Part shown: positions 1-64,000 of the stretch, piece by piece
Numbering within the stretch: the first letter of the stretch is position 1
How the letters are laid out: each line of letters starts with the position of its first letter
Assembly: GCA_021324185.1 (NCBI GenBank)
Contig: JAJPJN010000012.1
Location: 1 to 64,000 of the forward strand
Reading direction: 5' to 3'
Source of the DNA: Terriglobia bacterium
GTDB taxonomy: Bacteria > Acidobacteriota > Terriglobia > Bryobacterales > Bryobacteraceae
Length of the DNA: 64,000 bases
Translations under genes and position numbers: made by a program
Notes under the pieces: generated by a model
The model's input: the letters and a program-made list of their open reading frames with translations, nothing else
Database searches by the model: none
What the model was told of the DNA's origin: nothing

Positions 1-596
1 GTTACTCCAAGGCTGCGGCGGTCGTGGGAGCGCGCGACGAAGGTTTGGGCGGCACGGCTCGGCACCGCCAGCGAGAGCCCACCAGAGATGACCATGGTGT
101 TGATTCCAACTACCTGGCCGTCAAGAGTAGCGAGTGGCCCGCCGCTGTTGCCAGGCGCGAGCCGGATATCGGCTTGAATCCAGGCCATGCGCCGTGAGAG
201 GCCGTTTGGGAACCGGAGCGGCGCGAGCGCATGGACGGCGCCACTCGAAACCGCACCAATGAATCCGAGCGGATTGCCGACGGCGAAGACCGGCGTGCCG
301 GGCCGCAAGCGATCCGAATCGCCCAGCGAGACGGCAGGCGCGCTTAAGCCGGGAACGAAAAGCAGCGCCAGATCGCGTTGCGCGTCGGCGCGCAGGACAG
401 TCGCCGGGTGGCTGCGGCCTTCCCAATTTTCGACGAGGATACGGGCGCCGGGAATTACATGGGCGTTTGTCAGAACGCGGTCGTCCGGCAACACGACGCC
501 GGAACCGCTACCCTGCCGGCGCGCGCTGGAACTGATAATTTGGACTGTTGCGCGGCGAAGCGTTTCGGCCGCGCGCCCCGGAACCGGAATAGCCAT
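1..596 (-). CDS. DegP/HtrA-like S1C serine protease, C-terminus off window
   Basis: Partial gene, 198 codons visible, running off the left edge. It is a trypsin-fold protease of the S1C (DegP/HtrA) type, a family that degrades or processes misfolded or specific proteins, usually in the periplasm. The triad is visible: His46 in TNAHVI, Asp75 in DLALL and Ser151 in PGNSGGP, so this copy looks active. I see no signal peptide at the ATG at 596. A PDZ domain, if present, lies beyond the edge. The ATG follows the TGA of the upstream protease gene by one base, so the two are probably translationally coupled. It is the last visible gene of the minus-strand signalling operon. Confidence 0.85.
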   Translation of the reverse strand, partial: MAIPVPGRAAETLRRATVQIISSSARRQGSGSGVVLPDDRVLTNAHVIPGARILVENWEGRSHPATVLRADAQRDLALLFVPGLSAPAVSLGDSDRLRPGTPVFAVGNPLGFIGAVSSGAVHALAPLRFPNGLSRRMAWIQADIRLAPGNSGGPLATLDGQVVGINTMVISGGLSLAVPSRAAQTFVARSHDRRSLGV

Positions 597-597
597 G

Positions 598-1521
598 TCA
601 GTTCGCTCTCCGCGGGCGCTCCGCTACGGTGATTTGGGTGTCGACGATTTCGCCGCCGCGAACGAAGGTGGCCTTTAACTTACGGCCTACATTTTCACCG
701 CGCAATGCGGCTTGCAGTTCATCTACATCCGGGATGGGCGCGCCTTCGAGCGCGACCAGAATATCGCCGAGTTGAATACCGGCTTCTTCGGCGGGAGAGC
801 CGGAGACAACGCTCAAAACAATAAGGCCGGATGGCGAGCCGTGGCCGATCTTTTCGCGCAGACCGGCAGGCAGCGGAATGGGCTGCATGCCGACTCCCAG
901 ATAGCCTTCGCGAATGCGTCCTGTTTTGAGCAGTTCGTCGAGAATGCGATGAATGGTAGGGAGCGGCACGGCGACCGCGGAATGGCGGAGCAGCGCGGGC
1001 GTCGCCAAGCCGATGAGTTCGCCCGCGTGGTTCACGACCGCAGCGCCCGATTGCGACGGATAAAGATTCACATCGAGGCGGTAGAAATGATCGAGAGTGC
1101 CGCCGCGCCATGTGCGGCGCGGGCCACCGGCGGCTCCTAAAATTCCGATGCTGGCCGAAGGACCGACGTCGAGGGTCAGGCCGACAACCAGAGCGAGAGC
1201 GCCGGGTTTTAGTGTCGCCGGATCGGCGGGGGGGATCGGCTGCGCGCGCAGCCCGTCGGTTTTGAGAAACGCAAGGTCCACGCCGGGATCGCGGCCGAGG
1301 ATCGAGGCCGGAGCATGGTCTCCGCCAGCAGTATGCACCGGCACGCGATCTTCACGCCGCAAGGAGTGATCGGCCACCGCGCAGATATCCTCGCGGACCC
1401 AGATGCCGCTTGCGACGCGATAAGGCGCCGCTTTCACCGCCACTAAGCCCGCAACGGTTCCGGCAACCAGATCTTCAAGCGATTGTGACAGACCCGCCAG
1501 GTCTGAAATTGCTGTACTCAT
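598..1521 (-). CDS. S1C-type serine protease homologue with PDZ domain and altered active-site loop
   Basis: About 307 aa from the ATG at 1521; an ATG at 1557 is possible but adds an unlikely cysteine-rich leader. The protease domain spans residues 20-190 and the PDZ domain about 205-300 (GYLGVGMQPIPLP, then AGIQLGDILVALEG). The triad can be placed as His52 (ADHSL), Asp82 (VDLAFL) and Ser158. The serine loop reads PSQSGAA instead of the usual GNSGGP, so the oxyanion-hole glycine and asparagine are changed. The protein may be weakly active, or may work as a PDZ adaptor for the canonical protease just downstream. No signal peptide is evident. It follows the gene at 1585-2505 in the same operon. 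Confidence 0.8.
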   Translation of the reverse strand: MSTAISDLAGLSQSLEDLVAGTVAGLVAVKAAPYRVASGIWVREDICAVADHSLRREDRVPVHTAGGDHAPASILGRDPGVDLAFLKTDGLRAQPIPPADPATLKPGALALVVGLTLDVGPSASIGILGAAGGPRRTWRGGTLDHFYRLDVNLYPSQSGAAVVNHAGELIGLATPALLRHSAVAVPLPTIHRILDELLKTGRIREGYLGVGMQPIPLPAGLREKIGHGSPSGLIVLSVVSGSPAEEAGIQLGDILVALEGAPIPDVDELQAALRGENVGRKLKATFVRGGEIVDTQITVAERPRRAN

Positions 1522-1584
1522 GGCTTCATTGTGGAGCCGGAAGGCGGCGCAGCACATCAGTCGATCGGGCAGGTAAACACGGGA

Positions 1585-2505
1585 TCAGGACCTAGCGGAT
1601 GTGCGGCGCGAGAGCCATCTTTCCGTTGTGGTGACGTTTTCTGCGGCAAACTGCCGGGCAGCCGCATGAAGATAAGGCCGGAACTGGCGGCGCCAATAGG
1701 GGACGAAGCCGGATTGGGCGATTTCGGCGAGCGATGTCTTGTAATGATCCAGCAGCGCTTCACCCAAAACAGAGCCGGTGCGCGTGGCGGCGGTGCGGGC
1801 TGCGCGCGATAGCCAGAGCAGGTTGGCTGGAAGACCGCTGAAAGCGGACAGAGCAAGCGCTGAGCAGATGGCGAAGACGGAACGGTGCTGCGATTTAGCC
1901 GAATCCTGCAGGTCCTGCCACATTTTGCGCAGCGTAGCTGGCGAAGGCAAGCTAGCGCTTGGCAGCACCGCAAGTCCGGCTTTCAATTTCAGCCATTCAC
2001 GGCGCAGGCCGGCGATGTCGAGCGGCGGCGCATTCAGCGTCTGGGCGAGATGATCGCTGGTCTTTTCGAGGCCGTCGAGCAATTGATCGACTGTTTCAAA
2101 ACGTGTTTCCGGATCAAGCAGGCCCTCGTCCTTGAGCGCCTGTGAGATCTCATTCACCAGCACGCCGCCGCCACCCGCGGCGTCCGCCAGAGCAGCCAGA
2201 ATCCAGATGGGCGAGACATGCAAGGTGAGCAGGCCGAGCAACTCGATGCCGTGGCTCGCGCCGCGCTGCAGCAAAAACTTGTCTGACAGGCGGCCTTCGG
2301 CCGGATAGATGTTTTCAACCTGCCCCACTTCCTGAATCAGGAAACGGAGCGTCACTTCAACGGCCGTGCGATAAAGCGAGGTGCGGCGGATGCGAGCGGG
2401 TATGACAACAGTTCCCAGCTCTTTCAAAAGCCCTCCTGAAAGGGCACTCAAGGAGCGCACAACGCGCTCCGGCAGGGAGGCAAGGAAGGAATAAGAACGC
2501 AACAA
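1585..2505 (-). CDS. Hypothetical protein, 306 aa
   Basis: I do not recognise a family. The protein is mostly predicted helix, with a more apolar stretch near residues 85-110 (LLGLLTLHVSPIWILAALAD, then a run of glycines) and another near 210-230. A membrane-associated or helical-bundle scaffold is possible. There is no signal peptide and no Cys/His metal motif. The start lies 12 bases after the stop of the receiver gene at 2518 and the stop lies 63 bases before the protease gene, so it is co-transcribed with the signalling genes. It could be the target of the receiver protein, but nothing in the sequence proves this. Confidence 0.6.
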   Translation of the reverse strand: MLRSYSFLASLPERVVRSLSALSGGLLKELGTVVIPARIRRTSLYRTAVEVTLRFLIQEVGQVENIYPAEGRLSDKFLLQRGASHGIELLGLLTLHVSPIWILAALADAAGGGGVLVNEISQALKDEGLLDPETRFETVDQLLDGLEKTSDHLAQTLNAPPLDIAGLRREWLKLKAGLAVLPSASLPSPATLRKMWQDLQDSAKSQHRSVFAICSALALSAFSGLPANLLWLSRAARTAATRTGSVLGEALLDHYKTSLAEIAQSGFVPYWRRQFRPYLHAAARQFAAENVTTTERWLSRRTSARS

Positions 2506-2517
2506 AAATGAATTAGA

Positions 2518-2985
2518 TCATGTGGCGTAGGTATTGATTTTGGGCGAAACGAATGTTCCGCCGTTCATGACAGTTTCAATAGCCGGGCCGAGATCATCCA
2601 CCAAAGAATTTTTGAGCACGTAACCTCGGGCGCCGGCTTCGAAAGCTTCTTCCACATAGGTGTGCTGGTTATGCTGGCTGACAAAGATGATGTTTATTTG
2701 AGGAGCATGCGCATGCAAATACCTGGCGACGGGAAAACCTCCCATTCCGGGCATCGTGATATCGAGAAGCAGCAGTTCCGGGTGATACAGTTCAGCCTGT
2801 TTGATGGCAGCCTGCCCGTTGTCCGCTTCCGCGACGATCTCAGCTCCGAGATCTTCGACCACGCTGCGAAGGACTTCGCGCATGGCGGCATTGTCATCCA
2901 CGATGATGACACGTAACGTCACGGCTATTTGACGGCGATAACCGGAGCCGAGGATACTCGCAAAAGCGCCTGCCGGGCTATTCAA
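2518..2985 (-). CDS. Single-domain response regulator (CheY-like receiver)
   Basis: 155 aa with one receiver domain and no output domain. The acidic pair is D30-D31 (IIVDDN), the phospho-acceptor Asp75 (LLLLDITMPG), the switch Ser103 (IIFVSQH) and Lys125 (YVLKNS). The first 21 residues look non-conserved; the GTG at 2922, just before TLRVIIVDD, could be the true start. From 2985 the gene overlaps the end of the CheB gene by 8 bases. It probably takes phosphate from the hybrid kinase at 3912-7673 and acts by protein-protein contact, as CheY or Spo0F do. Its partner is unknown; the two downstream proteases and the unknown protein are candidates. Confidence 0.85.
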   Translation of the reverse strand: MNSPAGAFASILGSGYRRQIAVTLRVIIVDDNAAMREVLRSVVEDLGAEIVAEADNGQAAIKQAELYHPELLLLDITMPGMGGFPVARYLHAHAPQINIIFVSQHNQHTYVEEAFEAGARGYVLKNSLVDDLGPAIETVMNGGTFVSPKINTYAT

Positions 2986-3922
2986 GCTGGAATGAGAGGC
3001 GTTCGTTTAAGAGCCGGCGCAGAGTTTCGGCCTGTGTCTGGCGCTGGCCGGCCTCCTGCCGCAGGCGTTCCCGTGCCTCAGAGTCGAATTGATCGGCGAG
3101 GCGGTTGGCCAGAGAAGCACCTTCTTCCAGCGCAACAATCGCGGCGTATAACGCTTTTTCCTGAGCTGCGAAGTGTTCAGCCAGCATCGTTTTGGCAGAA
3201 TAGGTGTGGCCGACGCGGCAGCGGTAATCCTTCGAATTACCGCGCTGCACCTCCCAGATGGTGCCGCGGCAATCCGGACAAGTCAGGTCAGTCAATTGCC
3301 CCTCCAACTGTATGCCTCTATTTTCCACGTGAGATTGAGGCGGCCGTTCGCAGGCGCTGGTAGCCAGTCGATACAGCAGCGGTCCGATTTCGGCAGCGCC
3401 GACCGTATAATCGATTTCGATTTCGCGCAAGGCGCTGAGCGGCATAGACGGGAAAGCTGCTTCTTCCGGGTTCTGGACAACCGTTATGCCACCCCGACGA
3501 TCTATCTCCCAAAGGCCGGCCGTACCGTCGTCCAGCTCGCCGCTCAAAACAGTTCCTACTACGCGCTCGCCATAGGCAAGAGCGGCGGTCCGGAACGTGA
3601 CGTTAATCGAGGGCCGGTGATGCTGCTCTTTGGGACCGCAAGTGAGATGCACGTGGCCGCGTTCGATGGTCAGGTGGTGATCCGGCGGTGCGATGTAAAT
3701 GCGGCCATGCTCGATGGGGTCTCCATCCTGTGCGTGCCCGGCCGGCAAATGGCCCGCTCGCGAAAGAATCTCGGGCAGAGCGCTTTTGTTGCGCGGCGCC
3801 ATATGTAGGGTTACAAAAACTGCGGCCGGCAGATCAGCCGGGAGCCCGCGCACCAGCTCCTGAAGCGGCTCAATGCCTCCGGCTGATGCGCCAACCACAA
3901 TGATGTCGTGTTTAGCCGACAT
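2978..3922 (-). CDS. Stand-alone CheB-type methylesterase with zinc-ribbon-like tail
   Basis: About 314 aa from the ATG at 3922 (an ATG at 3937 is also in frame). The CheB catalytic domain spans residues 5-190: Ser13 in GASAGG, His40 in LHMAP and Asp132 in SGELDDG. It lacks the usual N-terminal receiver domain. After it comes a four-ligand motif, CPDC near residue 213 and C-x3-H in CRVGH, followed by a helical tail. CheB hydrolyses methyl-glutamate on chemoreceptors or similar coiled-coil proteins, but no chemoreceptor is encoded here. The start overlaps the 3' end of the large kinase gene, so translation is coupled. Confidence 0.85.
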   Translation of the reverse strand: MSAKHDIIVVGASAGGIEPLQELVRGLPADLPAAVFVTLHMAPRNKSALPEILSRAGHLPAGHAQDGDPIEHGRIYIAPPDHHLTIERGHVHLTCGPKEQHHRPSINVTFRTAALAYGERVVGTVLSGELDDGTAGLWEIDRRGGITVVQNPEEAAFPSMPLSALREIEIDYTVGAAEIGPLLYRLATSACERPPQSHVENRGIQLEGQLTDLTCPDCRGTIWEVQRGNSKDYRCRVGHTYSAKTMLAEHFAAQEKALYAAIVALEEGASLANRLADQFDSEARERLRQEAGQRQTQAETLRRLLNERLSFQLE

Positions 3923-6900
3923 CGGGTGGGGCCTCACTCAATAGACGCAAGGCAGCCGCCGGCACGTTCACAGTGACCCTGGTGCCCTCACCAAGACGTG
4001 AGTGAACCTCGACCGTGCCGCCGATGTGACGCGCGCGTTCTTCCATGCTTACCAATCCCAATCCGTGCCGCGCAGATTCCATATCGAAACCATGGCCGAA
4101 ATCCGCCACCTGGAGTTGCAGCCCTTCGGGCGTTCCTTTCAGCAACACCCGCGCGTGGGTTTTTCCCGCGTGTTTACTGATATTTCGCAATGCTTCCTGA
4201 GCGATGCGATAAAGCCCCGTAGCGGTTTCCAGCGGGAGTTCATCGGGTACGTTTTCGGCTGAGAAAGTCGCAATCATGTCTTCGCGCTCGCCAAACTCTT
4301 CGGTTAAGGTTCGGAGTGCCGGCTTAAGCCCCAAATCCTCAATGATTGAAGGATGCAGCCGGTGGGACATCAGGCGAACGTCCTGGGATAGCTGGCCGAT
4401 TCGCTCGCGAATATTATGCACGGTTTCTATTACCGGTTTGTCATTCGTTCCGAGGTTCTGCTCCAGCTTATTGCTTTCAATTTCGAGCGCTGCCAGGCGC
4501 TGGCTCACGTCATCGTGCAGCTCGCGTGCGATACGGCGGCGCTCTTCTTCCTGGGAAGTAAAAAGGCTGGCGGTTAACGCCCGCAGCTCCTGTTGGCTGC
4601 GGCCCAGAGCCTGCGCGGTGGCTTCTACTTGCGCCGCCAGGCGGGCCTTTTCTGACTTGAGCAGGCGCTCGGCGTCGGCGTGGGCGGTCATGTCCTGAAC
4701 GGTGACCAGCAAAAAGTGTTCGCTATCGGGGTGCAGCATGCTTCCACGAACGCAAAGCACGCGGGAGGGCGGACCGCTGAAAGTGTGTTCGAACTCGAAG
4801 GTCTCACCCACATTGGGTGTGCCGCGCAGTTTTTCAAGCTGCTCGCGCAGGGCATCGCCCATTCCCCATAATCTGCTGGCGACGGCAGGCAAAAAATAGT
4901 GCTCGAGTTCCATCGATCCCAAACCGCTCAGCTTGCAAAAGGCCTGGTTAACAGTGCGAATCTTCAATGCGCTGTCCACAACGGCCAGAGGGAGCGGTAC
5001 ACCTTCGATGATCGATCTGGCCACATCCCGGGCCGCCCGCAATTCCTGCTGGGTACGACGCTGCTGGTCGATATCGACGAGCGCGACAACCAAGCCTTCG
5101 ATCTTGTTGTCGGCCGTGCGGTAGGGCCGTACGCGCAATAAATGCCAGTGGCCCTCGCGATCCTGCACTTCAATTTCACGCGGCGATAGCTTGTCGAGCA
5201 CTTCGGTGAAAAGAGGCGTTAAATCCTCAATATTGAGATTGTTCCGCAGCTCGCTAAAAGGCCTGCCGATATCGGAAGCCCTGATGTTCATGATGCGCTG
5301 CGTAGGCGGCGTGAATTGCCGGATGGCAAATTCGTTGTTCAATATCAGCACCGGGATATTTACGCTGTTCAGAATGTTCAACAGATCGTTCGAAGCCTGT
5401 GCGAGGACGGCGTTCCGGTTCTGCAGTTCGTCGTTGACGGTGTGTAGTTCTTCGTTGGAGCTTTGCAGTTCCTCCTTGGTGGTTTCCAATTCCTCGTTGG
5501 TGCTTTGGAGTTCCTCGTTAGCGGACTGGATCTCCTCGTTGGCGGACAGCAGTTCCTGATTTTTTGCGTCGCGGTCCTCGAGCAAGGACTGCAGATACAT
5601 CCTGGTGGAGGAAAGATCGTGCTGCAACTGAGCGATGAGCCGGTCTTTTTCTTCCACCGAAGCGGCGGGAGAAATGTCTATCGCGGGCCGATATTTGGCC
5701 GTTTGCGAGTGGTTGAAGACGAGCAAGTAACTTCTCGATCGGTGGCCCATCGAATGGAGCGGAAGCACCTGCAGAGTTGCTTCCTGCGCCTCATCGTCGC
5801 TGACATGCAGCCCGGTCACTTCCACCGGCATGTCGTTTTCGACTGCACGGCGCACCGCTGCGCTCACTTGTGGAGCAATGGAATCCCGCAGCATACGCAT
5901 CAGGTCTAAACTGGCTGCGCCGGGGCGTAATTCCAGGAACGGGCTGACACGGCCGCGCGATTGCACGATTTCCATGCGCTCGTTGACGACGACGCAGGGA
6001 GGTGTAAACCGGGCCAGAAGAATGCGGTCGGCAGCCCGTTGCAACTCGATATCCGTGCGCGGATCGACCGGCTGCAATTGGGTGCGCGCCGAAATGTTTG
6101 GGGTGACCTCGCGTGCGACGTCCAGAACGGCGCGCGAACCATTCTCCTGGCAGCGCGAGTAGATCTTAAGCTTGCGGTCGGCTAGCGAGAACAGATCGCT
6201 GTAGTCACGAATCGTTTCTGACGTTCCGAGGATGAGAAACCCTCCCGGACGCAGTGCGTAGTGGAACGTCGAAATGAGTTGACTCTGTAGCTTGCTGCCG
6301 AAGTAGATCAGCACATTTCTGCAACTGATGACATCCATACGCGAGAAAGGCGGATCGTGGCAGAGATTCTGGCGCGCGAATATGCACAGATCGCGAATGC
6401 GCTTGGAGACCTGATAGCCTTTTTCGGTTTTTACGAAGTAGCGGCGCAGCCGCTCCGGCGAGACATCTTCGGTAATCGTTTCCGGATACAGTCCCAGCCG
6501 GGCTTTCTGAATACTTACTTCACTGGCGTCGGTTCCGAAGATCTGAATGGGCGGTTCAACCCGCTCTTGCGCCAGATATTCAATCAGGCAGATAGCGAGC
6601 GAGTAAACCTCCTCGCCGGATGAGCAGCCTGCAACCCAGAACCGTACCTGCTGGGATGGATCGCGATCCTCGAAGATATGCGGAAGCACGAAGGCCTTGA
6701 AGGCCTCAAAGACTTCCGGATCACGGAAAAAACGCGTGACATTGATGAGCACGTCCTCATGCAGGATGCGAAGCTCGTTTGGATTCGCGTATAGGAAAGA
6801 CAGGTAGTCGCGCAGCGTATCAATACGGTTCACGAGCATGCGGCGCGCGATGCGGCGGCGTATGGTGTTGGGCTTATAAAGGCGGAAGTCGACGCCTGAT

Positions 6901-7673
6901 ACGCCACGCAATAGAGTCAGAATGCGAATAAACTGCTGCTTGTCTTCCTCAACCGCCGCGCCCTCCTGCAGAAGGCGCAGATTGGTCTCGCGGATTTGCC
7001 GTCCCCACTGTGCGAGATGAGAGGCTATGGCCTTTGGCGGGGAAATGATATCGACGTGATCGAGCGAGATGCTGCTGAGCGGCATGTCGGGAAAGCGGGC
7101 GCTTTCGGGCGCCTGCACGATGGTGATTCCGCCTTCGCGTTTGATAGCGCGCATACCGAGAGCGCCATCTGCATCCATACCGGACAAAACCACCCCGATC
7201 GCACGGTTTTTCTGACAATTTGCCAGCGAGTAAAAGAAAGAGTCAATTACGCGTCTGCCTGAATCCGGCGGCTCCAGTCGGAATCCGCCTCCGTGCAGGG
7301 TTGGTATGGCCTTGGGAGGAACTACATAGACGTGATTCGGTTCAATAGCGGCGCCGCTGGCAATTTCGACAACCGGCATTTGCGTGTGGCCGGCGAGTAT
7401 CTCTGCGAGATGGCTTTTTTGATCGGCAGAGAGATGAAGAACGACAACGTAGGCCATGCCGGTATCGGCCGGCAGGTGCGCGAATAATTCGATAGAAGCT
7501 TCCACGCCTCCGGCCGAGGCGCCGATTCCGACCACGTTGAATGGGAGGAGCGTGATGTCTTCGGTTTGATCAGCCCGGTCGCTGACGACGGATCCGGTGT
7601 TGTCCTGCAGAGATGGATTGGGTTGCTGGTGGGCCTGCCCGCCGGGGGATGGATCTGTGGGGTCGCCGGCCAT
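3912..7673 (-). CDS. CheB-CheR-PAS hybrid sensor histidine kinase
   Basis: 1253 aa, soluble, with a proline-rich N-terminus. Domains in order: CheB methylesterase about 45-230 (Ser53 in GASAGG, His80 in LHLSA, Asp in GMDADG near 167); CheR methyltransferase about 250-500 (SAM-binding VAGCSSGEEVYS near 345, ISCRNVLIYF near 440); a coiled coil near 690-765 built of repeated SANEELQS-type heptads; two PAS-like domains about 775-1010; a HisKA_3 dimerisation domain with phospho-histidine in ARELHDD near 1053; and an HATPase near 1165-1240 (DFGHGF, GLGLVSMEERA). The family joins methylation chemistry to a NarL-type kinase. It heads the operon, and the receiver at 2518 is the obvious partner. ATG at 7673 is the only sensible start. 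Confidence 0.92.
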   Translation of the reverse strand: MAGDPTDPSPGGQAHQQPNPSLQDNTGSVVSDRADQTEDITLLPFNVVGIGASAGGVEASIELFAHLPADTGMAYVVVLHLSADQKSHLAEILAGHTQMPVVEIASGAAIEPNHVYVVPPKAIPTLHGGGFRLEPPDSGRRVIDSFFYSLANCQKNRAIGVVLSGMDADGALGMRAIKREGGITIVQAPESARFPDMPLSSISLDHVDIISPPKAIASHLAQWGRQIRETNLRLLQEGAAVEEDKQQFIRILTLLRGVSGVDFRLYKPNTIRRRIARRMLVNRIDTLRDYLSFLYANPNELRILHEDVLINVTRFFRDPEVFEAFKAFVLPHIFEDRDPSQQVRFWVAGCSSGEEVYSLAICLIEYLAQERVEPPIQIFGTDASEVSIQKARLGLYPETITEDVSPERLRRYFVKTEKGYQVSKRIRDLCIFARQNLCHDPPFSRMDVISCRNVLIYFGSKLQSQLISTFHYALRPGGFLILGTSETIRDYSDLFSLADRKLKIYSRCQENGSRAVLDVAREVTPNISARTQLQPVDPRTDIELQRAADRILLARFTPPCVVVNERMEIVQSRGRVSPFLELRPGAASLDLMRMLRDSIAPQVSAAVRRAVENDMPVEVTGLHVSDDEAQEATLQVLPLHSMGHRSRSYLLVFNHSQTAKYRPAIDISPAASVEEKDRLIAQLQHDLSSTRMYLQSLLEDRDAKNQELLSANEEIQSANEELQSTNEELETTKEELQSSNEELHTVNDELQNRNAVLAQASNDLLNILNSVNIPVLILNNEFAIRQFTPPTQRIMNIRASDIGRPFSELRNNLNIEDLTPLFTEVLDKLSPREIEVQDREGHWHLLRVRPYRTADNKIEGLVVALVDIDQQRRTQQELRAARDVARSIIEGVPLPLAVVDSALKIRTVNQAFCKLSGLGSMELEHYFLPAVASRLWGMGDALREQLEKLRGTPNVGETFEFEHTFSGPPSRVLCVRGSMLHPDSEHFLLVTVQDMTAHADAERLLKSEKARLAAQVEATAQALGRSQQELRALTASLFTSQEEERRRIARELHDDVSQRLAALEIESNKLEQNLGTNDKPVIETVHNIRERIGQLSQDVRLMSHRLHPSIIEDLGLKPALRTLTEEFGEREDMIATFSAENVPDELPLETATGLYRIAQEALRNISKHAGKTHARVLLKGTPEGLQLQVADFGHGFDMESARHGLGLVSMEERARHIGGTVEVHSRLGEGTRVTVNVPAAALRLLSEAPPDVG

Positions 7674-7749
7674 AAGTGTTTTAAGGAAAACGAACTGACT
7701 ACATGTTAGTCCCTATTAAAAAAAGAGGTGCCGGACGGGTTGTGGTTTG

Positions 7750-7784
7750 TGTGATGCTGGCGCTGTGATGCGGCAATGTGATGC
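7750..7784. repeat. Three direct repeats of TGTGATGC
   Basis: TGTGATGC occurs at 7750-7757, 7764-7771 and 7777-7784, spaced 14 and 13 bases apart, in the 146-bp gap between the argR stop and the start of the hybrid kinase. They lie 77-111 bases upstream of the kinase ATG, which fits an activator or repressor array, but no binding protein can be named. Confidence 0.4.
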
Positions 7785-7819
7785 GCCGGATTTGCGGGCC
7801 AACAACCGCGGCAGAAACG

Positions 7820-8256
7820 TTAGCCGGGCGCGATGAGATTCAGCATATGATCGCGGAACCAGTTGGCAGTCGCGGCATCGGGCGTGATCACGAGGACCGT
7901 GTCATCACCGGCGATAGTACCCAGTACTTCTGACAGCTCAGCGCGATCGACCGCAACCGCCAGCGGGCTGGCATTCCCGGGAGATGTACGCAGTACGACC
8001 AGATTTTGCGCCACGCGAATATCGAGCAGGTACTCATTTGCGACATCGCGCAGCTCGGGGCCGGCGGCATCGACAGAAAGCTGCCGGTAACCTTCGGGTG
8101 TTTTGACGAGGCCGAGTTCGCGCATGTCGCGGGAAAGAGTGACTTGCGTGGTTTGAATGCCCAGGCGGCTCAACTCGCGCGCGAGTTCCTCTTGCGTGTG
8201 GACCTCTTTGCCGCGAATGATCTTCAGGATCTGGCCCTGCCGGAAGCTCTTGGTCA

Positions 8257-8260
<4 letters not shown>
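7820..8260 (-). CDS. argR: Arginine repressor ArgR
   Basis: About 146 aa from the ATG at 8260; in-frame ATGs at 8269 and 8257 are also possible. The N-terminal winged helix (residues about 5-65) carries the family pattern around TQVTLSRDMRELGLVK. The C-terminal arginine-binding and hexamerisation domain carries GTIAGDDTVLVI. ArgR with bound arginine represses arginine biosynthesis genes. Here it is the last gene of the argFGH operon it should control, and its start overlaps or abuts the argH stop. A candidate operator lies in front of argF at 11916-11940. Confidence 0.95.
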
Positions 8261-9642
<1,382 letters not shown>

Positions 9643-9647
9643 GGCGA

Positions 9648-10901
9648 TCAGCGATTTGCGTCGTGCACAACGCTCCGGGAACCGTCTGGCCGCTCGTGCA
9701 GCAGGGCGCGCACTTTGATGGGCAGGCCAACCAGGTTGATGAAGCCGCGCGCATCTTTCTGGTCATAGCTTTCGCCCATTGTGAAGCTGGCGATATTGAG
9801 GTCGTAGAGAGAATTGGCGCTCTTACGGCTCACCGGTTCGAGCGTGCCTTTGTAGAGTCGCATAGTGACTTCGCCGGTCACGGGTTCGGCGAGTTTGGCG
9901 AAGAATACATCCAGCGCCTCGCGCAGTGGCGTGAACCACAGGCCGTTGTAGACCATTTCGGCATAATCGAGCGCAAGCTTTTGTTTGTAATGCATGGTGG
10001 CGCGATCGAGCGTAAGCGATTCGAGCTCGCGAGCTGCAGCCATCAGGATTGTGCCGCCGGGCGTTTCGTAACAGCCTCGCGACTTCATGCCGACGAAGCG
10101 GTTTTCGACCAGGTCGATGCGGCCGATGCCGTGTTCGCCGCCCAACTTGTTGAGTTCTTCAAGAAGAGCGACGCCGCTGAGGCGGCTTTGCCCGTTGAGT
10201 GAAACCGGAATGCCGGATTCGAAGCCGATGCTGATTTGAGCCGGCTTTGCGGGCGCGTCGGCGCGGCTTTTGGTGAGCATCCAGATGTGCTCCGGGGCGG
10301 CATTGGCCGGGTCTTCCAATTCCCCGCCCTCATGCGAGATGTGCCAGATGTTGCGATCGCGGCTGTAGATTTTTGTGGTGGATTGCGCGATGGCGACATT
10401 GTGCGCTCTTGCGTATTCGATGGCGTCTTCGCGCGAGACGATGTTCCACTCGCGCCAGGGCGCGATGACCGGAAGCTGCGGCGCAATGGCTTTGTAGGTG
10501 AGCTCGAAGCGCACCTGATCATTGCCCTTGCCGGTGCAGCCGTGCGCGAGCGCATCGCAGCCGGTCTTCAGCGCAACTTCGGCCTGGCGCCTGGCCAGCA
10601 GAGGGCGCGCGATGGAAGTGCCGAGCAGATACTTGTGCTCATAGACGGCGCCCGAGCGCACCAGCTTCCAGAGATAATCCGCCACGAACTCTTCGCGCAT
10701 GTCTTCCACATGCACTTCAGATGCGCCGGTTTTAAGAGCTTTCTCCTTAAGGCCGTCCAGCTCTTCGCCGCCCTGGCCGATATCGCCGCAGATGGCGACT
10801 ACCTGGCAGCCGTAATTTTCTTTGAGCCAGGGAATGATTATGGAGGTATCGAGGCCGCCTGAATAGGCGAGCGCTACTTTTTTAGGTTTGGCGTTGACCA
10901 T
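9648..10901 (-). CDS. argG: Argininosuccinate synthase ArgG
   Basis: 417 aa. It joins citrulline and aspartate using ATP. The N-terminal PP-loop YSGGLDTSII sits at residues 13-22, followed by GDIGQGGE, and the citrulline/aspartate-binding part contains HGCTGKGNDQVRFE. It is second in the argF-argG-argH-argR operon, 51 bases after argF. Length and start agree with the family. Confidence 0.97.
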   Translation of the reverse strand: MVNAKPKKVALAYSGGLDTSIIIPWLKENYGCQVVAICGDIGQGGEELDGLKEKALKTGASEVHVEDMREEFVADYLWKLVRSGAVYEHKYLLGTSIARPLLARRQAEVALKTGCDALAHGCTGKGNDQVRFELTYKAIAPQLPVIAPWREWNIVSREDAIEYARAHNVAIAQSTTKIYSRDRNIWHISHEGGELEDPANAAPEHIWMLTKSRADAPAKPAQISIGFESGIPVSLNGQSRLSGVALLEELNKLGGEHGIGRIDLVENRFVGMKSRGCYETPGGTILMAAARELESLTLDRATMHYKQKLALDYAEMVYNGLWFTPLREALDVFFAKLAEPVTGEVTMRLYKGTLEPVSRKSANSLYDLNIASFTMGESYDQKDARGFINLVGLPIKVRALLHERPDGSRSVVHDANR

Positions 10902-10952
10902 GTTTGGTAAATCCGCGGCTTACGCTCGCGGTTCTGTTGTGATGCCTACCGC

Positions 10953-11891
10953 TTATTGGAGCATCAGCAGGAGCAGCGATTTTTGTACATGCAGGCGATT
11001 TTCGGCCTGATCGAACACGACCGATTGCGGGGATTCGATGATCTCGTCAGTGACTTCGAGCCCGCGTTTCGCCGGCAGGCAGTGCATAAAGAGCATGTCC
11101 TTCCGAGCCGCTTGCAGCAGTTCCGTGTTGACCTGATAAGGCGCAAATATCCGGTTGCGCCCGGCGGCTTCGGCTTCCTGCCCCATGCTGGTCCAGACGT
11201 CAGTATAGACAGCATGCGCGGCGCGTACAGCCTGAACCGGATCATTGATGATTTCGATTTGCGCGCCGGAGATGGCGGCGAACTCGCGCGCCCGCGCCAC
11301 GATGCCGGCATTCGGTTCATAGCCGGGGGGAGTGGCTACAGAACAGTGCATTCCCAAACGCGCGCAATTGAGCAGCAGTGAATGAGCAACGTTGTTGCCG
11401 TCGCCGACATATGCCAGCTTCAGCCCGCGCAGCTTTTCGAAGTGTTCTTTCAAAGTGAAAATATCGGCCAGCGCCTGGCAGGGATGATAAAGGTCGCTCA
11501 AGGCGTTGATCACCGGAATGCCTGACCAGCGAGCCAGTTCCTCTATGGTTTCCTGGCTGAAGGTGCGCGCGACGATGGCATCGGTCCAGCGGGCGACGTT
11601 TCGGGCGACGTCTTTCAACGGCTCGCGGTCGCCGATCATGCCGGTTTGGGTGACGCAATCGCCGCCGAGCTGCTTGATGGCGAGCTCAAACGTGAGCCGG
11701 GTCCGCAGCGATGGTTTTTCGAACAGAAGAGTTACATAGCGGCCTCTTAACGAAGAGGCAAAGCGCTGCCGGGATTGCTTGACCTGATGAGCCAGCTCGA
11801 GCAGGGCGTTCAATTCCTCGACGGAGAGATCGAGATCGTGGCGTAGATTGATGCTCGGGCGAGGCGTGGGGTGGGCAAGCGGCGTAGCCAT
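10953..11891 (-). CDS. argF: Ornithine carbamoyltransferase ArgF
   Basis: 312 aa. It transfers carbamoyl phosphate to ornithine to make citrulline. The carbamoyl-phosphate loop FEKPSLRTRLTFE lies near residues 52-65, HPCQALAD near 135, and the ornithine-site motif MHCLPAKRG near 268. The tail LHVQKSLLLLML is normal. The ATG at 11891 is preceded by an AGGAG about 11 bases upstream. It is the first gene of the arginine operon and is transcribed divergently from the hydantoinase genes. Confidence 0.96.
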   Translation of the reverse strand: MATPLAHPTPRPSINLRHDLDLSVEELNALLELAHQVKQSRQRFASSLRGRYVTLLFEKPSLRTRLTFELAIKQLGGDCVTQTGMIGDREPLKDVARNVARWTDAIVARTFSQETIEELARWSGIPVINALSDLYHPCQALADIFTLKEHFEKLRGLKLAYVGDGNNVAHSLLLNCARLGMHCSVATPPGYEPNAGIVARAREFAAISGAQIEIINDPVQAVRAAHAVYTDVWTSMGQEAEAAGRNRIFAPYQVNTELLQAARKDMLFMHCLPAKRGLEVTDEIIESPQSVVFDQAENRLHVQKSLLLLMLQ

Positions 11892-11915
11892 GCTTTAGAG
11901 CGCTCCTGTATTTTT

Positions 11916-11940
11916 ATTCATTACTATGAATAATAATACA
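11916..11940. promoter_or_regulatory. Candidate ARG box (ArgR operator) upstream of argF
   Basis: ATTCATTACTATGAAT at 11916-11931 is a perfect 6-4-6 inverted repeat. It overlaps TGAATAATAATACA at 11927-11940, which is close to the classical ARG box TGAAT-W4-ATTCA. It lies 25-49 bases before the argF ATG, in an AT-rich island in otherwise GC-rich DNA. With argR in the operon, this suggests autoregulation. Confidence 0.65.
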
Positions 11941-12004
11941 ACACTTTGGCTGCCCCGCACAAGGGCGCGGGGGACGCGAGCAGCGCTGGCTCTAAGATCA
12001 ATGA

Positions 12005-13960
12005 GTGCGCATTGCGATCGATACCGGCGGAACGTTCACTGATTGCGTTTACACGAGCGACTGCCGCCTGGGCATTTTGAAGATTTCTTCGTCTCCGGTG
12101 GACCCTGGGCGCGCGGTGCTGAAGGCAATCCACGAGATAGCAGGCAGCGAGCAAGCCGAGATCCGGCACGGCACAACGGTGGGCACCAATGCTCTTTTAG
12201 AGCGCAAAGGAGCACGGACCGCGTTTGTGACTACGGCCGGATTTGAAGACACGATCGGAATCGGCAGGCAGGCTCGTTCCAGACTTTACGATTGGTTTCT
12301 TACGCAGGAGCCGCACCTTGCGCCGGAGGCCATGCGATTTGGGGTAGCCGAGCGCGTGGCGTGTGACGGAACAATTCTGAAGCAGGTTCATGAAGAGGAG
12401 CTGGCGCGGCTGAAATCAGCCGTGGCGGCCGCTCAGCCGGAATCGATAGCGGTATCGCTCTTGTTTGCATTTGCTAATCCGGCGAATGAGCGGGCGGTAG
12501 TGGACTGTTTGCGAGGGCTGGGGGCGCCGGTTTCCGCTTCTCACGAGATTCTTCCGGAATTTCGCGAATACGAGCGCGGCTCTACGGTTCTGATCAACGC
12601 CTATCTTGCGCCGAAGATGCGCTCGTACCTGGAACAACTCGATTCGGCGGTGCGCGCGCAGGGCTCGCGGCTGCATGTGATGCAATCCTCGGGCGGAATT
12701 ATTCCGGCATGGATTGCGGCGCGCGAACCGGTACGAACGATTCTTTCCGGGCCTGCGGGCGGAGTGGTGGGAGCGCTGGCGGTGGCCAGAGCGGCGGGCT
12801 TCGAGCGCATTCTGACATTCGACATGGGCGGCACCTCTACCGACGTCGCTTTGGTTGCGAGCGGGGCGGGCCTGCGCGCTACAACAGAGTCGCAGATCAT
12901 GGGGATGCCGGTAGCGGTGCCGATGCTGGACATTCACACGGTGGGCGCGGGCGGCGGGTCGCTTGCGGGCTTTGATCAGGGTGGCGCGTTGAAGGTGGGC
13001 CCGCAATCGGCTGGGGCCGACCCCGGCCCGATTTGCTATGGCCGCGGGACACAGCCAACCGTCACAGACGCCAATCTGATACTTGGGCGCCTGGATCCGA
13101 ATGCGTTTCTGGGCGGTGGAATGCATCTCGACGAGGCGCGCACGCGGCAATATTTCGAGCCGGCGAAGCGCAATCTGAAAACGATGGAAAGCTTTGCGGA
13201 AGGCATCATCCGGCTGGCCGATTCCCATATGGAGAAGGCGCTGCGGAAGATCTCGGTCGAGCAAGGCCATGACCCGCGCGATTTCGTGCTGGTCAGTTTC
13301 GGCGGCGCCGGGCCGCTGCATGCCTGCGCGCTGGCGCGGGCGCTGCAGATTCCGAAAGTGCTGGTGCCGCGGATGCCGGGGGCGCTTTCAGCCTACGGAA
13401 TTCTGGTTTCCGATATTGTGCGCGATTATTCGCGGACGGTTATGCTGCGGCCCGGCGACGCTTCCATCGCGCAGCATTTCGCGAAGTTGGAAGAAAAGGG
13501 AGCGCGCGAGATGGAAGGCGAGGGTTTGGAGGCCACGGCTCTGCGTTCCGTAGATTTACGCTACGCGGGCCAGGGCTATGAGCTGACGGTCAACTGGAGC
13601 AGCGATTTTGTCGAGCAGTTTCACCGCCTTCACGAGGAGCGCTACGGATATGCCGATGCGCGGCGTCCGGTAGAGATCGTCAACGCGCGCGTGCGCATGA
13701 TTGCGGCGACCGAGCAACTGGCGCTGGATGGCGCGGCGGCGGAGAAGCAGTCGGGCTTTACAGGCGATGGATTGCGACGTGTCCACTATCAGGGAGAGTG
13801 GCTGGAAGGCAAGGTTCACGATCGGGCCGAACTGCGGCCGGGCGAGCGCTTCGAAGGGCCGGCGGTGGTGGTGGAATATAGCGCGACGACCTTTGTTCCA
13901 CCGCGCTGCCGGGCCACGGTAGACAGGCAGTCGAATCTGATTATTGAGGTGGAGGCGTAA
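12005..13960 (+). CDS. hyuA: Hydantoinase/oxoprolinase subunit A
   Basis: 651 aa, GTG start; the ATG at 12001 is out of frame. It belongs to the HyuA/5-oxoprolinase family: an ATP-binding N-terminal domain beginning RIAIDTGGTFTD, a central ATPase-like domain with LTFDMGGTSTDVAL, and GAGGGSLAGFD, FGGAGPLHACAL and PRMPGALSAYG further on. The family hydrolyses cyclic amides (hydantoins, 5-oxoproline) with ATP, working with the B subunit. The next gene starts inside its stop codon (TAATG), a sign of a coupled complex. The exact substrate cannot be read from the sequence. Confidence 0.92.
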   Translation: MRIAIDTGGTFTDCVYTSDCRLGILKISSSPVDPGRAVLKAIHEIAGSEQAEIRHGTTVGTNALLERKGARTAFVTTAGFEDTIGIGRQARSRLYDWFLTQEPHLAPEAMRFGVAERVACDGTILKQVHEEELARLKSAVAAAQPESIAVSLLFAFANPANERAVVDCLRGLGAPVSASHEILPEFREYERGSTVLINAYLAPKMRSYLEQLDSAVRAQGSRLHVMQSSGGIIPAWIAAREPVRTILSGPAGGVVGALAVARAAGFERILTFDMGGTSTDVALVASGAGLRATTESQIMGMPVAVPMLDIHTVGAGGGSLAGFDQGGALKVGPQSAGADPGPICYGRGTQPTVTDANLILGRLDPNAFLGGGMHLDEARTRQYFEPAKRNLKTMESFAEGIIRLADSHMEKALRKISVEQGHDPRDFVLVSFGGAGPLHACALARALQIPKVLVPRMPGALSAYGILVSDIVRDYSRTVMLRPGDASIAQHFAKLEEKGAREMEGEGLEATALRSVDLRYAGQGYELTVNWSSDFVEQFHRLHEERYGYADARRPVEIVNARVRMIAATEQLALDGAAAEKQSGFTGDGLRRVHYQGEWLEGKVHDRAELRPGERFEGPAVVVEYSATTFVPPRCRATVDRQSNLIIEVEA

Positions 13961-15546
13961 TGGACCTGCCGGACCCGATTGAGCTCGCGATTTTTAAAAG
14001 CGCGTTTCATTCCATTGCAGAAGAGATGGGCGGCACGCTGCGCCGGACCGCCTTTTCGCCGAACATCAAGGAGCGCCGCGATTATTCCAGCGCGGTTTTC
14101 GATCAGGATGGCAACGTGATCGCGATGGGCGACGATATGCCGGTGCACCTGGGATCGATGCCGATGTCGGTGCGCGCAGCGCTGGACAAGCTCAAGCTGG
14201 ACCCGGGCGATGTTGCCATACTTAACGATCCCTACGATGGAGGCACGCACCTGCCCGACATCACGCTGGTGATGCCGGTGTTCTTTGATGATGCTCCGGG
14301 CGCCGCATTTTATGTCGCCAACCGGGCGCATCATGCGGATGTGGGAGGCGCCTATCCCGGCTCGATGGGATTGTGCCGCGAGATCTGCCAGGAGGGCATT
14401 CGCATCCCGCCGCTAAAGCTGGTGGAGCGTGGGGTGCTAAATCGCGCTCTGCTGGTGTTGATCCTCAATAACGTACGCACGCCGCTCGAGCGGGAGGGTG
14501 ATCTGACGGCGCAGGTGGGTGCTTGCCGCATTGGCGCGCAGCGTGTGACGGAGCTGGTCCATAAATACGGGCTGGCGCGCGTGAGCGGCAACGTGGCGGG
14601 CTTGCTGAATCATTCGGAGCTGCTGATTCGCGGGGAGTTGCGCCGGCTGCCGCCAGGAGAATTTGAGGCTGAGGACCATCTGGATAACGACGGGATCACG
14701 GACGCCCCCGTTAAGATTCACGTGCGCATCACAACCGATCCTGAGCACGGCGGATTGACGGTTGATTTTTCCGGGTCAGACCGGCAGGTCGGCGGGAGCC
14801 TGAATGCGGTTGCTGCAATCACCTATTCGGCAACGTTTTATGTCTTGCGTTGTCTGCTGCCGGAAGAAGCGGCGCCGACGGCAGGGCTGATGCGGCCGGT
14901 CCGGATGGTGATTCCGAAAGGGAGTGTGGTGAATGCGGTTCCGCCAGCGGCGGTCGCTGGCGGCAATGTGGAGACATCCCAGCGCATTGTGGATGTTCTC
15001 TTGTGCTGCTTCGCGCAGATTTTACCGGCGCGCATCCCTGCGGCAAGTTCAGGCACGATGAACAACCTCACGGTGGGCGGCATCGATCCGCGCACCGGGC
15101 AAAGCTATGCCTATTACGAAACCATCGCCGGGGGCGCAGGAGCGCGGCCCAATGCCGATGGAATCTCCGGCATTCACACGCACATGACGAACTCGTTGAA
15201 CACGCCGATAGAAGCGCTGGAGTACGCCTATCCATTCCGGGTACGCCGTTATGCATACCGGCGCAATTCGGGGGGCAGCGGGAAGTTTCGCGGAGGCGAC
15301 GGGCTGATTCGGGAAATTGAGCTGCTTGCACCGGCGCAGGTGACTCTGCTCACGGAACGACGCGTGTTTTCGCCATACGGCCTGAACGGCGGTAGTGGCG
15401 GGCAGAAAGGCCGCAACGTTTTGATTGAATCGGGCAAGGAGACCGAGTTGCCTGGCAAGTGCAACATCCAAACAAAGGCAGGCGCGGTGGTGCGGATTGA
15501 AACGCCCGGAGGCGGCGGCTGGGGTGATCCCGGCGAAAACCGCTAG
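13960..15546 (+). CDS. hyuB: Hydantoinase/oxoprolinase subunit B
   Basis: 528 aa, normal length for HyuB. The N-terminus is typical (DPIELAIFKSAFHSIAEEMG), with HLGSMPMSV, NDPYDGGTHLPD and NRAHHADVGG in the first 130 residues and the C-terminal GGGGWGDP. It acts with the HyuA protein encoded one base upstream to open a cyclic amide, with ATP used by subunit A. The 3' end overlaps the stop of lpxD by four bases in a tail-to-tail arrangement. Confidence 0.92.
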   Translation: MDLPDPIELAIFKSAFHSIAEEMGGTLRRTAFSPNIKERRDYSSAVFDQDGNVIAMGDDMPVHLGSMPMSVRAALDKLKLDPGDVAILNDPYDGGTHLPDITLVMPVFFDDAPGAAFYVANRAHHADVGGAYPGSMGLCREICQEGIRIPPLKLVERGVLNRALLVLILNNVRTPLEREGDLTAQVGACRIGAQRVTELVHKYGLARVSGNVAGLLNHSELLIRGELRRLPPGEFEAEDHLDNDGITDAPVKIHVRITTDPEHGGLTVDFSGSDRQVGGSLNAVAAITYSATFYVLRCLLPEEAAPTAGLMRPVRMVIPKGSVVNAVPPAAVAGGNVETSQRIVDVLLCCFAQILPARIPAASSGTMNNLTVGGIDPRTGQSYAYYETIAGGAGARPNADGISGIHTHMTNSLNTPIEALEYAYPFRVRRYAYRRNSGGSGKFRGGDGLIREIELLAPAQVTLLTERRVFSPYGLNGGSGGQKGRNVLIESGKETELPGKCNIQTKAGAVVRIETPGGGGWGDPGENR

Positions 15547-16586
15547 GCGGTCCTGTTAACGCTCTTTTCTAGTTCCGCGAGGCGGCGCTCGAGTACGCGG
15601 ACGGCGCGCAACAACTCAGGCAGGCGCGTAAAGGCGGCGGTGGCGCGGAGCCACTCGCGCGAATCGAAGGCCGGCGAGCCGCTTACGATTGCTCCTTCGG
15701 GTACATCGTGGCCGATGCCGGACTGCGCCCAGACGATTGCGTTCTTATGCACGGTCAAATGGCCGGATGAGCCGGTTTGTCCGGCCATGATGACGTTTTC
15801 TTCGAGAACAGTGCTGCCCGCAAGGCCGGTTTGACCGCAGATGATGTTGTCCTCACCGACCACGCAGGCGTGGCCGATCTGGCAAAGGCTGTCGATTTTG
15901 GCGCCGCGTTTGACGCGCGTTTCGCCGAGAGTTGCGCGATCGATGGAGGTGAGGGTTTGCACTTCGACATCGTCTTCGAGAACGGTAATGCCGGATTGCG
16001 CGATCTTGTACTGATGGCCCTTGTTGTCCTTTGCAAAGCCGAAGCCGTCGCCGCCGATCACCACGCCGTTATGCAGCGTTACGCGATTTCCGATGCGGCA
16101 GAATTCACGCACGGAGACATGGGAGTGGGCCGTGAAGTCGTCGCCAATGACACAGCCCGTGTAGATGACGGAGTGCGGATATAAGACCGCATTTGCCCCG
16201 AGCCTTGTGTTCTCTCCCACGACCGCGTAGGCGCCAATTGAGGCATTCGGGCCGATGAATGCAGTTGGTGCGATGACTGCCGTAGGGTGGATGCCCGCGG
16301 CCGGCCGGGGCGGCTGATAGAAAAGCTCGAGCGCACGCGCGAAATCATAGTAGGGATTTTTTGATAGCAGAGTGGCGGCGTGCATATTTTTGAGCGGTTC
16401 GGAGGCGATGATGGCGGATGCGCGCGTGTGTTTGATTTTGGGCGCGTATTTCAGATTCGCGAGAAAGGTGATATCGCCCGGCTGTGCGCTTTCGATGGTC
16501 GCCACGCCTTTAATCGGAATCTCGGGATCGCCTGCAATTTGGGCGCCGAGGAGATCGGCTAACCGGGCCAGCGTGTAAGTCGGCAT
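15543..16586 (-). CDS. lpxD: UDP-3-O-acylglucosamine N-acyltransferase LpxD
   Basis: 347 aa. It adds the N-linked acyl chain in lipid A synthesis, so the cell should make an outer membrane. The N-terminal uridine-binding domain is about residues 1-100. It is followed by a left-handed beta-helix of hexapeptide repeats, about 105-300. GGDGFGFAKDN and CQIGH match the LpxD acyl-carrier and catalytic-His region. The C-terminal helix RVLERRLAELEK is typical of the trimer. It stands apart from lpxA/fabZ, and the neighbours at 16595-18318 are unrelated catabolic genes. Confidence 0.95.
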   Translation of the reverse strand: MPTYTLARLADLLGAQIAGDPEIPIKGVATIESAQPGDITFLANLKYAPKIKHTRASAIIASEPLKNMHAATLLSKNPYYDFARALELFYQPPRPAAGIHPTAVIAPTAFIGPNASIGAYAVVGENTRLGANAVLYPHSVIYTGCVIGDDFTAHSHVSVREFCRIGNRVTLHNGVVIGGDGFGFAKDNKGHQYKIAQSGITVLEDDVEVQTLTSIDRATLGETRVKRGAKIDSLCQIGHACVVGEDNIICGQTGLAGSTVLEENVIMAGQTGSSGHLTVHKNAIVWAQSGIGHDVPEGAIVSGSPAFDSREWLRATAAFTRLPELLRAVRVLERRLAELEKSVNRTA

Positions 16587-16594
16587 GTATAGAG

Positions 16595-17452
16595 TTACGT
16601 TTCCGCCACAACCGGGTTGCGCAATTCGCCAATGGCGGGGATTTTGACCGCGACTTCATCGCCCGGACGCAAAAAGCGCGGGGGTTTACGAACGAATCCG
16701 ACGCCGGCCGGCGTGCCGGTGGAAACGACATCGCCGGGCTCGAGCGTAAAGACGCTGGAAAGAAACGCTATCAGGTCGGGAACTTTGAAGATCAGCTCGC
16801 GGGTGTTGGAATTCTGAAGCACTTCGCCATTGATTTCGATTCGGATGTCGAGATTGTGGGGATCGGAAATTTCATCGGCGGTCACTATGCATGGGCCCAT
16901 GGGAGCGAAGGTGTCAAACGTTTTTCCCATGAGCCATTGCGAAGTAGCACGCTGGTAATCGCGCGCGCTGACGTCGTTGACGATGGTGTAGCCGAAGACG
17001 TGATTGCGCCAATCGGCGGGAGCAATGTGACGGCCTCCACGCCCGATCACAAAGGCAAACTCGGCTTCGTAATCAGGGGACTTGGAGACGCGCGGCAGCA
17101 CGATGTTATCTCCCGGGCCGATCACTGCGCTGGGAAATTTGTTGAATATGGTGGGGACGGCTGGAATCTGCGCACCCGTTTCAGCCGCATGATCGCGATA
17201 GTTCAAGCCGACGCAGATGAGCTTGGGAGGGCGTGGAACCGGCGCGCACAATTTGACGCTGTTTATTTTGTAGCGGGCGGCCGCGGGCGCCTGGTTGGCG
17301 AAAGCGGCGGCTTTTTCGAGTCCGCTTTGGCCCGCCTCGATGAGTTGCAATATGTTCGCAAAGCCGATGGTAGAAAGATCCAACACTGCATCCACATCGG
17401 AGATGACGCCGGGCTTCCGCTGGCCGTCCGCTTCAAAGGTGACAAAGCGCAT
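16595..17452 (-). CDS. Fumarylacetoacetate hydrolase-family protein
   Basis: 285 aa. The FAH fold uses a divalent metal to hydrolyse or decarboxylate 2-oxo acids. The small N-terminal domain (about 1-70) is followed by the catalytic part: LICVGLNYRDHAAE, the metal-binding Glu pair in DYEAEFAFVIG, VNDVSARDYQ, and STGTPAGVGF near 245. It resembles the FAHD1/HpaG-like subgroup; the substrate is not readable. It begins eight bases after the stop of a second FAH-family gene, so the pair probably acts in one pathway. Confidence 0.88.
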   Translation of the reverse strand: MRFVTFEADGQRKPGVISDVDAVLDLSTIGFANILQLIEAGQSGLEKAAAFANQAPAAARYKINSVKLCAPVPRPPKLICVGLNYRDHAAETGAQIPAVPTIFNKFPSAVIGPGDNIVLPRVSKSPDYEAEFAFVIGRGGRHIAPADWRNHVFGYTIVNDVSARDYQRATSQWLMGKTFDTFAPMGPCIVTADEISDPHNLDIRIEINGEVLQNSNTRELIFKVPDLIAFLSSVFTLEPGDVVSTGTPAGVGFVRKPPRFLRPGDEVAVKIPAIGELRNPVVAET

Positions 17453-17460
17453 GTTTGATG

Positions 17461-18318
17461 TTAATCGACCGGATTCTCCAGAGTTCCGATGCCATCAATT
17501 GTGATACGGACGATATCGCCGGGTTGCAGCGTAAACGAATCCGGCGGGACGATGCCGGTTCCGGTGAGCAGGAAACAACCCCGCGGGAAGGAATTTTCGC
17601 GGAACAAGTACCGGGCGAGAACGTCGGGCTCGCGCTTCATTTGCTGGAGCGTGGTTTCGTCTTCGAAAACTGGTTTGCCGCTGCGGAGGATCTCGAGCGC
17701 GATGCGCGTATTTGCACCCGGCGGCTCCTTCTGCACCAGAATGCACGGGCCCAAAGCGCATGAGCCGTCGTACACCTTGGCCTGCGGCAGGTAGAGCGGA
17801 TTCTCTCCTTCGATATCGCGCGAGCTCATATCGTTGCCGATGGTGTAGCCGGTGATTTTTCCGGACGGAGACAAAAGCAGCGTAAACTCCGGCTCCGGAA
17901 CGTTCCATTTCGAGTCCTTTCGAATATGGACAGCAGCTCCGGGCGCGACCACTTTATACGGCTGGGATTTGAAAAACAGTTCGGGCCGCTCCGCGCTATA
18001 GACGCGGTCATAGAATGTGCCGCCGCCTGCGGTTTGGGATTCTTCCATGCGCGCCGTACGGCTGCGGTAATAAGTTACTCCGGCGGCCCAGACCTCCTGA
18101 TTGGCAATGGGAGCGAGCAGCGAATCGAGAGGCGGCGGTCCGGAGGGGCCCACCGCGGCATACAAATTTTCGAGATAATCAAGCAGATCGTCGCGCGTGG
18201 TCAGGGCTGCAAAATCGGTGTCCGGCAGCAAGCGCCAGCCCTGCCGGGACGCAAGAAAGATGCCCTGGCGCGTGCGATAGAGTTTCACAGGTTCAGTGTA
18301 TAAAGGGCGGGAGTTCAC
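17461..18318 (-). CDS. Second fumarylacetoacetate hydrolase-family protein (AraD1-like)
   Basis: 285 aa from a GTG at 18318; a GTG at 18288 before [10 protein letters not shown] is an alternative. FAH fold: [11 protein letters not shown], metal-binding Glu residues in [21 protein letters not shown], and [18 protein letters not shown]. The spacing looks like the 2-keto-3-deoxy-arabonate dehydratase (AraD1) branch more than true fumarylacetoacetase, but this is a judgement by eye. It is upstream of the gene at 16595 and co-oriented with it. Confidence 0.82.
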
Positions 18319-18356
18319 TGTGAAGAGCGAGCCTGCGAAGTAAAAGGAGTGTTCAG

Positions 18357-18702
18357 ATGCTCAACTGCTCTTTCATTTCAGCGTTGCTGCTTGCGCAAGC
18401 ATTGTGCGCGCAAACCGCGCCGCCACAGACAAGGACTGTAACCGGCGGCATGGGTTTTCCCGGAACGTTTTACCAGGGGCCCGCTGTCAAGGGCAAACCG
18501 TATTCGGCGCAGCAAGTGGATTGGAGCAACCGTTTTGCTTAAGGTTTCAGATCCACGCAATGGTGAGACGACGATAAGGCTGACGAATATCGTGCTGGGC
18601 GATCCTGACCCGGCCCTTTTCGAACCGCCACCGGGCTATGACATTGTCGACGAAACGGGTCCATTTCAAATTAAATTCACATATACGGCGCCGATACGGT
18701 AG
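18357..18702 (+). pseudogene. Remnant of a small exported protein, internally deleted and frameshifted
   Basis: AAGGAGTG precedes an ATG at 18357 that opens a signal-peptide-like start (SFISALLLAQALCAQ) and GKPYSAQQVD. The frame ends at TAA 18540-18542 after WSNRFA. In the +1 frame the DNA continues to 18702 with a protein-like end: SDPRNGETTIRLTNIVLGD, PALFEPPPGYDIVDE, TGPFQI. From memory, Acidobacteriota carry many roughly 200-300 aa exported proteins that start and end this way with a longer middle, so the middle appears lost. It is flanked by FAH genes and the LOG gene. A functional 61-aa peptide cannot be excluded. Confidence 0.55.
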
Positions 18703-18705
18703 GCG

Positions 18706-19527
18706 TCACGGGGTTCTGGTGCGCGCGATTTCCGGCGCTTCCTCGATGGGATACGCGAGATCCCTTTCCGGCTCCAGATAATAGCGCGTAAGACCTTCGG
18801 TCAGAATCTGCAGAGCGGCCTGCGGCGTATCTGCAACGCGGAAAAGGTTCAGATCCTCTTCCGCAATGACGCCATACTTCACCAGCGCCGGAAAGCTTAG
18901 AACCTCGTTCCAGAAGTCCGAACCGTACAGGACGATCAGGATCTTGCTTTCGAGTTTTTTGGTCTGGGCGAGCGTCAGGATCTCTGTCAGCTCGTCGAGC
19001 GTGCCGAATCCGCCGGGGAAGACTACCAGAGCCTTGGCCAGATAGGCGAACCAGAACTTCCGCATGAAGAAATAGTGGAACTCGAAGGAGAGTTCGGGCG
19101 TGATGTACGGGTTGGGGCGCTGCTCGAAGGGAAGGCCGATGTTCAGGCCAATGGTCTTTCCGCCGGCCTCGCTGGCGCCGCGATTGGCCGCTTCCATGAT
19201 GCCGGGACCGCCGCCCGTACACACCACAAAACGGTGATGCGGCTCAGAATTTTTCGGCGCGTGCGATACGGATTGACTCCATTCGGTGACGAGCCGCGCC
19301 AATTCGCGCGCTTCCTGGTAGTAGCGCGCCAGCGGTCCCTCCTCTTCTATCCGCGCTGAGCCGAAGAAGACGATGGTGTCCTGAATCTTTTCCTCATGGA
19401 AATGAGAGAGCGGCCACAAGTATTCGGAGAGGATGCGCAGCGGCCGCGAATCCGGACTCTGGAGGAACGCTTCTTCGCGGTAAGCAAGCGGGCGGCGGAG
19501 CGTATCTGGTTCGGATTTCATCGGCAT
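18706..19527 (-). CDS. LOG-family protein (TIGR00730, Rossmann fold)
   Basis: 273 aa. Motifs of the lysine-decarboxylase-like LOG family: GGGPGIMEAANRG near residue 105 and PGGFGTLDELTEIL near 170. Family members remove ribose phosphate from nucleotide monophosphates (cytokinin-activating enzyme, PpnN). The N-terminal 65 residues are longer than in the shortest LOG proteins. The stop lies three bases from the end of the remnant at 18702. No partner gene is evident. Confidence 0.88.
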   Translation of the reverse strand: MPMKSEPDTLRRPLAYREEAFLQSPDSRPLRILSEYLWPLSHFHEEKIQDTIVFFGSARIEEEGPLARYYQEARELARLVTEWSQSVSHAPKNSEPHHRFVVCTGGGPGIMEAANRGASEAGGKTIGLNIGLPFEQRPNPYITPELSFEFHYFFMRKFWFAYLAKALVVFPGGFGTLDELTEILTLAQTKKLESKILIVLYGSDFWNEVLSFPALVKYGVIAEEDLNLFRVADTPQAALQILTEGLTRYYLEPERDLAYPIEEAPEIARTRTP

Positions 19528-19678
19528 AGCGGTAGCAGCCTGAAACAGGCAATGAATCTCGATTGTCGCACCGGAGAACCCGTGCCGCGTTGGTGATCAC
19601 GTCGTCGTGAATCTGAATTCTTCGCGTGGGCATAAGGCGGGAAAGGGCGCTCGCTACAGGCGTTGGTAAAATTCGGGC

Positions 19679-21493
19679 GTGGCAGGCCGCACCGTCTTTA
19701 CAGTCTTAGAGGAGACTGCAAAACAATATGGCGACGCGCTAGCCCTTCATCAGCCGGTTCCAGGTAAAGGAGCCAAGGGCTATCGCACCTACACCTGGAA
19801 TCAATGGGTCCAGATCTCGCGTCAGATTGCGCTTGGTTTGATCGCGCTGGGGTTGAAGAAGGGCGAGATCGTCTGCATTCTTTCGGAGACCAGGGCGGAA
19901 TTTTATCTGGTGGACCTGGGCATCATGGGCGCGGGTGGCGTAGCCGCCGCACTTTACACCGCCTATCCCATGCCCGACCTGGCGAAAAATATTCACGACG
20001 CCGAGCCCCGGTTTTTATTTGTGGAAGACGCCAGGACGCTGGCCGCGCTTTCCAAAGCCGTCGAAGCGCGTGGAGAGATGATGCCGGCACACGTCATCCT
20101 GATGACCGGCGAAGAGGCGGGAACGATATCGCTCGCCAAATTGCAAGAAATGGGGCGGGACGCGCTGAAAGCCGACCCCGAATTCTTTTCGAAGCTGAAG
20201 GAAACGATATCGCCCGAAGATCCGGCTATTCTTTATCTCACCTCCGGCGCGACGGGCGAGCCGAAGATGGGCCTCACCAGCCACTCGGCGATTCTGGCAA
20301 ACCTCGATCATGGCCCGGTGGTGCTGCCCATCGGTCCTTCCGATTCGACGATCGTTTTTCTGCCTTCGGCGCACATCGCGCAACGCATTGTCTTAGAGCT
20401 GGTGCCCATGCGCATGGGTACGCCGGTTTGGTTTTCGGAAAGTCTCTCGCGATTGCCGGCCGAATTGAGGTCGATCAAGCCGACCATCTTTTTAGCGCCG
20501 CCGCGCGTCTGGGAGAGGATGTACGCGACCATCCTCAACGAGGTGAAGAAAAAGCCGGCGCTTTCGAGAAAGATCTTCTATGGCGCGTTGGGGTTGGGAG
20601 CCGAGGCCGCCAAGTATCGGGAAATCGGCAAGCCGATCCCGCTATGGATGTCACGAGCCCTGAAGCTAGCGGACAGACTGGTTTTTTCCAAAGTGCGCGC
20701 GCGTCTGGGCGGGCGGCTGCGGATCGCTGCTTCGGGGGCAGCGCCACTGGGCCGGGATCTAGCAGAGTTTTTCACTGCTATCGGCATGCCTCTGATTGAG
20801 GGCTACGGTCTGACCGAGGCCGGAGTGATTTCGTTTAATCCTTTAGACCGGCCGAAACCAGGCAGTATTGGGAAACTTCTGCCCGGAGTTCAGGCGCGCT
20901 TAACCCAAGACAATGAGCTGCAAGTGAAAACGCCGTGTTTGTTCATGGGTTATTACAAAGACGAAGCCGCCACCAGGTCGGTGATGACGGAGGACGGGTG
21001 GTTCTCAACTGGTGATATTGCGGAAGTGGATAGCGATGGCTATTGGTACATCACGGGCCGCAAGAAAGAGTTGATTGTCTCCTCAAATGGTAAGAAAATC
21101 TATCCGGCGCGAATTGAGAATCTGTTCAAAATGGAGCCCGTGGTAAGCCAGGTGCTGTTGATCGGCGATAAAAAGCCATACGTCACGGCGCTGTTAACTG
21201 TGAATGTGGCACAGGTACCGAACCTGAAAGGGGCTGAGGATCTGAAGGGCAAAGAGGTGTCGGAAATTGTCCGGGCAGAACCGGTCACAAAGGCAGTGAG
21301 CGAGGCGATTGCGCGTGTCAATAAACAACTGGCCGATTTTGAGCGGATCCGGCGCTTTAAGCTACTCGATCGGGAATTTTCGATTGAGCACGGTGAACTA
21401 ACACCAACGATGAAGATTCGGCGGGCTCGGGTCCTCGAGAACCATCGTGCTTTGGTGAGCGAACTCTACTTAGGGCGAGAAGAGATTGAGTAA
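19679..21493 (+). CDS. Long-chain acyl-CoA synthetase (AMP-forming)
   Basis: 604 aa from a GTG at 19679. ANL adenylating enzyme: phosphate loop LTSGATGEPK near 187-196 (canonical TSGTTGxPK, with Met after Lys), EGYGLTEAG near 375, GWFSTGDIAEVD near 440, and the hinge/catalytic Lys part GRKKELIVSSNGKKIYP. It activates fatty acids to acyl-CoA at the membrane for degradation or lipid synthesis. It resembles the FadD15/ACSBG-like group. A 151-base gap precedes it; no promoter is clear. Confidence 0.9.
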   Translation: MAGRTVFTVLEETAKQYGDALALHQPVPGKGAKGYRTYTWNQWVQISRQIALGLIALGLKKGEIVCILSETRAEFYLVDLGIMGAGGVAAALYTAYPMPDLAKNIHDAEPRFLFVEDARTLAALSKAVEARGEMMPAHVILMTGEEAGTISLAKLQEMGRDALKADPEFFSKLKETISPEDPAILYLTSGATGEPKMGLTSHSAILANLDHGPVVLPIGPSDSTIVFLPSAHIAQRIVLELVPMRMGTPVWFSESLSRLPAELRSIKPTIFLAPPRVWERMYATILNEVKKKPALSRKIFYGALGLGAEAAKYREIGKPIPLWMSRALKLADRLVFSKVRARLGGRLRIAASGAAPLGRDLAEFFTAIGMPLIEGYGLTEAGVISFNPLDRPKPGSIGKLLPGVQARLTQDNELQVKTPCLFMGYYKDEAATRSVMTEDGWFSTGDIAEVDSDGYWYITGRKKELIVSSNGKKIYPARIENLFKMEPVVSQVLLIGDKKPYVTALLTVNVAQVPNLKGAEDLKGKEVSEIVRAEPVTKAVSEAIARVNKQLADFERIRRFKLLDREFSIEHGELTPTMKIRRARVLENHRALVSELYLGREEIE

Positions 21494-21681
21494 AGCGAAG
21501 CTCCTCGTGATAATCCGGCAGCGATGCAGGGCTGGTGTCTTCCGCGGCTGCGAAGCGGGGTTCGCGCATTGCTTCAATAAAGCGCCTCACCATCTGGCGG
21601 GATTTGAGTACTCCAAGAATTCCGGAGGCGGTGATCGGGATGGCAATTGCAGCAGCAGCGTAATAGGTCATTGGTGTCGAC

Positions 21682-22674
21682 GTGCCTTCCTACTTTCAGT
21701 CGGCTGATTCGGTGGCAGGCTATATAGGTCCGATAGAACGGTCGCCTATACTCCTGGAACCTATCCTGCGCGAGCGCGTTTGGGGACGGGACGATCTTCC
21801 TTTCTTTCCGTGCTGGCGCGCGGCGAATATACGACTTATCGGCGAGGCTTGGTTTACTTTCGAGGAAAATTCCACTTCGTTGGGAATTTCTTTGGGCGAA
21901 CTGATCCGTAAGCATCCCGAAGTGCTCGGCAATGCTGCTGACCCAAAGCATCCGGGCATCTGCCCGCTATTAATGAAGCTGATCTTTACCCGGGAGCGGT
22001 TGTCGGTTCAGGTGCATCCGGACGATGCTTATGCCGAACTACATCATCACAGCTTAGGGAAGACGGAGGCCTGGTACGTGATCGATGCTCAACCGGGCGC
22101 GGAGGTAGCGATGGGATTTCGTCAACCGATTACTCGCGAGCGCCTGAAGCAGGCGGCGCAGTCCGGTGAGATCGAGCATTTACTTGCGTGGCATCGGGTA
22201 CAAGCCGGCGATGTAATCTTTGTTCCGGCCGGCACTGTACATGCCATCGGAGCGGGGTTGACGATTTGCGAAGTGCAGGAGAATTCAGACATCACCTACC
22301 GGCTGTATGATTATGGCCGCCCGCGAGAATTGCATCTGGAACATGGAGTGGCGGTTTCCTACTTACAGCCGTATTCGTTCGAATCGCACACGGTGCCGAT
22401 TGCACAGGGTAGAGACAGCTTGACAGAATGCAAATATTTTCGAATGGAGCGGCTGCGGCCCAAGCGGCGAGTAAGCATCAGTTCTGGCTTGCCGTGCTAC
22501 GCTCTGCTGATGTGTTTGCGCGGCGAGGGCCAAATCGGCGCTGCTCAATTCGAGCCTGGACAGGTCTGGATGATGCCGGCCGAAGGCGATGAACTCTCTA
22601 TCGAGGGTCCGGATTCGGAGTGGATTCTGACGTATACGGCAGACGAGCGATTACCGGGTGTCTTCGTGGATTGA
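21682..22674 (+). CDS. manA: Class I mannose-6-phosphate isomerase
   Basis: 330 aa. It interconverts fructose-6-phosphate and mannose-6-phosphate, feeding GDP-mannose or mannose use. Zinc-site motifs: LSVQVHPDDAYAE near residue 110, the Glu in GKTEAWYV, and VPAGTVHAIGAG near 185. The jelly-roll C-terminus is present. The start MPSYFQSAD may have extra residues ahead of the conserved LEPILRERVWG. The FUSC gene follows 36 bases after its stop. Confidence 0.9.
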   Translation: MPSYFQSADSVAGYIGPIERSPILLEPILRERVWGRDDLPFFPCWRAANIRLIGEAWFTFEENSTSLGISLGELIRKHPEVLGNAADPKHPGICPLLMKLIFTRERLSVQVHPDDAYAELHHHSLGKTEAWYVIDAQPGAEVAMGFRQPITRERLKQAAQSGEIEHLLAWHRVQAGDVIFVPAGTVHAIGAGLTICEVQENSDITYRLYDYGRPRELHLEHGVAVSYLQPYSFESHTVPIAQGRDSLTECKYFRMERLRPKRRVSISSGLPCYALLMCLRGEGQIGAAQFEPGQVWMMPAEGDELSIEGPDSEWILTYTADERLPGVFVD

Positions 22675-22699
22675 TTCTGGCGCAGCTTCCGGCGCCCAC

Positions 22700-22706
22700 A
22701 GGAGAA
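22700..22706 (+). promoter_or_regulatory. Strong ribosome binding site in front of a CTG codon
   Basis: AGGAGAA lies four bases before a CTG (22711) that is in frame with the FUSC exporter. The first ATG (22798) has no such site. This decides the start chosen for that gene. Confidence 0.55.
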
Positions 22707-22710
22707 CAGC

Positions 22711-24828
22711 CTGCCCGATTCCGCCCAGCCGCGTCCCTGGACAGCCGTCCTTCCCACCCTCGGACGAATAGACAAATCGAAGATCAATAGCCGTTGGATG
22801 GCGCTGCGGAACGCCATTGCAGTTGCGGCTCCGCTCTCCATCGGCAGTTTGCTGGGAAATACGTTGGGCGCCGTCGCAATCAGCACCGGCGCGCTGAACG
22901 TTTCGTATTCCGACGGGCGTGATCCGTACCGCCAGCGCGCGCTCAGGATGCTGAACTGGAGCATCCTCGGCGCGTTTGCCGTGTTCGTCGGTTCCTCGAC
23001 GGGAAAGTATCATGTTCCGGCTATTCTCGTCACTGCCCTCTGGGCGTTCGTCGGGGGCATGTGCCTTGCGCTCAGCTCGCGCGCCGGCGACCTTGGCGTT
23101 AACACGTTGGTGACGGTTATCGTGTTTTCGGCGCGCGGCGCGCTCTCGCCGCTCTATGCGCTTTATGCTGCTTTGTTGGTGCTGGCCGGAGGACTGCTGC
23201 AAACAGGGCTGGCGGTGCTCTTCTGGCCTTTGCGGCGGTATGAACCGGAACGGCGAGCCATCGCCGCCGCTTACAGATCGCTTGCCGGGGAGATCGATCC
23301 TAATCCCGACAGCCCTTCGCCTGCGCCCGAAACGCTTCCGCCACAGCAGTTGCAGGATGTCATTGCCGCACTAACTCCCGACGATGCCATTGAAGCGCGC
23401 TTTCGCCTGCTGTTTGATCAGGCCGATCGAATTCGCATCTCGGTTTTTCTGCTCGACCGTTTGCGTTCCGATTTGCCGGATACAAACGCGAATGCCTGCA
23501 TCGACGAACTAAGGGCTGCGACGGCGAGGCTGATTCGAACGGTCGCTGGCTGCTTAGCTATCGGTGAGTCGGCAGACCCCGGCTCAGACGAGTTGCAGCA
23601 TGTAGAAGCGCTGGTGAAGAAGACGCGGCAGAGTTGCGCGCAGATCGGGCCGCTGGGGGCTGAACTGGTCTCTGCCGTGAACGCTCTGAACGGCCAGTTG
23701 CGAGCAATCGTTCGTTTGGCGGCTAATGTCATCCCCAAGGGAATGGAATCCGTTGCACAGGAGGAAGCTGCTCAACCGTGGCATCTGCAGGCAGCCAGCC
23801 GCATCGGTGCGCTGCGAGTCAATCTCGACCGGCGCTCGCCTGTGTTCCGGCACGCCGTGCGTCTGACGGTGTGCGTTGCCATAGGAGATATGATCGCCCG
23901 GAGCATCGGCTGGCAGCGGTCTTATTGGATTCCTATGACCATCGCGGTCGTGCTAAAACCCGATTATTCGAGCACCTTCAGCCGCGGCGTTCTACGGTTA
24001 TTGGGCACGTTAGCCGGTTTAGCGCTTGCCACGATTCTTTATCACATCTTCCCGCCCGGGCCGTTGCTCGAATGTACGCTGGTCTTTCTCTTCACATTTG
24101 CGCTTCGCTATATCGGGCCCGCCAATTATGGCGTATTCAGCATCGCGATCAGCGGATTGATTGTATTCGAGCTGGCCGCGGCTGGAACTCCGCCCGCGCA
24201 AGTGGTGATTACGCGCGCGGTTAACACCAGCATTGGAGGAGTTCTCGCTCTCATTGCTTACGCGCTCTGGCCGACCTGGGAACGGCGCAATACGGCCGAG
24301 ATACTGGCTGAAATGATGGACGCCGCGCGAGAATATTTCCGCGCGATATTCCAGCGGCTTACGCGCGATGACGAACAACTGGAAACTGAGATAGACCGCA
24401 CACGCCGCGAGTTCCGCCGAACGAGATCGGATGCAGAGGGTTCAGTGGACAGGGCCAGCACGGAACCGGGCATTACGGCGGAGAAGATCAATACGCTGCG
24501 GTCTATTATGGCGAGCTCGCTGGCGCTCTTTTCCTCCCTGCTGGCTTTGGAAAGCGCCGTTGAGCAGGGCACAATACGCACGCCTCCCGAAGCGCTTCAG
24601 CAGTTCGCGCGCGACGTAGAATTCACGCTCTACTACTTAGCGTCCGCTCTAAGAGGGTCGCCCGCAGCGACTCAGACGCTTCCCAAACTGCGCGATGATC
24701 ATGCGCGGTTGATGGAAGCCCGCGACGCATTTTCGCCGGATGACTCATTTATCCTCATTGAAACGGATCGATTGACAACGGCTTTGAATACGCTTCGAGA
24801 GCAGATCATGCGCTATTTAAGCCGGTGA
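22711..24828 (+). CDS. FUSC-family (aromatic acid exporter-like) membrane protein
   Basis: About 705 aa if started at the CTG at 22711; the ATG at 22798 would give 676 aa. The frame is open from 22675, and the extra residues (LPTLGRIDKSKINSRW) look like the normal N-terminus of this family. Two membrane blocks, about residues 35-165 and 375-500 of the longer form, each with 5-6 helices, are separated by a soluble part. A cytoplasmic helical domain follows to the C-terminus. FUSC/AaeB-type proteins export aromatic acids or similar compounds across the inner membrane. No membrane-fusion partner is adjacent. Confidence 0.82.
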   Translation: MPDSAQPRPWTAVLPTLGRIDKSKINSRWMALRNAIAVAAPLSIGSLLGNTLGAVAISTGALNVSYSDGRDPYRQRALRMLNWSILGAFAVFVGSSTGKYHVPAILVTALWAFVGGMCLALSSRAGDLGVNTLVTVIVFSARGALSPLYALYAALLVLAGGLLQTGLAVLFWPLRRYEPERRAIAAAYRSLAGEIDPNPDSPSPAPETLPPQQLQDVIAALTPDDAIEARFRLLFDQADRIRISVFLLDRLRSDLPDTNANACIDELRAATARLIRTVAGCLAIGESADPGSDELQHVEALVKKTRQSCAQIGPLGAELVSAVNALNGQLRAIVRLAANVIPKGMESVAQEEAAQPWHLQAASRIGALRVNLDRRSPVFRHAVRLTVCVAIGDMIARSIGWQRSYWIPMTIAVVLKPDYSSTFSRGVLRLLGTLAGLALATILYHIFPPGPLLECTLVFLFTFALRYIGPANYGVFSIAISGLIVFELAAAGTPPAQVVITRAVNTSIGGVLALIAYALWPTWERRNTAEILAEMMDAAREYFRAIFQRLTRDDEQLETEIDRTRREFRRTRSDAEGSVDRASTEPGITAEKINTLRSIMASSLALFSSLLALESAVEQGTIRTPPEALQQFARDVEFTLYYLASALRGSPAATQTLPKLRDDHARLMEARDAFSPDDSFILIETDRLTTALNTLREQIMRYLSR

Positions 24829-24874
24829 ACGTGTGCTGGCTGAACGTGCTTCGGGGGATATAATTGCGAGGCCA

Positions 24875-27800
24875 ATGAAGTTCGCCGGCATCGTGCTTGC
24901 AGTTGCTCTTGTATCTCCCCTTTTTGCAGAACGGTTGCCGATCCAAACCTACACTACCGCGGAGGGGCTGCCAAACAATCACATCAACCGTATCCGGAGC
25001 GATACCCGTGGTTTTCTTTGGCTCTGCACTGATGAAGGCCTTTCACGTTTTGACGGCCGTTCCTTCATTAACTACACCGTGCGTGATGGATTGCCTCATC
25101 CGTGGGTCAACGATCTGCTGGAAACCCGAGACGGTAGCCATTGGGTCGCAACCGATGGCGGCATATGCCGGTACCGTCCGACAGGTAAGCAGCGCTTTGA
25201 CGTTTATCGCCCGAGCGAACGGCCCGGTGCGGCACGCGTCAATGCGCTCCTGGAGGATGCTGATGGCAACATCTGGTGTGGAACCTACGACGGGCTTTAC
25301 CGAATGCTGCGTAGGTCGCGAGACGGCGTTCAATTCATGCGCGAGGAAATCGGATCGCCCGCGGACGTTTATGAAGGTTCGCTGATCACTTCTATTTTCC
25401 TCGACAGCCGGGACGTGCTCTGGGCTGCGAGTCGAACCGGACTGTATCGACGCGAGAAACATGGGAGTTGGAAGCGCTACTCCGCTCCACGCAAAGGCCC
25501 GGAAGATTTTTTTGCCACGATAGCGGAAGACCGTGGCGGCAGGCTATGGGCCGCAACGCGCCGGCGAGGAGTATGTTCACTCATCTCCGATCCAAAGCAA
25601 GCGGAACAAGCCGTTTCGCGATGCTACTCGATTGCCGATGGCCTGCCATCGAATGACGTCCGGTCGGTCTATCAGTCTTCGGATAAACGGCTGTGGGTCG
25701 GCACAGCGGGAGGTCTGAGCGAGCTTCAGTCCACCGCGGGGAGAGTGAGCTTCCGGAACTACACCAGCGACAATGGCTTGACGGGATCGGCGATTTACGC
25801 CCTTCAAGAGGATCTAGAGGGTAATCTCTGGATCGGAACAAAAGAAAACGGCGCCATGAAGATGGCGCGCAGCGGATTGACGACATTTGGTGCGGCTGAC
25901 GGTTATCGTTCCGGGGATTTCAGCTCTTCCATATTTGAATCGAAAAGGGGGGAGCTGTGCGTGACGACCGGAGACCACTCTGCGGTCTACCTGAATGCGT
26001 TCGATGGGATGCGATTCTCCGCGATTCGAGTGAACGCACCCGTTGATACCGACCCTTTTTGGGAACCGGCCATGCTTCAGTCCAACGACGGGGCGTGGTG
26101 GTTAACTGCCGGGGAGGGGCTGTTCCGCTTCCCCCCATTTCGCAGCGCCAGAGACCTCAAGAAATCGCGTCCTGAAGCGAGCTTCACAACGAGGGAGGGA
26201 CTTCTCGACAATGCGGTGCATCCCATTTACCAGGATTCCAAAGGCGATCTTTGGTTCGCCGCCTGGCAGTCAAAGACAGGCGCGCATGAACTGTACATCT
26301 GGCAGCGTACGACTGATTCGGTGCGCCGCATTTCCAGCGCGGGCGCGCCTTCTTTGGAGCACAAGTCGGTAACGGCGATTGCGGAGGACCATTCGGGTCA
26401 AGTTTGGATGGGATTCAAAGAAGGAGGGCTCGTACGCGGCGGATTGAACGGCTTCGCTGAGCTCCCTTACCTCAAAACTGAACCTGTTCAGGCGCTCCAT
26501 TTCGACCGCGCCGGACGGCTTTGGATCAGCTCGGTTGAAAATGGCGTGACCCGCGTGGACGGCCCGGCTTCGGCTACCCCGCGATTTCGATCCTACGGCA
26601 CCCCTAATGGCTTATCAAGCAACCATGTCTCGTGCGTGACAGAGGACCGCTTCGGCCGGATCTATTTTGGAACGGGTAGTGGCGTCGATCGCCTGGATCC
26701 TACGAGTGGTTCTATCACGCAGTACACAAGCGCGGAAGGGCTTGCGAAAGGCGCTGTGAGGGCGGCGTATCGCGATCAGGCTGGTGCTCTTTGGTTCGCC
26801 ACCAATTCGGGGATTTCACGCTTGATTCCAGCACCTGACATGAGCTCACGCCCGCCGGTGGTTCTCATCAGCGCGCTGCGCGTCATGGGCGCGCCGCGCC
26901 CGATTTCGGAACTGGGAGAGACAAGCATAACCGGACTCACTCTTCCGGCGACCAGCAACGGCGTGGAAATTGAATACTTCGGGTTCGATTTCAGCCCCAA
27001 CACCCGCCATCGCTATCAGTACAAGCTCGCCGGCGCCGATGAAGACTGGAGTCCGCCCACTCAGCAGCGTAGCGTCGATTTTGCCGATCTCGCGGCGGGC
27101 TCGTATCGCTTTCTGGTGCGGGCCGTAAATGCCGATGGGGTGTCGAGTTTGCAACCCGCAACAATCGAGTTCACGGTGATGAAGCCGCTGTGGGCACGTT
27201 GGTGGTTTCTGCTGGCAATGGCCTTGGCAGCAGGTGCCGCGGCTTACGGGGCGTTCCGCTATCGTCTGGCTCAATTGTTGGAGCTCGAGCGTGTGCGTGC
27301 CCGCATTTCCGCCGACTTGCATGATGGCGTCGGCGCGAGTCTTTCCGAAATCGTTGTCCTTAGTGAGGTCGCCCGGACGCATCTGGGTGAAACCCATCCG
27401 GCCGTAGCCGGACCGCTCGCGGAAATCGTTGCCATATCCCGGGAAGTCATGGATTCGATGGGTGATATGGTCTGGGTCATCAATCCCAGGTACGATCACC
27501 TCAACGATCTCCTCGCGCGAGTTCGCCGCTTTGCGGGCGACATGCTTGGCTCTCGCGATATCAGCTTGCAATTTAACGGACCAGACACCGGCGAGGATCC
27601 GTTGTTGAGCGCCGACCTCCGGCGCCACTTGCTTCTGATTGCCAAAGAAGCGGTCAACAATATCGTGAAGCATTCCCATGCAACGAAGGCCTGCATAGGC
27701 TTTGAGCTGCACGCGCGCCGTCTGACGCTGCGAGTGAGCGACAACGGCTGCGGGTTTGACAGCGCGGCGTGCCAGCCGGGCAACGGTCTAGCGAACATGA

Positions 27801-27889
27801 ACCGGCGGGCTGCATGGCTCAGCGGCTCCGCAGAATTGCATTCTTCTCCTGGCGAAGGCACGGTGATCAAGGTCGTAGCTCCGTTCTGA
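24875..27889 (+). CDS. Reg_prop beta-propeller sensor histidine kinase
   Basis: About 1004 aa from the ATG at 24875, giving a signal peptide (KFAGIVLAVALVSPLFA); a GTG at 24833 would spoil it. The periplasmic part has about 14 Reg_prop repeats (TYTTAEGLPNNHIN, then units ending in GxLWxGT or similar) forming propellers, then a Y_Y_Y domain (YQYKLAGADEDW). One membrane helix is near 785-805. The cytoplasmic HisKA_3 domain has the phospho-His in SADLHDGVGASLSE, and the HATPase ends the protein (DNGCGFD, NGLANMNRRA). These sensors often detect polysaccharide pieces. The regulator gene at 27931 is its partner. Confidence 0.92.
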   Translation: MKFAGIVLAVALVSPLFAERLPIQTYTTAEGLPNNHINRIRSDTRGFLWLCTDEGLSRFDGRSFINYTVRDGLPHPWVNDLLETRDGSHWVATDGGICRYRPTGKQRFDVYRPSERPGAARVNALLEDADGNIWCGTYDGLYRMLRRSRDGVQFMREEIGSPADVYEGSLITSIFLDSRDVLWAASRTGLYRREKHGSWKRYSAPRKGPEDFFATIAEDRGGRLWAATRRRGVCSLISDPKQAEQAVSRCYSIADGLPSNDVRSVYQSSDKRLWVGTAGGLSELQSTAGRVSFRNYTSDNGLTGSAIYALQEDLEGNLWIGTKENGAMKMARSGLTTFGAADGYRSGDFSSSIFESKRGELCVTTGDHSAVYLNAFDGMRFSAIRVNAPVDTDPFWEPAMLQSNDGAWWLTAGEGLFRFPPFRSARDLKKSRPEASFTTREGLLDNAVHPIYQDSKGDLWFAAWQSKTGAHELYIWQRTTDSVRRISSAGAPSLEHKSVTAIAEDHSGQVWMGFKEGGLVRGGLNGFAELPYLKTEPVQALHFDRAGRLWISSVENGVTRVDGPASATPRFRSYGTPNGLSSNHVSCVTEDRFGRIYFGTGSGVDRLDPTSGSITQYTSAEGLAKGAVRAAYRDQAGALWFATNSGISRLIPAPDMSSRPPVVLISALRVMGAPRPISELGETSITGLTLPATSNGVEIEYFGFDFSPNTRHRYQYKLAGADEDWSPPTQQRSVDFADLAAGSYRFLVRAVNADGVSSLQPATIEFTVMKPLWARWWFLLAMALAAGAAAYGAFRYRLAQLLELERVRARISADLHDGVGASLSEIVVLSEVARTHLGETHPAVAGPLAEIVAISREVMDSMGDMVWVINPRYDHLNDLLARVRRFAGDMLGSRDISLQFNGPDTGEDPLLSADLRRHLLLIAKEAVNNIVKHSHATKACIGFELHARRLTLRVSDNGCGFDSAACQPGNGLANMNRRAAWLSGSAELHSSPGEGTVIKVVAPF

Positions 27890-27930
27890 TCCCGATTGAT
27901 TTGGGGGGGCGGCGTTCCGGTATCCAGGCT

Positions 27931-28590
27931 ATGATGGACCGTTTGGATCCCGCGACCATATCGATCGTGCTCGTTGAAGACGATCGCCGAATCCGTGAAG
28001 GTCTGCGGGTTCTGCTTGAAGGCACGTTGGGCTTCTGCTGCACCGGCGCGTGGCGGTCCATGGAAGAAGCGCTGGCGCATCACTGGAATCCGGTGCCCGC
28101 CGTGGCTTTGATCGATATCGGCCTTCCCGGCATGTCCGGCATTGAGGGTCTCAAGTTGCTGCGGGAACGTTATCCCACGGTTGCCCTCGTGGTGCTCACT
28201 GTGTTTGATGATGATGAGCGGATCTTCAATGCGCTATGCGCCGGTGCTTCCGGATATTTGCTTAAGAGCACGCCGCCGGCCAGGCTTTTGGAAGGCATCC
28301 GGGAAGTCGTGGCGGGTGGGGCTCCTATGTCACCCGAAATCGCGCGGCGGGTCGTCAGCTTGTTTCGGACGGTCCAGCCGCCCGACCACTCTGAGTACAG
28401 CCTTACGCCACACGAGTTGCGCATCCTGAAACTTCTGGTAGAGGGGCACAGTTATAAGAGCGCGGCCGCCGAGATGGGCACAGCCTTTCACACCATTGCG
28501 TTTCACGTGCAGAACATTTACCAAAAGCTGCAGGTTCACTCCAAATCAGAAGCTGTGGCCAAAGCACTGCGCTCCAGGCTTATCGGCTAG
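27931..28590 (+). CDS. NarL/LuxR-type response regulator
   Basis: About 219 aa from the ATG at 27931 (or the ATG at 27934). Receiver: VLVEDD, phospho-Asp in ALIDIGLPG, Lys in YLLKST. A C-terminal LuxR helix-turn-helix covers about residues 150-210 (LTPHELRILKLLVEGHSYK, AFHTIAFHVQNIYQKL). It begins about 40 bases after the kinase stop. It should be phosphorylated by that kinase and bind DNA. The target genes are unknown; neither neighbour has an obvious matched site. Confidence 0.92.
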   Translation: MMDRLDPATISIVLVEDDRRIREGLRVLLEGTLGFCCTGAWRSMEEALAHHWNPVPAVALIDIGLPGMSGIEGLKLLRERYPTVALVVLTVFDDDERIFNALCAGASGYLLKSTPPARLLEGIREVVAGGAPMSPEIARRVVSLFRTVQPPDHSEYSLTPHELRILKLLVEGHSYKSAAAEMGTAFHTIAFHVQNIYQKLQVHSKSEAVAKALRSRLIG

Positions 28591-28662
28591 CTCATTCCTC
28601 CCTAAATTGTTGGGGCGCGGGCACCAGATCTCGCCGTAGACTTGGTTTTCCCTCTCACTCAG

Positions 28663-28674
28663 CGGCACGTGCCG
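28663..28674. promoter_or_regulatory. Perfect 12-bp palindrome CGGCACGTGCCG
   Basis: It lies in the 169-bp gap between the response regulator and the subtilase gene, 86-97 bases before the subtilase ATG. It could be an operator for the 28.8-33.8 kb locus, for example bound by the LuxR-type regulator just upstream. No other copy was noticed. Confidence 0.35.
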
Positions 28675-28759
28675 TAGGTGCTGAACGGAAGTGACCTAAT
28701 CATGTCGCTCTTACGAATGTTGTCCGAGAGCCGCGAGGTGCAAGGGTGCGGTTAAAACT

Positions 28760-29626
28760 ATGACCGCTCTCGACCTTGTCGGATTGACCGCGCTTATGCA
28801 GGCTACTCAGGGCATTCCCGCCATTCAGATCGGACTGATAGATGGGCCAGTTGACTTGGAGCATCCCGATCTGGCTGGCAGTGCTATCCGCGAAATCGGA
28901 GCCAGCGGCCAATGTTTTGATAGCGTCGCCTGCTCGCATGGCACCGCCATCGCAGTGATGTTATCGGCTAAACGTGGTGGTGACTCGCCGGGCATTTGCC
29001 AGCAATGTTGTCTGCTGGTTCGGTCTGTTTTCAATCAATCAGGTTCCGGTGACAAGAGCCCTCCAACGGCCAACCCAGACGAACTTGCGGCCGCGATCTT
29101 CGATTGCATCGAAGCCGGCGCGCGGGTGATCAACTTGAGCCTGGCGGTCGTTCAGCCTTCGATGAAGAGCGAGCGGCTCTTAGAAGCGGCGCTTGACCAC
29201 GCTATGGACCGAGGTGCCATTGTAGTAGCGGCTGCCGGAAATCAGAGCGCAGTGGGCAGCACCGCGATTACCCGCCATCCCTGGGTAATTCCAGTGATGG
29301 CATGCGATCTCCAAGGCAGGCCCGCATCTTATTCGAACTTCGGACGATCAATTAGCATACGTGGACTTGCTGCGCCTGGACAGTGCGTCGCCGGCACCAG
29401 CAGTAGTGGCCCATCCCGCTTTTTCGGAACCAGTGCCGCCGCTCCGTACATCACTGGGGCAACCGCACTACTGTGGTCGATGTACCCCGGCGCTAGCACG
29501 CAGGAAGTGAAGGATGCCGTTACACAAGCTACAGCTCGGCGTACCAGCGTGGTTCCCCCGCTACTCAATGCCTGGATGGCTCACGAAACGCTGGCCAGGA
29601 AACATACTGCGAGATCGACGTCATGA
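28760..29626 (+). CDS. PatA/PatG-type subtilisin-like protease (S8), no signal peptide
   Basis: 288 aa, only the subtilase catalytic domain. Triad: Asp28 in GLIDGPVD, His60 in CSHGTAIA, Ser225 in FGTSAAAPYITGA, with the oxyanion Asn in AAAGNQS near 161. There is no signal peptide or prodomain, unlike secreted subtilisins. That fits the cytoplasmic PatA/PatG proteases which cut or macrocyclise cyanobactin precursors. The extra cysteines (QCFDSVAC, CQQCC) are unusual. The stop overlaps the ATG of the next small gene by two bases, and a PatG C-terminal homologue follows at 29866. Role in peptide maturation is inferred from family and neighbours. Confidence 0.8.
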   Translation: MTALDLVGLTALMQATQGIPAIQIGLIDGPVDLEHPDLAGSAIREIGASGQCFDSVACSHGTAIAVMLSAKRGGDSPGICQQCCLLVRSVFNQSGSGDKSPPTANPDELAAAIFDCIEAGARVINLSLAVVQPSMKSERLLEAALDHAMDRGAIVVAAAGNQSAVGSTAITRHPWVIPVMACDLQGRPASYSNFGRSISIRGLAAPGQCVAGTSSSGPSRFFGTSAAAPYITGATALLWSMYPGASTQEVKDAVTQATARRTSVVPPLLNAWMAHETLARKHTARSTS

Positions 29627-29832
29627 AGAGGACTCGACAACCGGCGGGCAAATCCGCGAAGCCGTCTCGTCCCATGAGGCTTCCAGGATTCCTGAATGAG
29701 CAGGAGATCGGTTTAGGCGACGTGATTGGGCGGGCCACTTCGTATGCCGGCATAAAGGCTTGCGCAGGATGCCAGCGCCGCACAGCGATACTGAACCGCT
29801 GGATCGTGTTTGGGGGCCGCCCTCCCGGATAG
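29623..29832 (+). CDS. Small CxxC protein with LPGF motif, candidate precursor peptide
   Basis: 69 aa, basic N-terminus; a second in-frame ATG at 29674 would give 52 aa starting MRLPGF. It has LPGFLNEQEIGLGD, then IGRATSYAGIK, and CAGCQRRTAILNRW near the C-terminus. From memory, the pattern GLGD-x-I-x-R-x-T-x3-GIK-x-C-x2-C-x2-R-x4-LN recurs in small bacterial proteins of unknown role. Its ATG overlaps the protease stop (ATGA), so the two are coupled. It shares LPGF with the protein at 30787. It could be the substrate of the protease or a small zinc-binding accessory. Confidence 0.65.
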   Translation: MKRTRQPAGKSAKPSRPMRLPGFLNEQEIGLGDVIGRATSYAGIKACAGCQRRTAILNRWIVFGGRPPG

Positions 29833-29865
29833 ACGAGCGTACTGACTAACTACACAGAGGATTAC

Positions 29866-30771
29866 ATGGATACAAGTGGACTTACCCAACAAGCACGTTC
29901 GCGAAGTCGAGCCCGCCCGAAAGCGACTCTTTCTCCACAAGCCTGCACAACGTGCGGCGCCGATGGCGCGGCCGATTCGAACGATTCGGAATCAGCATCA
30001 GTTCCTTCGTATGTATATGCCTTGGGAAGAGTGGAAGCGCGCTTTCCGCGCGTGTCGCTGGAAAAGGAATTCGTCCAGGCGGCCGGGCGAGGTCCGGCCA
30101 AAGGACAGACCGACCGGCAGATGTTTCAGTCCGTGATAGCGGAGCGCAAGAATCGCTATCTTGCGCGGCAGCTTTGCTGGGTACTGACTATTCAGGGACT
30201 TGACACGTACTTATTGCAGCCGCGCGACCCTGCCGATTTCGACTTACTGGTGGAGGCTCTGCGTCCTGAGCCGAGCCCGATGGACATCGACGCGGTTGTC
30301 GGCGTGCGTGGCCCCATAGCCCCGCCGGGATTGTGCAACGGGTTGTCGATTCCGATTGTCGGTTTTGATCAGATCTATTCTTTCGATCGCCAAGCTCTCA
30401 TGGGTGCGATTCCGCGTCCGGACAAAACCACGGCAAAAGCTTTCGAAGCGACGGCAAACGAGCTATTCGACCGGGTAATACAACTTACCGATAATGCCGG
30501 GAATACCGACGATCACCGGGCGTTGAATTACCTGGCCATGCGTTATCCGGCCATCTATACTACCGTGGCCGATGCCTACACGCGCAACGCGTCCTTAGCA
30601 GCAGTCGAGGTTCAGCCTTCGCGACTGAGCGGAGCGCGCAATATCGTCGACGTAGTCTTTTCGTTTACCAATCGGAGCAACGAATTTACCGAGAAATCCT
30701 TTGTGAGAGTGGATGTCACCGAGGAGTTTCCATTTCTGGTCGGCCGAATGTCGACCTATTACGACCGTTAG
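29866..30771 (+). CDS. PatG C-terminal-like protein (cyanobactin maturation family)
   Basis: 301 aa. An N-terminal tail with CTTCG near residue 28 is followed by a region that I recognise as the C-terminal part of PatA/PatG-family proteins: SYVYALGRVEARFP, YLARQLCWVLTIQGLDTY, QPRDPADFDLLVEALRP, VGVRGPIAPPGLCNG, then VEVQPSRLSGARNIVD, FVRVDVTEEFPFLV and the end YYDR. In PatG these modules follow the macrocyclase; their job is not settled. Here the protease and this part are separate genes, hence a split PatG. The RBS AGAGGA sits before the ATG. Confidence 0.75.
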   Translation: MDTSGLTQQARSRSRARPKATLSPQACTTCGADGAADSNDSESASVPSYVYALGRVEARFPRVSLEKEFVQAAGRGPAKGQTDRQMFQSVIAERKNRYLARQLCWVLTIQGLDTYLLQPRDPADFDLLVEALRPEPSPMDIDAVVGVRGPIAPPGLCNGLSIPIVGFDQIYSFDRQALMGAIPRPDKTTAKAFEATANELFDRVIQLTDNAGNTDDHRALNYLAMRYPAIYTTVADAYTRNASLAAVEVQPSRLSGARNIVDVVFSFTNRSNEFTEKSFVRVDVTEEFPFLVGRMSTYYDR

Positions 30772-30786
30772 AAGGAGCTTGTGATT

Positions 30787-31164
30787 ATGACTTTGCCCGG
30801 ATTCACTGCCGAAGCAATACTGTTCAGACCCAGCGCGAATCATCGTGCCCGCGCGCTAAAGCGACAGCGAGAAGTGGCTTCCCCCGCGATGCCGGTAGGC
30901 GGAGGCTCGGCGTTCCTGAAATGCCAGGCCGAGTGCAGAGAGGAGTGTTTCGATCAAGGGTTCACCCCTGCCAAATGCAGTCGTGTATGCGCCAGAGCCT
31001 GCAATGACTCGGGAAAAGGAGACCCGGTGACTCGTCCCAATCCGATCAACTGTGCCCTGAGCAAGGGGGGCTGCTACGCGTGGTACGCCGCCTGTAATAT
31101 CGATCCCTTCGGATTCGGTTGCAAGGTTGTGCTGGATGCGTGCCTGAAAGATAGCGGGTGTTGA
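30787..31164 (+). CDS. Small 12-cysteine protein with N-terminal LPGF motif
   Basis: 125 aa from the ATG at 30787 (AGGAG nine bases before; an in-frame GTG at 30781 is possible). It begins MTLPGFTAEAILF, without a signal peptide. Cysteines come in two C-x3-C-x3-C triads separated by nine residues (CQAECREEC and CSRVCARAC), then C-x6-C-x6-C-x8-C-x6-C-x5-C to the end. The first block looks like a disulfide-bonded helical hairpin. The shared LPGF with the peptide at 29623, and the position after the PatG-like genes, make it a candidate precursor or exported effector. Confidence 0.7.
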   Translation: MTLPGFTAEAILFRPSANHRARALKRQREVASPAMPVGGGSAFLKCQAECREECFDQGFTPAKCSRVCARACNDSGKGDPVTRPNPINCALSKGGCYAWYAACNIDPFGFGCKVVLDACLKDSGC

Positions 31165-31278
31165 GAATACTACGGAGACCAAAGAAGCTACCGCAGAAGA
31201 GTTCCACCTGAATTGGGGGGATGAGGAAAGTCATTTCCAGCCATACTTGTTGTGCCTGAAGAAAGTGAGGCAATAACA

Positions 31279-33336
31279 ATGGACAACATGAAGCTAGACT
31301 CGTCGATACGGCTAGCTCCCACTAACCTGAGCGGAATTTTTACGAAGGTCCGGACCGCTAAGGATACTGCGGAGCAGATGAATATTTCACCGCTGATCAG
31401 TTCCGGACTGCTTCGAGAGTTGCAGGATGTACAGACGCCCGCGGTTCAAAAGTTTCGCGAAAAGATTCTTTCGCGCCAATGGCGCCCGGAGGATCAGATC
31501 ATTCCTTTGCTGAAACCGCAGATCGACGTCACGCACCAACTGACGGGACGCGCCGCAACGGGAAACGTAAGCTTCACATCCGGTAATTGGGCGGGTGCGA
31601 CAATCAAGGGCGCGTGGAAGGCCGCGCTGGGCATCTGGCGAGTCCCGACCGTTGGGAAGCCAACTACCCCGCCGAGCACTTCCGGAGGATGGAATTCCTC
31701 ATCATGGGTCGGGATCGATGGCACCTACGGCTCGAACGACGTGCTGCAGGCCGGCGTACAACAGCAGGTTTCGAGCAACGGCGCTGCGTCCTACGTAGCC
31801 TGGTTCGAGTGGTTCGCTCCTCAGCAGCCCACCTCACCGCCCTACATATTCCAGACCAACATCGAGAACATTCAAATACAGCCCGGAGATGAAGTCTTTT
31901 GCGGTGTCTATTATGTGGATCGCCAGGGCGAAATCATCTTCGGAAATGTCGACCGGGGACATTATTTCAGCATGGTCCTGGCGCCACCGCCGGGAGCCTC
32001 TTTCAGCGGCAACAGCGCTGAATGGATCATGGAAGCTCCGAACACTGGCGAACCCGGGACATCGCTCCCGAGTTTTACACCGGTCGTCTTCTCGTCTGCA
32101 TTCTCCACCGACCAAGTGAACAAATCCGGAGATCCGGCCAACGCCGACACGACTAACATCGTGCGGTTCGGCGCGAAATTGACCTCCGTCTCACTCCGGA
32201 CTAATGCCCTGGATATCGACTACATAGGATCAGGCGTGACGTCCTGGAATGCCGATTGGTTTCCGCTTCCCAGTAAAGCGGTGTTCGATCACACCAAGCA
32301 GCAGGTTGCTGCCGTATCCCGCGCGCCAGGCAATCTGGATTTGTTCGTCATCGGATTCGATAATCACGTCTGGAGCACGTTCTGGACCCAAGCTGGGGGT
32401 TGGAATGCTGATTGGTTTCCGCTTCCCGGAAAGGCTGTGTTCGACCGCGACAAACAGCAAATCAGTGCGGTTTCCCGCGCGCCGGGCAATCTGGATCTGT
32501 TCGTCATCGGATTCGATAATCACGTCTGGTCCACATTCTGGAACCAAACTGGCGGCTGGAACCATGACTGGTTTCCGCTTCCGGGGGCAGCGGTGTTTGA
32601 CCATACCACGCAACACATCGCAGCGGTTTCCCGCGCGCCGGGCAACCTGGATCTGTTCGTCATCGGATTCGATAATCACGGATGGTCCACATTCTGGAAC
32701 CAGGCCGGCGGCTGGAATCATGACTGGTTTCCGCTTCCGGGGGCAGCGGTGTTTGACCACACCACGCAACACATCGCTGCGGTTTCCCGCGCTCCGGGCA
32801 ATCTGGATCTGTTCGTGATCGGATTCAATAATCACGTCTGGTCCACATTCTGGAGCCAGGCCGGTGGCTGGAGCCATGATTGGTTCCAGATTCCGGGGGC
32901 AGCGGTGTTTGACCATACCACGCAACAGATCGCGGCGGTTTCCCGCACTCCAGGCAATCTGGATCTGTTCGTGATCGGATTCGATAACCACGTCTGGTCC
33001 GCATTCTGGAGCCAGGCGGGCGGCTGGAGCCATGATTGGTTTCCGCTCCCCGGGGCAGCGGTTTTTGACCATACTACGCAACAGGTGGCAGCAGTTTCCC
33101 GTACGGCGGGCAATTTGGATCTGTTCGTCCTTGGATTCGACAATCGCGGCTGGACCGCGTTCTGGAGCGCGAACGGCGGCTGGAGTTCTGACTGGACTCC
33201 GCTTCCCGGGCGATCCGTTTTTGCTCACACCACCCAGAGGGTTGCCGCGGTATCGCGGGCTCCGGGCAATCTGGATCTGTTCGTGATCGGATTTGACAAC
33301 CACATTTGGTCGACATTTGGGCGGCCGCCTGCGTAG
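31279..33336 (+). CDS. G1 (glutamic) peptidase fused to a seven-fold propeller/lectin-like domain
   Basis: 685 aa from the ATG at 31279 (GTGAGG before it; the GTG at 31252 is less likely). After a roughly 95-residue N-terminal region comes an eqolisin fold, about 98-300: NWAGA, SSWVGIDG, the catalytic Gln in LQAGVQQ near 156 and Glu in AEWIME near 248-252, so the G1 dyad looks intact. Residues 323-685 are seven tandem 52-residue units (WNHDWFPLPGAAVFD, VSRAPGNLDLFVIGFDNH), as expected for a seven-bladed PLL/tectonin-like sugar-binding propeller. G1 enzymes are normally secreted and acid-active, yet no signal peptide is present. It follows the LPGF proteins. Confidence 0.85.
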   Translation: MDNMKLDSSIRLAPTNLSGIFTKVRTAKDTAEQMNISPLISSGLLRELQDVQTPAVQKFREKILSRQWRPEDQIIPLLKPQIDVTHQLTGRAATGNVSFTSGNWAGATIKGAWKAALGIWRVPTVGKPTTPPSTSGGWNSSSWVGIDGTYGSNDVLQAGVQQQVSSNGAASYVAWFEWFAPQQPTSPPYIFQTNIENIQIQPGDEVFCGVYYVDRQGEIIFGNVDRGHYFSMVLAPPPGASFSGNSAEWIMEAPNTGEPGTSLPSFTPVVFSSAFSTDQVNKSGDPANADTTNIVRFGAKLTSVSLRTNALDIDYIGSGVTSWNADWFPLPSKAVFDHTKQQVAAVSRAPGNLDLFVIGFDNHVWSTFWTQAGGWNADWFPLPGKAVFDRDKQQISAVSRAPGNLDLFVIGFDNHVWSTFWNQTGGWNHDWFPLPGAAVFDHTTQHIAAVSRAPGNLDLFVIGFDNHGWSTFWNQAGGWNHDWFPLPGAAVFDHTTQHIAAVSRAPGNLDLFVIGFNNHVWSTFWSQAGGWSHDWFQIPGAAVFDHTTQQIAAVSRTPGNLDLFVIGFDNHVWSAFWSQAGGWSHDWFPLPGAAVFDHTTQQVAAVSRTAGNLDLFVLGFDNRGWTAFWSANGGWSSDWTPLPGRSVFAHTTQRVAAVSRAPGNLDLFVIGFDNHIWSTFGRPPA
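32245..33333 (+). repeat. Seven tandem 156-bp coding repeats
   Basis: Units start with a TGG at 32245, 32401, 32557, 32713, 32869, 33025 and 33181, exactly 156 bases apart, and the last ends at the stop codon. Units 3 and 4 are nearly identical at the DNA level. Each encodes one 52-residue blade of the propeller. Confidence 0.95.
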
Positions 33337-33371
33337 GAGCCGGACGCTGGTTTAGATTCTTTTGGAGCGAA

Positions 33372-33410
33372 CCGGTAAGCTGCGGGGGGCGAACGCTCGC
33401 AGCTTACCGG
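33372..33410 (+). terminator. Long hairpin after the G1 peptidase gene
   Basis: CCGGTAAGCTGC at 33372-33383 pairs perfectly with GCAGCTTACCGG at 33399-33410, a 12-bp stem with a 15-base loop, 36 bases after the stop codon. No T-run follows, so it may be a Rho-assisted terminator or an mRNA-stabilising structure. Confidence 0.55.
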
Positions 33411-33481
33411 ACAACAGTGGCAGTTCTTAGCAGAGTGGTCGCGGGGTAGACCCGACGCACTCGAGGAAAAAACGGATAAAT

Positions 33482-33844
33482 ATGAGCACAGTCTCTCTTT
33501 GCATCGATTACAACAATGGAGTGCAGAAGCATTTTTCAAGCATTCCCTGGAAAGAAGATCTTACGATCCTTGATGCCGTTGCAGCAAGTACGAACATACC
33601 GCCTGGGATGGCCGTGGGATTCGGGTCTGACCGGTCCGGGCATGTTCTCGGGTTGGTGATTGACGGAATGCCCAGCGAGGCCACTCCTACGTTAGATTGG
33701 GTTGTTTCCATCAACGCGAAGCGTTTTGAACACCGCCTCGGCACCCCAACGAGTTTCGGATTCTTCCCGGATGAACGAACGGCGAATCTTCTCCGGCCTG
33801 GTGATCACGTCGTGATGAAACTGGATGTGAAGACGGATCTCTAA
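33482..33844 (+). CDS. Small DUF4430-like (beta-grasp) protein
   Basis: 120 aa without a signal peptide. The layout TILDAVAAS, then LVIDGMPS, WVVSINAKRFE and a final LRPGDHVVMKL follows the pattern of the DUF4430/transcobalamin C-terminal-like fold (a ligand-gripping beta-grasp). The match is by eye and moderate. It has its own 145-base leader containing the hairpin at 33372 and may or may not belong to the PatG-like locus. The converging gene ends at 33890. Confidence 0.55.
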   Translation: MSTVSLCIDYNNGVQKHFSSIPWKEDLTILDAVAASTNIPPGMAVGFGSDRSGHVLGLVIDGMPSEATPTLDWVVSINAKRFEHRLGTPTSFGFFPDERTANLLRPGDHVVMKLDVKTDL

Positions 33845-33869
33845 GCTCCGCCGATCGTCTATTCCAACC

Positions 33870-33891
33870 GAACCGGAACAGATGCCGGTTC
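33870..33891. terminator. Hairpin between convergent genes
   Basis: GAACCGG at 33870-33876 pairs with CCGGTTC at 33885-33891 with an eight-base loop, between the stop at 33844 and the converging stop at 33890. Plausible two-way terminator, with no clear T-run. Confidence 0.4.
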
Positions 33892-34426
33892 AGGAAGACG
33901 GCTTCTTAAGCAAACTCTGCGTACGGCCGAGAGTCTTTCGTTTCGAAACAGCGGCAGCCGCAGCCCGCCGCTGCAACAAAGAAACAGCCGCTGAAGCGGG
34001 CGCAGGAGGAGTCTCGACAGCCTCATCCACCGATCGAACCACGTTGCCTTCACTATCGATGCGTTCCACTCGAGCCTGCTCCGCATTTAAGGTGACTTTG
34101 TTCTGCACGGTTTCGGTCTCTTGTGTCTCAGTAATGTGAATCTCTTCCGTCACGACCCATTGCTTTTCAATGCGCAACACTTCCGAAACAACGGGAATGA
34201 TAAGTGTGTTCCCGGCCCGGCGCGATGGCTGCGGGCCATCGACGACGCGATTCGTTTTGACGCGCTTCACCTCTATGTGAGACTTTTTTAGCTCCTGCTC
34301 AACGATCTCCTCGTGGCTTTCGACCCGCTTCGTCACGCGGACGCCGCCGGTCGCGACCGGAACGGCATCCGCATAAAGTTCCTCGCGAATTACGGGAACG
34401 ACTATGTCTTTCTTTTCCTCATCCAT
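33890..34426 (-). CDS. DUF2382 (YsnF/AvaK-type) stress protein
   Basis: About 178 aa from the ATG at 34426 (MDEEKKDIVVPVIREEL); a longer form from 34495 would overlap the upstream gene. The domain has the YsnF pattern: PVIREELYADAVPVATGGV, VTKRVESHEEIVEQELKK, TLIIPVVSEVLRIEKQWVV. The C-terminal 45 residues are Ala/Ser-rich and end in a basic tail. YsnF-like proteins are stress-induced and of unclear function. It lies downstream of a larger DUF2382 protein and was probably made by duplication of the domain. Confidence 0.8.
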   Translation of the reverse strand: MDEEKKDIVVPVIREELYADAVPVATGGVRVTKRVESHEEIVEQELKKSHIEVKRVKTNRVVDGPQPSRRAGNTLIIPVVSEVLRIEKQWVVTEEIHITETQETETVQNKVTLNAEQARVERIDSEGNVVRSVDEAVETPPAPASAAVSLLQRRAAAAAVSKRKTLGRTQSLLKKPSS

Positions 34427-34449
34427 GGAAGCAGAATGGGGCTCGCCGG

Positions 34450-35508
34450 TTACCGGTTTGCCGCTGCTTTGGTCTTCCCGGTAACCCGGTTCCAACCGTA
34501 GCGAATCGCGTCTTTCATCTTTTCCCAGGTGCTATTCGGGTATCGGCGCCCATAGTCTGTCCGCAGATCGGATTCGACTCCATCAAACGATCGGCCCTGA
34601 TAACGCGGATCGGACGCCATCTCGTAGCCGTAGCGATAGGCGGGCAGGTAAGTGTCGTAAGTTGCTCCGCTCGCAGCATACCGGTTTTGAAAGTCAGTTC
34701 GGAAATCCGAATCGTCAAAAGCGGGACTGGCTCCCGTTTTACCAGGAGTTTGTTCCACATTTACTTCGGTATGACGTAGAGTATCCCGAACGGTCTCGGT
34801 TCGTTCCGTAACGTCCTTTCCGACACGAACCTCTTCTACAACACGCGCCTGTTTACCTATAACCGGTTCTTCTGCGAACTCCTGCACTTCGATGACCTTC
34901 TCCTGGCCGGCGGCCAAATCGGCCTCGGTGGCAGGGCGGTTTACCGGCTGGCGCTCTACCCGCACGTGCTCTTCCCGCAACCGCACCGTTTCTTCTACCG
35001 GTTGCGAAACCACACGCGAGTAAACGCGAACGTTGCCTCGCAGCACCCGGCGCTTACCTACCTGCATATCTTCTTGCACGACGGGAACCGACCGCCCCTG
35101 CGTATTGTTTGCCTGTGTTCGGCCCTCACGTGTGGCGGCTCCAACTTGCGTGCGCTCTTCACCTTGGCTCACTTCCACCGGAGAATGGCGGTTCAAAATC
35201 TCTTCAACGGTCGAGATCTCGTCATCATCGGCATCGACCACCAGCAAGGTGTTGCCCTCGCTGATCGCGCGCTCGTATTGATCCCGGTCCGCATCATCTT
35301 CATCTCCGAAAATCGATTTGAACCATCCCTTGATTCCGCCCTCGTGCATCGTGGACTTACTCTGCGATGTGGTTTGGCCGGATGAACTTGTTTCTACATA
35401 AATGTCGCTGCGCGGGATACCGGCCGCTTGTAAGTCAGTAGCGGCGGCTTGTGCATCTGCGTTGCTGCGGAAAACAGCAACAATGGAATTATTAGCTGTG
35501 CTGGGCAT
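34450..35508 (-). CDS. YsnF/AvaK-like protein: general-stress N-domain plus DUF2382
   Basis: 352 aa from the ATG at 35508, which has GAGGATC before it; the longer open frame to 35931 lies across the phosphatase and is not used. Residues 5-100 resemble the general-stress YflT-like fold (IVAVFRSNADAQAAATDL, TLLVVDADDDE). Residues 130-245 are DUF2382 (SVPVVQEDMQVGKRRV, VEVRVGKDVTERTETVRDT). The C-terminal 90 residues carry tyrosine/arginine-rich repeats (LRTDYGRRYPNSTWEKMKDA) that recur in related stress proteins. It probably shares a transcript with the gene at 33890. Confidence 0.85.
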   Translation of the reverse strand: MPSTANNSIVAVFRSNADAQAAATDLQAAGIPRSDIYVETSSSGQTTSQSKSTMHEGGIKGWFKSIFGDEDDADRDQYERAISEGNTLLVVDADDDEISTVEEILNRHSPVEVSQGEERTQVGAATREGRTQANNTQGRSVPVVQEDMQVGKRRVLRGNVRVYSRVVSQPVEETVRLREEHVRVERQPVNRPATEADLAAGQEKVIEVQEFAEEPVIGKQARVVEEVRVGKDVTERTETVRDTLRHTEVNVEQTPGKTGASPAFDDSDFRTDFQNRYAASGATYDTYLPAYRYGYEMASDPRYQGRSFDGVESDLRTDYGRRYPNSTWEKMKDAIRYGWNRVTGKTKAAANR

Positions 35509-35588
35509 AAAGATCCTCACACTGCTGGACGCACTCCTGATACAAAAGCTTCCCAAGTAAGGACCACAGTAAAACTTCTTAGGTGCGG

Positions 35589-36340
35589 TCAGTTGACGAG
35601 GGCTGCGAGCACGGTTGCGTCGTCGTTTTGGTGCTCGCCGGAAAATTTGTCCAATGCGGAAAACACCGCCTGGACAATTCTGTCCGGCTGACGAACCGGG
35701 CAGCGACTTACGGCGGCAACAAGCCCCTGCATTCCCCACTCTTCGCCTGCCGCGTTGGTGGCTTCGACGATGCCGTCGGTGTAAGCGACGATCAGATCGG
35801 CGGGTCTCAACTGAACTGTACGCGCCTGATAGACGGTATCCGCAAAGAAGCCCAACCGGGGGCGCGCCGGAATTCGAGCCAAATGGCGGCGGCATTTGAG
35901 CGAATGACCATTGCGGGATTGTGGCCGGCATTCACATACTGCAGTGTCCGTGTATTTTCATCGAAAATGCCATAGAAGGTAGTGACATATCGATCGGCAG
36001 GCGAGCATGCGTGCAATTGACGGTTCACCGCTGTCAGAACCGCAGCCGCGTCATCCGGCGCGAACAAAGCTGCAGTGCGCAGAGAAGACTGGACATTCGC
36101 TATCATGAGCGCAGCCGGAAGCCCCTTATCCGATGCGTCGGCAATGGCGAGCGCCACGCCGCCGCCGGGTAGCGGCAGGAAGAGGAAGCAATCACCGCCG
36201 AGCGCGCGCATCTGCCTGCACCGTGCATAGTACGCGAGCGTCTGTGCTTTCGCGTCCGGGACTTCCATGAATCGCTCTTGCAGATCGCAGGCGAGCATCC
36301 AATCCTGGCTGACGTCCACTAAGATGGAATCCGTCATCAT
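35589..36340 (-). pseudogene. SpoIIE-type serine phosphatase with one-base frameshift
   Basis: Two overlapping frames give one PP2C/SpoIIE domain. Frame one (36340 to about 35862) has GGDCFLFLPLPGGG, ALAIADASDKGLPAALM and NAGHNPAMVIR. Frame two (about 35860 to 35589) has RLGFFADTVYQ, LIVAYTDGIVEATN and NDDATVLAAL. The break is at a run of five G (35858-35862; five C in the sense strand), and adding one base restores the family order, including the metal-binding Asp residues. The ATG at 36340 has AGGTGGAG before it. RsbU-like phosphatases act on anti-sigma antagonists. The break could be a sequencing error. Confidence 0.75.
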
Positions 36341-36508
36341 CTCTCCACCTTTCTATAGCTACGTCGGTGGGCGCGGGTGGAAATCGACATCGGAGTCCCG
36401 AATTTTTTAATGAAAATTGATCGCGAGGATGTCGAGAACGGGAGATCTGCTCCGACTATGGCATGAACGCGCCAACAGGCCGCGTTGAAAAGAAAGGGAG
36501 CAATAGAG

Positions 36509-36904
36509 ATGAAATACATTTTGTTGATGCGCGGCAAAAGCGGGGATTGGGATGAGTACGCCAGGTGGTCGAAGGAAGATTTGCAGCGGAACGTGGAGTT
36601 TATGCAGCGCTTCAACAAGGAACTTCACGATGCGGGCGTTTTCGTGGATATCAAGGGTCTGGCGTGGCCGCAGGAGGCGAAACTCGTTCGCGCGGGAAAG
36701 AACGGCGAGCCCGTTACGGATGGTGTGTTTCCGGGATCGAAGGAGTTCCTTGCGGGATATTGGGTGATTGACGTCGAAACTCCCGAGCAGGCGTACCAGA
36801 TTGCGGCTCGCGTCTCGGCCGCGCCTGGGCCCGGCGGGAAACCGGGAAGCATGCCCATTGAAGTACGGAAAGTGCTCAGCAGCCACGGCGATTTGGGATT
36901 CTGA
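36509..36904 (+). CDS. YciI/DGPF-type protein
   Basis: 131 aa from the ATG at 36509 with GGGAG before it; an ATG at 36485 is less likely. The fold is YCII-related: MKYILLMRG at the start, FNKELHDAGVFVD, GLAWPQEAKLVR, EFLAGYWVIDVETPEQA and GSMPIEVRKV. Such proteins are often encoded next to ECF42-type sigma factors, as here (the sigma gene starts 15 bases later). The ferredoxin-like fold may bind a small ligand; its role is not established. Confidence 0.88.
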   Translation: MKYILLMRGKSGDWDEYARWSKEDLQRNVEFMQRFNKELHDAGVFVDIKGLAWPQEAKLVRAGKNGEPVTDGVFPGSKEFLAGYWVIDVETPEQAYQIAARVSAAPGPGGKPGSMPIEVRKVLSSHGDLGF

Positions 36905-36919
36905 CACGAATCTGGAGTT

Positions 36920-38177
36920 GTGGCACTGAGCGAGCAAGCATCCGATCCTCCGATCGGGCATCTGTTGCGAGAACTGGCGCCGCACGTGCTGGGAATTGTG
37001 GCGCGTCGATTTGCGGACTTCGACGCAGCCGAAGATGCCGTTCAGGAAGCTTCAATTGCCGCAGTGATCCAGTGGGCGCTCGAAGGTGTTCCCGAGAATC
37101 CGCGCGCGTGGCTGACGCAGGTTGCGTTGCGGAAAATGACAGATCATATCCGTAGCGAATCTGCGCGGCGGCGTCGGGAGATGGAACTTGCTGGGGAGGC
37201 GGCTCGTGCGCCCGAAGCTGCCTTGGAAGCTGCGCCGGGGGAAGACGACACGCTCGTTCTCCTCTTCATGTGCTGTCACCCGGCGCTTACGCCTGCGTCC
37301 GCAATTGCATTAACGCTGCGCGCTGCCGGCGGCCTCAGCACGGCTGAAATCGCCCATGCGTTTCTGGTTCCGGAAACGACGATGGCGCAGCGAATCAGCC
37401 GTGCGAAGCAGACCATCAAGGAATCCGGCATCCCATTTCAGTTGCCGAATGCGGAAGAGCGCGCAGTGCGTTTGCGCTCCGTGCTGCACGTTTTATATCT
37501 GATTTTTAACGAGGGATATACGGCCAGCTCAGGATCACATCTGCGGCGGGCCGATCTTTCTCAGGAAGCGATACGGCTGACGCGCATGGCGCTGCGCTTG
37601 CAACCCGAAAAATACTGAAATTGCCGGCCTGCTTGCGCTGATGCTGCTGACCGACGCACGCCGGAATGCGCGAACCGGCCGAAATGGCGAATTGATTCCA
37701 CTTGCGCAGCAGGATAGAGCGCTTTGGGATCGGGAGCAGATTGCCGAAGGAACGGCGCTGCTCACGGCCGCGCTGCCGAAAGGGTCAGTGGGGCCTTATC
37801 AATTACAAGCAGCGATTGCGGCGGTTCACGACGAGGCCACGCGGCCTGAAGATACCGATTGGCCGCAGATACTGGCGCTTTATGAGTTGCCGAAAGGCAT
37901 GTTGGACAGTCCGATGGTGAGCTTGAATCATGCCATCGCGGCGGCCATGGTGCACGGCCCCCAGGAAGGTCTGCGTCTGCTGGATGCGCTCCAGGGGGAG
38001 GTGCGCATTGCCGAACATCACCGGATGGATGCTGTTCGCGCACATCTGCTGGAGATGGCCGGCGATTCACAAGCTGCGGTGAAGTACTACCGGAAGGCCG
38101 CGAGTAAAACGGTGAATCTGCCTGAGCGCACTTATCTTCTGATGCAAGCTGCCCGCCTTGCGGAGGATGGAGGCTGA
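36920..38177 (+). pseudogene. ECF42-type sigma factor with C-terminal extension, one-base frameshift
   Basis: Frame one (GTG 36920 to TGA 37618) holds sigma-70 regions 2 and 4: FADFDAAEDAVQEA, RAWLTQVALRKMTDHIR, STAEIAHAFLVPETTMAQR. Frame two (open through 38177) holds the long family-specific C-terminal part: LMLLTDARRNARTG, PYQLQAAIAAVHDEA, SPMVSLNHAIA. The break is at AAAAA 37608-37612; removing one A joins EAIRLTRMALRLQPE to NTEIAGLLALMLL and gives a normal protein of about 418 aa. ECF42 factors pair with YciI/DGPF genes and need the extension, so the break would be damaging if real. Confidence 0.8.
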
Positions 38178-38225
38178 AGGTTTCTTGAAATGCCGCAAGT
38201 TATCATCGCGCTCGAATTTCCGAAC

Positions 38226-38966
38226 CTATTTGGCCGAAAAGCGCCCGCGGATAGCCTGCTCCTGTGTGTCAATATTCCTGTTTAGCCAGTATTTCTCTTC
38301 CTGGTTTGGCACGGCGCTTCCGCGCAGCGATTCGAGTAGAGGGATGTCGGCCATGGTACCGCAGATACCCAAAGCCACGATCTCGCTGGACGTAACCACA
38401 GGGCTTGGATCTTCCGCGGCGTGGCGGCGGATAATCGTTTCCAGTTGTTTCATCCTGCCAGATATGGACAGACGGGGATTTTCGTTGCAGGATTTGATCG
38501 TATACGCCATCACGCACAACATCTGGCCGCGAATCATCTCCTGTGGGCTGCTGGACAACTGGATAAAAGCAGGAATCGCCTGCGGCTGTATTGCCAGCCA
38601 GCGGCCATACTCGGCATCGGCATTGTAGTTTGCCCGCGCCAATGCCAGCCAAGCCTGCCGGTTATTGGTTCGAACAGCGATGGCCTTCGTTGTGTCGAGT
38701 AGTTGGCCGTAAAAATCCTCATACAGTTGTTGAGTCTCAGCTAATTCCCCCCTGTCCGGATTCACGGTTTCGGAACTCAGCAGTTGAATCACGGAGTTCT
38801 GCACGCTTGGATCCTCATAAAGCGATTTTGTCCCGGCAATTCGCTTGAGAGCCTTTATAGTGATCTGGGGATCTCGGGCGTGTAACTCCTCTTCGAGTTT
38901 TTGCTGCGAGCCGGTTTGGGCCAAACCGGGGATGGCCAGAAACAATCCCAGCAGCAGAACTTTCAT
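38226..38966 (-). CDS. Hypothetical exported protein, 246 aa
   Basis: Started at the ATG at 38966, preceded by GGTGAG and giving a signal peptide (KVLLLGLFLAIPGLAQT). The mature part is helical, with about 30-residue units reminiscent of HEAT-like repeats (ITIKALKRIAG, IPLLESLRG). No family is recognised. The ATG lies two bases beyond the TGA of the M15-like gene, so the two are coupled. It may assist that enzyme in the periplasm. Confidence 0.65.
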   Translation of the reverse strand: MKVLLLGLFLAIPGLAQTGSQQKLEEELHARDPQITIKALKRIAGTKSLYEDPSVQNSVIQLLSSETVNPDRGELAETQQLYEDFYGQLLDTTKAIAVRTNNRQAWLALARANYNADAEYGRWLAIQPQAIPAFIQLSSSPQEMIRGQMLCVMAYTIKSCNENPRLSISGRMKQLETIIRRHAAEDPSPVVTSSEIVALGICGTMADIPLLESLRGSAVPNQEEKYWLNRNIDTQEQAIRGRFSAK

Positions 38967-38967
38967 C

Positions 38968-39355
38968 TCACCATCCATTCGGACAATGCCCCGCTGACCA
39001 GCGGAAGGTTCCGGTGGTTCCGTACTGTACACGCCAATCGAGATGCAGGTGGCCGTAGCCGCTCATTACGGCGGGCTCCTTGCAGGGCGGCCATATACCG
39101 AAGCTGGTCATGGCCTGCGCGGCCCCGTAAAACTGCTGCCATTGATTGGGGCCACTCGTCGGAAAATCCACGGCGTCGCCGGCCATGTGAGGTGAGAATC
39201 CCCTGGTGTCCGGGCATGTAGAAGGACTCAAAGGTGGCCATTTCCCGACCATATTTACGAAGCAGGTGGTTTCGCCATGGATCGCCCGACTGGCCCCGAG
39301 CTTCTGCGGTGCGCGCAGCTTGCTCAAGGGTCGCCAGCGCCAGGCTCAACCACAT
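38968..39355 (-). pseudogene. M15-like peptidase fragment with one-base frameshift
   Basis: Frame one (39355 to about 39203) reads WRNHLLRKYGREMATFESFY and MPGHQG. Frame two (about 39200 to 38968) reads FSPHMAGDAVDF and SGYGHLHLDWR. Removing one base from the CCCC run at 39200-39203 joins them as GHQGFSPHMAGDAVDF. The H-x3-G-x-A-x-D pattern and the later HLHLD resemble the zinc site of M15 D-Ala-D-Ala/D-Ala carboxypeptidases that trim peptidoglycan. The gene is coupled to the exported protein at 38966. Assignment is by motif only, because the protein is short. Confidence 0.5.
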
Positions 39356-39377
39356 TCACCTGCAGCGAACTTTCTGC

Positions 39378-39408
39378 TTGACTTTGACGTTACGTCAGAG
39401 TTGAAGAT
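39378..39408 (+). promoter_or_regulatory. MerR-type promoter with 19-bp spacer and operator
   Basis: TTGACT (39378-39383) and GAAGAT (39403-39408) are separated by 19 bases. The spacer carries the perfect palindrome TGACGTTACGTCA (39385-39397). This is the layout of MerR-family autoregulated promoters, and it sits 24 bases before the GTG of the MerR gene. Confidence 0.7.
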
Positions 39409-39432
39409 GTTTTCCAGAAGGAAGTTTCGGGA

Positions 39433-40200
39433 GTGAGCGGCGTTGGCCGTTTGTATCGGATACAGGAGTTCGCTGAACTGGCGGGCGTCACGGTCAGAAC
39501 CTTGCACCATTACGACCGCATCGGGCTTTTGAAACCGCGGCGAAACAGTGCCGGGTATCGGCTTTATGCGGAACGCGATCTGGAACGCCTGGAGCATATC
39601 GTCGCGCTCAAATTCCTGGGACTTCCTTTGAAGCAGATCAAGACGCTGCTTGGTAAAGCGCGCTTTGAATTGTCCGAAGCCTTGGCGCTGCAGCAGCGGG
39701 TTCTGAAACAGAAGCGAGAGCTTTTGAACAGAACGATTGCGGCGGTTGAGGAAGCGGAGGAAGCGTTGCGCCAGGGACAGCGCCCCCAGGCTGCCATTTT
39801 GCGAAAAATTATTGAGGTGATTGAGATGCAGAGCAGTTCGAACTGGACAGAGAAGTATTACAGCCCCATCGCGCGGGAAAAAATTGAGGCGCGCAAACAG
39901 CAATGGTCGCCTGAGCTGCAGGAGCGCGCGACCAAGGAATGGACAGACCTGTTTCGCGACATCGAGGCATCGCTCGACGAAGATCCGGCAGGTGAAAAGG
40001 CCCAAAGATTGGCAGATCGCTGGTGCAATCTGGTCGGTCAGTTCACGGGCGGCGATGCGCAGATTTCCGAAGGACTGAATCGCCTTTGGGCGGATCGCGA
40101 GAACTGGCCGGAGGAGGCGAAGCGCCAAACTGCGCCTTATGCAAACCAGCGGATTTGGGAATTCATCGGCCGTGCCATGGCCGCGCGAAAAGCCCGCTAA
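39433..40200 (+). CDS. MerR-family regulator with TipAS-like ligand domain
   Basis: 255 aa, GTG start. The N-terminal winged helix (RIQEFAELAGVTVRTLHHYD, GYRLYAERDLERLEHI) covers residues 7-75, then the dimerisation coiled coil about 80-125, then a C-terminal domain about 135-250 (WTEKYYSPIAREKI, ATKEWTDLFRDIEASLDEDP, IWEFIGRAMAARK) matching the TipAS antibiotic-recognition fold. TipA proteins bind thiopeptide-like drugs and activate their own promoter; the promoter at 39378 fits this. A neighbouring target such as an efflux pump is not seen. Confidence 0.9.
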   Translation: MSGVGRLYRIQEFAELAGVTVRTLHHYDRIGLLKPRRNSAGYRLYAERDLERLEHIVALKFLGLPLKQIKTLLGKARFELSEALALQQRVLKQKRELLNRTIAAVEEAEEALRQGQRPQAAILRKIIEVIEMQSSSNWTEKYYSPIAREKIEARKQQWSPELQERATKEWTDLFRDIEASLDEDPAGEKAQRLADRWCNLVGQFTGGDAQISEGLNRLWADRENWPEEAKRQTAPYANQRIWEFIGRAMAARKAR

Positions 40201-40324
40201 GGGCTTCGTTACTACGTTATTTTTTGGGCTATTTCGGAGATATTCTCTTGCCGAAGGCTACTAGTGGTACACCGGGCGTACACCATATACTGGGTCCATG
40301 CGTCATGGGTTTGTCACTGGTAGA

Positions 40325-43300
40325 ATGCTGAAAAATAGTATTTTCCTTTTACTTGCTGCCTTTCTTACGACGAGAGCGGCACGAAGTCAGGGTCCGATGG
40401 CGCGGATTACGGGCGCCATTAGCGGAGCCCAACTGCACACGCTGAGGGGGAATGTCCACCCACTCGCAAGGCCGGAGTTCGATCACGGCGCTGCACCGGC
40501 TGACCTGCCGATGGAACGCATGCTGCTGGTGCTGAGCCGCAGCGCTGCCCAACAGGCAGACCTCGAGAATTTACTTCAGGCACAACAGAACCCGGCGTTA
40601 CCTGAGTATCACCAGTGGCTTACCCCACAGGAATTCGGCGCGCGCTTTGGCGCCTCAGACGCGGATATCGCGACCATCACAGGCTGGCTGCAATCGCAAG
40701 GATTCACCGTTAATAACGTATATAACGGGAAAACGCTGATTGAGTTTTCCGGAACAGCGGCCCAGGTTCAACAGACATTTCACACCGAAATCCACCAATT
40801 CGTAGTGAATGGCCAGGAACATTGGGCTAACGCGAGCGATCCGCAGATTCCTGCCGCTCTCGCGCCTACCGTCGTTGGAGTGGCGACGCTGCACAATTTT
40901 ACGAAGCAAACCCAGGCGATTAACTCCGGCCGGACATTCGAGGCGGCTTTGCCGGCCCAAGGGCGGCCTCAATTTACCGCCGGCTCCGGGACCTACGCGC
41001 TGGCGCCCGCAGACTACTGGCAGATTTACAATCTCAACCCGCTTCTGTCAGCGGGCATTAACGGCGCAGGCAGAACGATTGGCGTGGTTGGGCGGACGAA
41101 TATTCGCCTTTCAGACATAACGGGTACGAGCGGATTTCGCGCTATCTTCGGGATCACGACGGGCAACGTTCAGGTGATTGTCAATGGCCGGAATCCCGGT
41201 GATCTGGGCGGCGGTGAAGAAGCGGAAGCAGTTCTGGACACATCCTGGGCAGGTGCAACCGCTCCCGGTGCAACTGTCGACCTGGTGGTCTCGAAAACGA
41301 CCAACACGACTGACGGGGTGGACCTTTCCGAAGCCTACATCATCAACCAGAATCTCGCCGATGTGATGACGGAAAGCTTTGGCGATTGCGAATCGAACTA
41401 TACGCAGGCGGAAGCAAACATGTACGCCTCGCTGGCGCAGCAGGCGGCAGCTCAGGGCATCACCTATCTTGTTGCTGCCGGCGATGCCGGTATCTCGGGT
41501 TGTAATTCCGGGTCAGATACGATTGCGAACCAACCCCCCACGCCTTCTGTCAACATTCTTTCCTCGAATCCATACGTGGTCGCAGTAGGTGGAACGCAGT
41601 TTAACGACAACGGAAACTATACCGCTTACTGGGCGGCATCGAATAATTCCAACAACGCTTCCGCGCTTTCTTATATACCGGAAAACGTCTGGAACGAGAG
41701 CTGCACTAGCTCGGGCGGAGTGAATCCCTGCACTAGTGGGAATTCACCAGGATTGTGGGCCGGGGGCGGCGGAGCGAGCACTTTATATTCGAAGCCTTCC
41801 TGGCAGAGCGGTGTGGCAGGCATACCGAACGATGGCTGGCGTGATGTACCGGATGTGTCGCTGACGGCGGCAGGACACGATCCTTATTTACTGTGTCTCG
41901 ATGGATCTTGCACACCCAACAGCCGCGGCCGCATTTCGTTTCAGGGATATTCGGGCACTTCGGCAGCGACGCCTTCCATGGCTGGAATCGTTGCCACCAT
42001 TGCCCAAGAGGCGGGCGGAAGACTGGGGCTGATCAATCCCACTCTTTATCAACTCGCGGCCCGGCAAAATGTGAGTAACTGCAACGCATCGAACGGGCTG
42101 TCCGCGAACAATTGCATTTTCAATGATGTGACGGTTGGCAATAACTCTGTTCCGGGCATGCCGAATTACCCGAACGGGCAATACGCCGCCGGAATCGGTT
42201 ACGATCTGGCCACGGGACTTGGTTCGGTCAATGCGGCGAACTTGGCCACCGGCTTTACCGGGATGAGTTTTGGCGGAGCGCTGCTCGAGCTGTCGGGTAA
42301 CGCGGTGTTTTTTGGTAACGTGGATGTCGGAACCGCCTATTCGCAGCAGATCACGGTTTCAAATGGCGGCACGGCAAATCTGGTGATCGGGCAGATTTCC
42401 CTGAGCGGCAGTTCCGGCCAGTATTCGACCAGCTCCGACTGCGGCACGACTCTGGCTCCAGACAGCGCTTGCGCCGTTACGATTACCTTCACACCTACCG
42501 CAAGAGGTGCGCAAACCGCATCATTAGCTGTATCCACAAACGGCGGCTCGCAGACGATTAATTTGACGGGCACCGGGATCGTGCCGTTGGTCTCGGCGGC
42601 TGCCCTCAGCTTTGGAGCACAGCAAATCGGGATGGGTAGTACAACTCAGTCTTTGACCATCACGAATACCACCGGCGCCGCGATGACCATCAGCAGTATT
42701 TCCATGCTGGGCGCCAATGCAGCAGATTTCATTTCGAACAATGGCTGCCCTTCTACATTGGCAGCCAATGCTAGCTGCAGCATCTCAGTTACTTTTAAGC
42801 CAGTAGGGGTAGGCTCGCGTCTGGCAACGCTGGTCATCTCTGATAGCGCGCCGGGGTCGCCGCACTCGGTAGCGGTGCACGGGACAGGCTCAGCAGGTCC
42901 TAACGCCCTTACCGTTTGGCGTCCTTCAAACGGAACCTGGTATGTGATCACGATCGCGAATCTGGCGCAGTATCCCAACCCGACCATTCAACAGCAGTGG
43001 GGATTGAACGGCGATATTCCCGTGCCGGGAGATTACGATGGCGATGGTCAAACAGACTTTGCGGTCTGGCGGCCTGCGAACGGAACCTGGTATGTGCTCT
43101 ACCGAACTGCGACGGGCCAGTATCCGCTGCCGAGCCTGCAGCAGCAATGGGGTCTGCCGGGCGATATTCCCGTTCCCGGCGATTACGATGGCGATGGCAA
43201 AACCGATTTTGCCGTGTGGCGGCCTTCGAACGGCACCTGGTACATCATTCCCAGCAGCAATCCAAGCGGAATGATCATTCAGCAGTGGGGCCTCAACGGT

Positions 43301-43762
43301 GATACTCCGGTAGCCGGAGATTTCGACGGCGACGGCAAGACTGATTACGCCGTGTGGCGGCCTTCGAACGGTACCTGGTACATCATTCCAAGCAGCAACC
43401 CGGGGTCGCCGATCATCCAGCAGTGGGGCTTGCCTGGCGACATGCCGCTGGTCGGCGATTTCAATAACGACGGCAAAGCCGATTTTGCGGTGTGGAGACC
43501 ATCGAATGGCACCTGGTTCATTCTCTACAGCACCGCTACCGCACAGTACCCCAATCCCAGCGTTCAACAGCAATGGGGATTACAGGGCGACATGCCTCTG
43601 GTGGGCGACTTCAATGGAGACGGGCAGGTTGATTACACCATCTGGCGCACTCCCACGCAGACCTGGTTCTCGCTGTACAGTACTGCAGTGAGCCAGTATC
43701 CGAATCCGAGTCTTCAGGCCCAATGGGGGCTGAAAGGTGACACGCCGCTGATCTTCCGGTAG
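40325..43762 (+). CDS. Secreted sedolisin (S53) with HYDIN-like and FG-GAP modules
   Basis: About 1145 aa from the ATG at 40325 (an ATG at 40298 is also in frame), with a signal peptide (NSIFLLLAAFLTTRAARSQ). Pro-kumamolisin activation domain about 60-195; catalytic domain about 225-635 with GGGEEAEAVLDTSWAG (Glu/Asp), ESFGDCE, and Ser near 546 in SGTSAATPSMAG. Two choice-of-anchor-D (HYDIN-like) beta domains follow, about 645-855, and then six FG-GAP-like repeats (AVWRPSNGTWY, GDYDGDGKTDF). S53 enzymes are acid serine-carboxyl peptidases. Large modular secreted versions are common in Acidobacteriota. It probably digests external protein. Confidence 0.93.
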   Translation: MLKNSIFLLLAAFLTTRAARSQGPMARITGAISGAQLHTLRGNVHPLARPEFDHGAAPADLPMERMLLVLSRSAAQQADLENLLQAQQNPALPEYHQWLTPQEFGARFGASDADIATITGWLQSQGFTVNNVYNGKTLIEFSGTAAQVQQTFHTEIHQFVVNGQEHWANASDPQIPAALAPTVVGVATLHNFTKQTQAINSGRTFEAALPAQGRPQFTAGSGTYALAPADYWQIYNLNPLLSAGINGAGRTIGVVGRTNIRLSDITGTSGFRAIFGITTGNVQVIVNGRNPGDLGGGEEAEAVLDTSWAGATAPGATVDLVVSKTTNTTDGVDLSEAYIINQNLADVMTESFGDCESNYTQAEANMYASLAQQAAAQGITYLVAAGDAGISGCNSGSDTIANQPPTPSVNILSSNPYVVAVGGTQFNDNGNYTAYWAASNNSNNASALSYIPENVWNESCTSSGGVNPCTSGNSPGLWAGGGGASTLYSKPSWQSGVAGIPNDGWRDVPDVSLTAAGHDPYLLCLDGSCTPNSRGRISFQGYSGTSAATPSMAGIVATIAQEAGGRLGLINPTLYQLAARQNVSNCNASNGLSANNCIFNDVTVGNNSVPGMPNYPNGQYAAGIGYDLATGLGSVNAANLATGFTGMSFGGALLELSGNAVFFGNVDVGTAYSQQITVSNGGTANLVIGQISLSGSSGQYSTSSDCGTTLAPDSACAVTITFTPTARGAQTASLAVSTNGGSQTINLTGTGIVPLVSAAALSFGAQQIGMGSTTQSLTITNTTGAAMTISSISMLGANAADFISNNGCPSTLAANASCSISVTFKPVGVGSRLATLVISDSAPGSPHSVAVHGTGSAGPNALTVWRPSNGTWYVITIANLAQYPNPTIQQQWGLNGDIPVPGDYDGDGQTDFAVWRPANGTWYVLYRTATGQYPLPSLQQQWGLPGDIPVPGDYDGDGKTDFAVWRPSNGTWYIIPSSNPSGMIIQQWGLNGDTPVAGDFDGDGKTDYAVWRPSNGTWYIIPSSNPGSPIIQQWGLPGDMPLVGDFNNDGKADFAVWRPSNGTWFILYSTATAQYPNPSVQQQWGLQGDMPLVGDFNGDGQVDYTIWRTPTQTWFSLYSTAVSQYPNPSLQAQWGLKGDTPLIFR
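42905..43762 (+). repeat. Six tandem FG-GAP-like coding repeats
   Basis: Units of 46-50 codons beginning VWRPSNGTWY and ending in GDxDGDGxxDF or its variants. The Asp-rich loops should bind calcium. They form the C-terminal end of the sedolisin. Confidence 0.85.
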
Positions 43763-43775
43763 ATCTCGGAATCTG

Positions 43776-44711
43776 TCATTGTGCTACCGCGGATCCATCA
43801 GGCCCGCGCATCGGATGCGGCTTGACCTCGCCGGCGGTCATGCCCAGCGCCCACTTGATCGCTTCGAAATACATCTTCTGGATGTCCGGATTGTCCCATG
43901 TACTGGCATCGTGAGCAAAGGACGAGTAGAAGACACGGCCTTTGCCGTACATCTTTGCCCAGGCTAAGGGTACATCTGTGCTGTTGTTGCCGCTGCCGCC
44001 TCGTTCAGTTACTGGTAGCTTGCTGGTGTCGAGCCTGAGCAGCACATCTATTTTGTCTCGCGAGAAGTCTTTCGCCCGGTAAAACTCATCTTTGATCGTG
44101 AAGACCGGCGGGAAATGCTTTGTTGCAGGAAACGTTGGCTCTTCATTAATCACTGAACCTTGCACATTTCCCCAGGGATGGCCATCGAAGCGGCCGCCCA
44201 GCAGTTCACCGAACTCGGGCCAGGATTCGAACGCAGTTAAGGCGGTATGCGCAGCTACGAAGCCCTTTCCTTCGTCATGGACAAAAGCCAGCAAATCGGC
44301 CTTTTGCTCGGAATCGAGCTCGATCTCCCGGTGGCCGAGAAAAAAGATGGCATCCACATTCTCCAGGCTGGGGCCACCGCTGGCGAGCTTGCCGTTGGTC
44401 ATCTTCGGATGTTTAGAAATAATGTTGGAATCTGTTCGTATGTACGCGAAGTAGGCGCCCGATTCATATCCGAGGCGCTCAATCACCGCCATCGCGTGCG
44501 ATACCGAGTCATGCTGAGCGATTCCGTTCCTGGTGTCAGCCCAAATCAGTATCGCCTTTTGGCCGTTCCGCCGCGCGCTTGGCGGTGGACCCTGCCGCCG
44601 TGCTTGGGGCGCATTGGAAGAAGTTTGCGCTGTGGCCGGTTGCGCCGTGGCCGCAAAAGCTGCTAACAAGAGAACGGTGCATAATCTAAACGGACGAGGG
44701 CGGCTGCGCAT
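43776..44711 (-). CDS. ThuA-domain protein (exported), copy 2
   Basis: About 311 aa from the ATG at 44711, which gives a signal peptide (PFRLCTVLLLAAFAATA). ThuA is a glutamine-amidotransferase-like (trehalose utilisation) fold: AILIWADTR, VDAIFFLGHRE, LLAFVHDEGKGFVAAHTA, FGELLGGRFDGHPWG, GKGRVFYSSFAHDASTW. The enzyme activity of ThuA proteins is unsettled; they cluster with sugar catabolism. It is a paralogue of the gene at 52029. A copy of the shared 22-bp element lies 42-63 bases upstream. Confidence 0.88.
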   Translation of the reverse strand: MRSRPRPFRLCTVLLLAAFAATAQPATAQTSSNAPQARRQGPPPSARRNGQKAILIWADTRNGIAQHDSVSHAMAVIERLGYESGAYFAYIRTDSNIISKHPKMTNGKLASGGPSLENVDAIFFLGHREIELDSEQKADLLAFVHDEGKGFVAAHTALTAFESWPEFGELLGGRFDGHPWGNVQGSVINEEPTFPATKHFPPVFTIKDEFYRAKDFSRDKIDVLLRLDTSKLPVTERGGSGNNSTDVPLAWAKMYGKGRVFYSSFAHDASTWDNPDIQKMYFEAIKWALGMTAGEVKPHPMRGPDGSAVAQ

Positions 44712-44752
44712 CTCCTCAGACGGTAACACCGAACGAGCGCCGGACAAACGGA

Positions 44753-44774
44753 TTAACGGTGACCTCACGGTTAC
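44753..44774 (-). promoter_or_regulatory. Copy C of the recurrent 22-bp element, upstream of ThuA-2
   Basis: Read on the minus strand it begins GTAACCGTGA and ends CACCGTTAA. It matches copy B at about 16 of 22 positions, and the core CACCGTTA is exact. It is also an inverted repeat in itself (TAACGGTGA-CC-TCACGGTTA). It lies just after the TPR-regulator stop. Confidence 0.5.
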
Positions 44775-44775
44775 A

Positions 44776-46545
44776 TCAACTGAGCCCTAACTGATAGGCG
44801 ACATAATCGAATCTGCTATCCGCGCGCAAAGCATCGAAGCGCGGATCGACTTTGATTGACATGAGCTCGAAGCACCGGTCCTGAACGGCCTTTCGGAGCC
44901 ACTCGAATCCCGATTCGGGTTCACCCAAGGCAAAGTAAATCGAGGCGAACTCAAACGGAGACACGTAGCGTTTTGTCGCGAGTTCGTTGAGTTCGCAAAT
45001 CGTATGTTGGACTTCGCTTCTTCTGCCCGACAATGCCAGCGTTCGCGCCAAAGCGGCTCGCATTCTGGGGCTGTTTGGCGATAGCTGAATGGCACGTTGA
45101 AATGCCGCCGCAGATTCCTCGAAATCCTTTCTCAATTCCTGGATAATGCCTAAGGTCCAGTACGCTGCTGAGAAGTGAGGATTTAATTCAACCGTGTGAT
45201 CGCATTGCTCGAGCGCGGCATCGAAATCGCGACGGTAATAATGAATCACCGCGAGATCGCGCGCAATGATGGGAGATACCGGATCGAGGGCTTGCGCCAG
45301 TAACAACTGCTGCAACGCTTCGTCGAGTCTTCCCAAGGGAGCGAGACACGAGATGCCGTACCAATGGTGAGCTGTTGGATAGCGCGGATCGAGCTGAATC
45401 GCCCTGCGAAATTCGCGTTCCGCTCCCAGCCAATCCCAATCCTGCGTTGATTTGACATGTGCCAGTGAGGCATGCGCTTCAGCGGATTTATCGTCCACCA
45501 GCACGGCGGTCGCGGCATTAGAAGCAGCTTTTGTCCATACTTCCGCCGGCGCAAGCACACCGTAATGACCCAGCAGCCCGTAGGCATCCGCCAAACCCGC
45601 ATAAGCCAGACAGTATTGAGCGTCCTCCCGAATCGCGCGTTCGAAAAATTCGGCTGCTTTGCGGAGCCCCTCTTCGGTGCGTTGATTCAGATGATAGCGG
45701 CCCTGCAAGTAAAGGTTGTAAGCCGCCAGGTTCTCCGTGGGGCGTTTTGCGGAGCCCGTGCCGCCGGAGGCCAACAATTCCGTCTTAAGTTGTTCCGCTA
45801 CCCTTTGTGCAATTTCTTCCTGTATAGATAGCGCATCGTCGCTGTTGCGGTCGAGCGATTCGGTCCAGAGAAAACAACCGCTCGCCGCGTCGATAATGTG
45901 TACCGTGACGCGCAAACGCGCGCCAGACTTACGAACGCCGCCAGTGACCACAAGAGCTGCATCGGCCGGCTCGGCTGGCTCACGCAACGTAGGCCTCTCG
46001 ATTCGAGAACGATCCCATGCAACCAGCCGTACATGCCCGAGTTTTGAGAGAGCGTGAATAATCTCGTCAGTTACGCCACGGCAGAAATAATCCTGATCGC
46101 CGCGTTCCGTATGATCGGCAAAGGGTGTCGCCACCGTGTTGCGGCTCACGAACGCAGCCGCCACCGACCGCCTGGGACCGGCCGCCTCAGTCTGTTTGAA
46201 AAGTGGCGCGTACCCGCCCTTCGGCAGTTCGATGTGAACGGCATCGCGCTGTCCTTCCTCGGCGTAATACTTCTCCAGGCGCGATCTCAATCGCCTTGCC
46301 TGTACGCGAACGATCGGGTCTGTACGCGGATCGAAAGAAGACTCTTTGTCGAAAACTTCCGTGCCGATTAGAAATTCTTTCAGTTGATCGCCACGCCCGG
46401 CGAGTGTTTCCCCGACAACAAACGCGAGAAACCGCTTCAGCCGGTCAGCCTGCTCAAAAGACTGGCTGGCCAAAACGCGCTCGAGATGCTCTTTCACGGC
46501 CTGCTCAGAACACTTCGCGGCGACAGGCATCGTGGCCCGGGACAT
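44776..46545 (-). CDS. Winged-helix/TPR regulator of the Acidobacteriota type
   Basis: 589 aa from the ATG at 46545 (or the ATG at 46530). The N-terminal 110 residues (EHLERVLASQSFEQADRLKR, DPIVRVQARRLRSRLEKYY, ELPKGGYAP) form the DNA-binding-like region typical of these proteins. Next is a TolB-like part (VVTGGVRKSGARLRVTVHII, FLWTESLDR, IQEEIAQRVAEQLK), then about eight TPR units to the C-terminus (NLYLQGRYHLNQRTEEGLRK and AHASLAHVKSTQDWDW among them). The role is presumably transcriptional regulation driven by protein contacts. It lies between the MFS operon and the ThuA gene, so it could control this island. Confidence 0.82.
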   Translation of the reverse strand: MSRATMPVAAKCSEQAVKEHLERVLASQSFEQADRLKRFLAFVVGETLAGRGDQLKEFLIGTEVFDKESSFDPRTDPIVRVQARRLRSRLEKYYAEEGQRDAVHIELPKGGYAPLFKQTEAAGPRRSVAAAFVSRNTVATPFADHTERGDQDYFCRGVTDEIIHALSKLGHVRLVAWDRSRIERPTLREPAEPADAALVVTGGVRKSGARLRVTVHIIDAASGCFLWTESLDRNSDDALSIQEEIAQRVAEQLKTELLASGGTGSAKRPTENLAAYNLYLQGRYHLNQRTEEGLRKAAEFFERAIREDAQYCLAYAGLADAYGLLGHYGVLAPAEVWTKAASNAATAVLVDDKSAEAHASLAHVKSTQDWDWLGAEREFRRAIQLDPRYPTAHHWYGISCLAPLGRLDEALQQLLLAQALDPVSPIIARDLAVIHYYRRDFDAALEQCDHTVELNPHFSAAYWTLGIIQELRKDFEESAAAFQRAIQLSPNSPRMRAALARTLALSGRRSEVQHTICELNELATKRYVSPFEFASIYFALGEPESGFEWLRKAVQDRCFELMSIKVDPRFDALRADSRFDYVAYQLGLS

Positions 46546-46546
46546 T

Positions 46547-46570
46547 ACAGTTCCATATTACGGAAACTGT
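46547..46570. promoter_or_regulatory. Inverted repeat at the start of the TPR regulator gene
   Basis: ACAGTTCC (46547-46554) and GGAAACTGT (46562-46570) form a near-perfect inverted repeat immediately upstream of the ATG at 46545. Possible autoregulatory operator, or a translational hairpin if transcription starts further upstream. Confidence 0.35.
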
Positions 46571-46596
46571 GTCGATTGCGAGTAGCAGCCGTTTCC

Positions 46597-47922
46597 TCAA
46601 ACGTTCTGCTCGCAATATGTCTCTTTCGTTAATGCAATCAGAACGCATGCCGCCGCCGCCCAAAGCACAATCAGCGTAAATGCCGCCTGAAACGCACTTG
46701 CGCTATAAATTCTTGTTCCGTTCAACATCTCTCCGCTCCAGCGCTTGTCCAGCACCCAGCCGATGCCGGGCTGCAGCAGAGTAGGACCCAGCATGTTTCC
46801 GATATTGGTTACTGCTGAGATCGTCCCCACATAACGGATTGGTACCTTCTCTTTGCTATAGGCGAACCCCAAAACACCCGAACCGCACGCCAGCGTTGTG
46901 ATTGCGGCGGCTATCACAAAGGCCCAGAGTGGCAGCCCCGGAACGTAGAACAGTGCAATCCAACCGATGGTCGATACGATCGCGCCGCCCAGATAGATCG
47001 GTTTTCGACGGCCGATCCGGTCAGACAGGCCGCCGCAAATTGGGCTCGCCACCGCCCAGCAGACGATCATGATGGAACATACTGCCGCTGCCGATTTCGC
47101 GCTCAGGCCATAACGGCGGGAAAGAAACGGAACGCCCCACAATCCGGTAAAAGAAAGCACCGGACCCACCATTCCGCCTTGTGCCAGAAAAATGAGCCAG
47201 GTATTTGTGTACCCGAAGACGCGACGCAGGCCTGTCGCTACAGCTCGAAAACTGGTTGCGGCGCGATCCCTTATTTCATCCGGAGCGTAGCTGCGAAATC
47301 CCTTATCAGCCGGATCGTTTTCGACCAGCATCCAGGCAAGCAGTCCCACGCCCAAGGTCACGATGCCCGAACCCACCACAGTGGCGCGCCACCCGAACGA
47401 TTCGATGAGCAGCCGTAGTGGAACCTGGGCAGTCAGTGATCCAATGTTGCCGATGAACAGGCCTAATCCGGAGAGCATCGCAAATTGCCGGCGCGGGAAC
47501 CAGTGTGTCGCAAGCTTCAGAATGACGAGCCAGCCAACGGCTGTTGCTCCGCCGATAATGGCGCGGCCAGTGCAGGCCAGTAGAAAAGACCCTGTGGCGC
47601 CGAAGAGAAAAGCTCCCAGAGCGGCGCTGAAGCAGCCTCCGATGAGTACTTTCTTGGCGCCCCAGCGGTCAAGCAGAATTCCTATCGGAATTTGCATCGC
47701 GACATACAAGTAAAAGTAGAAGGCGGACAGATTGCCGAGTTGTTTGGCGCTGATTCGAAAATCGCGCATCAACTCGCCTGTCATCACCGCTGGCGAAACG
47801 CGCTGGTAGAACGCGATGAGATAGAAGACCGCGCCGATGATCCAGACGAACCAACAAAGCCAAGCGGGAGGAGTGTGGGTGAGTCTCGGGGACTCCTTGG
47901 CGGCTGTGGCTCGGGAAGCCAT
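46597..47922 (-). CDS. MFS transporter
   Basis: 441 aa with 12 predicted membrane helices. It has the MFS loop motif after helix 2 (GILLDRWGAKKVLIGG) and its repeat after helix 8 (GGLSDRIGRRKPIYLGG). The family carries small anions and organic acids by proton symport. It is the last gene of the operon that starts at 51966, nine bases after the ThDP-enzyme gene, so it likely imports the substrate of those enzymes. The sulfoacetate carrier SauU is also an MFS protein next to an acylating aldehyde dehydrogenase, but this is only an analogy. Confidence 0.88.
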   Translation of the reverse strand: MASRATAAKESPRLTHTPPAWLCWFVWIIGAVFYLIAFYQRVSPAVMTGELMRDFRISAKQLGNLSAFYFYLYVAMQIPIGILLDRWGAKKVLIGGCFSAALGAFLFGATGSFLLACTGRAIIGGATAVGWLVILKLATHWFPRRQFAMLSGLGLFIGNIGSLTAQVPLRLLIESFGWRATVVGSGIVTLGVGLLAWMLVENDPADKGFRSYAPDEIRDRAATSFRAVATGLRRVFGYTNTWLIFLAQGGMVGPVLSFTGLWGVPFLSRRYGLSAKSAAAVCSIMIVCWAVASPICGGLSDRIGRRKPIYLGGAIVSTIGWIALFYVPGLPLWAFVIAAAITTLACGSGVLGFAYSKEKVPIRYVGTISAVTNIGNMLGPTLLQPGIGWVLDKRWSGEMLNGTRIYSASAFQAAFTLIVLWAAAACVLIALTKETYCEQNV

Positions 47923-47930
47923 CGCGATTG

Positions 47931-49718
47931 CTATTCGCCCTTGCGGTAGATGTCGTTGATGTTCCAGTAACCCGGAGTTGGTGTCGGCGCGTTTTCCATT
48001 GGAACCTGAATCACTGTGGGCACGCCCGACCCGAGCACTTGCCTTATAGCGGGACCGAGCTCACCGGCTGATTGAATTGCGATTCCTTGGGCGCCACAGG
48101 CGCGCGCCACGGCTGCGTAATCCAAGCTGTACGGCTTGCCGTTACACGAGAACATGCAACCGAAATCCCAACCATAGTGCATCGCTTCCAAACCGGCAAT
48201 GGTGCCGAATCCGGAATTGTCCATGACGATCCAAACGGCAGGGATATCCGCTTCCATGGCCGTCGCGATCACCGACATGTTGCTGCTGAAAGCCCCATCT
48301 CCGATCAGCGCTACCGCTGCCCGATTCGGTTCTGCGACCTTTACCCCCAGCACCGCCGAGGGTCCGAAGCCCATCGTTGCCAGACCGCTTGGCGTAATGA
48401 AGGTGCCGGGAACGGTGATCGGAAACTGTTGGCCCACGCCATTCTTGTTCCAGCCAACATCCGTTACCACAAACGCATCTTCCGGCAGTGCTTTTCTCAA
48501 CTCACTCAGAATCCGCTCCGGCCGCAGCGGAAACTGGTCTGATTCGCGCTGCTGAGTCCAATTGGAGGAAAACGCTTCGCGCCCGCGGCGAATTTCTTCG
48601 CGGAGTCCGGGCCGGCTCGGGTGTGTTTTCCCGGAGGCTGCAGCTGCTAAGGCTTCGAGCGCAAGTTTGGCGTCTGCCACTACACCCAATTCGGTCGGAT
48701 AGTTTCGGCCAATTTCTGCCGGATCGATATCCACGTGAATTAGCCGCGTAGGCGGAATCGAGAACGTATACCGCGGATCCCAGGAACTCGAATTTGCTTC
48801 TGCCAGGCGCGTTCCGATGGCAAGAATCAAATCTGCCGTCCGGCATTTTTCATTCGCGATCGGGGTGCCCCAAAATCCCGTCATCCCGAGCAGGAGCGGG
48901 TGATCTTCTCGCAAGCAGCCTTTGCCCATCAAGGTGTGTGCAACAGGTATCTCGAGTGACTCAGCGAGAGAGGCAAGCGCCGCAGAGGCGCGCGCGGACA
49001 GAACCCCGCCGCCCACATAAATGACGGGATTCTCCGCTGCGGCCAGCTTATCGATAATCTGATCGACTGCCGCCGCGTCTATATTCGGCCGGGCCATTGG
49101 CGCTGGAACGCTCCGGAACGCATCAGCAGCGAGATCGGAGGAAAAGATATCCATAGGGACATCCACCAACACTGGTCCTGGGCGCCCGGCTCGCGCAAGA
49201 TGGAATGCTCGCTCGGTGATGCGAGGCAAGTCTTCGACCCGGTCCACGCGGTAGACACGTTTACAGAACGGGCGGTAAATCTCATATTGGTCGGCGTCCA
49301 TATGCAGATTCACTTCCTGATGAGGATGCCGTCCGTAGTAGTAGGAAGGCACATCGCCGGCAAACACCACGAGCGGTATGGAATCGAGCGCAGCATTCGC
49401 TACGCCGGTGGTCGCATTTGTCAGCCCAGGTCCCAGGTGTGTTAACAAAACTCCTGTTTTGCCGGAAGCGCGCGCATAACCTTCTGCTGCGTGCGCGGCG
49501 ACCTGCTCATGACGCGTGGAGATAAACCGGATCCGGCTTTTGCCCAATGCATCGAGCATTGCGATCACCGTATGGCCACAAAGCCCGAAAACGACTTCCA
49601 CGCCAAGCCGTTCTAGATATTCGGCCAACAGATACGCTGCAATTCGCTTGCCTGGAGCGCCTCCGTTGCGGCTTTCGCTCGATGACAACACTGGACTCGA
49701 AGTACTCGTTTGCTGCAC
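47931..49718 (-). CDS. Thiamine-diphosphate enzyme, acetolactate-synthase-like
   Basis: 595 aa. Three-domain ThDP enzyme: an N-terminal PYR domain with catalytic Glu in RHEQVAAHAAEGYARA near 70, a central Rossmann domain (IYVGGGVLSARA), and a C-terminal PP domain with the cofactor motif IGDGAFSSNMS and MDNSGFGT. It acts on 2-oxo acids or aldehydes. Several residues (YYYGRHPHQEVNLHMDADQY) look specific to a subgroup I cannot name; it is not an obvious Xsc or IlvB. It sits between the aldehyde dehydrogenase and the MFS gene, suggesting that it makes or uses the aldehyde. Confidence 0.85.
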   Translation of the reverse strand: MQQTSTSSPVLSSSESRNGGAPGKRIAAYLLAEYLERLGVEVVFGLCGHTVIAMLDALGKSRIRFISTRHEQVAAHAAEGYARASGKTGVLLTHLGPGLTNATTGVANAALDSIPLVVFAGDVPSYYYGRHPHQEVNLHMDADQYEIYRPFCKRVYRVDRVEDLPRITERAFHLARAGRPGPVLVDVPMDIFSSDLAADAFRSVPAPMARPNIDAAAVDQIIDKLAAAENPVIYVGGGVLSARASAALASLAESLEIPVAHTLMGKGCLREDHPLLLGMTGFWGTPIANEKCRTADLILAIGTRLAEANSSSWDPRYTFSIPPTRLIHVDIDPAEIGRNYPTELGVVADAKLALEALAAAASGKTHPSRPGLREEIRRGREAFSSNWTQQRESDQFPLRPERILSELRKALPEDAFVVTDVGWNKNGVGQQFPITVPGTFITPSGLATMGFGPSAVLGVKVAEPNRAAVALIGDGAFSSNMSVIATAMEADIPAVWIVMDNSGFGTIAGLEAMHYGWDFGCMFSCNGKPYSLDYAAVARACGAQGIAIQSAGELGPAIRQVLGSGVPTVIQVPMENAPTPTPGYWNINDIYRKGE

Positions 49719-49726
49719 AGTCGCTC

Positions 49727-51154
49727 CTAAAAGATCTCGCTGTTAAAAAATTCGCCGAATAGCTCTTCATCAGACGGGCGGTCCTCCGGTATGGGCCGGC
49801 TTACCCAGGTGACGTTCATGTAATGCTTCAGCGAAATATTTTCGTTAGTAATGTTTCCGCCCCAATAACCACAACCCATGCTCGACGTCTGCGGCATGCC
49901 GTTTGTAAATGAGCCGGCATTCGCCTTTGATTGCGGCTGCCGGACCATGATCCGGCTGACTGGGGCCATTAGCGCCAGACGATTGATGTGATCGTCATCG
50001 AAGGAATAGATGCCGCAAGAGTGGCCTTTGCCACCGACTTCAAAGATCTGGCGAACCATATCCAGCGCCTGATCGAAACCGGAGTATTTAAAAATCGCCA
50101 AAACCGTGCCGAGTTTCTCGCTCGAAAAAAGGTGTTCTTTGCCGATCTTGTCTTCTTGTACGATCAAAAACGTCTTATTGGCAGGAATGCTGAAGCCGGA
50201 TAGTTCGGCAACGCGCGCAGCCGGCCTGGCAATTGTTTCGGGTGTGCGATGGCCCTCCGCATCCCAGTAAGCGCGCCGCAACAACTCTTTTTCGCGCTCG
50301 TCGACAAGATACCCGCCTTCTGCCTGGAGTTGCTTGAGAAAAGCATCGTAAATGGATGCCTCGACCAACAGGTTGCCGTCCGCCGAACAGCCCGAGCCGT
50401 TATCATTTGTCTTGCTGATTCGCGTATTCCTGGCTGCCTCTTCGATGTTTGCGGTTTCATCTATCACCATCGTGGCGTTGCCTGCCCCAACGCCATAAGC
50501 GGGTTTACCGGAGCTGTAGGCTGCGCGCACCATAGGCTGGCCGCCAGTGGCAATCGTGAAGTCGCAGATAGCCATCAACTCCTGCGCCAACGGAATGCTG
50601 GGCTTCTCTATGCACTGCAGTAAGTCTTCGGGAGCACCTGCGTTTTTGAGCGCGGCACGCATGATTCGCACGGATTCGTTGGTCGTTTTTTTGCTTGCAG
50701 GATGCGGCGAGAATATGACCGCATCCTTGCACTTGACGGCATAAATTGCGGTAGTGGCCGGAGTAACATACGGGCTTGTAACCGGTATCAAAGAAGCGAT
50801 CACGCCGCCAGGTTTCGCATATTTGACAATGCCTTTCTCCGGAATCTCTTCAATCACCCCCATACTCTTTTGCCGTAAGGCATCCCGCAAAACGCTGAGA
50901 ATCTTCGCGCGTCTGGAGGGCTCCCGCCCGCCCATGCCGCTCTCGTCAACGCTCATGTTGGCGAGCCGCATTGCGGTCTGCTCATTGCCCATGGCCCAGG
51001 CAATCGCGCGACAGAGCCGGTCCACAGCAGTTTGATCGTAATGATCGATTGCAGCCATGGCCGCCCTCGCCTTATGCAGTAAGTTCCGGGCGTAAGCTCG
51101 TTCTTCTGCTGTTATTTCCCGTTTGCCGGCTGGGGTTGCTGTTACAGTTGCCAT
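49727..51154 (-). CDS. Acylating (CoA-dependent) aldehyde dehydrogenase
   Basis: 475 aa of the EutE/AdhE/SauS type, oxidising an aldehyde to acyl-CoA with NAD(P). The catalytic Cys is most likely in NDNGSGCSADGN near 265. Cofactor and fold motifs: VIASLIPVTSPYVTPATTAI, FSPHPASKKTT, GKPAYGVGAGNATMVID and HSCGIYSFDDDHI. The C-terminus GCGYWGGNITNENI resembles sulfoacetaldehyde/acetaldehyde dehydrogenases. It precedes the ThDP enzyme by eight bases and follows the citrate-synthase-like gene by 41 bases. The substrate is not defined. Confidence 0.85.
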   Translation of the reverse strand: MATVTATPAGKREITAEERAYARNLLHKARAAMAAIDHYDQTAVDRLCRAIAWAMGNEQTAMRLANMSVDESGMGGREPSRRAKILSVLRDALRQKSMGVIEEIPEKGIVKYAKPGGVIASLIPVTSPYVTPATTAIYAVKCKDAVIFSPHPASKKTTNESVRIMRAALKNAGAPEDLLQCIEKPSIPLAQELMAICDFTIATGGQPMVRAAYSSGKPAYGVGAGNATMVIDETANIEEAARNTRISKTNDNGSGCSADGNLLVEASIYDAFLKQLQAEGGYLVDEREKELLRRAYWDAEGHRTPETIARPAARVAELSGFSIPANKTFLIVQEDKIGKEHLFSSEKLGTVLAIFKYSGFDQALDMVRQIFEVGGKGHSCGIYSFDDDHINRLALMAPVSRIMVRQPQSKANAGSFTNGMPQTSSMGCGYWGGNITNENISLKHYMNVTWVSRPIPEDRPSDEELFGEFFNSEIF

Positions 51155-51195
51155 CTCTCCCTCAGGTTTTCGAATTCATTGGAACTTTTTGTCTT

Positions 51196-51966
51196 TTAAC
51201 GAAGAGGCCGCGGTGGCGGGCCGTCATAGACCGTCGGAATTTTGATCCTCATCGGCTTTTCGCGGCTGTGCTCTTCCGCCACCTCCGCCGTTATCCCGGC
51301 AACTCTGCCGATGATGAACACCAGCTTGCCGAAAGCAGAGGGAAATCCCAGATCATAAAGAATTGCCGCCAGCGCGCCATCGATGTTGACTGGAAGTACT
51401 TTCCGCCGTACGGCGGCGGCCTTTTCAAGCGCCTCCATAAATGCAACGCCGTCCCGGGCCAAGCCGCTCTCGCGGGCCATATTAAAGAGCGTTTCGGTTC
51501 GCGGATCACGCTCCTTGTGGACCCGGTGGCCCAAACCAGGCAGGCGTTTGCCCGCCGAGCGAAAATCATCGAAAATCCGGAGCGCAGCTTCTTCCATCGA
51601 AATATTTCCGGAACCGGCGAGTTTTGTGCCGGCAGCAATGAGCTCCATGCAATCGGCCCCCGCGCCCCCGTGCTCGTCGCCGATAGCCAAAACACCGGCC
51701 GCAACTGCTGCCGATAGCGATTCACGGTTTCCCGATGCCACGAGCCTTGCCGCGGCGCACGAAGGTGCACCCGCCCCGTGATCGGCTACTGCAATCAGAA
51801 TCGCGTCGATCAATCTTCGTTCCGCCGCACTCGGCAACCGCGATTGGTGTAGTAGAAACACCACATCCGCGAATGTCGTGCCCTGCATCAGAGCCGTTAT
51901 TTCGTATCCCCGAATCCAGAGATTGCTCTGGTCGGAATTCGCAATTGCCGATCGCCAAGGCTCCAT
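51196..51966 (-). CDS. Citrate-synthase-like / citryl-CoA lyase family protein
   Basis: About 256 aa from the ATG at 51966, much shorter than full citrate synthase (about 430). It keeps the active-site parts: LWIRGYEITALMQG, DEHGGAGADCMEL, GLGHRVHKERDPR with catalytic His, and NIDGALAAILYDLGFP with catalytic Asp. The enzyme would condense an acyl-CoA with oxaloacetate or cleave a citryl-CoA-like ester. AGGAGG lies about 30 bases upstream of the ATG, so a non-AUG start nearer to it is possible. It is the first gene of the operon ending at 46597. Copy A of the 22-bp element is 56-77 bases upstream. Confidence 0.82.
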   Translation of the reverse strand: MEPWRSAIANSDQSNLWIRGYEITALMQGTTFADVVFLLHQSRLPSAAERRLIDAILIAVADHGAGAPSCAAARLVASGNRESLSAAVAAGVLAIGDEHGGAGADCMELIAAGTKLAGSGNISMEEAALRIFDDFRSAGKRLPGLGHRVHKERDPRTETLFNMARESGLARDGVAFMEALEKAAAVRRKVLPVNIDGALAAILYDLGFPSAFGKLVFIIGRVAGITAEVAEEHSREKPMRIKIPTVYDGPPPRPLR

Positions 51967-52021
51967 AAGTGTCTCGATTATGTGATCAATCCTCCTTACC
52001 GGGCAAGCATGGAGGGCCAAC

Positions 52022-52043
52022 GTTACCGTTACCGCACCGTTAC
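52022..52043 (+). promoter_or_regulatory. Copy A of the recurrent 22-bp element, upstream of the citrate-synthase-like operon
   Basis: It begins GTTACCGTTACC and ends GCACCGTTAC: three hexamers CGTTAC at offsets 0, 6 and 17. It is identical to copy B at 20 of 22 positions. It overlaps the stop codon of the ThuA gene (52029) and lies 56-77 bases before the ATG at 51966. Confidence 0.6.
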
Positions 52044-52907
52044 CCTGTCCTGACTGGAATCTTTGGGACGTGGCTGTGCATCTCCGGGAATCAAACCCAT
52101 CGCCCACTGGATCGCTTCGAACCACATCTTCTGCATTCGCGGGTCATCCCAGCTCTCTTTTGTGTGCCCAAAGCAGGAGTAGAAGACCCGCCCTTTGCCG
52201 TATCTTCTGGCCCACGCAAGCGGAAAATCGTTATCGGTTCGATGAACTCTTGGGTTGTTTAGATCGATTTTGCTTTCGTCTAACCGGGCCAGGACCCGCA
52301 CCTTATCGCGCGAAAAATTTTTCACCTGGTAGATCTCATCCCGCGCGGTAAATTCGTGCGGAAAGCCTTTCATCGCCGGGAAATCAGGTGCTTCATTAAT
52401 AATCGGTGCATCAAAAATCAACCAGGGATGATCATCGAAATAACCGCCGACCATTTCGCCCCATTCCGGCCAGGTGTAAAAACTCGTAATGGCGGTGTGC
52501 GCTCCAATCAGGCCTTTCCCGTCATCTTTGATGAAAGATATGAGATCGGCTTTTTGTTGATCTGTAAGTTCCAGCTCGCCGATTCCATAGAAGAAGATTG
52601 CGTCGAAGTCATTCAGCGTTTTGTAGTTCGCAACATTCCCTTTCGTATCCGGCACGGCAACGTTCTCCGCGAATTTGATGGGGCGCTTGGTGATTAGCTG
52701 GATATCGGTGCGGATATAAGTGTCGTAGATACCGGATTCGTAGCCCAGTCTTTCGATGGTCGCGAGCGCGTGCGATACAGCATCGTGCTGGTAGATCTTG
52801 CGATGAACGTCGCCGATGGCGAGCAATGTTTTCTTAGGAGGCTGGGCTAATGCAGCCGGACCCGCGATTGTGGCGAAGAATAATGCGATGTGAAAAAAAT
52901 ATTTCAT
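52029..52907 (-). CDS. ThuA-domain protein (exported), copy 1
   Basis: About 292 aa from the ATG at 52907, which overlaps the upstream stop as ATGA and gives a signal peptide (KYFFHIALFFATIAGPAALA). ThuA fold: LLAIGDVHRKI, HDAVSHALATIERLGYESG, FDAIFFYGIGELEL, FIKDDGKGLIGAHTAI, GGYFDDHPW, GKGRVFYSCFGHTKESW. It is close to the protein at 43776 in length and motifs. It is coupled to the BNR-repeat gene, so both should act in the periplasm on the same material. Confidence 0.9.
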   Translation of the reverse strand: MKYFFHIALFFATIAGPAALAQPPKKTLLAIGDVHRKIYQHDAVSHALATIERLGYESGIYDTYIRTDIQLITKRPIKFAENVAVPDTKGNVANYKTLNDFDAIFFYGIGELELTDQQKADLISFIKDDGKGLIGAHTAITSFYTWPEWGEMVGGYFDDHPWLIFDAPIINEAPDFPAMKGFPHEFTARDEIYQVKNFSRDKVRVLARLDESKIDLNNPRVHRTDNDFPLAWARRYGKGRVFYSCFGHTKESWDDPRMQKMWFEAIQWAMGLIPGDAQPRPKDSSQDRVTVR

Positions 52908-54412
52908 TGCGTGCTGCCGAATTGATACGACGATAGCGATACCTTTCCAAACCAGCTTCCCTGGAAGCCGGCGCGTGTATCGCCCCAAACCGCATAAAGA
53001 TCACTCGACGTAAGATCGATTCCGTCATTATCGTCGTTGTGGGCATCGCGGTAATACTGCCGGGGCAGCGAGCGGCCGTGGCTGATCTTGAGAGGCGCAC
53101 TAAATGTGTGGCCGCCATCTTTCGAAATGGAAGACCACGCCTCAAAGCTCTCGTCGCCTGGATAAACCGCCTTCCATACTATGCCTAATACGCCGCCCTG
53201 CCGCGAATACTTCCATGCGGGTTTGATGAACCGAATCGCATTCGGCACGGTGCCGGTTGATACGAATTCCGACCAGGTTTTTCCGTTGTCGTTGGTAGTC
53301 GTGACATCGTAATGCGGTGATGGTGTGGCGATGTAGCGCATTGCGGAGAAACGGCCCGAGGTAGTCGGGTCGGCGATCAGATTGCCTGGAATGCCGCCTC
53401 CGTCGGGACCGCCGCCGCCGCGCCCGGCAGCGGAAGCCGGAACTGTGATGTTTTTCAAAACGTGCCGGTCCCACACCTTTCCTTCGTTTCTGCTGATGCC
53501 GAAAACTAAACAGGGACAAGTTGCCCCTTCGCTATTCGGCACTCCGCTTGCCACATACATCTCGGCGATGGTCCCTTGACCCGCGGCAAAACTGGCACGT
53601 GTCAACTGCGGCCACTCCGGGCTATCGAGCGCATAAATTGTTCCAAAGCTATGCGCCTTATCGTGCGAAGCCGTGAAATAAGATTGCGTACGGTACTTAC
53701 CCGGCGTACCTGTATCAATATCCGTCTGCCCTCCGGAGTTCATCAGGTAAATTGTGCCGGTGCTGTCGTCAAAGTAGACCCAGGGCCGGTCCCAGGGAGA
53801 ATTGCCCCCAAAGCGCGGCTTCAGGCTCTTGTCGAACTGCGGGTAAGGCGGCTTGTTGTAGGAATTGATGCCGTCTACGCGTTTGCTCCAGGTCTTGCCG
53901 TGATCGTATGAGACCACCACTGCCGCTTCGCCGAACGGATCAATTTTTACGGGGTCAGTTTCGCGCGGTTCGCAGCCCATGATGAGAATGCCATCCTTCG
54001 TTGCTCCGGCAAACGGATCAGGGCAGCGAGTGAATTTGCCGCTCAGGATCGGCAGAATAAAATGTGTCCAGGTACGGCCGCCGTCATGCGTGATGGCGCT
54101 CACCGGCAATGTGGAGTAAGGAAAGTTGTGAAAGTCCTTGCAATTCACATCCGGCGCTTCGCATCCCGGCATGATCTGCCAGGTGCCCATGCCGGTGGCA
54201 ACGATAGTCTTTGGATCGGTTGGATCAATAACAAATTGCGCCTCACCAGATCCGCGCGTTTCGTCGCCCAGAAGCAGATACTCGTCTGAAACCGGCTTCG
54301 GTGGAACCAGCGCCGGTCGAAAGCCGGGCGGTGGCTGCTCCGCCTGCGGCTGGGGAGCCTGAGCAATCACGAGGGATGTAACGGCTGCAATGACTAATAA
54401 TGCTCGTTTCAT
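52904..54412 (-). CDS. Exported BNR/sialidase-like beta-propeller protein
   Basis: About 502 aa from the ATG at 54412 with a signal peptide (KRALLVIAAVTSLVIAQA). It has several Asp-box/BNR repeats of the form S-x-D-G-G-x-T-W or close variants: ITHDGGRTWTHF, VSYDHGKTWSKR, TTTNDNGKTWSEF, ISKDGGHTFSAP. These form a sialidase-type six-bladed propeller. I cannot see the arginine triad needed to call an active sialidase, so this may be a sugar-binding or other glycosidase-like protein. It is 12 bases after the TonB receptor stop and coupled to ThuA. Confidence 0.8.
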   Translation of the reverse strand: MKRALLVIAAVTSLVIAQAPQPQAEQPPPGFRPALVPPKPVSDEYLLLGDETRGSGEAQFVIDPTDPKTIVATGMGTWQIMPGCEAPDVNCKDFHNFPYSTLPVSAITHDGGRTWTHFILPILSGKFTRCPDPFAGATKDGILIMGCEPRETDPVKIDPFGEAAVVVSYDHGKTWSKRVDGINSYNKPPYPQFDKSLKPRFGGNSPWDRPWVYFDDSTGTIYLMNSGGQTDIDTGTPGKYRTQSYFTASHDKAHSFGTIYALDSPEWPQLTRASFAAGQGTIAEMYVASGVPNSEGATCPCLVFGISRNEGKVWDRHVLKNITVPASAAGRGGGGPDGGGIPGNLIADPTTSGRFSAMRYIATPSPHYDVTTTNDNGKTWSEFVSTGTVPNAIRFIKPAWKYSRQGGVLGIVWKAVYPGDESFEAWSSISKDGGHTFSAPLKISHGRSLPRQYYRDAHNDDNDGIDLTSSDLYAVWGDTRAGFQGSWFGKVSLSSYQFGSTQ

Positions 54413-54423
54413 ATCGGATCTAA

Positions 54424-57400
54424 TCAAAAGCTGTATTTAAGCGCAAACTGCAGAATACGCGGATCGAGCGCGCTTTGGATAACTCCGAATGTCGATAAGG
54501 AACTCATCGTCGATCCCGGATTATTGAATCGTGCATGGTTAAACACGTTGAATGCCTCCGCCCGAAAGTCCATCTGCTGGCGCTCGCTAATGCGGAAAAT
54601 GCGTGATAGCGCTGCATCCAAATCCCAGGCTCCGGGGCCCTGAAGAATGTTCCGGCCCATGTTGCCAAACTGTCCCGCGGGCGGCACTGCAAATGCTGAC
54701 GTGTTGAACCAGTGTTGAATGCTCGGGTTAGTCAGATTTGGATCCGCGATCACGTTGGGCCGTGTTACTACGCCAAGCGTGTTGTCCTGGCCTGTCGAAA
54801 CCGAAAAGTAGCTACCGGTCTGGGCAGTGAAAATCGGTGCGATCTGCCATTCCGCAAACAACACGCGTAACAGCGCCGATTGAAATACCGGTACCCGCGC
54901 GATCAACGAAAGGTTGAAGACCTCACGAAGGTCGCTGGCGCAATTTCCGTAGTCGCTATGTGGATCGTTCGGGATCTGCGGAACGCCAGTGCCGTTTAGC
55001 CCGATTTCAACCTCGTCCAGACAGTGCGACCAGGTGTAATTCCCCAGCACAGTGAAGTTGTGAGTAAACGGGTGCTGTACCGAAATCAATAAGCCGTTAT
55101 AATTTGCGTTCGCTCCGTAGCCGATGTTTGTTATCGCGCCGTAGTATTGGCCTTGCGACGGGTTTGCCAGATACAGGGCGCGACGAAAGTTTTCGTTGCC
55201 CGTCGTCGAACAGGGTCCCGCTTTTGTTAAGCCGTATTGACCCGCGGCGCAATTTCCAGCAATGTACACGACCGGATTATCAGACTCGCCAACTTCAAGG
55301 TGAACAGTGCGGTTACCCAGGTAAGTGGCCGAAACCAGCCAACCGCCGGCAAATTGTTTTTGTACAGATAAGTTCCATTGCTCCATGTAGGTTGGCTTAG
55401 GATGCAGATCGAAAGCGCCCAAGCCACCGCCGAAGAGCGGAAACTGCACGTTGGCCGGGGGCGGATTGGGCGTCGGGAACGGATTTCCTGTCAGGACGCC
55501 ATTGCAGCCCTTATAAGGGTTGGACAATCCTCCGTTCGCCGTGCCACAGGTGATTGTTCCCGCCCAGGGGGAATGAGTTCCGAGCTGCAAAAACAGCGGC
55601 GTGCCGCCGTAAAAGATGCCATAACCGGCCCGAATCGATTCTCTCCCTTGGCCTCGCGGATCAAAGACGAGCGCCACGCGCGGCGCAAACTCGGCCAGCT
55701 TTCTTTCGGCGTAAGATGCTCCTGGCATCCCAGGATCACCATAGAAAAGCGTACCGGCCGGCGCGTTAATGAACCGTTGACTGTGAATGCCGGCATAGAA
55801 CCAGCCAAGATCAAAGATGCTCTCGGTATGATCCGTGTTGTATGGCGGTAGATAGGGGTCCCAGCGCAGCCCGGCATTTATGCCGAATCGCGGGCTTACA
55901 CGCAAATTATCCTGGACATAAAGCGATGGCTGATTCACCCGCTCGTGCAACACTTGACCGTTGCTCTGAAGAGTGGACGAAGGAAGGCCAAGCAGAAAAT
56001 CGGCCATCGGAAGACCACCGGCCTGCAATACGTTACCGTTAAAGCTGAAATTATCGTTGCCCTGATAGCCCCCGTAGCCGTTCAACTGATTGTAGATCCA
56101 GTTGCCCCCAAAAATAACCTGGTGCTTATCGTGCACAACTGTCACGTCTTCGGCGATCTGGTAATTGTTTGACAGGAAATGGCTGGGTGCGCAATTCGTG
56201 CATGCAACGCCAAACGCCCCGGTCACAGTGAAGTTCAGATAATTCGGCGTATTTGCCGTAATGTTGGGCGTTATCCCCGCTTGTTGCTGTAACTGCGCTG
56301 GAGTTGGTACGCTCGACGGTAGGTACCGGAACACCGTAGATCGCGAAAAGCCGATCCGAAATGCACTTACAACCTTCGGATTGACTGCGAATGTATCGCC
56401 GATTACGGCAGACTGCACGCGGTCAGCAAGGCCCACCGTGTTGTCAGGCAAAACCGATGTCGTGTTATTGGACACCGTAAGCAAGTCGCCCTGGTAATAT
56501 GGCGCATGCGAGAAGTTGGTAATGAAATAGCGCGTGAACAAGGAATTACGGTCACTCTTTTGCCAATCGATTCTTGCCGTCCCCTGGTTATCGCTGCTGA
56601 AAACAGGCACCGTGAAGAAAACCTGGCCGCATGCATTGACCGGCGGTGAGTTGGGCGCTAAGGGCGGAAGCAATTTAGTGAGTTGTAACGCGACCGGATT
56701 CAAAAGTGCCGGGCTGATCCTGTTGTTTACAAAGGGAGAGGCAAGCGTGATCTGCCGGCCTCCATTGCAGGAAGGCGAAGCAAGCGCTGTGAAATCCCCG
56801 CTCAATGCCGCCAAGGTCGGCACATAGGTGAAGTTGGCTGCAGGTGAGATGTGCTGGATCGTCCCTTGATAGCCTGCAAAGAAAAACAACCGGTTGTGAA
56901 CGATCGGTCCTCCGATTGCCCCGCCGAACTGGTTGCGCTTAAGGCCGTCTCCAGTCGATGCAAAAAAATTTCTGGCGTTGGTGGCCGAATTGCGCAAAAA
57001 CTCAAACACGGTCCCATGAAAGGTGTTCGTTCCAGACTTGGTAACCACATTTACGACGCCACCTGGCTGGCTGCCATAATTGGCGGGCAACGAACTCGTT
57101 TCGACCTTGAATTCCTGCAGCGAGTCCGGCATGGGCATCGGCAAACTCACGTTGGATACAGGGTCCATATGAATCGCTCCATCCAGTACAAACAGAGTTT
57201 GACCACCTTGTGCACCGGCGATAGACACCGCCGTTGCGCCCGGATAATTCTTGTTTGAGACCAGGTTCTGCCCCACGGTCGGATTTGTCGAGGTGGTTGC
57301 CGCGCCGGATAGCGTGATCAACTGCGTCACATTGCGGCCGTTCAGCGGCAGATCCACTATTTTTGCTTGATCCACCACCTGACCGACACCGGCGTTGTGC

Positions 57401-57784
57401 GTTTCCACCATAGGCACATCAGCTTCAACCGTAATCTCCTGCGACACCGAGCCGATTTCCAATTTCACCGGAATAGTGGGATTAGTATCCACCTGCAATA
57501 CAATGCCGGATTGGACATACGACGCGAAACCGCTTTTTGTAACTTCGAGCCGGTACGTTCCGACAGGCAGACTAGTCAACGTGTAAGCCATCGCTGCCCG
57601 TAACGGCGGTACGTGCCGATCCGGTCCCGGTGTTTGTAACCGTCACTTGGGCCTCCGGTATCGCGGCTCCGTTCGGGTCAACAACCGTGCCGGAGATCTG
57701 CGAGACCTGCGACGTTTGCCCACTTGCCAGCGCAAATGTAAAGACAATAAAGCTACAGCAAATTACGGTTCTCACGAACTTCAC
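54424..57784 (-). pseudogene. Oar-like TonB-dependent receptor with one-base frameshift near its N-terminus
   Basis: The long frame (57591 to 54424, 1055 aa) starts mid-domain at AYTLTSLPVGTYRLEVTKSG. The missing N-terminus is in another frame, from a GTG at 57784 (TTG 57817 also possible): a signal peptide (FVRTVICCSFIVFTFALA), SQISGTVVDPNGAAIPEAQV and TAVTGSDG. The frames meet at 57585-57592; a single-base change joins them. The rest is intact: carboxypeptidase-like domain, plug (VVDLPLNGRNVTQL-like), barrel ending RILQFALKYSF. The family imports bulky ligands through the outer membrane. It heads the operon with the BNR and ThuA genes. Confidence 0.8.
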
Positions 57785-57822
57785 GGTAATTCTAGGCGCG
57801 AACGGAGCACGCGGCAAGACGT

Positions 57823-57830
57823 GTAACGGT
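57823..57830 (-). promoter_or_regulatory. Half-site of the recurrent element
   Basis: GTAACGGT, the reverse complement of ACCGTTAC, lies 39 bases before the GTG of the minus-strand TonB receptor. It may be a second contact for the factor binding copy B at 57891. Confidence 0.25.
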
Positions 57831-57890
57831 ATCGATACTGTGCCCGCCGCTCATTTCGCCCAACGGGGGTTCTATGGGGCCAATCCCCCC

Positions 57891-57912
57891 GTTACCGTAA
57901 CCACACCGTTAC
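57891..57912. promoter_or_regulatory. Copy B of the recurrent 22-bp element, between divergent TonB receptor genes
   Basis: It begins GTTACCGTAACC and ends ACACCGTTAC, matching copy A at 20 of 22 positions. It sits in the 193-bp divergent region, 66-87 bases before the plus-strand receptor start and 107-128 before the minus-strand one, so one factor could control both. Confidence 0.6.
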
Positions 57913-57966
57913 AACCGTTGTGGAGCACGGCATTCGCTGTTAGCATTGCCCTGAAACGCGAACTTC

Positions 57967-57973
57967 GGGAGGT
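57967..57973 (+). promoter_or_regulatory. Ribosome binding site deciding the TonB receptor start
   Basis: GGAGG in GGGAGGT lies about five bases before the GTG at 57978. The open frame extends upstream to 57630, across the promoter and the neighbouring gene, but this site and the signal peptide mark the true start. Confidence 0.7.
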
Positions 57974-57977
57974 CCGT

Positions 57978-60900
57978 GTGAGATCTGTCCTACGACTTTT
58001 TTTGTTCTGCGCGCTGTCCGTTCCACTCGTCCGGGCCCAAGGGGTATCAACCTCACAGATCAGCGGCGTGATACAGGACGCAAGCGGTTCCGCCGTTCCG
58101 GGCGCGCAAATCACACTGACGCAGACCGAAACCGGCGCCGTCCGAACAGAGATGTCCGGGCCGGACGGTAGCTACACCATGGCGAATCTGCCCGTCGGCC
58201 ACTATCAATTGCAGGTAGAAAAGCAGGGCTTTACCAAATTTCTTCAATCCGGTATCGAATTGCAGGTCAACACCAACCCGGTGATCAACGTGACCTTGCA
58301 AGTCGGTTCCACCTCCCAGCAAGTCGTGGTCGAAGCCAGCGCCGCCATGGTGGAAACGCACGAAAGCGGCGTCGGCCAGGTGATCGATCAGCACAGTGTG
58401 GTGGAGCTGCCGCTGAATGGCCGTCAGGCGACGGATCTTATCGTCCTCTCCGGCGCCGCCAACACGGCGCCCGCCGGCGATCTAAATACAAATAAGAACT
58501 ATCCAACCGTGACTTTGTCAGTTGCGGGTGGACTAGCGAACGGAATGACATACGTGATGGATGGCGGGACACACAATGACCCGTTCAATAATTTGAACCT
58601 GCCGTTTCCTTTTCCCGATGCCCTGCAGGAATTTAAAGTAGAAACCAGTGCGTTACCGGCTCAATACGGGCAGCACGCGGCGGCGGCCGTGAACGTAGTC
58701 ACCAAGTCCGGCACCAATCAGTTTCACGGCGATGCATTTGATTTTTTACGTAACGGAATCTTCAACGCACGGGATTTTTTCGCGACTTCACGTGACAATC
58801 TAAAGCGCAATCAATTTGGAGGCACGATCGGCGGCCCGATACTGAGAGACAAAATGTTCTTCTTCGCTGGCTATCAGGGGACAATCGTTCGCTCGAATCC
58901 TCCCTCGACCGTCAGTTTCGTGCCTACTCAAGCCATGTTGAACGGCGATTTCACCGCATTCGCGTCGGCCGCATGTAATGGCGGTGTTCCAAGGAATTTG
59001 GGCGCGCCGTTCGTTGCCAACCGCATTCCAACCAACTTAATTAGCCCCATCACGCTGAAAATACTGCAACACGTACCGCTTTCTACCGACCCGTGCGGCA
59101 GACTCACCTACTCCATTCCGCAAAACAGCCGGGAGCACCAGGTGCTTGGACGAATCGATTATCTATTCAACACCAAGCACACGCTGTTCGGCCGGTACTT
59201 CATCGCCAATTACAATAAGCCCGCCTTCTATAACGGCGCCAACGTTTTGACTACAAGCCAAGTGGGCCAATCCGATCAGGATCAAGCTTTCGTTCTGGGC
59301 GACAATTATGTGCTCTCCGCAACCACAGTAAACTCGTTCCGGGGAACGGTATTCCGGACCCGCGGGTTGCGTGTCGTTCCACCTTTCTTCGGACCGCAGG
59401 ATTTGGGCATACAAGCTGTGGGCGCTATTCCGGGATTTATCGGCATAAGCCTTTCGGGCGCCAATTTTGCCATCGGGGCGGGAGCGACAAATCCCGGCTA
59501 CTTCAATTCCACCGGTTGGCAGCTTGCAGACGACTTCAATGTAATCCGCGGCTCGCACCAGCTTGCCTTTGGAGTAAGTTGGATACATGCCATCACAAAC
59601 ACGGTCAATAATCGGCCTACAAACGGCCAATATACCTTCAGCGGGCAAACCACAGGTCTGGCTCTGGCCGACTTCATGATCGGATCCGTAAGCGGCGGAT
59701 TTGTACAAGGCGCGCCCGATCTCGACAACGAAAGGCAAAACTATATCGGGTTATATGCGCAGGATTCCTGGAAGATGAATTCCCGGCTAACGATTAGTTA
59801 CGGGCTTCGGTGGGAGCCTTTTCTGCCACTCAGAAACGCCAATGGCTATGTGAATCACTTTGATCCCGTGGCTTTCGCCCAGGGAGTTCACACCTCCAGC
59901 TATACGAATGCTCCTGCCGGTCTGCTCTTCCCTGGCGATCCCGGCTATCCGGATAACTCGACCACCTTTCCCAGATGGGCCACCTTCGCACCGCGATTCG
60001 GTCTGGTTTGGGATCCCAAAGGCGACGGTAGGATGACCATCCGGAGTTCCTACGGAATCTTCAATGATTTTCCCCAGACCTTTTTCAACACAAGATTTTC
60101 AAACAATCCGCCGTGGGGCGCACAGATCAGCATAAGCAATCCTAGCGGCGGATTTGCCAATCCCTGGTTGGGCTATCCGGGAGGCGATCCTTTCCCGGCG
60201 CTCTATACACTTTCTAAAAGCGCGCCGTTTCCCTTATTTGGGGTCTATGTGAACAACCCTCTGCATGTGCACACGCCCTATCTCCAGCAGTGGGACCTCA
60301 GCATTCAGAAGCAGCTTGGCTCGAACATTCTTCTTTCCGCCAGCTACCTGGGCAATACGACCACCCACTTATGGACTGGCACAGAGGAAGATCCGGCCGT
60401 CTATATACCCGGAGCTTCAACCACTAGCAATACCAACCAACGCCGCGTGCTCTATCGCCTCAATCCCGCACAAGGCCAGTATTATTCCACCATCGGAATG
60501 CTCGACGATGGCGGCAAAGCGCATTACAATGGACTGCTTCTCACCGTGCAGAAACGGCTTAGCAATAACTTCAGCGCGCTTGCGAATTGGACCTGGTCAC
60601 ATTGTATTAGCGATCCGGAAACCACCGAGTTGACCGGACCCACTTACGTCAATCCGGCAAATCGTTCCCAGGATCGAGCCAACTGCGATTCAGATGTCCG
60701 TCACGTATTTAATCTTTCCTTTATCGCGAATTCGCCTCACTTCAGCAATCATCTGGTGAACACGGTTGCAGGAGATTGGCGCCTTTCCACAATCTTCCGG
60801 GCGCATACCGGGAATTACTCTACTGTTACAACGGGAGTGGATAACGCTCTTACCGGCATCGGTGGACAACGTCCGAACCTGCTGCTGGCAAGTGTCTACG

Positions 60901-61232
60901 GGCCGGGTCAGATGGTAACTGATTACCTCACCAGGCTGGCATTTGCTTCTCCATTAACGGGAACTCTGGGCAACTTAGGCCCGCTGAACATTGAGAACCC
61001 CGGGTTAATTCAGGTCGACATGGCACTCTCGCGTATTTTTCCCATCGTTGAGCATCAGAGCATCGAGATCCGTTGGGAAGTATTCAATGTGCCTAATCAC
61101 TTGAATCCCGCTGCGCCCAACACAACTCTCAGCTCCGGGTCATTCGGTCAAATCACAAGTGACATTAATGGAGCAAGCGGTCAAACTGGCGATCCCAGAA
61201 TTATGCAATTTGCATTGAAGTACGTATTCTAA
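57978..61232 (+). CDS. Oar-like TonB-dependent receptor, intact copy
   Basis: 1084 aa from the GTG at 57978. Signal peptide (LRLFLFCALSVPLVRAQ), carboxypeptidase regulatory-like domain about 20-110 (ISGVIQDASGSAVPGAQITL, GSYTMANLPVGHYQLQV), plug domain with ELPLNGRQATDLIVLSG and YVMDGGTHNDPF, then a long barrel ending RIMQFALKYVF. It resembles the frameshifted receptor at 54424 in layout, so it is a divergent paralogue. The ligand is unknown; the adjacent PQQ dehydrogenase and BNR proteins suggest sugars or alcohols. Confidence 0.93.
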   Translation: MRSVLRLFLFCALSVPLVRAQGVSTSQISGVIQDASGSAVPGAQITLTQTETGAVRTEMSGPDGSYTMANLPVGHYQLQVEKQGFTKFLQSGIELQVNTNPVINVTLQVGSTSQQVVVEASAAMVETHESGVGQVIDQHSVVELPLNGRQATDLIVLSGAANTAPAGDLNTNKNYPTVTLSVAGGLANGMTYVMDGGTHNDPFNNLNLPFPFPDALQEFKVETSALPAQYGQHAAAAVNVVTKSGTNQFHGDAFDFLRNGIFNARDFFATSRDNLKRNQFGGTIGGPILRDKMFFFAGYQGTIVRSNPPSTVSFVPTQAMLNGDFTAFASAACNGGVPRNLGAPFVANRIPTNLISPITLKILQHVPLSTDPCGRLTYSIPQNSREHQVLGRIDYLFNTKHTLFGRYFIANYNKPAFYNGANVLTTSQVGQSDQDQAFVLGDNYVLSATTVNSFRGTVFRTRGLRVVPPFFGPQDLGIQAVGAIPGFIGISLSGANFAIGAGATNPGYFNSTGWQLADDFNVIRGSHQLAFGVSWIHAITNTVNNRPTNGQYTFSGQTTGLALADFMIGSVSGGFVQGAPDLDNERQNYIGLYAQDSWKMNSRLTISYGLRWEPFLPLRNANGYVNHFDPVAFAQGVHTSSYTNAPAGLLFPGDPGYPDNSTTFPRWATFAPRFGLVWDPKGDGRMTIRSSYGIFNDFPQTFFNTRFSNNPPWGAQISISNPSGGFANPWLGYPGGDPFPALYTLSKSAPFPLFGVYVNNPLHVHTPYLQQWDLSIQKQLGSNILLSASYLGNTTTHLWTGTEEDPAVYIPGASTTSNTNQRRVLYRLNPAQGQYYSTIGMLDDGGKAHYNGLLLTVQKRLSNNFSALANWTWSHCISDPETTELTGPTYVNPANRSQDRANCDSDVRHVFNLSFIANSPHFSNHLVNTVAGDWRLSTIFRAHTGNYSTVTTGVDNALTGIGGQRPNLLLASVYGPGQMVTDYLTRLAFASPLTGTLGNLGPLNIENPGLIQVDMALSRIFPIVEHQSIEIRWEVFNVPNHLNPAAPNTTLSSGSFGQITSDINGASGQTGDPRIMQFALKYVF

Positions 61233-61249
61233 GATTTGTTTCCTTAGCC

Positions 61250-63457
61250 ATGAAGGTGCTCATTACAATTTCGCTGATTTTCAGCAGCGCAGCTCCTGTG
61301 AATGCGCAAGCCGATTGGCCAGCGACAAACTACGATCTGCAAGGCACTCGTTATTCGCCCCTGACTCAGATAACGAAAGATAATGTCGCGACGCTTGTCC
61401 GAGCCTGGACTTATCACATGGGCAAATCGAGTCCTCCTCCCGCTCCGTCATCCAGATTATCGTCTGAGCAGGCATTGCTCGCTTCGCATGGCGCACCGCG
61501 CGGCGGCCCACGGGGGCGCACCTCCGAAGCAATTCCAGTGGTAATCGGCGGCGTGATGTATCTCTCTACTTCCAACAGCTCGGTAGTCGCTCTGCAGCCC
61601 GAGACTGGCAAAGAATTGTGGTCTTATCACATCGACCATGCTTCGGCTTCCACCAGAGGCGTTTCTTACTGGCCCGGCGATAAGCAATCGCCGCCTCAGG
61701 TAATCTTTGGGACCACTGACGGCCGCTTGATCTCCCTCAATGCAAAAACCGGCAAGCCGGTGCCTGGATTCGGCAACGAAGGAGTCGTCGATATGAAGCA
61801 GGGCGTGATGAACGGATATCCGGATGCTGCCTACGGCCTGAATTCTCCGCCTGTCGTCTACAAAAATCTCGTTATTACAGGCGCAGCAGTGCAGGAGTCG
61901 CCCAGCCTGGGCGCCGCCGGTGACACGCGGGCCTGGGACATCCATAACGGCAAACTGGTCTGGCAGTTTCACTCCGTGCCACGCCCGGGCGAAACGGGAA
62001 ACGACACCTGGGAAGACGATAGTTGGAAAGGCCGTTCGGGCACCAATGTTTGGGGCTTTATGACGATCGATCCCGAGCTGGGCATTTTATATATGCCGTT
62101 CGGCCAGCCAACTTACGATTACTACGGCGCGGATCGCAAAGGCCAGAACCTGTTCGGCGATTGCATAGTCGCGGTTGATGCGATGACTGGTAAGTTGAAG
62201 TGGTACTTCCAGACAGTTCATCACGACTTATGGGACTACGATCTAAGCGGCCCTCCCGTTCTATTTACGGTGAACCAAAACGGCAAGAAAATACCCGCGG
62301 TCGCAGAGATATCCAAGACTGGCTTTCTCTACATTCTGGATCGCCGCACGGGGCAACCCGTTTTCGGCATGGAAGAGCGGCCGGTACCCCAAAGTGATGT
62401 ACCTGGAGAGCAGAGCTGGCCGACACAGCCGTTTCCCTTGAAGCCCCCGCCGCTGGCGCGGAACTCTTTCGACAAAAGCGAGATTACAACCTTAACTTCC
62501 GAACAGGAAAAATTCTGCACGGATCTGTACACCCAAAAAGGCGCAGGCGACATGATCAACAAGGGCCCTTTTACGCCCTACGCAAGTGAGATGAGCGTCG
62601 TCTTCCCCGGAACGCTTGGCGGTGGTAACTGGAACCCGATGTCTTTCGATCCGAAACTCGGGTACCTGTTTGTCAACACTCAGGATCTTGGCGGAATCGG
62701 CAAGATGGTAAAGAACAAAGAAGGTTCGCGGACGCCGTATTCCAGAACGAGTCCCTTGGGTCCCGTGGGCCGCTTCTGGAATCCGGATCTCAACATGCCC
62801 TGCCAGAATCCGCCTTGGGGCCGGCTAATCGCCGTCAATGTCAATACCGGAGATATTGCCTGGCAGGTCCCCCTCGGGATCGTGGAGAGTTTGCCGGAAG
62901 GAAAACAGAACACCGGCGCCCCCAACCTGGGCGGTTCCCTTGCCACCGCGAGCGGCCTGGTGTTTATCGGCGCAACGATCGATAGCCGTTTTCGCGCATT
63001 TGACTCCAAAACAGGAAAAGAGTTGTGGGTTACTAAGCTCGAAGCAGGAGCGCACAGCGCGCCCATCACTTACAAAGGCGCCGATGGCCGCCAATATGTT
63101 GCCATAACTGCTACCGGAGGCGGCTTTCTTGCCGACCCGAGCAGTTCCGATGTGCTGGTGGCTTACGCGCTGCCACTGAAAGGCTCACAGAACGGCCTGG
63201 TGACTGAGGCAAGTTCTGCACAAGCTACTCCAGGTAAGCCGAATTCAGGCAACATTGTTCTGGCCGACGGTCCCGGAAAAGAAGTTGTGCAGCGTATGTG
63301 CCTCACCTGCCATCCGGCTGAGATCGTTATTCAGAAGCGCCGCACACCGGCAGCATGGCAAAACACCGTCGATGACATGGTTGCACGCGGCGCACGGGGA
63401 TCTAAGAGCGACATCGAGACTGTAGTGAAGTACCTTTCTAGTCACTACGGCCAATAA
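61250..63457 (+). CDS. PQQ-dependent dehydrogenase with C-terminal haem-c motif
   Basis: 735 aa with a signal peptide (KVLITISLIFSSAAPVNAQ). Eight-bladed quinoprotein propeller: ADWPATNYDLQGTRYSPLTQ at the first blade, LQPETGKELWSYHID, VVYKNLVITGAAVQE, VDAMTGKLKWYFQTVHHDLW (the family's conserved WD region) and FDSKTGKELWVTKL. A C-terminal domain (residues about 660-735) has the haem-binding CLTCH, as in quinohaemoprotein alcohol or sugar dehydrogenases. It oxidises alcohols, aldehydes or sugars in the periplasm. The ATG is 18 bases after the TonB receptor stop, so it is likely co-transcribed. Confidence 0.9.
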   Translation: MKVLITISLIFSSAAPVNAQADWPATNYDLQGTRYSPLTQITKDNVATLVRAWTYHMGKSSPPPAPSSRLSSEQALLASHGAPRGGPRGRTSEAIPVVIGGVMYLSTSNSSVVALQPETGKELWSYHIDHASASTRGVSYWPGDKQSPPQVIFGTTDGRLISLNAKTGKPVPGFGNEGVVDMKQGVMNGYPDAAYGLNSPPVVYKNLVITGAAVQESPSLGAAGDTRAWDIHNGKLVWQFHSVPRPGETGNDTWEDDSWKGRSGTNVWGFMTIDPELGILYMPFGQPTYDYYGADRKGQNLFGDCIVAVDAMTGKLKWYFQTVHHDLWDYDLSGPPVLFTVNQNGKKIPAVAEISKTGFLYILDRRTGQPVFGMEERPVPQSDVPGEQSWPTQPFPLKPPPLARNSFDKSEITTLTSEQEKFCTDLYTQKGAGDMINKGPFTPYASEMSVVFPGTLGGGNWNPMSFDPKLGYLFVNTQDLGGIGKMVKNKEGSRTPYSRTSPLGPVGRFWNPDLNMPCQNPPWGRLIAVNVNTGDIAWQVPLGIVESLPEGKQNTGAPNLGGSLATASGLVFIGATIDSRFRAFDSKTGKELWVTKLEAGAHSAPITYKGADGRQYVAITATGGGFLADPSSSDVLVAYALPLKGSQNGLVTEASSAQATPGKPNSGNIVLADGPGKEVVQRMCLTCHPAEIVIQKRRTPAAWQNTVDDMVARGARGSKSDIETVVKYLSSHYGQ

Positions 63458-63466
63458 CGTTGCTTT

Positions 63467-63486
63467 CGGGCCGGTTTACTGGCCCG
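63467..63486. terminator. GC-rich hairpin between convergent genes
   Basis: CGGGCCGG (63467-63474) pairs with CTGGCCCG (63479-63486) with one G-T wobble, across the stop region of the amidohydrolase and ten bases after the PQQ dehydrogenase stop. Plausible two-way terminator. Confidence 0.5.
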
Positions 63487-64000
63487 CGGCATTCTTGTAA
63501 ACGACACCGCCCTTCATCACAAACGCGACTCTTTGTACTGCGGTAATGTCCTCAATCGGGTCCCCATCCACCGCCACAATGTCGGCGAAATACTCCGGCT
63601 TCAGGGCGCCTATCTGTCCTTCCCAACCCAACACTTTGGCTCCATTCAGCAAATCTGCGCGTAAAACATCAATCGCTTTCATACCGTATTGCGCCATGAG
63701 TACGAATTCGCGCGCCTGCGTGCCGTGCGGAAACGGCCCCACGTCCGATCCAACCGCCATAGGTACTCCCGCTGCCAGTTGTTTCTTGAATTCCTGCGCG
63801 TGATACGCAAGCTGCTCGTGTAAACGAGCGCCCGCTGCCGGCGAGGCCGCGTGATCGGCAAAATATTCCGAAATCGTGAACGTCGGGACGGCGGGTATCT
63901 GTTTCTCGCGCATGATCCGCATTGTTTCCTCACTCAATTGATCGGCATGGTCAATCGCCTCCACACCGGCCTGCGCCGCATACAACGTTCCGGGCTCGCC
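63476..64000 (-). CDS. Amidohydrolase-family protein, N-terminus off window
   Basis: Partial, 174 codons of the C-terminal part. The metal-dependent hydrolase (TIM-barrel) pattern is visible: EAIDHADQLSEETM with a metal His, VPMAVGSDVGPFPHG with the metal-binding Asp, and the end of the family, LNGAKVLGWEGQIGALK, FADIVAVDGDPIEDI and KGGVVYKN. It is closest to imidazolonepropionase/Xaa-Pro-dipeptidase-like secreted amidohydrolases common in Acidobacteriota. The open frame reaches the window edge, so the start is not visible. Confidence 0.85.
   Translation of the reverse strand, partial: GEPGTLYAAQAGVEAIDHADQLSEETMRIMREKQIPAVPTFTISEYFADHAASPAAGARLHEQLAYHAQEFKKQLAAGVPMAVGSDVGPFPHGTQAREFVLMAQYGMKAIDVLRADLLNGAKVLGWEGQIGALKPEYFADIVAVDGDPIEDITAVQRVAFVMKGGVVYKNAAGQ

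Follow-up and report, generated by a model that had tools for sequence, protein, structure and literature searches.

A palindromic element conserved before the genes of a Terriglobia island and its probable TPR-protein regulator

The stretch of DNA analysed here (the window: 64,000 nucleotides, positions 1 to 64,000 of contig JAJPJN010000012.1, assembly GCA_021324185.1, from a soil-type Terriglobia bacterium of the Bryobacteraceae) contains a gene island in which a 22-bp element is repeated before several transcription units, which raises the question of whether these units form one regulon and which protein would bind the element. Many related bacteria were found to carry the element before the corresponding genes; as judged from sequence, it is probably the binding site of a nearby-encoded regulator, of a kind that has received little study, which would switch the genes on.

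Copies of the element in the window and in its genome

The original prediction had described three copies (A, B and C; Table 1), and their coordinates, identities (20/22 for A/B, 16/22 for both A/C and B/C) and common sequence CACCGTTA proved right, this sequence by itself being common (60 copies in the 4.70 Mb of the genome). The consensus, KTWACSGT-N6-ACSGTWAM, is an imperfect 22-bp palindrome, and copy C matches A and B at 16/22 in either orientation. The palindromy, a weak fourth copy (D), the promoter geometry and the conservation described below were not part of the original prediction.

The strict palindrome was present in the draft genome at three sites, all in this island (reversed control 0), but at up to three mismatches 95 palindromes were found compared to 250 for the control; there is no genome-wide excess, and the signal is therefore local. 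One further site (C114:10794; one mismatch, 20.2 bits) was left out as a promoter site because it lies between converging ORFs and reaches into the 3' end of one of them (L001). CGTTAC also occurs several times within A and B, and a direct repeat of 11 bp, CGTTAC-N5-CGTTAC, was considered and abandoned for the palindrome (12 genome matches with at most one mismatch compared to 36 for the reversed control); within the window it was slightly in excess (46 matches with up to three mismatches, 33.4 expected).

Table 1. Sites and genes of the window (bit scores of sites are from the matrix described in the text)
Feature	Position	Strand	Remarks
Putative operator A	52022-52043	- (listed as + in the repeat comparison)	25.1 bits
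Putative operator B	57891-57912	+	26.5 bits
Putative operator C	44753-44774	-	25.2 bits; TTAACGGTGACCTCACGGTTAC on +
Putative operator D	57823-57844	-	15.0 bits
LuxR gene	27769-28590
ECF-sigma gene	36920-37618
MerR/TipAS gene	39433-40200
ThuA-family protein	43776..44711	-	PF06283; putative target of C
Putative operator-binding regulator	44776..46545	-	N-terminal domain, middle part, C-terminal TPR repeats
MFS transporter	46597..47922	-	PF07690
Thiamine-diphosphate (ThDP) enzyme	47931..49718	-	acetolactate-synthase superfamily
Acylating aldehyde dehydrogenase, SauS-like	49727..51154	-	NF047625 459.9 bits (cut-off 600)
Citryl-CoA-lyase-like protein	51196..51966	-	first gene of operon; putative target of A; PRK06224.1-6 275.2 bits (cut-off 212, passed); 6hxp 1e-45
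Second ThuA-family protein	52029..52988	-
BNR-repeat protein	52904..54427	-
Leftward outer-membrane receptor-like protein	54424..57784	-	from reading frames; frame broken near 57590; product similar to rightward one; putative target of D
Rightward outer-membrane receptor-like protein	57978..61232	+	CarboxypepD_reg + OMP_b-brl_4; putative target of B
PQQ dehydrogenase-like protein	61250..63457	+	nearest glucose/quinate/shikimate family, TIGR03074 478.6 bits (cut-off 832.65)

Conservation of the palindrome and its distance from the promoter

A matrix was trained on 41 distinct sites (at most one mismatch) from 30 loci, leaving out the window and L052, its relative from the same genus. B, C and A were ranked on top in the window and D fourth, with the next 22-mer at 8.9 bits, while the maximum in 200 simulated windows was 18.8 bits and none of the 200 attained the score of the third site.

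One search yielded 122 loci, of which the best 80 were divided into 34 island loci (535 kb) and 46 loci with the enzyme core only (829 kb), a split made by label and gene matches after palindromes had appeared in the loci. At E<=1e-20 the aldehyde dehydrogenase was matched in all 46 of the latter, the ThDP enzyme in 41 and a distant CS-like protein in 9, and nothing else was matched in them; L075 and L080, which carry an Opitutus/Opitutae label, and L069, labelled Cyanobacteria, are among the 34. Strict palindromes among these best 80 of 122 numbered 32 in the island loci and 0 in the others. Over the island loci, 2000 permuted half-sites gave a mean of 0.0175 copies, and the four which exceeded one copy (10, 5, 5 and 5) were all near-copies of the motif. 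The spacer was fixed, with 32 matches for a spacer of 6, three for 5, one for 7 and none for others in the 34 island loci (best 80 of 122), and only 2 of the 32 sites overlapped matched genes there (by 1 base at the ThuA 3' end in L052 and by 14 bases at the aligned aldehyde dehydrogenase start in L068). Among 14 one-mismatch sites, one falls within an outer-membrane gene (L056:7147). The operator was absent, by the rules used, in 7 of the 34 island loci (best 80 of 122). As expected of a conserved operator, the element recurs ahead of orthologues in several genomes, in excess of the composition control.

The strict palindrome was also associated with the aldehyde dehydrogenase across 237 genomes of the family (both, former only, latter only, neither: 14/7/7/209, p=8e-13). 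It was missing from 7 of the 21 genomes with the dehydrogenase, all of one genus: a one-mismatch copy is present in G153, 8-5-8 versions in G124, G194 and G179, and, within the stretches examined, a half-degenerate site only in G187, G206 and G207. Seven palindrome-positive genomes have no aldehyde dehydrogenase, and the palindromes of four (G009, G050, G170, G232) look like chance matches; some strict sites in dehydrogenase-bearing genomes (L134, L139) have no typical neighbour gene.

In the window, 41 bases separate C from the probable start of ThuA (ATG 44711), with a -35-like TTGTCC from 44747 and a -10-like TACCGT at 44725-44720. B lies 65 bases from the probable start of the rightward outer-membrane gene (GTG 57978), with a -35-like TTGTGG from 57918 and a -10-like TAGCAT at 57941-57946, and 106 bases from that of the leftward one (GTG 57784); D lies 38 bases from the leftward gene, with a -10-like TAGAAT at 57794-57789. 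A shares bases with the stop codon of the preceding ThuA ORF (52029-52988) and lies 55 bases from the probable start of the citryl-CoA-lyase-like gene (ATG 51966); its -10-like CATAAT (51982-51977) is about one helical turn farther away than those of B, C and D.

These distances were compared over 75 site-gene pairs from the window and 26 of the 34 island loci (best 80 of 122), comprising sites of at least 15 bits within 420 bp of a gene start (the matched start, or the read start in the window), with sites between divergent genes and genes with two sites counted more than once. TANNNT was observed 26-28 bp downstream in 41 of the 75 pairs and was missing there in 34, compared to a mean of 2.2 and a maximum of 10 for other three-wide windows; TTG was at offset 4 in 17 pairs, and ATAAT was most frequent over all 75 rows at offsets 27, 39, 28 and 40, in small numbers (4, 4, 3 and 3). 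Given such fixed operator-to-promoter distances, the regulator most likely activates. Repression, in which the palindrome-bound regulator would block polymerase until released by an inducer, is considered unlikely: some repressors bind next to the -35 region, which the operator does adjoin, but the site stops before the -35, the -10 hexamers are at fixed distances and the ATAAT peaks, small in number, are spaced by roughly a helical turn, which would suit an activator that must face polymerase.

The original prediction, that one element before several units marks a local regulon, is thus supported and extended, and strongly so, because the element is conserved in related loci and at a fixed distance from -10-like hexamers. 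That the copies arose by recent duplication within the locus, or are chance likenesses between short stretches rich in GTTACC, is scarcely credible; the CGTTAC words and the slightly over-represented direct repeat would agree with this, but not the conservation in related loci with fixed spacer and promoter phase, nor the centres and flanks, which differ between copies.

The candidate regulator

As had been stated at the outset, no LacI/GntR-type regulator was found among the main ORFs of the window, which the scan covered, but LuxR, ECF-sigma and MerR/TipAS genes are present. Among the window's regulators, the protein encoded at 44776-46545, already named as the candidate binder in the original prediction, alone was found to travel with the island: it was matched in 14 of the 34 island loci and 0 of the 46 others (best 80 of 122), and in 19 of the 21 family genomes having the aldehyde dehydrogenase compared to 3 of the 216 without (19/3/2/213 of 237, p=6e-23). 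It also co-occurs with the palindrome in these 237 genomes (13/9/8/207, p=9e-11). In three relatives (G148, G228 and G151) a site begins 84-91 bp ahead of the point where the regulator match starts, each time between the regulator and a divergent ThDP gene. In two genomes without the dehydrogenase (G094, G142) strict palindromes directly precede outer-membrane genes, and a gene sharing the regulator's N-terminal domain (~49% identity) lies 0.16 kb and 1.9 kb away.

Alternatively, a classical-family regulator encoded outside the island could bind the operator, and the TPR protein would simply reside there. This we regard as a minority prospect, although in 16 of 26 regulator loci the flanks examined (up to 1.5 kb) contained no site scoring over 9 bits, palindromes occur in G030 with the regulator unmatched at E<=1e-150, and a 22-bp inverted repeat is atypical for OmpR-type domains, whose usual targets are direct repeats. 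Against it stand the association of the TPR protein with the dehydrogenase, the palindromes close to genes that share its N-terminal domain in G094 and G142, and the finding that none of the 34 island loci (best 80 of 122) has the window's MerR, LuxR or ECF gene.

The N-terminal domain of the TPR protein (residues 16-118; 46192-46500) had no Pfam family above cut-off, and comparison with the sequences of solved structures gave no meaningful match. In the structural model, residues 9-118 form four helices followed by a beta hairpin. The 50 matches listed from a fold search with the whole model apparently consisted throughout of TPR chains or comparable helical repeats and are thus uninformative on this domain. 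Since the domain nonetheless has 14 matches in the genome, one of them partial, an operator for one member would open the family to prediction. A repeat noted by eye has become a testable cis-code of one motif, fixed promoter geometry and one candidate regulator, in which the motif marks genes belonging to the pathway.

Proposed mechanism and relation to known regulators

On the sequence patterns above, the palindrome is probably the operator of a pathway-specific regulator, most likely the TPR protein acting as an activator, which governs a compact local regulon; binding by this protein, its dimeric mode, activation and an inducer are what we infer. A dimer of the divergent OmpR-like N-terminal domain would grip both half-sites, and the middle/TPR part would sense a pathway compound. 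Each of C, A, D and B would serve one promoter, C that of ThuA, D and B those of the leftward and rightward outer-membrane genes, and A that of the operon for the citryl-CoA-lyase-like protein, aldehyde dehydrogenase, ThDP enzyme and MFS transporter. From the end of the operator it is usually ~4-5 bp to a weak -35 and ~27-28 bp to a -10, which places the operator centre near -51, or near -62, one helical turn farther, at the operon.

The hydroaromatic-acid pathway suggested by the neighbour patterns is speculative. It is possible, but doubtful, that the island encodes an undescribed, non-aromatising quinate-type route, whose activator would be the first member of an uncurated DNA-binding-domain/TPR regulator family to be assigned an operator. 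The substrate would enter via the outer-membrane proteins and be oxidised by the PQQ dehydrogenase, the ThDP enzyme might hydrolyse the ring (cf. cyclohexane-1,2-dione hydrolase), the aldehyde would be converted to a CoA thioester, and a tertiary hydroxyacyl-CoA would be split by the citryl-CoA-lyase-like protein. A sulfonate reading was rejected, as the SauS score is under the cut-off and Xsc was absent among the 25 of 53 models listed for the ThDP enzyme. No description of the motif, regulator or pathway was found in the accessible portions of the open-licence literature, including PMC3174227.

The N-terminal domain weakly resembles, in sequence, the winged helix of OmpR/PhoB regulators (PF00486, Trans_reg_C), and the region from LIGTEVFD through VRVQARRLRSRLEKYY to IELPKGGYA aligns with the last helix and wing. 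The match of the domain profile to Trans_reg_C is weak (hhalign, E 0.0012, probability 19.5%); PF00486 matched 2 of 21 domain sequences (best E 0.007) and a paralogue at 16.2 bits (cut-off 26.2), and gave no match, being below the Pfam cut-off, for the window regulator itself. Unlike OmpR/PhoB proteins, the regulator has no receiver domain that could be found, and its putative operator is an inverted repeat with fixed spacer, not a direct repeat.

CadC/HilA-like one-component regulators consist of a DNA-binding domain and a C-terminal sensor or TPR part, and the window regulator likewise combines an N-terminal DNA-binding-like domain with C-terminal TPR repeats. The HilA/EilA model NF009037 matches its residues 200-446 (69.6 bits, cut-off 589), but this part lies outside the N-terminal domain. 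In LacI- and IclR-type regulons defined by comparative genomics, so far as the available parts of those reports describe them, a pathway regulon is recognised through a palindrome kept before orthologous genes (PMC4052901, PMC8222616). Although the scan of the window ORFs detected no LacI-/IclR-type gene, the pathway regulon here is also defined by a conserved palindrome.

A conserved palindrome in the catabolic island

Copies A and B of the element were identical at 20 of 22 bases, while copy C matched each of them at 16 of 22, as had been claimed. C also matched A and B at 16 of 22 in the opposite orientation, which makes the element an imperfect 22-bp palindrome. On its own the 8-mer CACCGTTA, present in 60 copies genome-wide, means little. 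With ≤3 mismatches, GTWACSGT-N6-ACSGTWAC was not in excess over the genome (95 matches versus 250 for the reversed control). A strict form, KTWACSGT-N6-ACSGTWAM, had just three occurrences in the whole 4.70 Mb draft genome, each in the island (control 0). Because the strict pattern had been loosened to suit the sites of the window and its relatives, it was tested on independent data.

Features of the window (score, weight matrix; offset, start of TANNNT, or of CATAAT for A, from the palindrome end towards the gene)
Feature	Position	Strand	Score	Offset
A, before citryl-CoA-lyase-like operon	52022-52043		25.1	39
B, before rightward outer-membrane gene	57891-57912		26.5	28
C, before ThuA	44753-44774	-	25.2	27
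D, before leftward outer-membrane gene	57823-57844		15.0	28
TPR protein (candidate regulator)	44776-46545	-
ThDP enzyme	47931-49718
Aldehyde dehydrogenase	49727-51154
Leftward outer-membrane gene	54424-57784	-
Sigma-70-type factor with DUF6596, apparently split across two ORFs	36920-38177
Subtilase ORF, then ORF with PatG domains	28760-30771

Loci were fetched using the aldehyde dehydrogenase as query (best 80 of 122), giving 34 with island genes (535 kb) and 46 others (829 kb). The 34 island loci contained 32 strict palindromes, against a mean of 0.0175 for 2000 permuted half-sites, of which four exceeded one (10, 5, 5, 5), all near-copies of the motif. A spacer of 6 gave the 32 matches, 5 gave three, 7 gave one and the other spacers tried gave none. 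There was no strict palindrome in the 46 other loci, which were labelled mostly Proteobacteria, Desulfo-lineages and Chloroflexi and matched the island (E≤1e-20) in the dehydrogenase, the ThDP enzyme (41), a distant citryl-CoA-lyase-like protein (9) and nothing else.

A symmetric weight matrix was built from 41 different sites found across 30 loci, excluding the window and its same-genus relative L052, and the plus strand was scanned. A, B, C and a weaker fourth copy, D, outranked all other 22-mers of the window, with noise following at 8.9; the top score in 200 simulated windows was 18.8, and none reached the score of the third site. The palindrome is almost certainly a functional, conserved operator.

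Placement and promoter geometry

Gene order varied among the relatives, yet the palindrome kept its position before the same genes, above the permuted control, which supports and extends the original prediction of a single regulon. It lay between the outer-membrane and citryl-CoA-lyase-like genes in L056, L057, L060, L067 and, with one mismatch, L071; between ThuA and the outer-membrane gene in L058, L061 and L062; and between the regulator and ThDP genes in L056, L060 and, with one mismatch, L137. Only 2 of the 32 strict sites ran into a matched gene, one by a single base and the other by 14, at the gene's end or aligned start, and one of 14 one-mismatch sites was internal to an outer-membrane gene. 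Extra sites in genomes with the dehydrogenase adjoined outer-membrane, ThuA, ThDP or regulator genes in L132, L133, L135, L137 and L138, while none of these genes was close by in L134 or at L139:8741. Paired sites 53-68 bp apart were recurrent (D and B, 68; L056, 68; L132, 64; L066, 53), the second copy being the weaker in each. A 5-base spacer (8-5-8) was seen in three genomes of genus g42 (L053:5636, L059:5711, L024:3692).

Offsets were counted from the palindrome end towards the gene in 75 site-gene pairs. TANNNT started at offset 26-28 in 41 pairs (27 at offset 27, 12 at 28), compared with a mean of 2.2 and a maximum of 10 in other three-wide windows; TGNTANNNT peaked at offset 24 (19/75) and TTG at offset 4 (17/75). 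The -10-like hexamer of A lay approximately one helical turn farther out than those of C, D and B. Given the usual -10 position, these offsets centre the operator near -51 or -62, just upstream of a weak -35, a geometry typical of activators, and the regulator would probably activate. Predicted -10 hexamers lay 8, 10 and 4 bases before the start codons at 44711, 51966 and 57784, so near that these three mRNAs may be leaderless.

The signal-peptide part and body of the leftward outer-membrane gene were out of frame with each other (57570-57784), through either a sequencing error or a broken gene. Elsewhere in the window, the subtilase and PatG-domain ORFs resemble parts of cyanobactin-type maturation proteases.

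The candidate regulator

Across 237 family genomes, the regulator (E≤1e-150) was found in 19/21 genomes with the aldehyde dehydrogenase versus 3/216 without, and the strict palindrome in 14/21 versus 7/216; 13 genomes had both regulator and palindrome, 9 the regulator only, 8 the palindrome only and 207 neither. All seven dehydrogenase genomes without a strict palindrome belonged to g42: G153 had a one-mismatch copy, G124, G194 and G179 had 8-5-8 palindromes, and G187, G206 and G207 a degenerate site only, within the stretches examined. Among palindrome-positive genomes without the dehydrogenase, G212, whose assembly is 62% complete, has fragments of outer-membrane and regulator genes beside the site; in G094 and G142 (L144, L147) sites precede outer-membrane genes, and a gene with the regulator's N-terminal domain (~49% identity) lies 0.16 and 1.9 kb away; the other four look like chance matches. 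In G148, G228 and G151 a site started 84-91 bp upstream of the regulator's matched start, and a one-mismatch site lay ~105 bp from it in L084, proximity which suggests autoregulation in those genomes. Against a regulator-operator link, 16 of 26 regulator loci lacked any site scoring over 9 bits within the flanks searched (up to 1.5 kb), and G030 carried palindromes with no regulator match at E≤1e-150. It is predicted, with good confidence, that the TPR protein binds the palindrome.

Its above-cut-off Pfam matches were TPR-type repeats only. Residues ~16-118 make up a distinct domain that is highly conserved, with FDPR.DPIVRV.ARRLR and PKGG Y.P invariant across twelve orthologues. Sequence comparison of this domain with solved structures gave no meaningful E-value (best 0.15), and an AlphaFold2 model (mean pLDDT 83.5) showed four helices and a beta hairpin there. 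In a profile comparison with 12 same-genome Trans_reg_C domains the last helix and wing aligned (E 0.0012, probability only 19.5%), and two of 21 relatives matched PF00486 weakly (best E 0.007); the domain may be a divergent OmpR-like winged helix. As the domain has 14 matches in its own genome (L177-L190) and relatives near the same palindrome in G094 and G142, an operator code may be common to the family.

A possible pathway

A hydroaromatic gene lay near the dehydrogenase in 38/46 other loci versus 1/34 island loci (tblastn, E≤1e-8; best 80 of 122). These neighbours, QuiC-like (16), AroQ (24) and AroE (21) in the other loci, point to hydroaromatic acids; AroE and AroQ are housekeeping genes as well. 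Three QuiC-like proteins checked fell below the QuiC cut-off, and two AroQ proteins were above their own. The PQQ dehydrogenase of the window, matched in 21/34 island loci, was nearest the glucose/quinate/shikimate family, below cut-off.

Citryl-CoA-lyase-like and HMG-CoA-lyase-like genes, whose products can both cleave a tertiary 3-hydroxyacyl-CoA, were distributed as if replacing each other beside the same aldehyde dehydrogenase. Among the best 80 of 122 loci, 36 had only the former, 29 only the latter, none both and 15 neither (P = 6e-11); the corresponding counts were 9, 27, 0 and 10 in the 46 other loci alone (P = 8e-5) and 22, 21, 0 and 6 in the 49 loci of at least 17 kb (P = 8e-9). Taxonomy accounts for this exclusion in part, but the seven island loci without the citryl-CoA-lyase-like gene were divided, two having the HMG-CoA-lyase-like gene (L066, L096) and five neither. 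The two HMG-CoA-lyase-like queries scored 256 and 292 bits, both over the subfamily cut-off of 246.

Speculatively, the island substrate could be a quinate-type acid, whose tertiary hydroxyl and carboxyl suit the predicted steps; ring hydrolysis, acylation and citryl-CoA-like cleavage would fit. The ThDP enzyme has a relative in cyclohexane-1,2-dione hydrolase (2pgn, 3.7e-56), but is nearer to BbmA, acetolactate synthase and glyoxylate carboligase.
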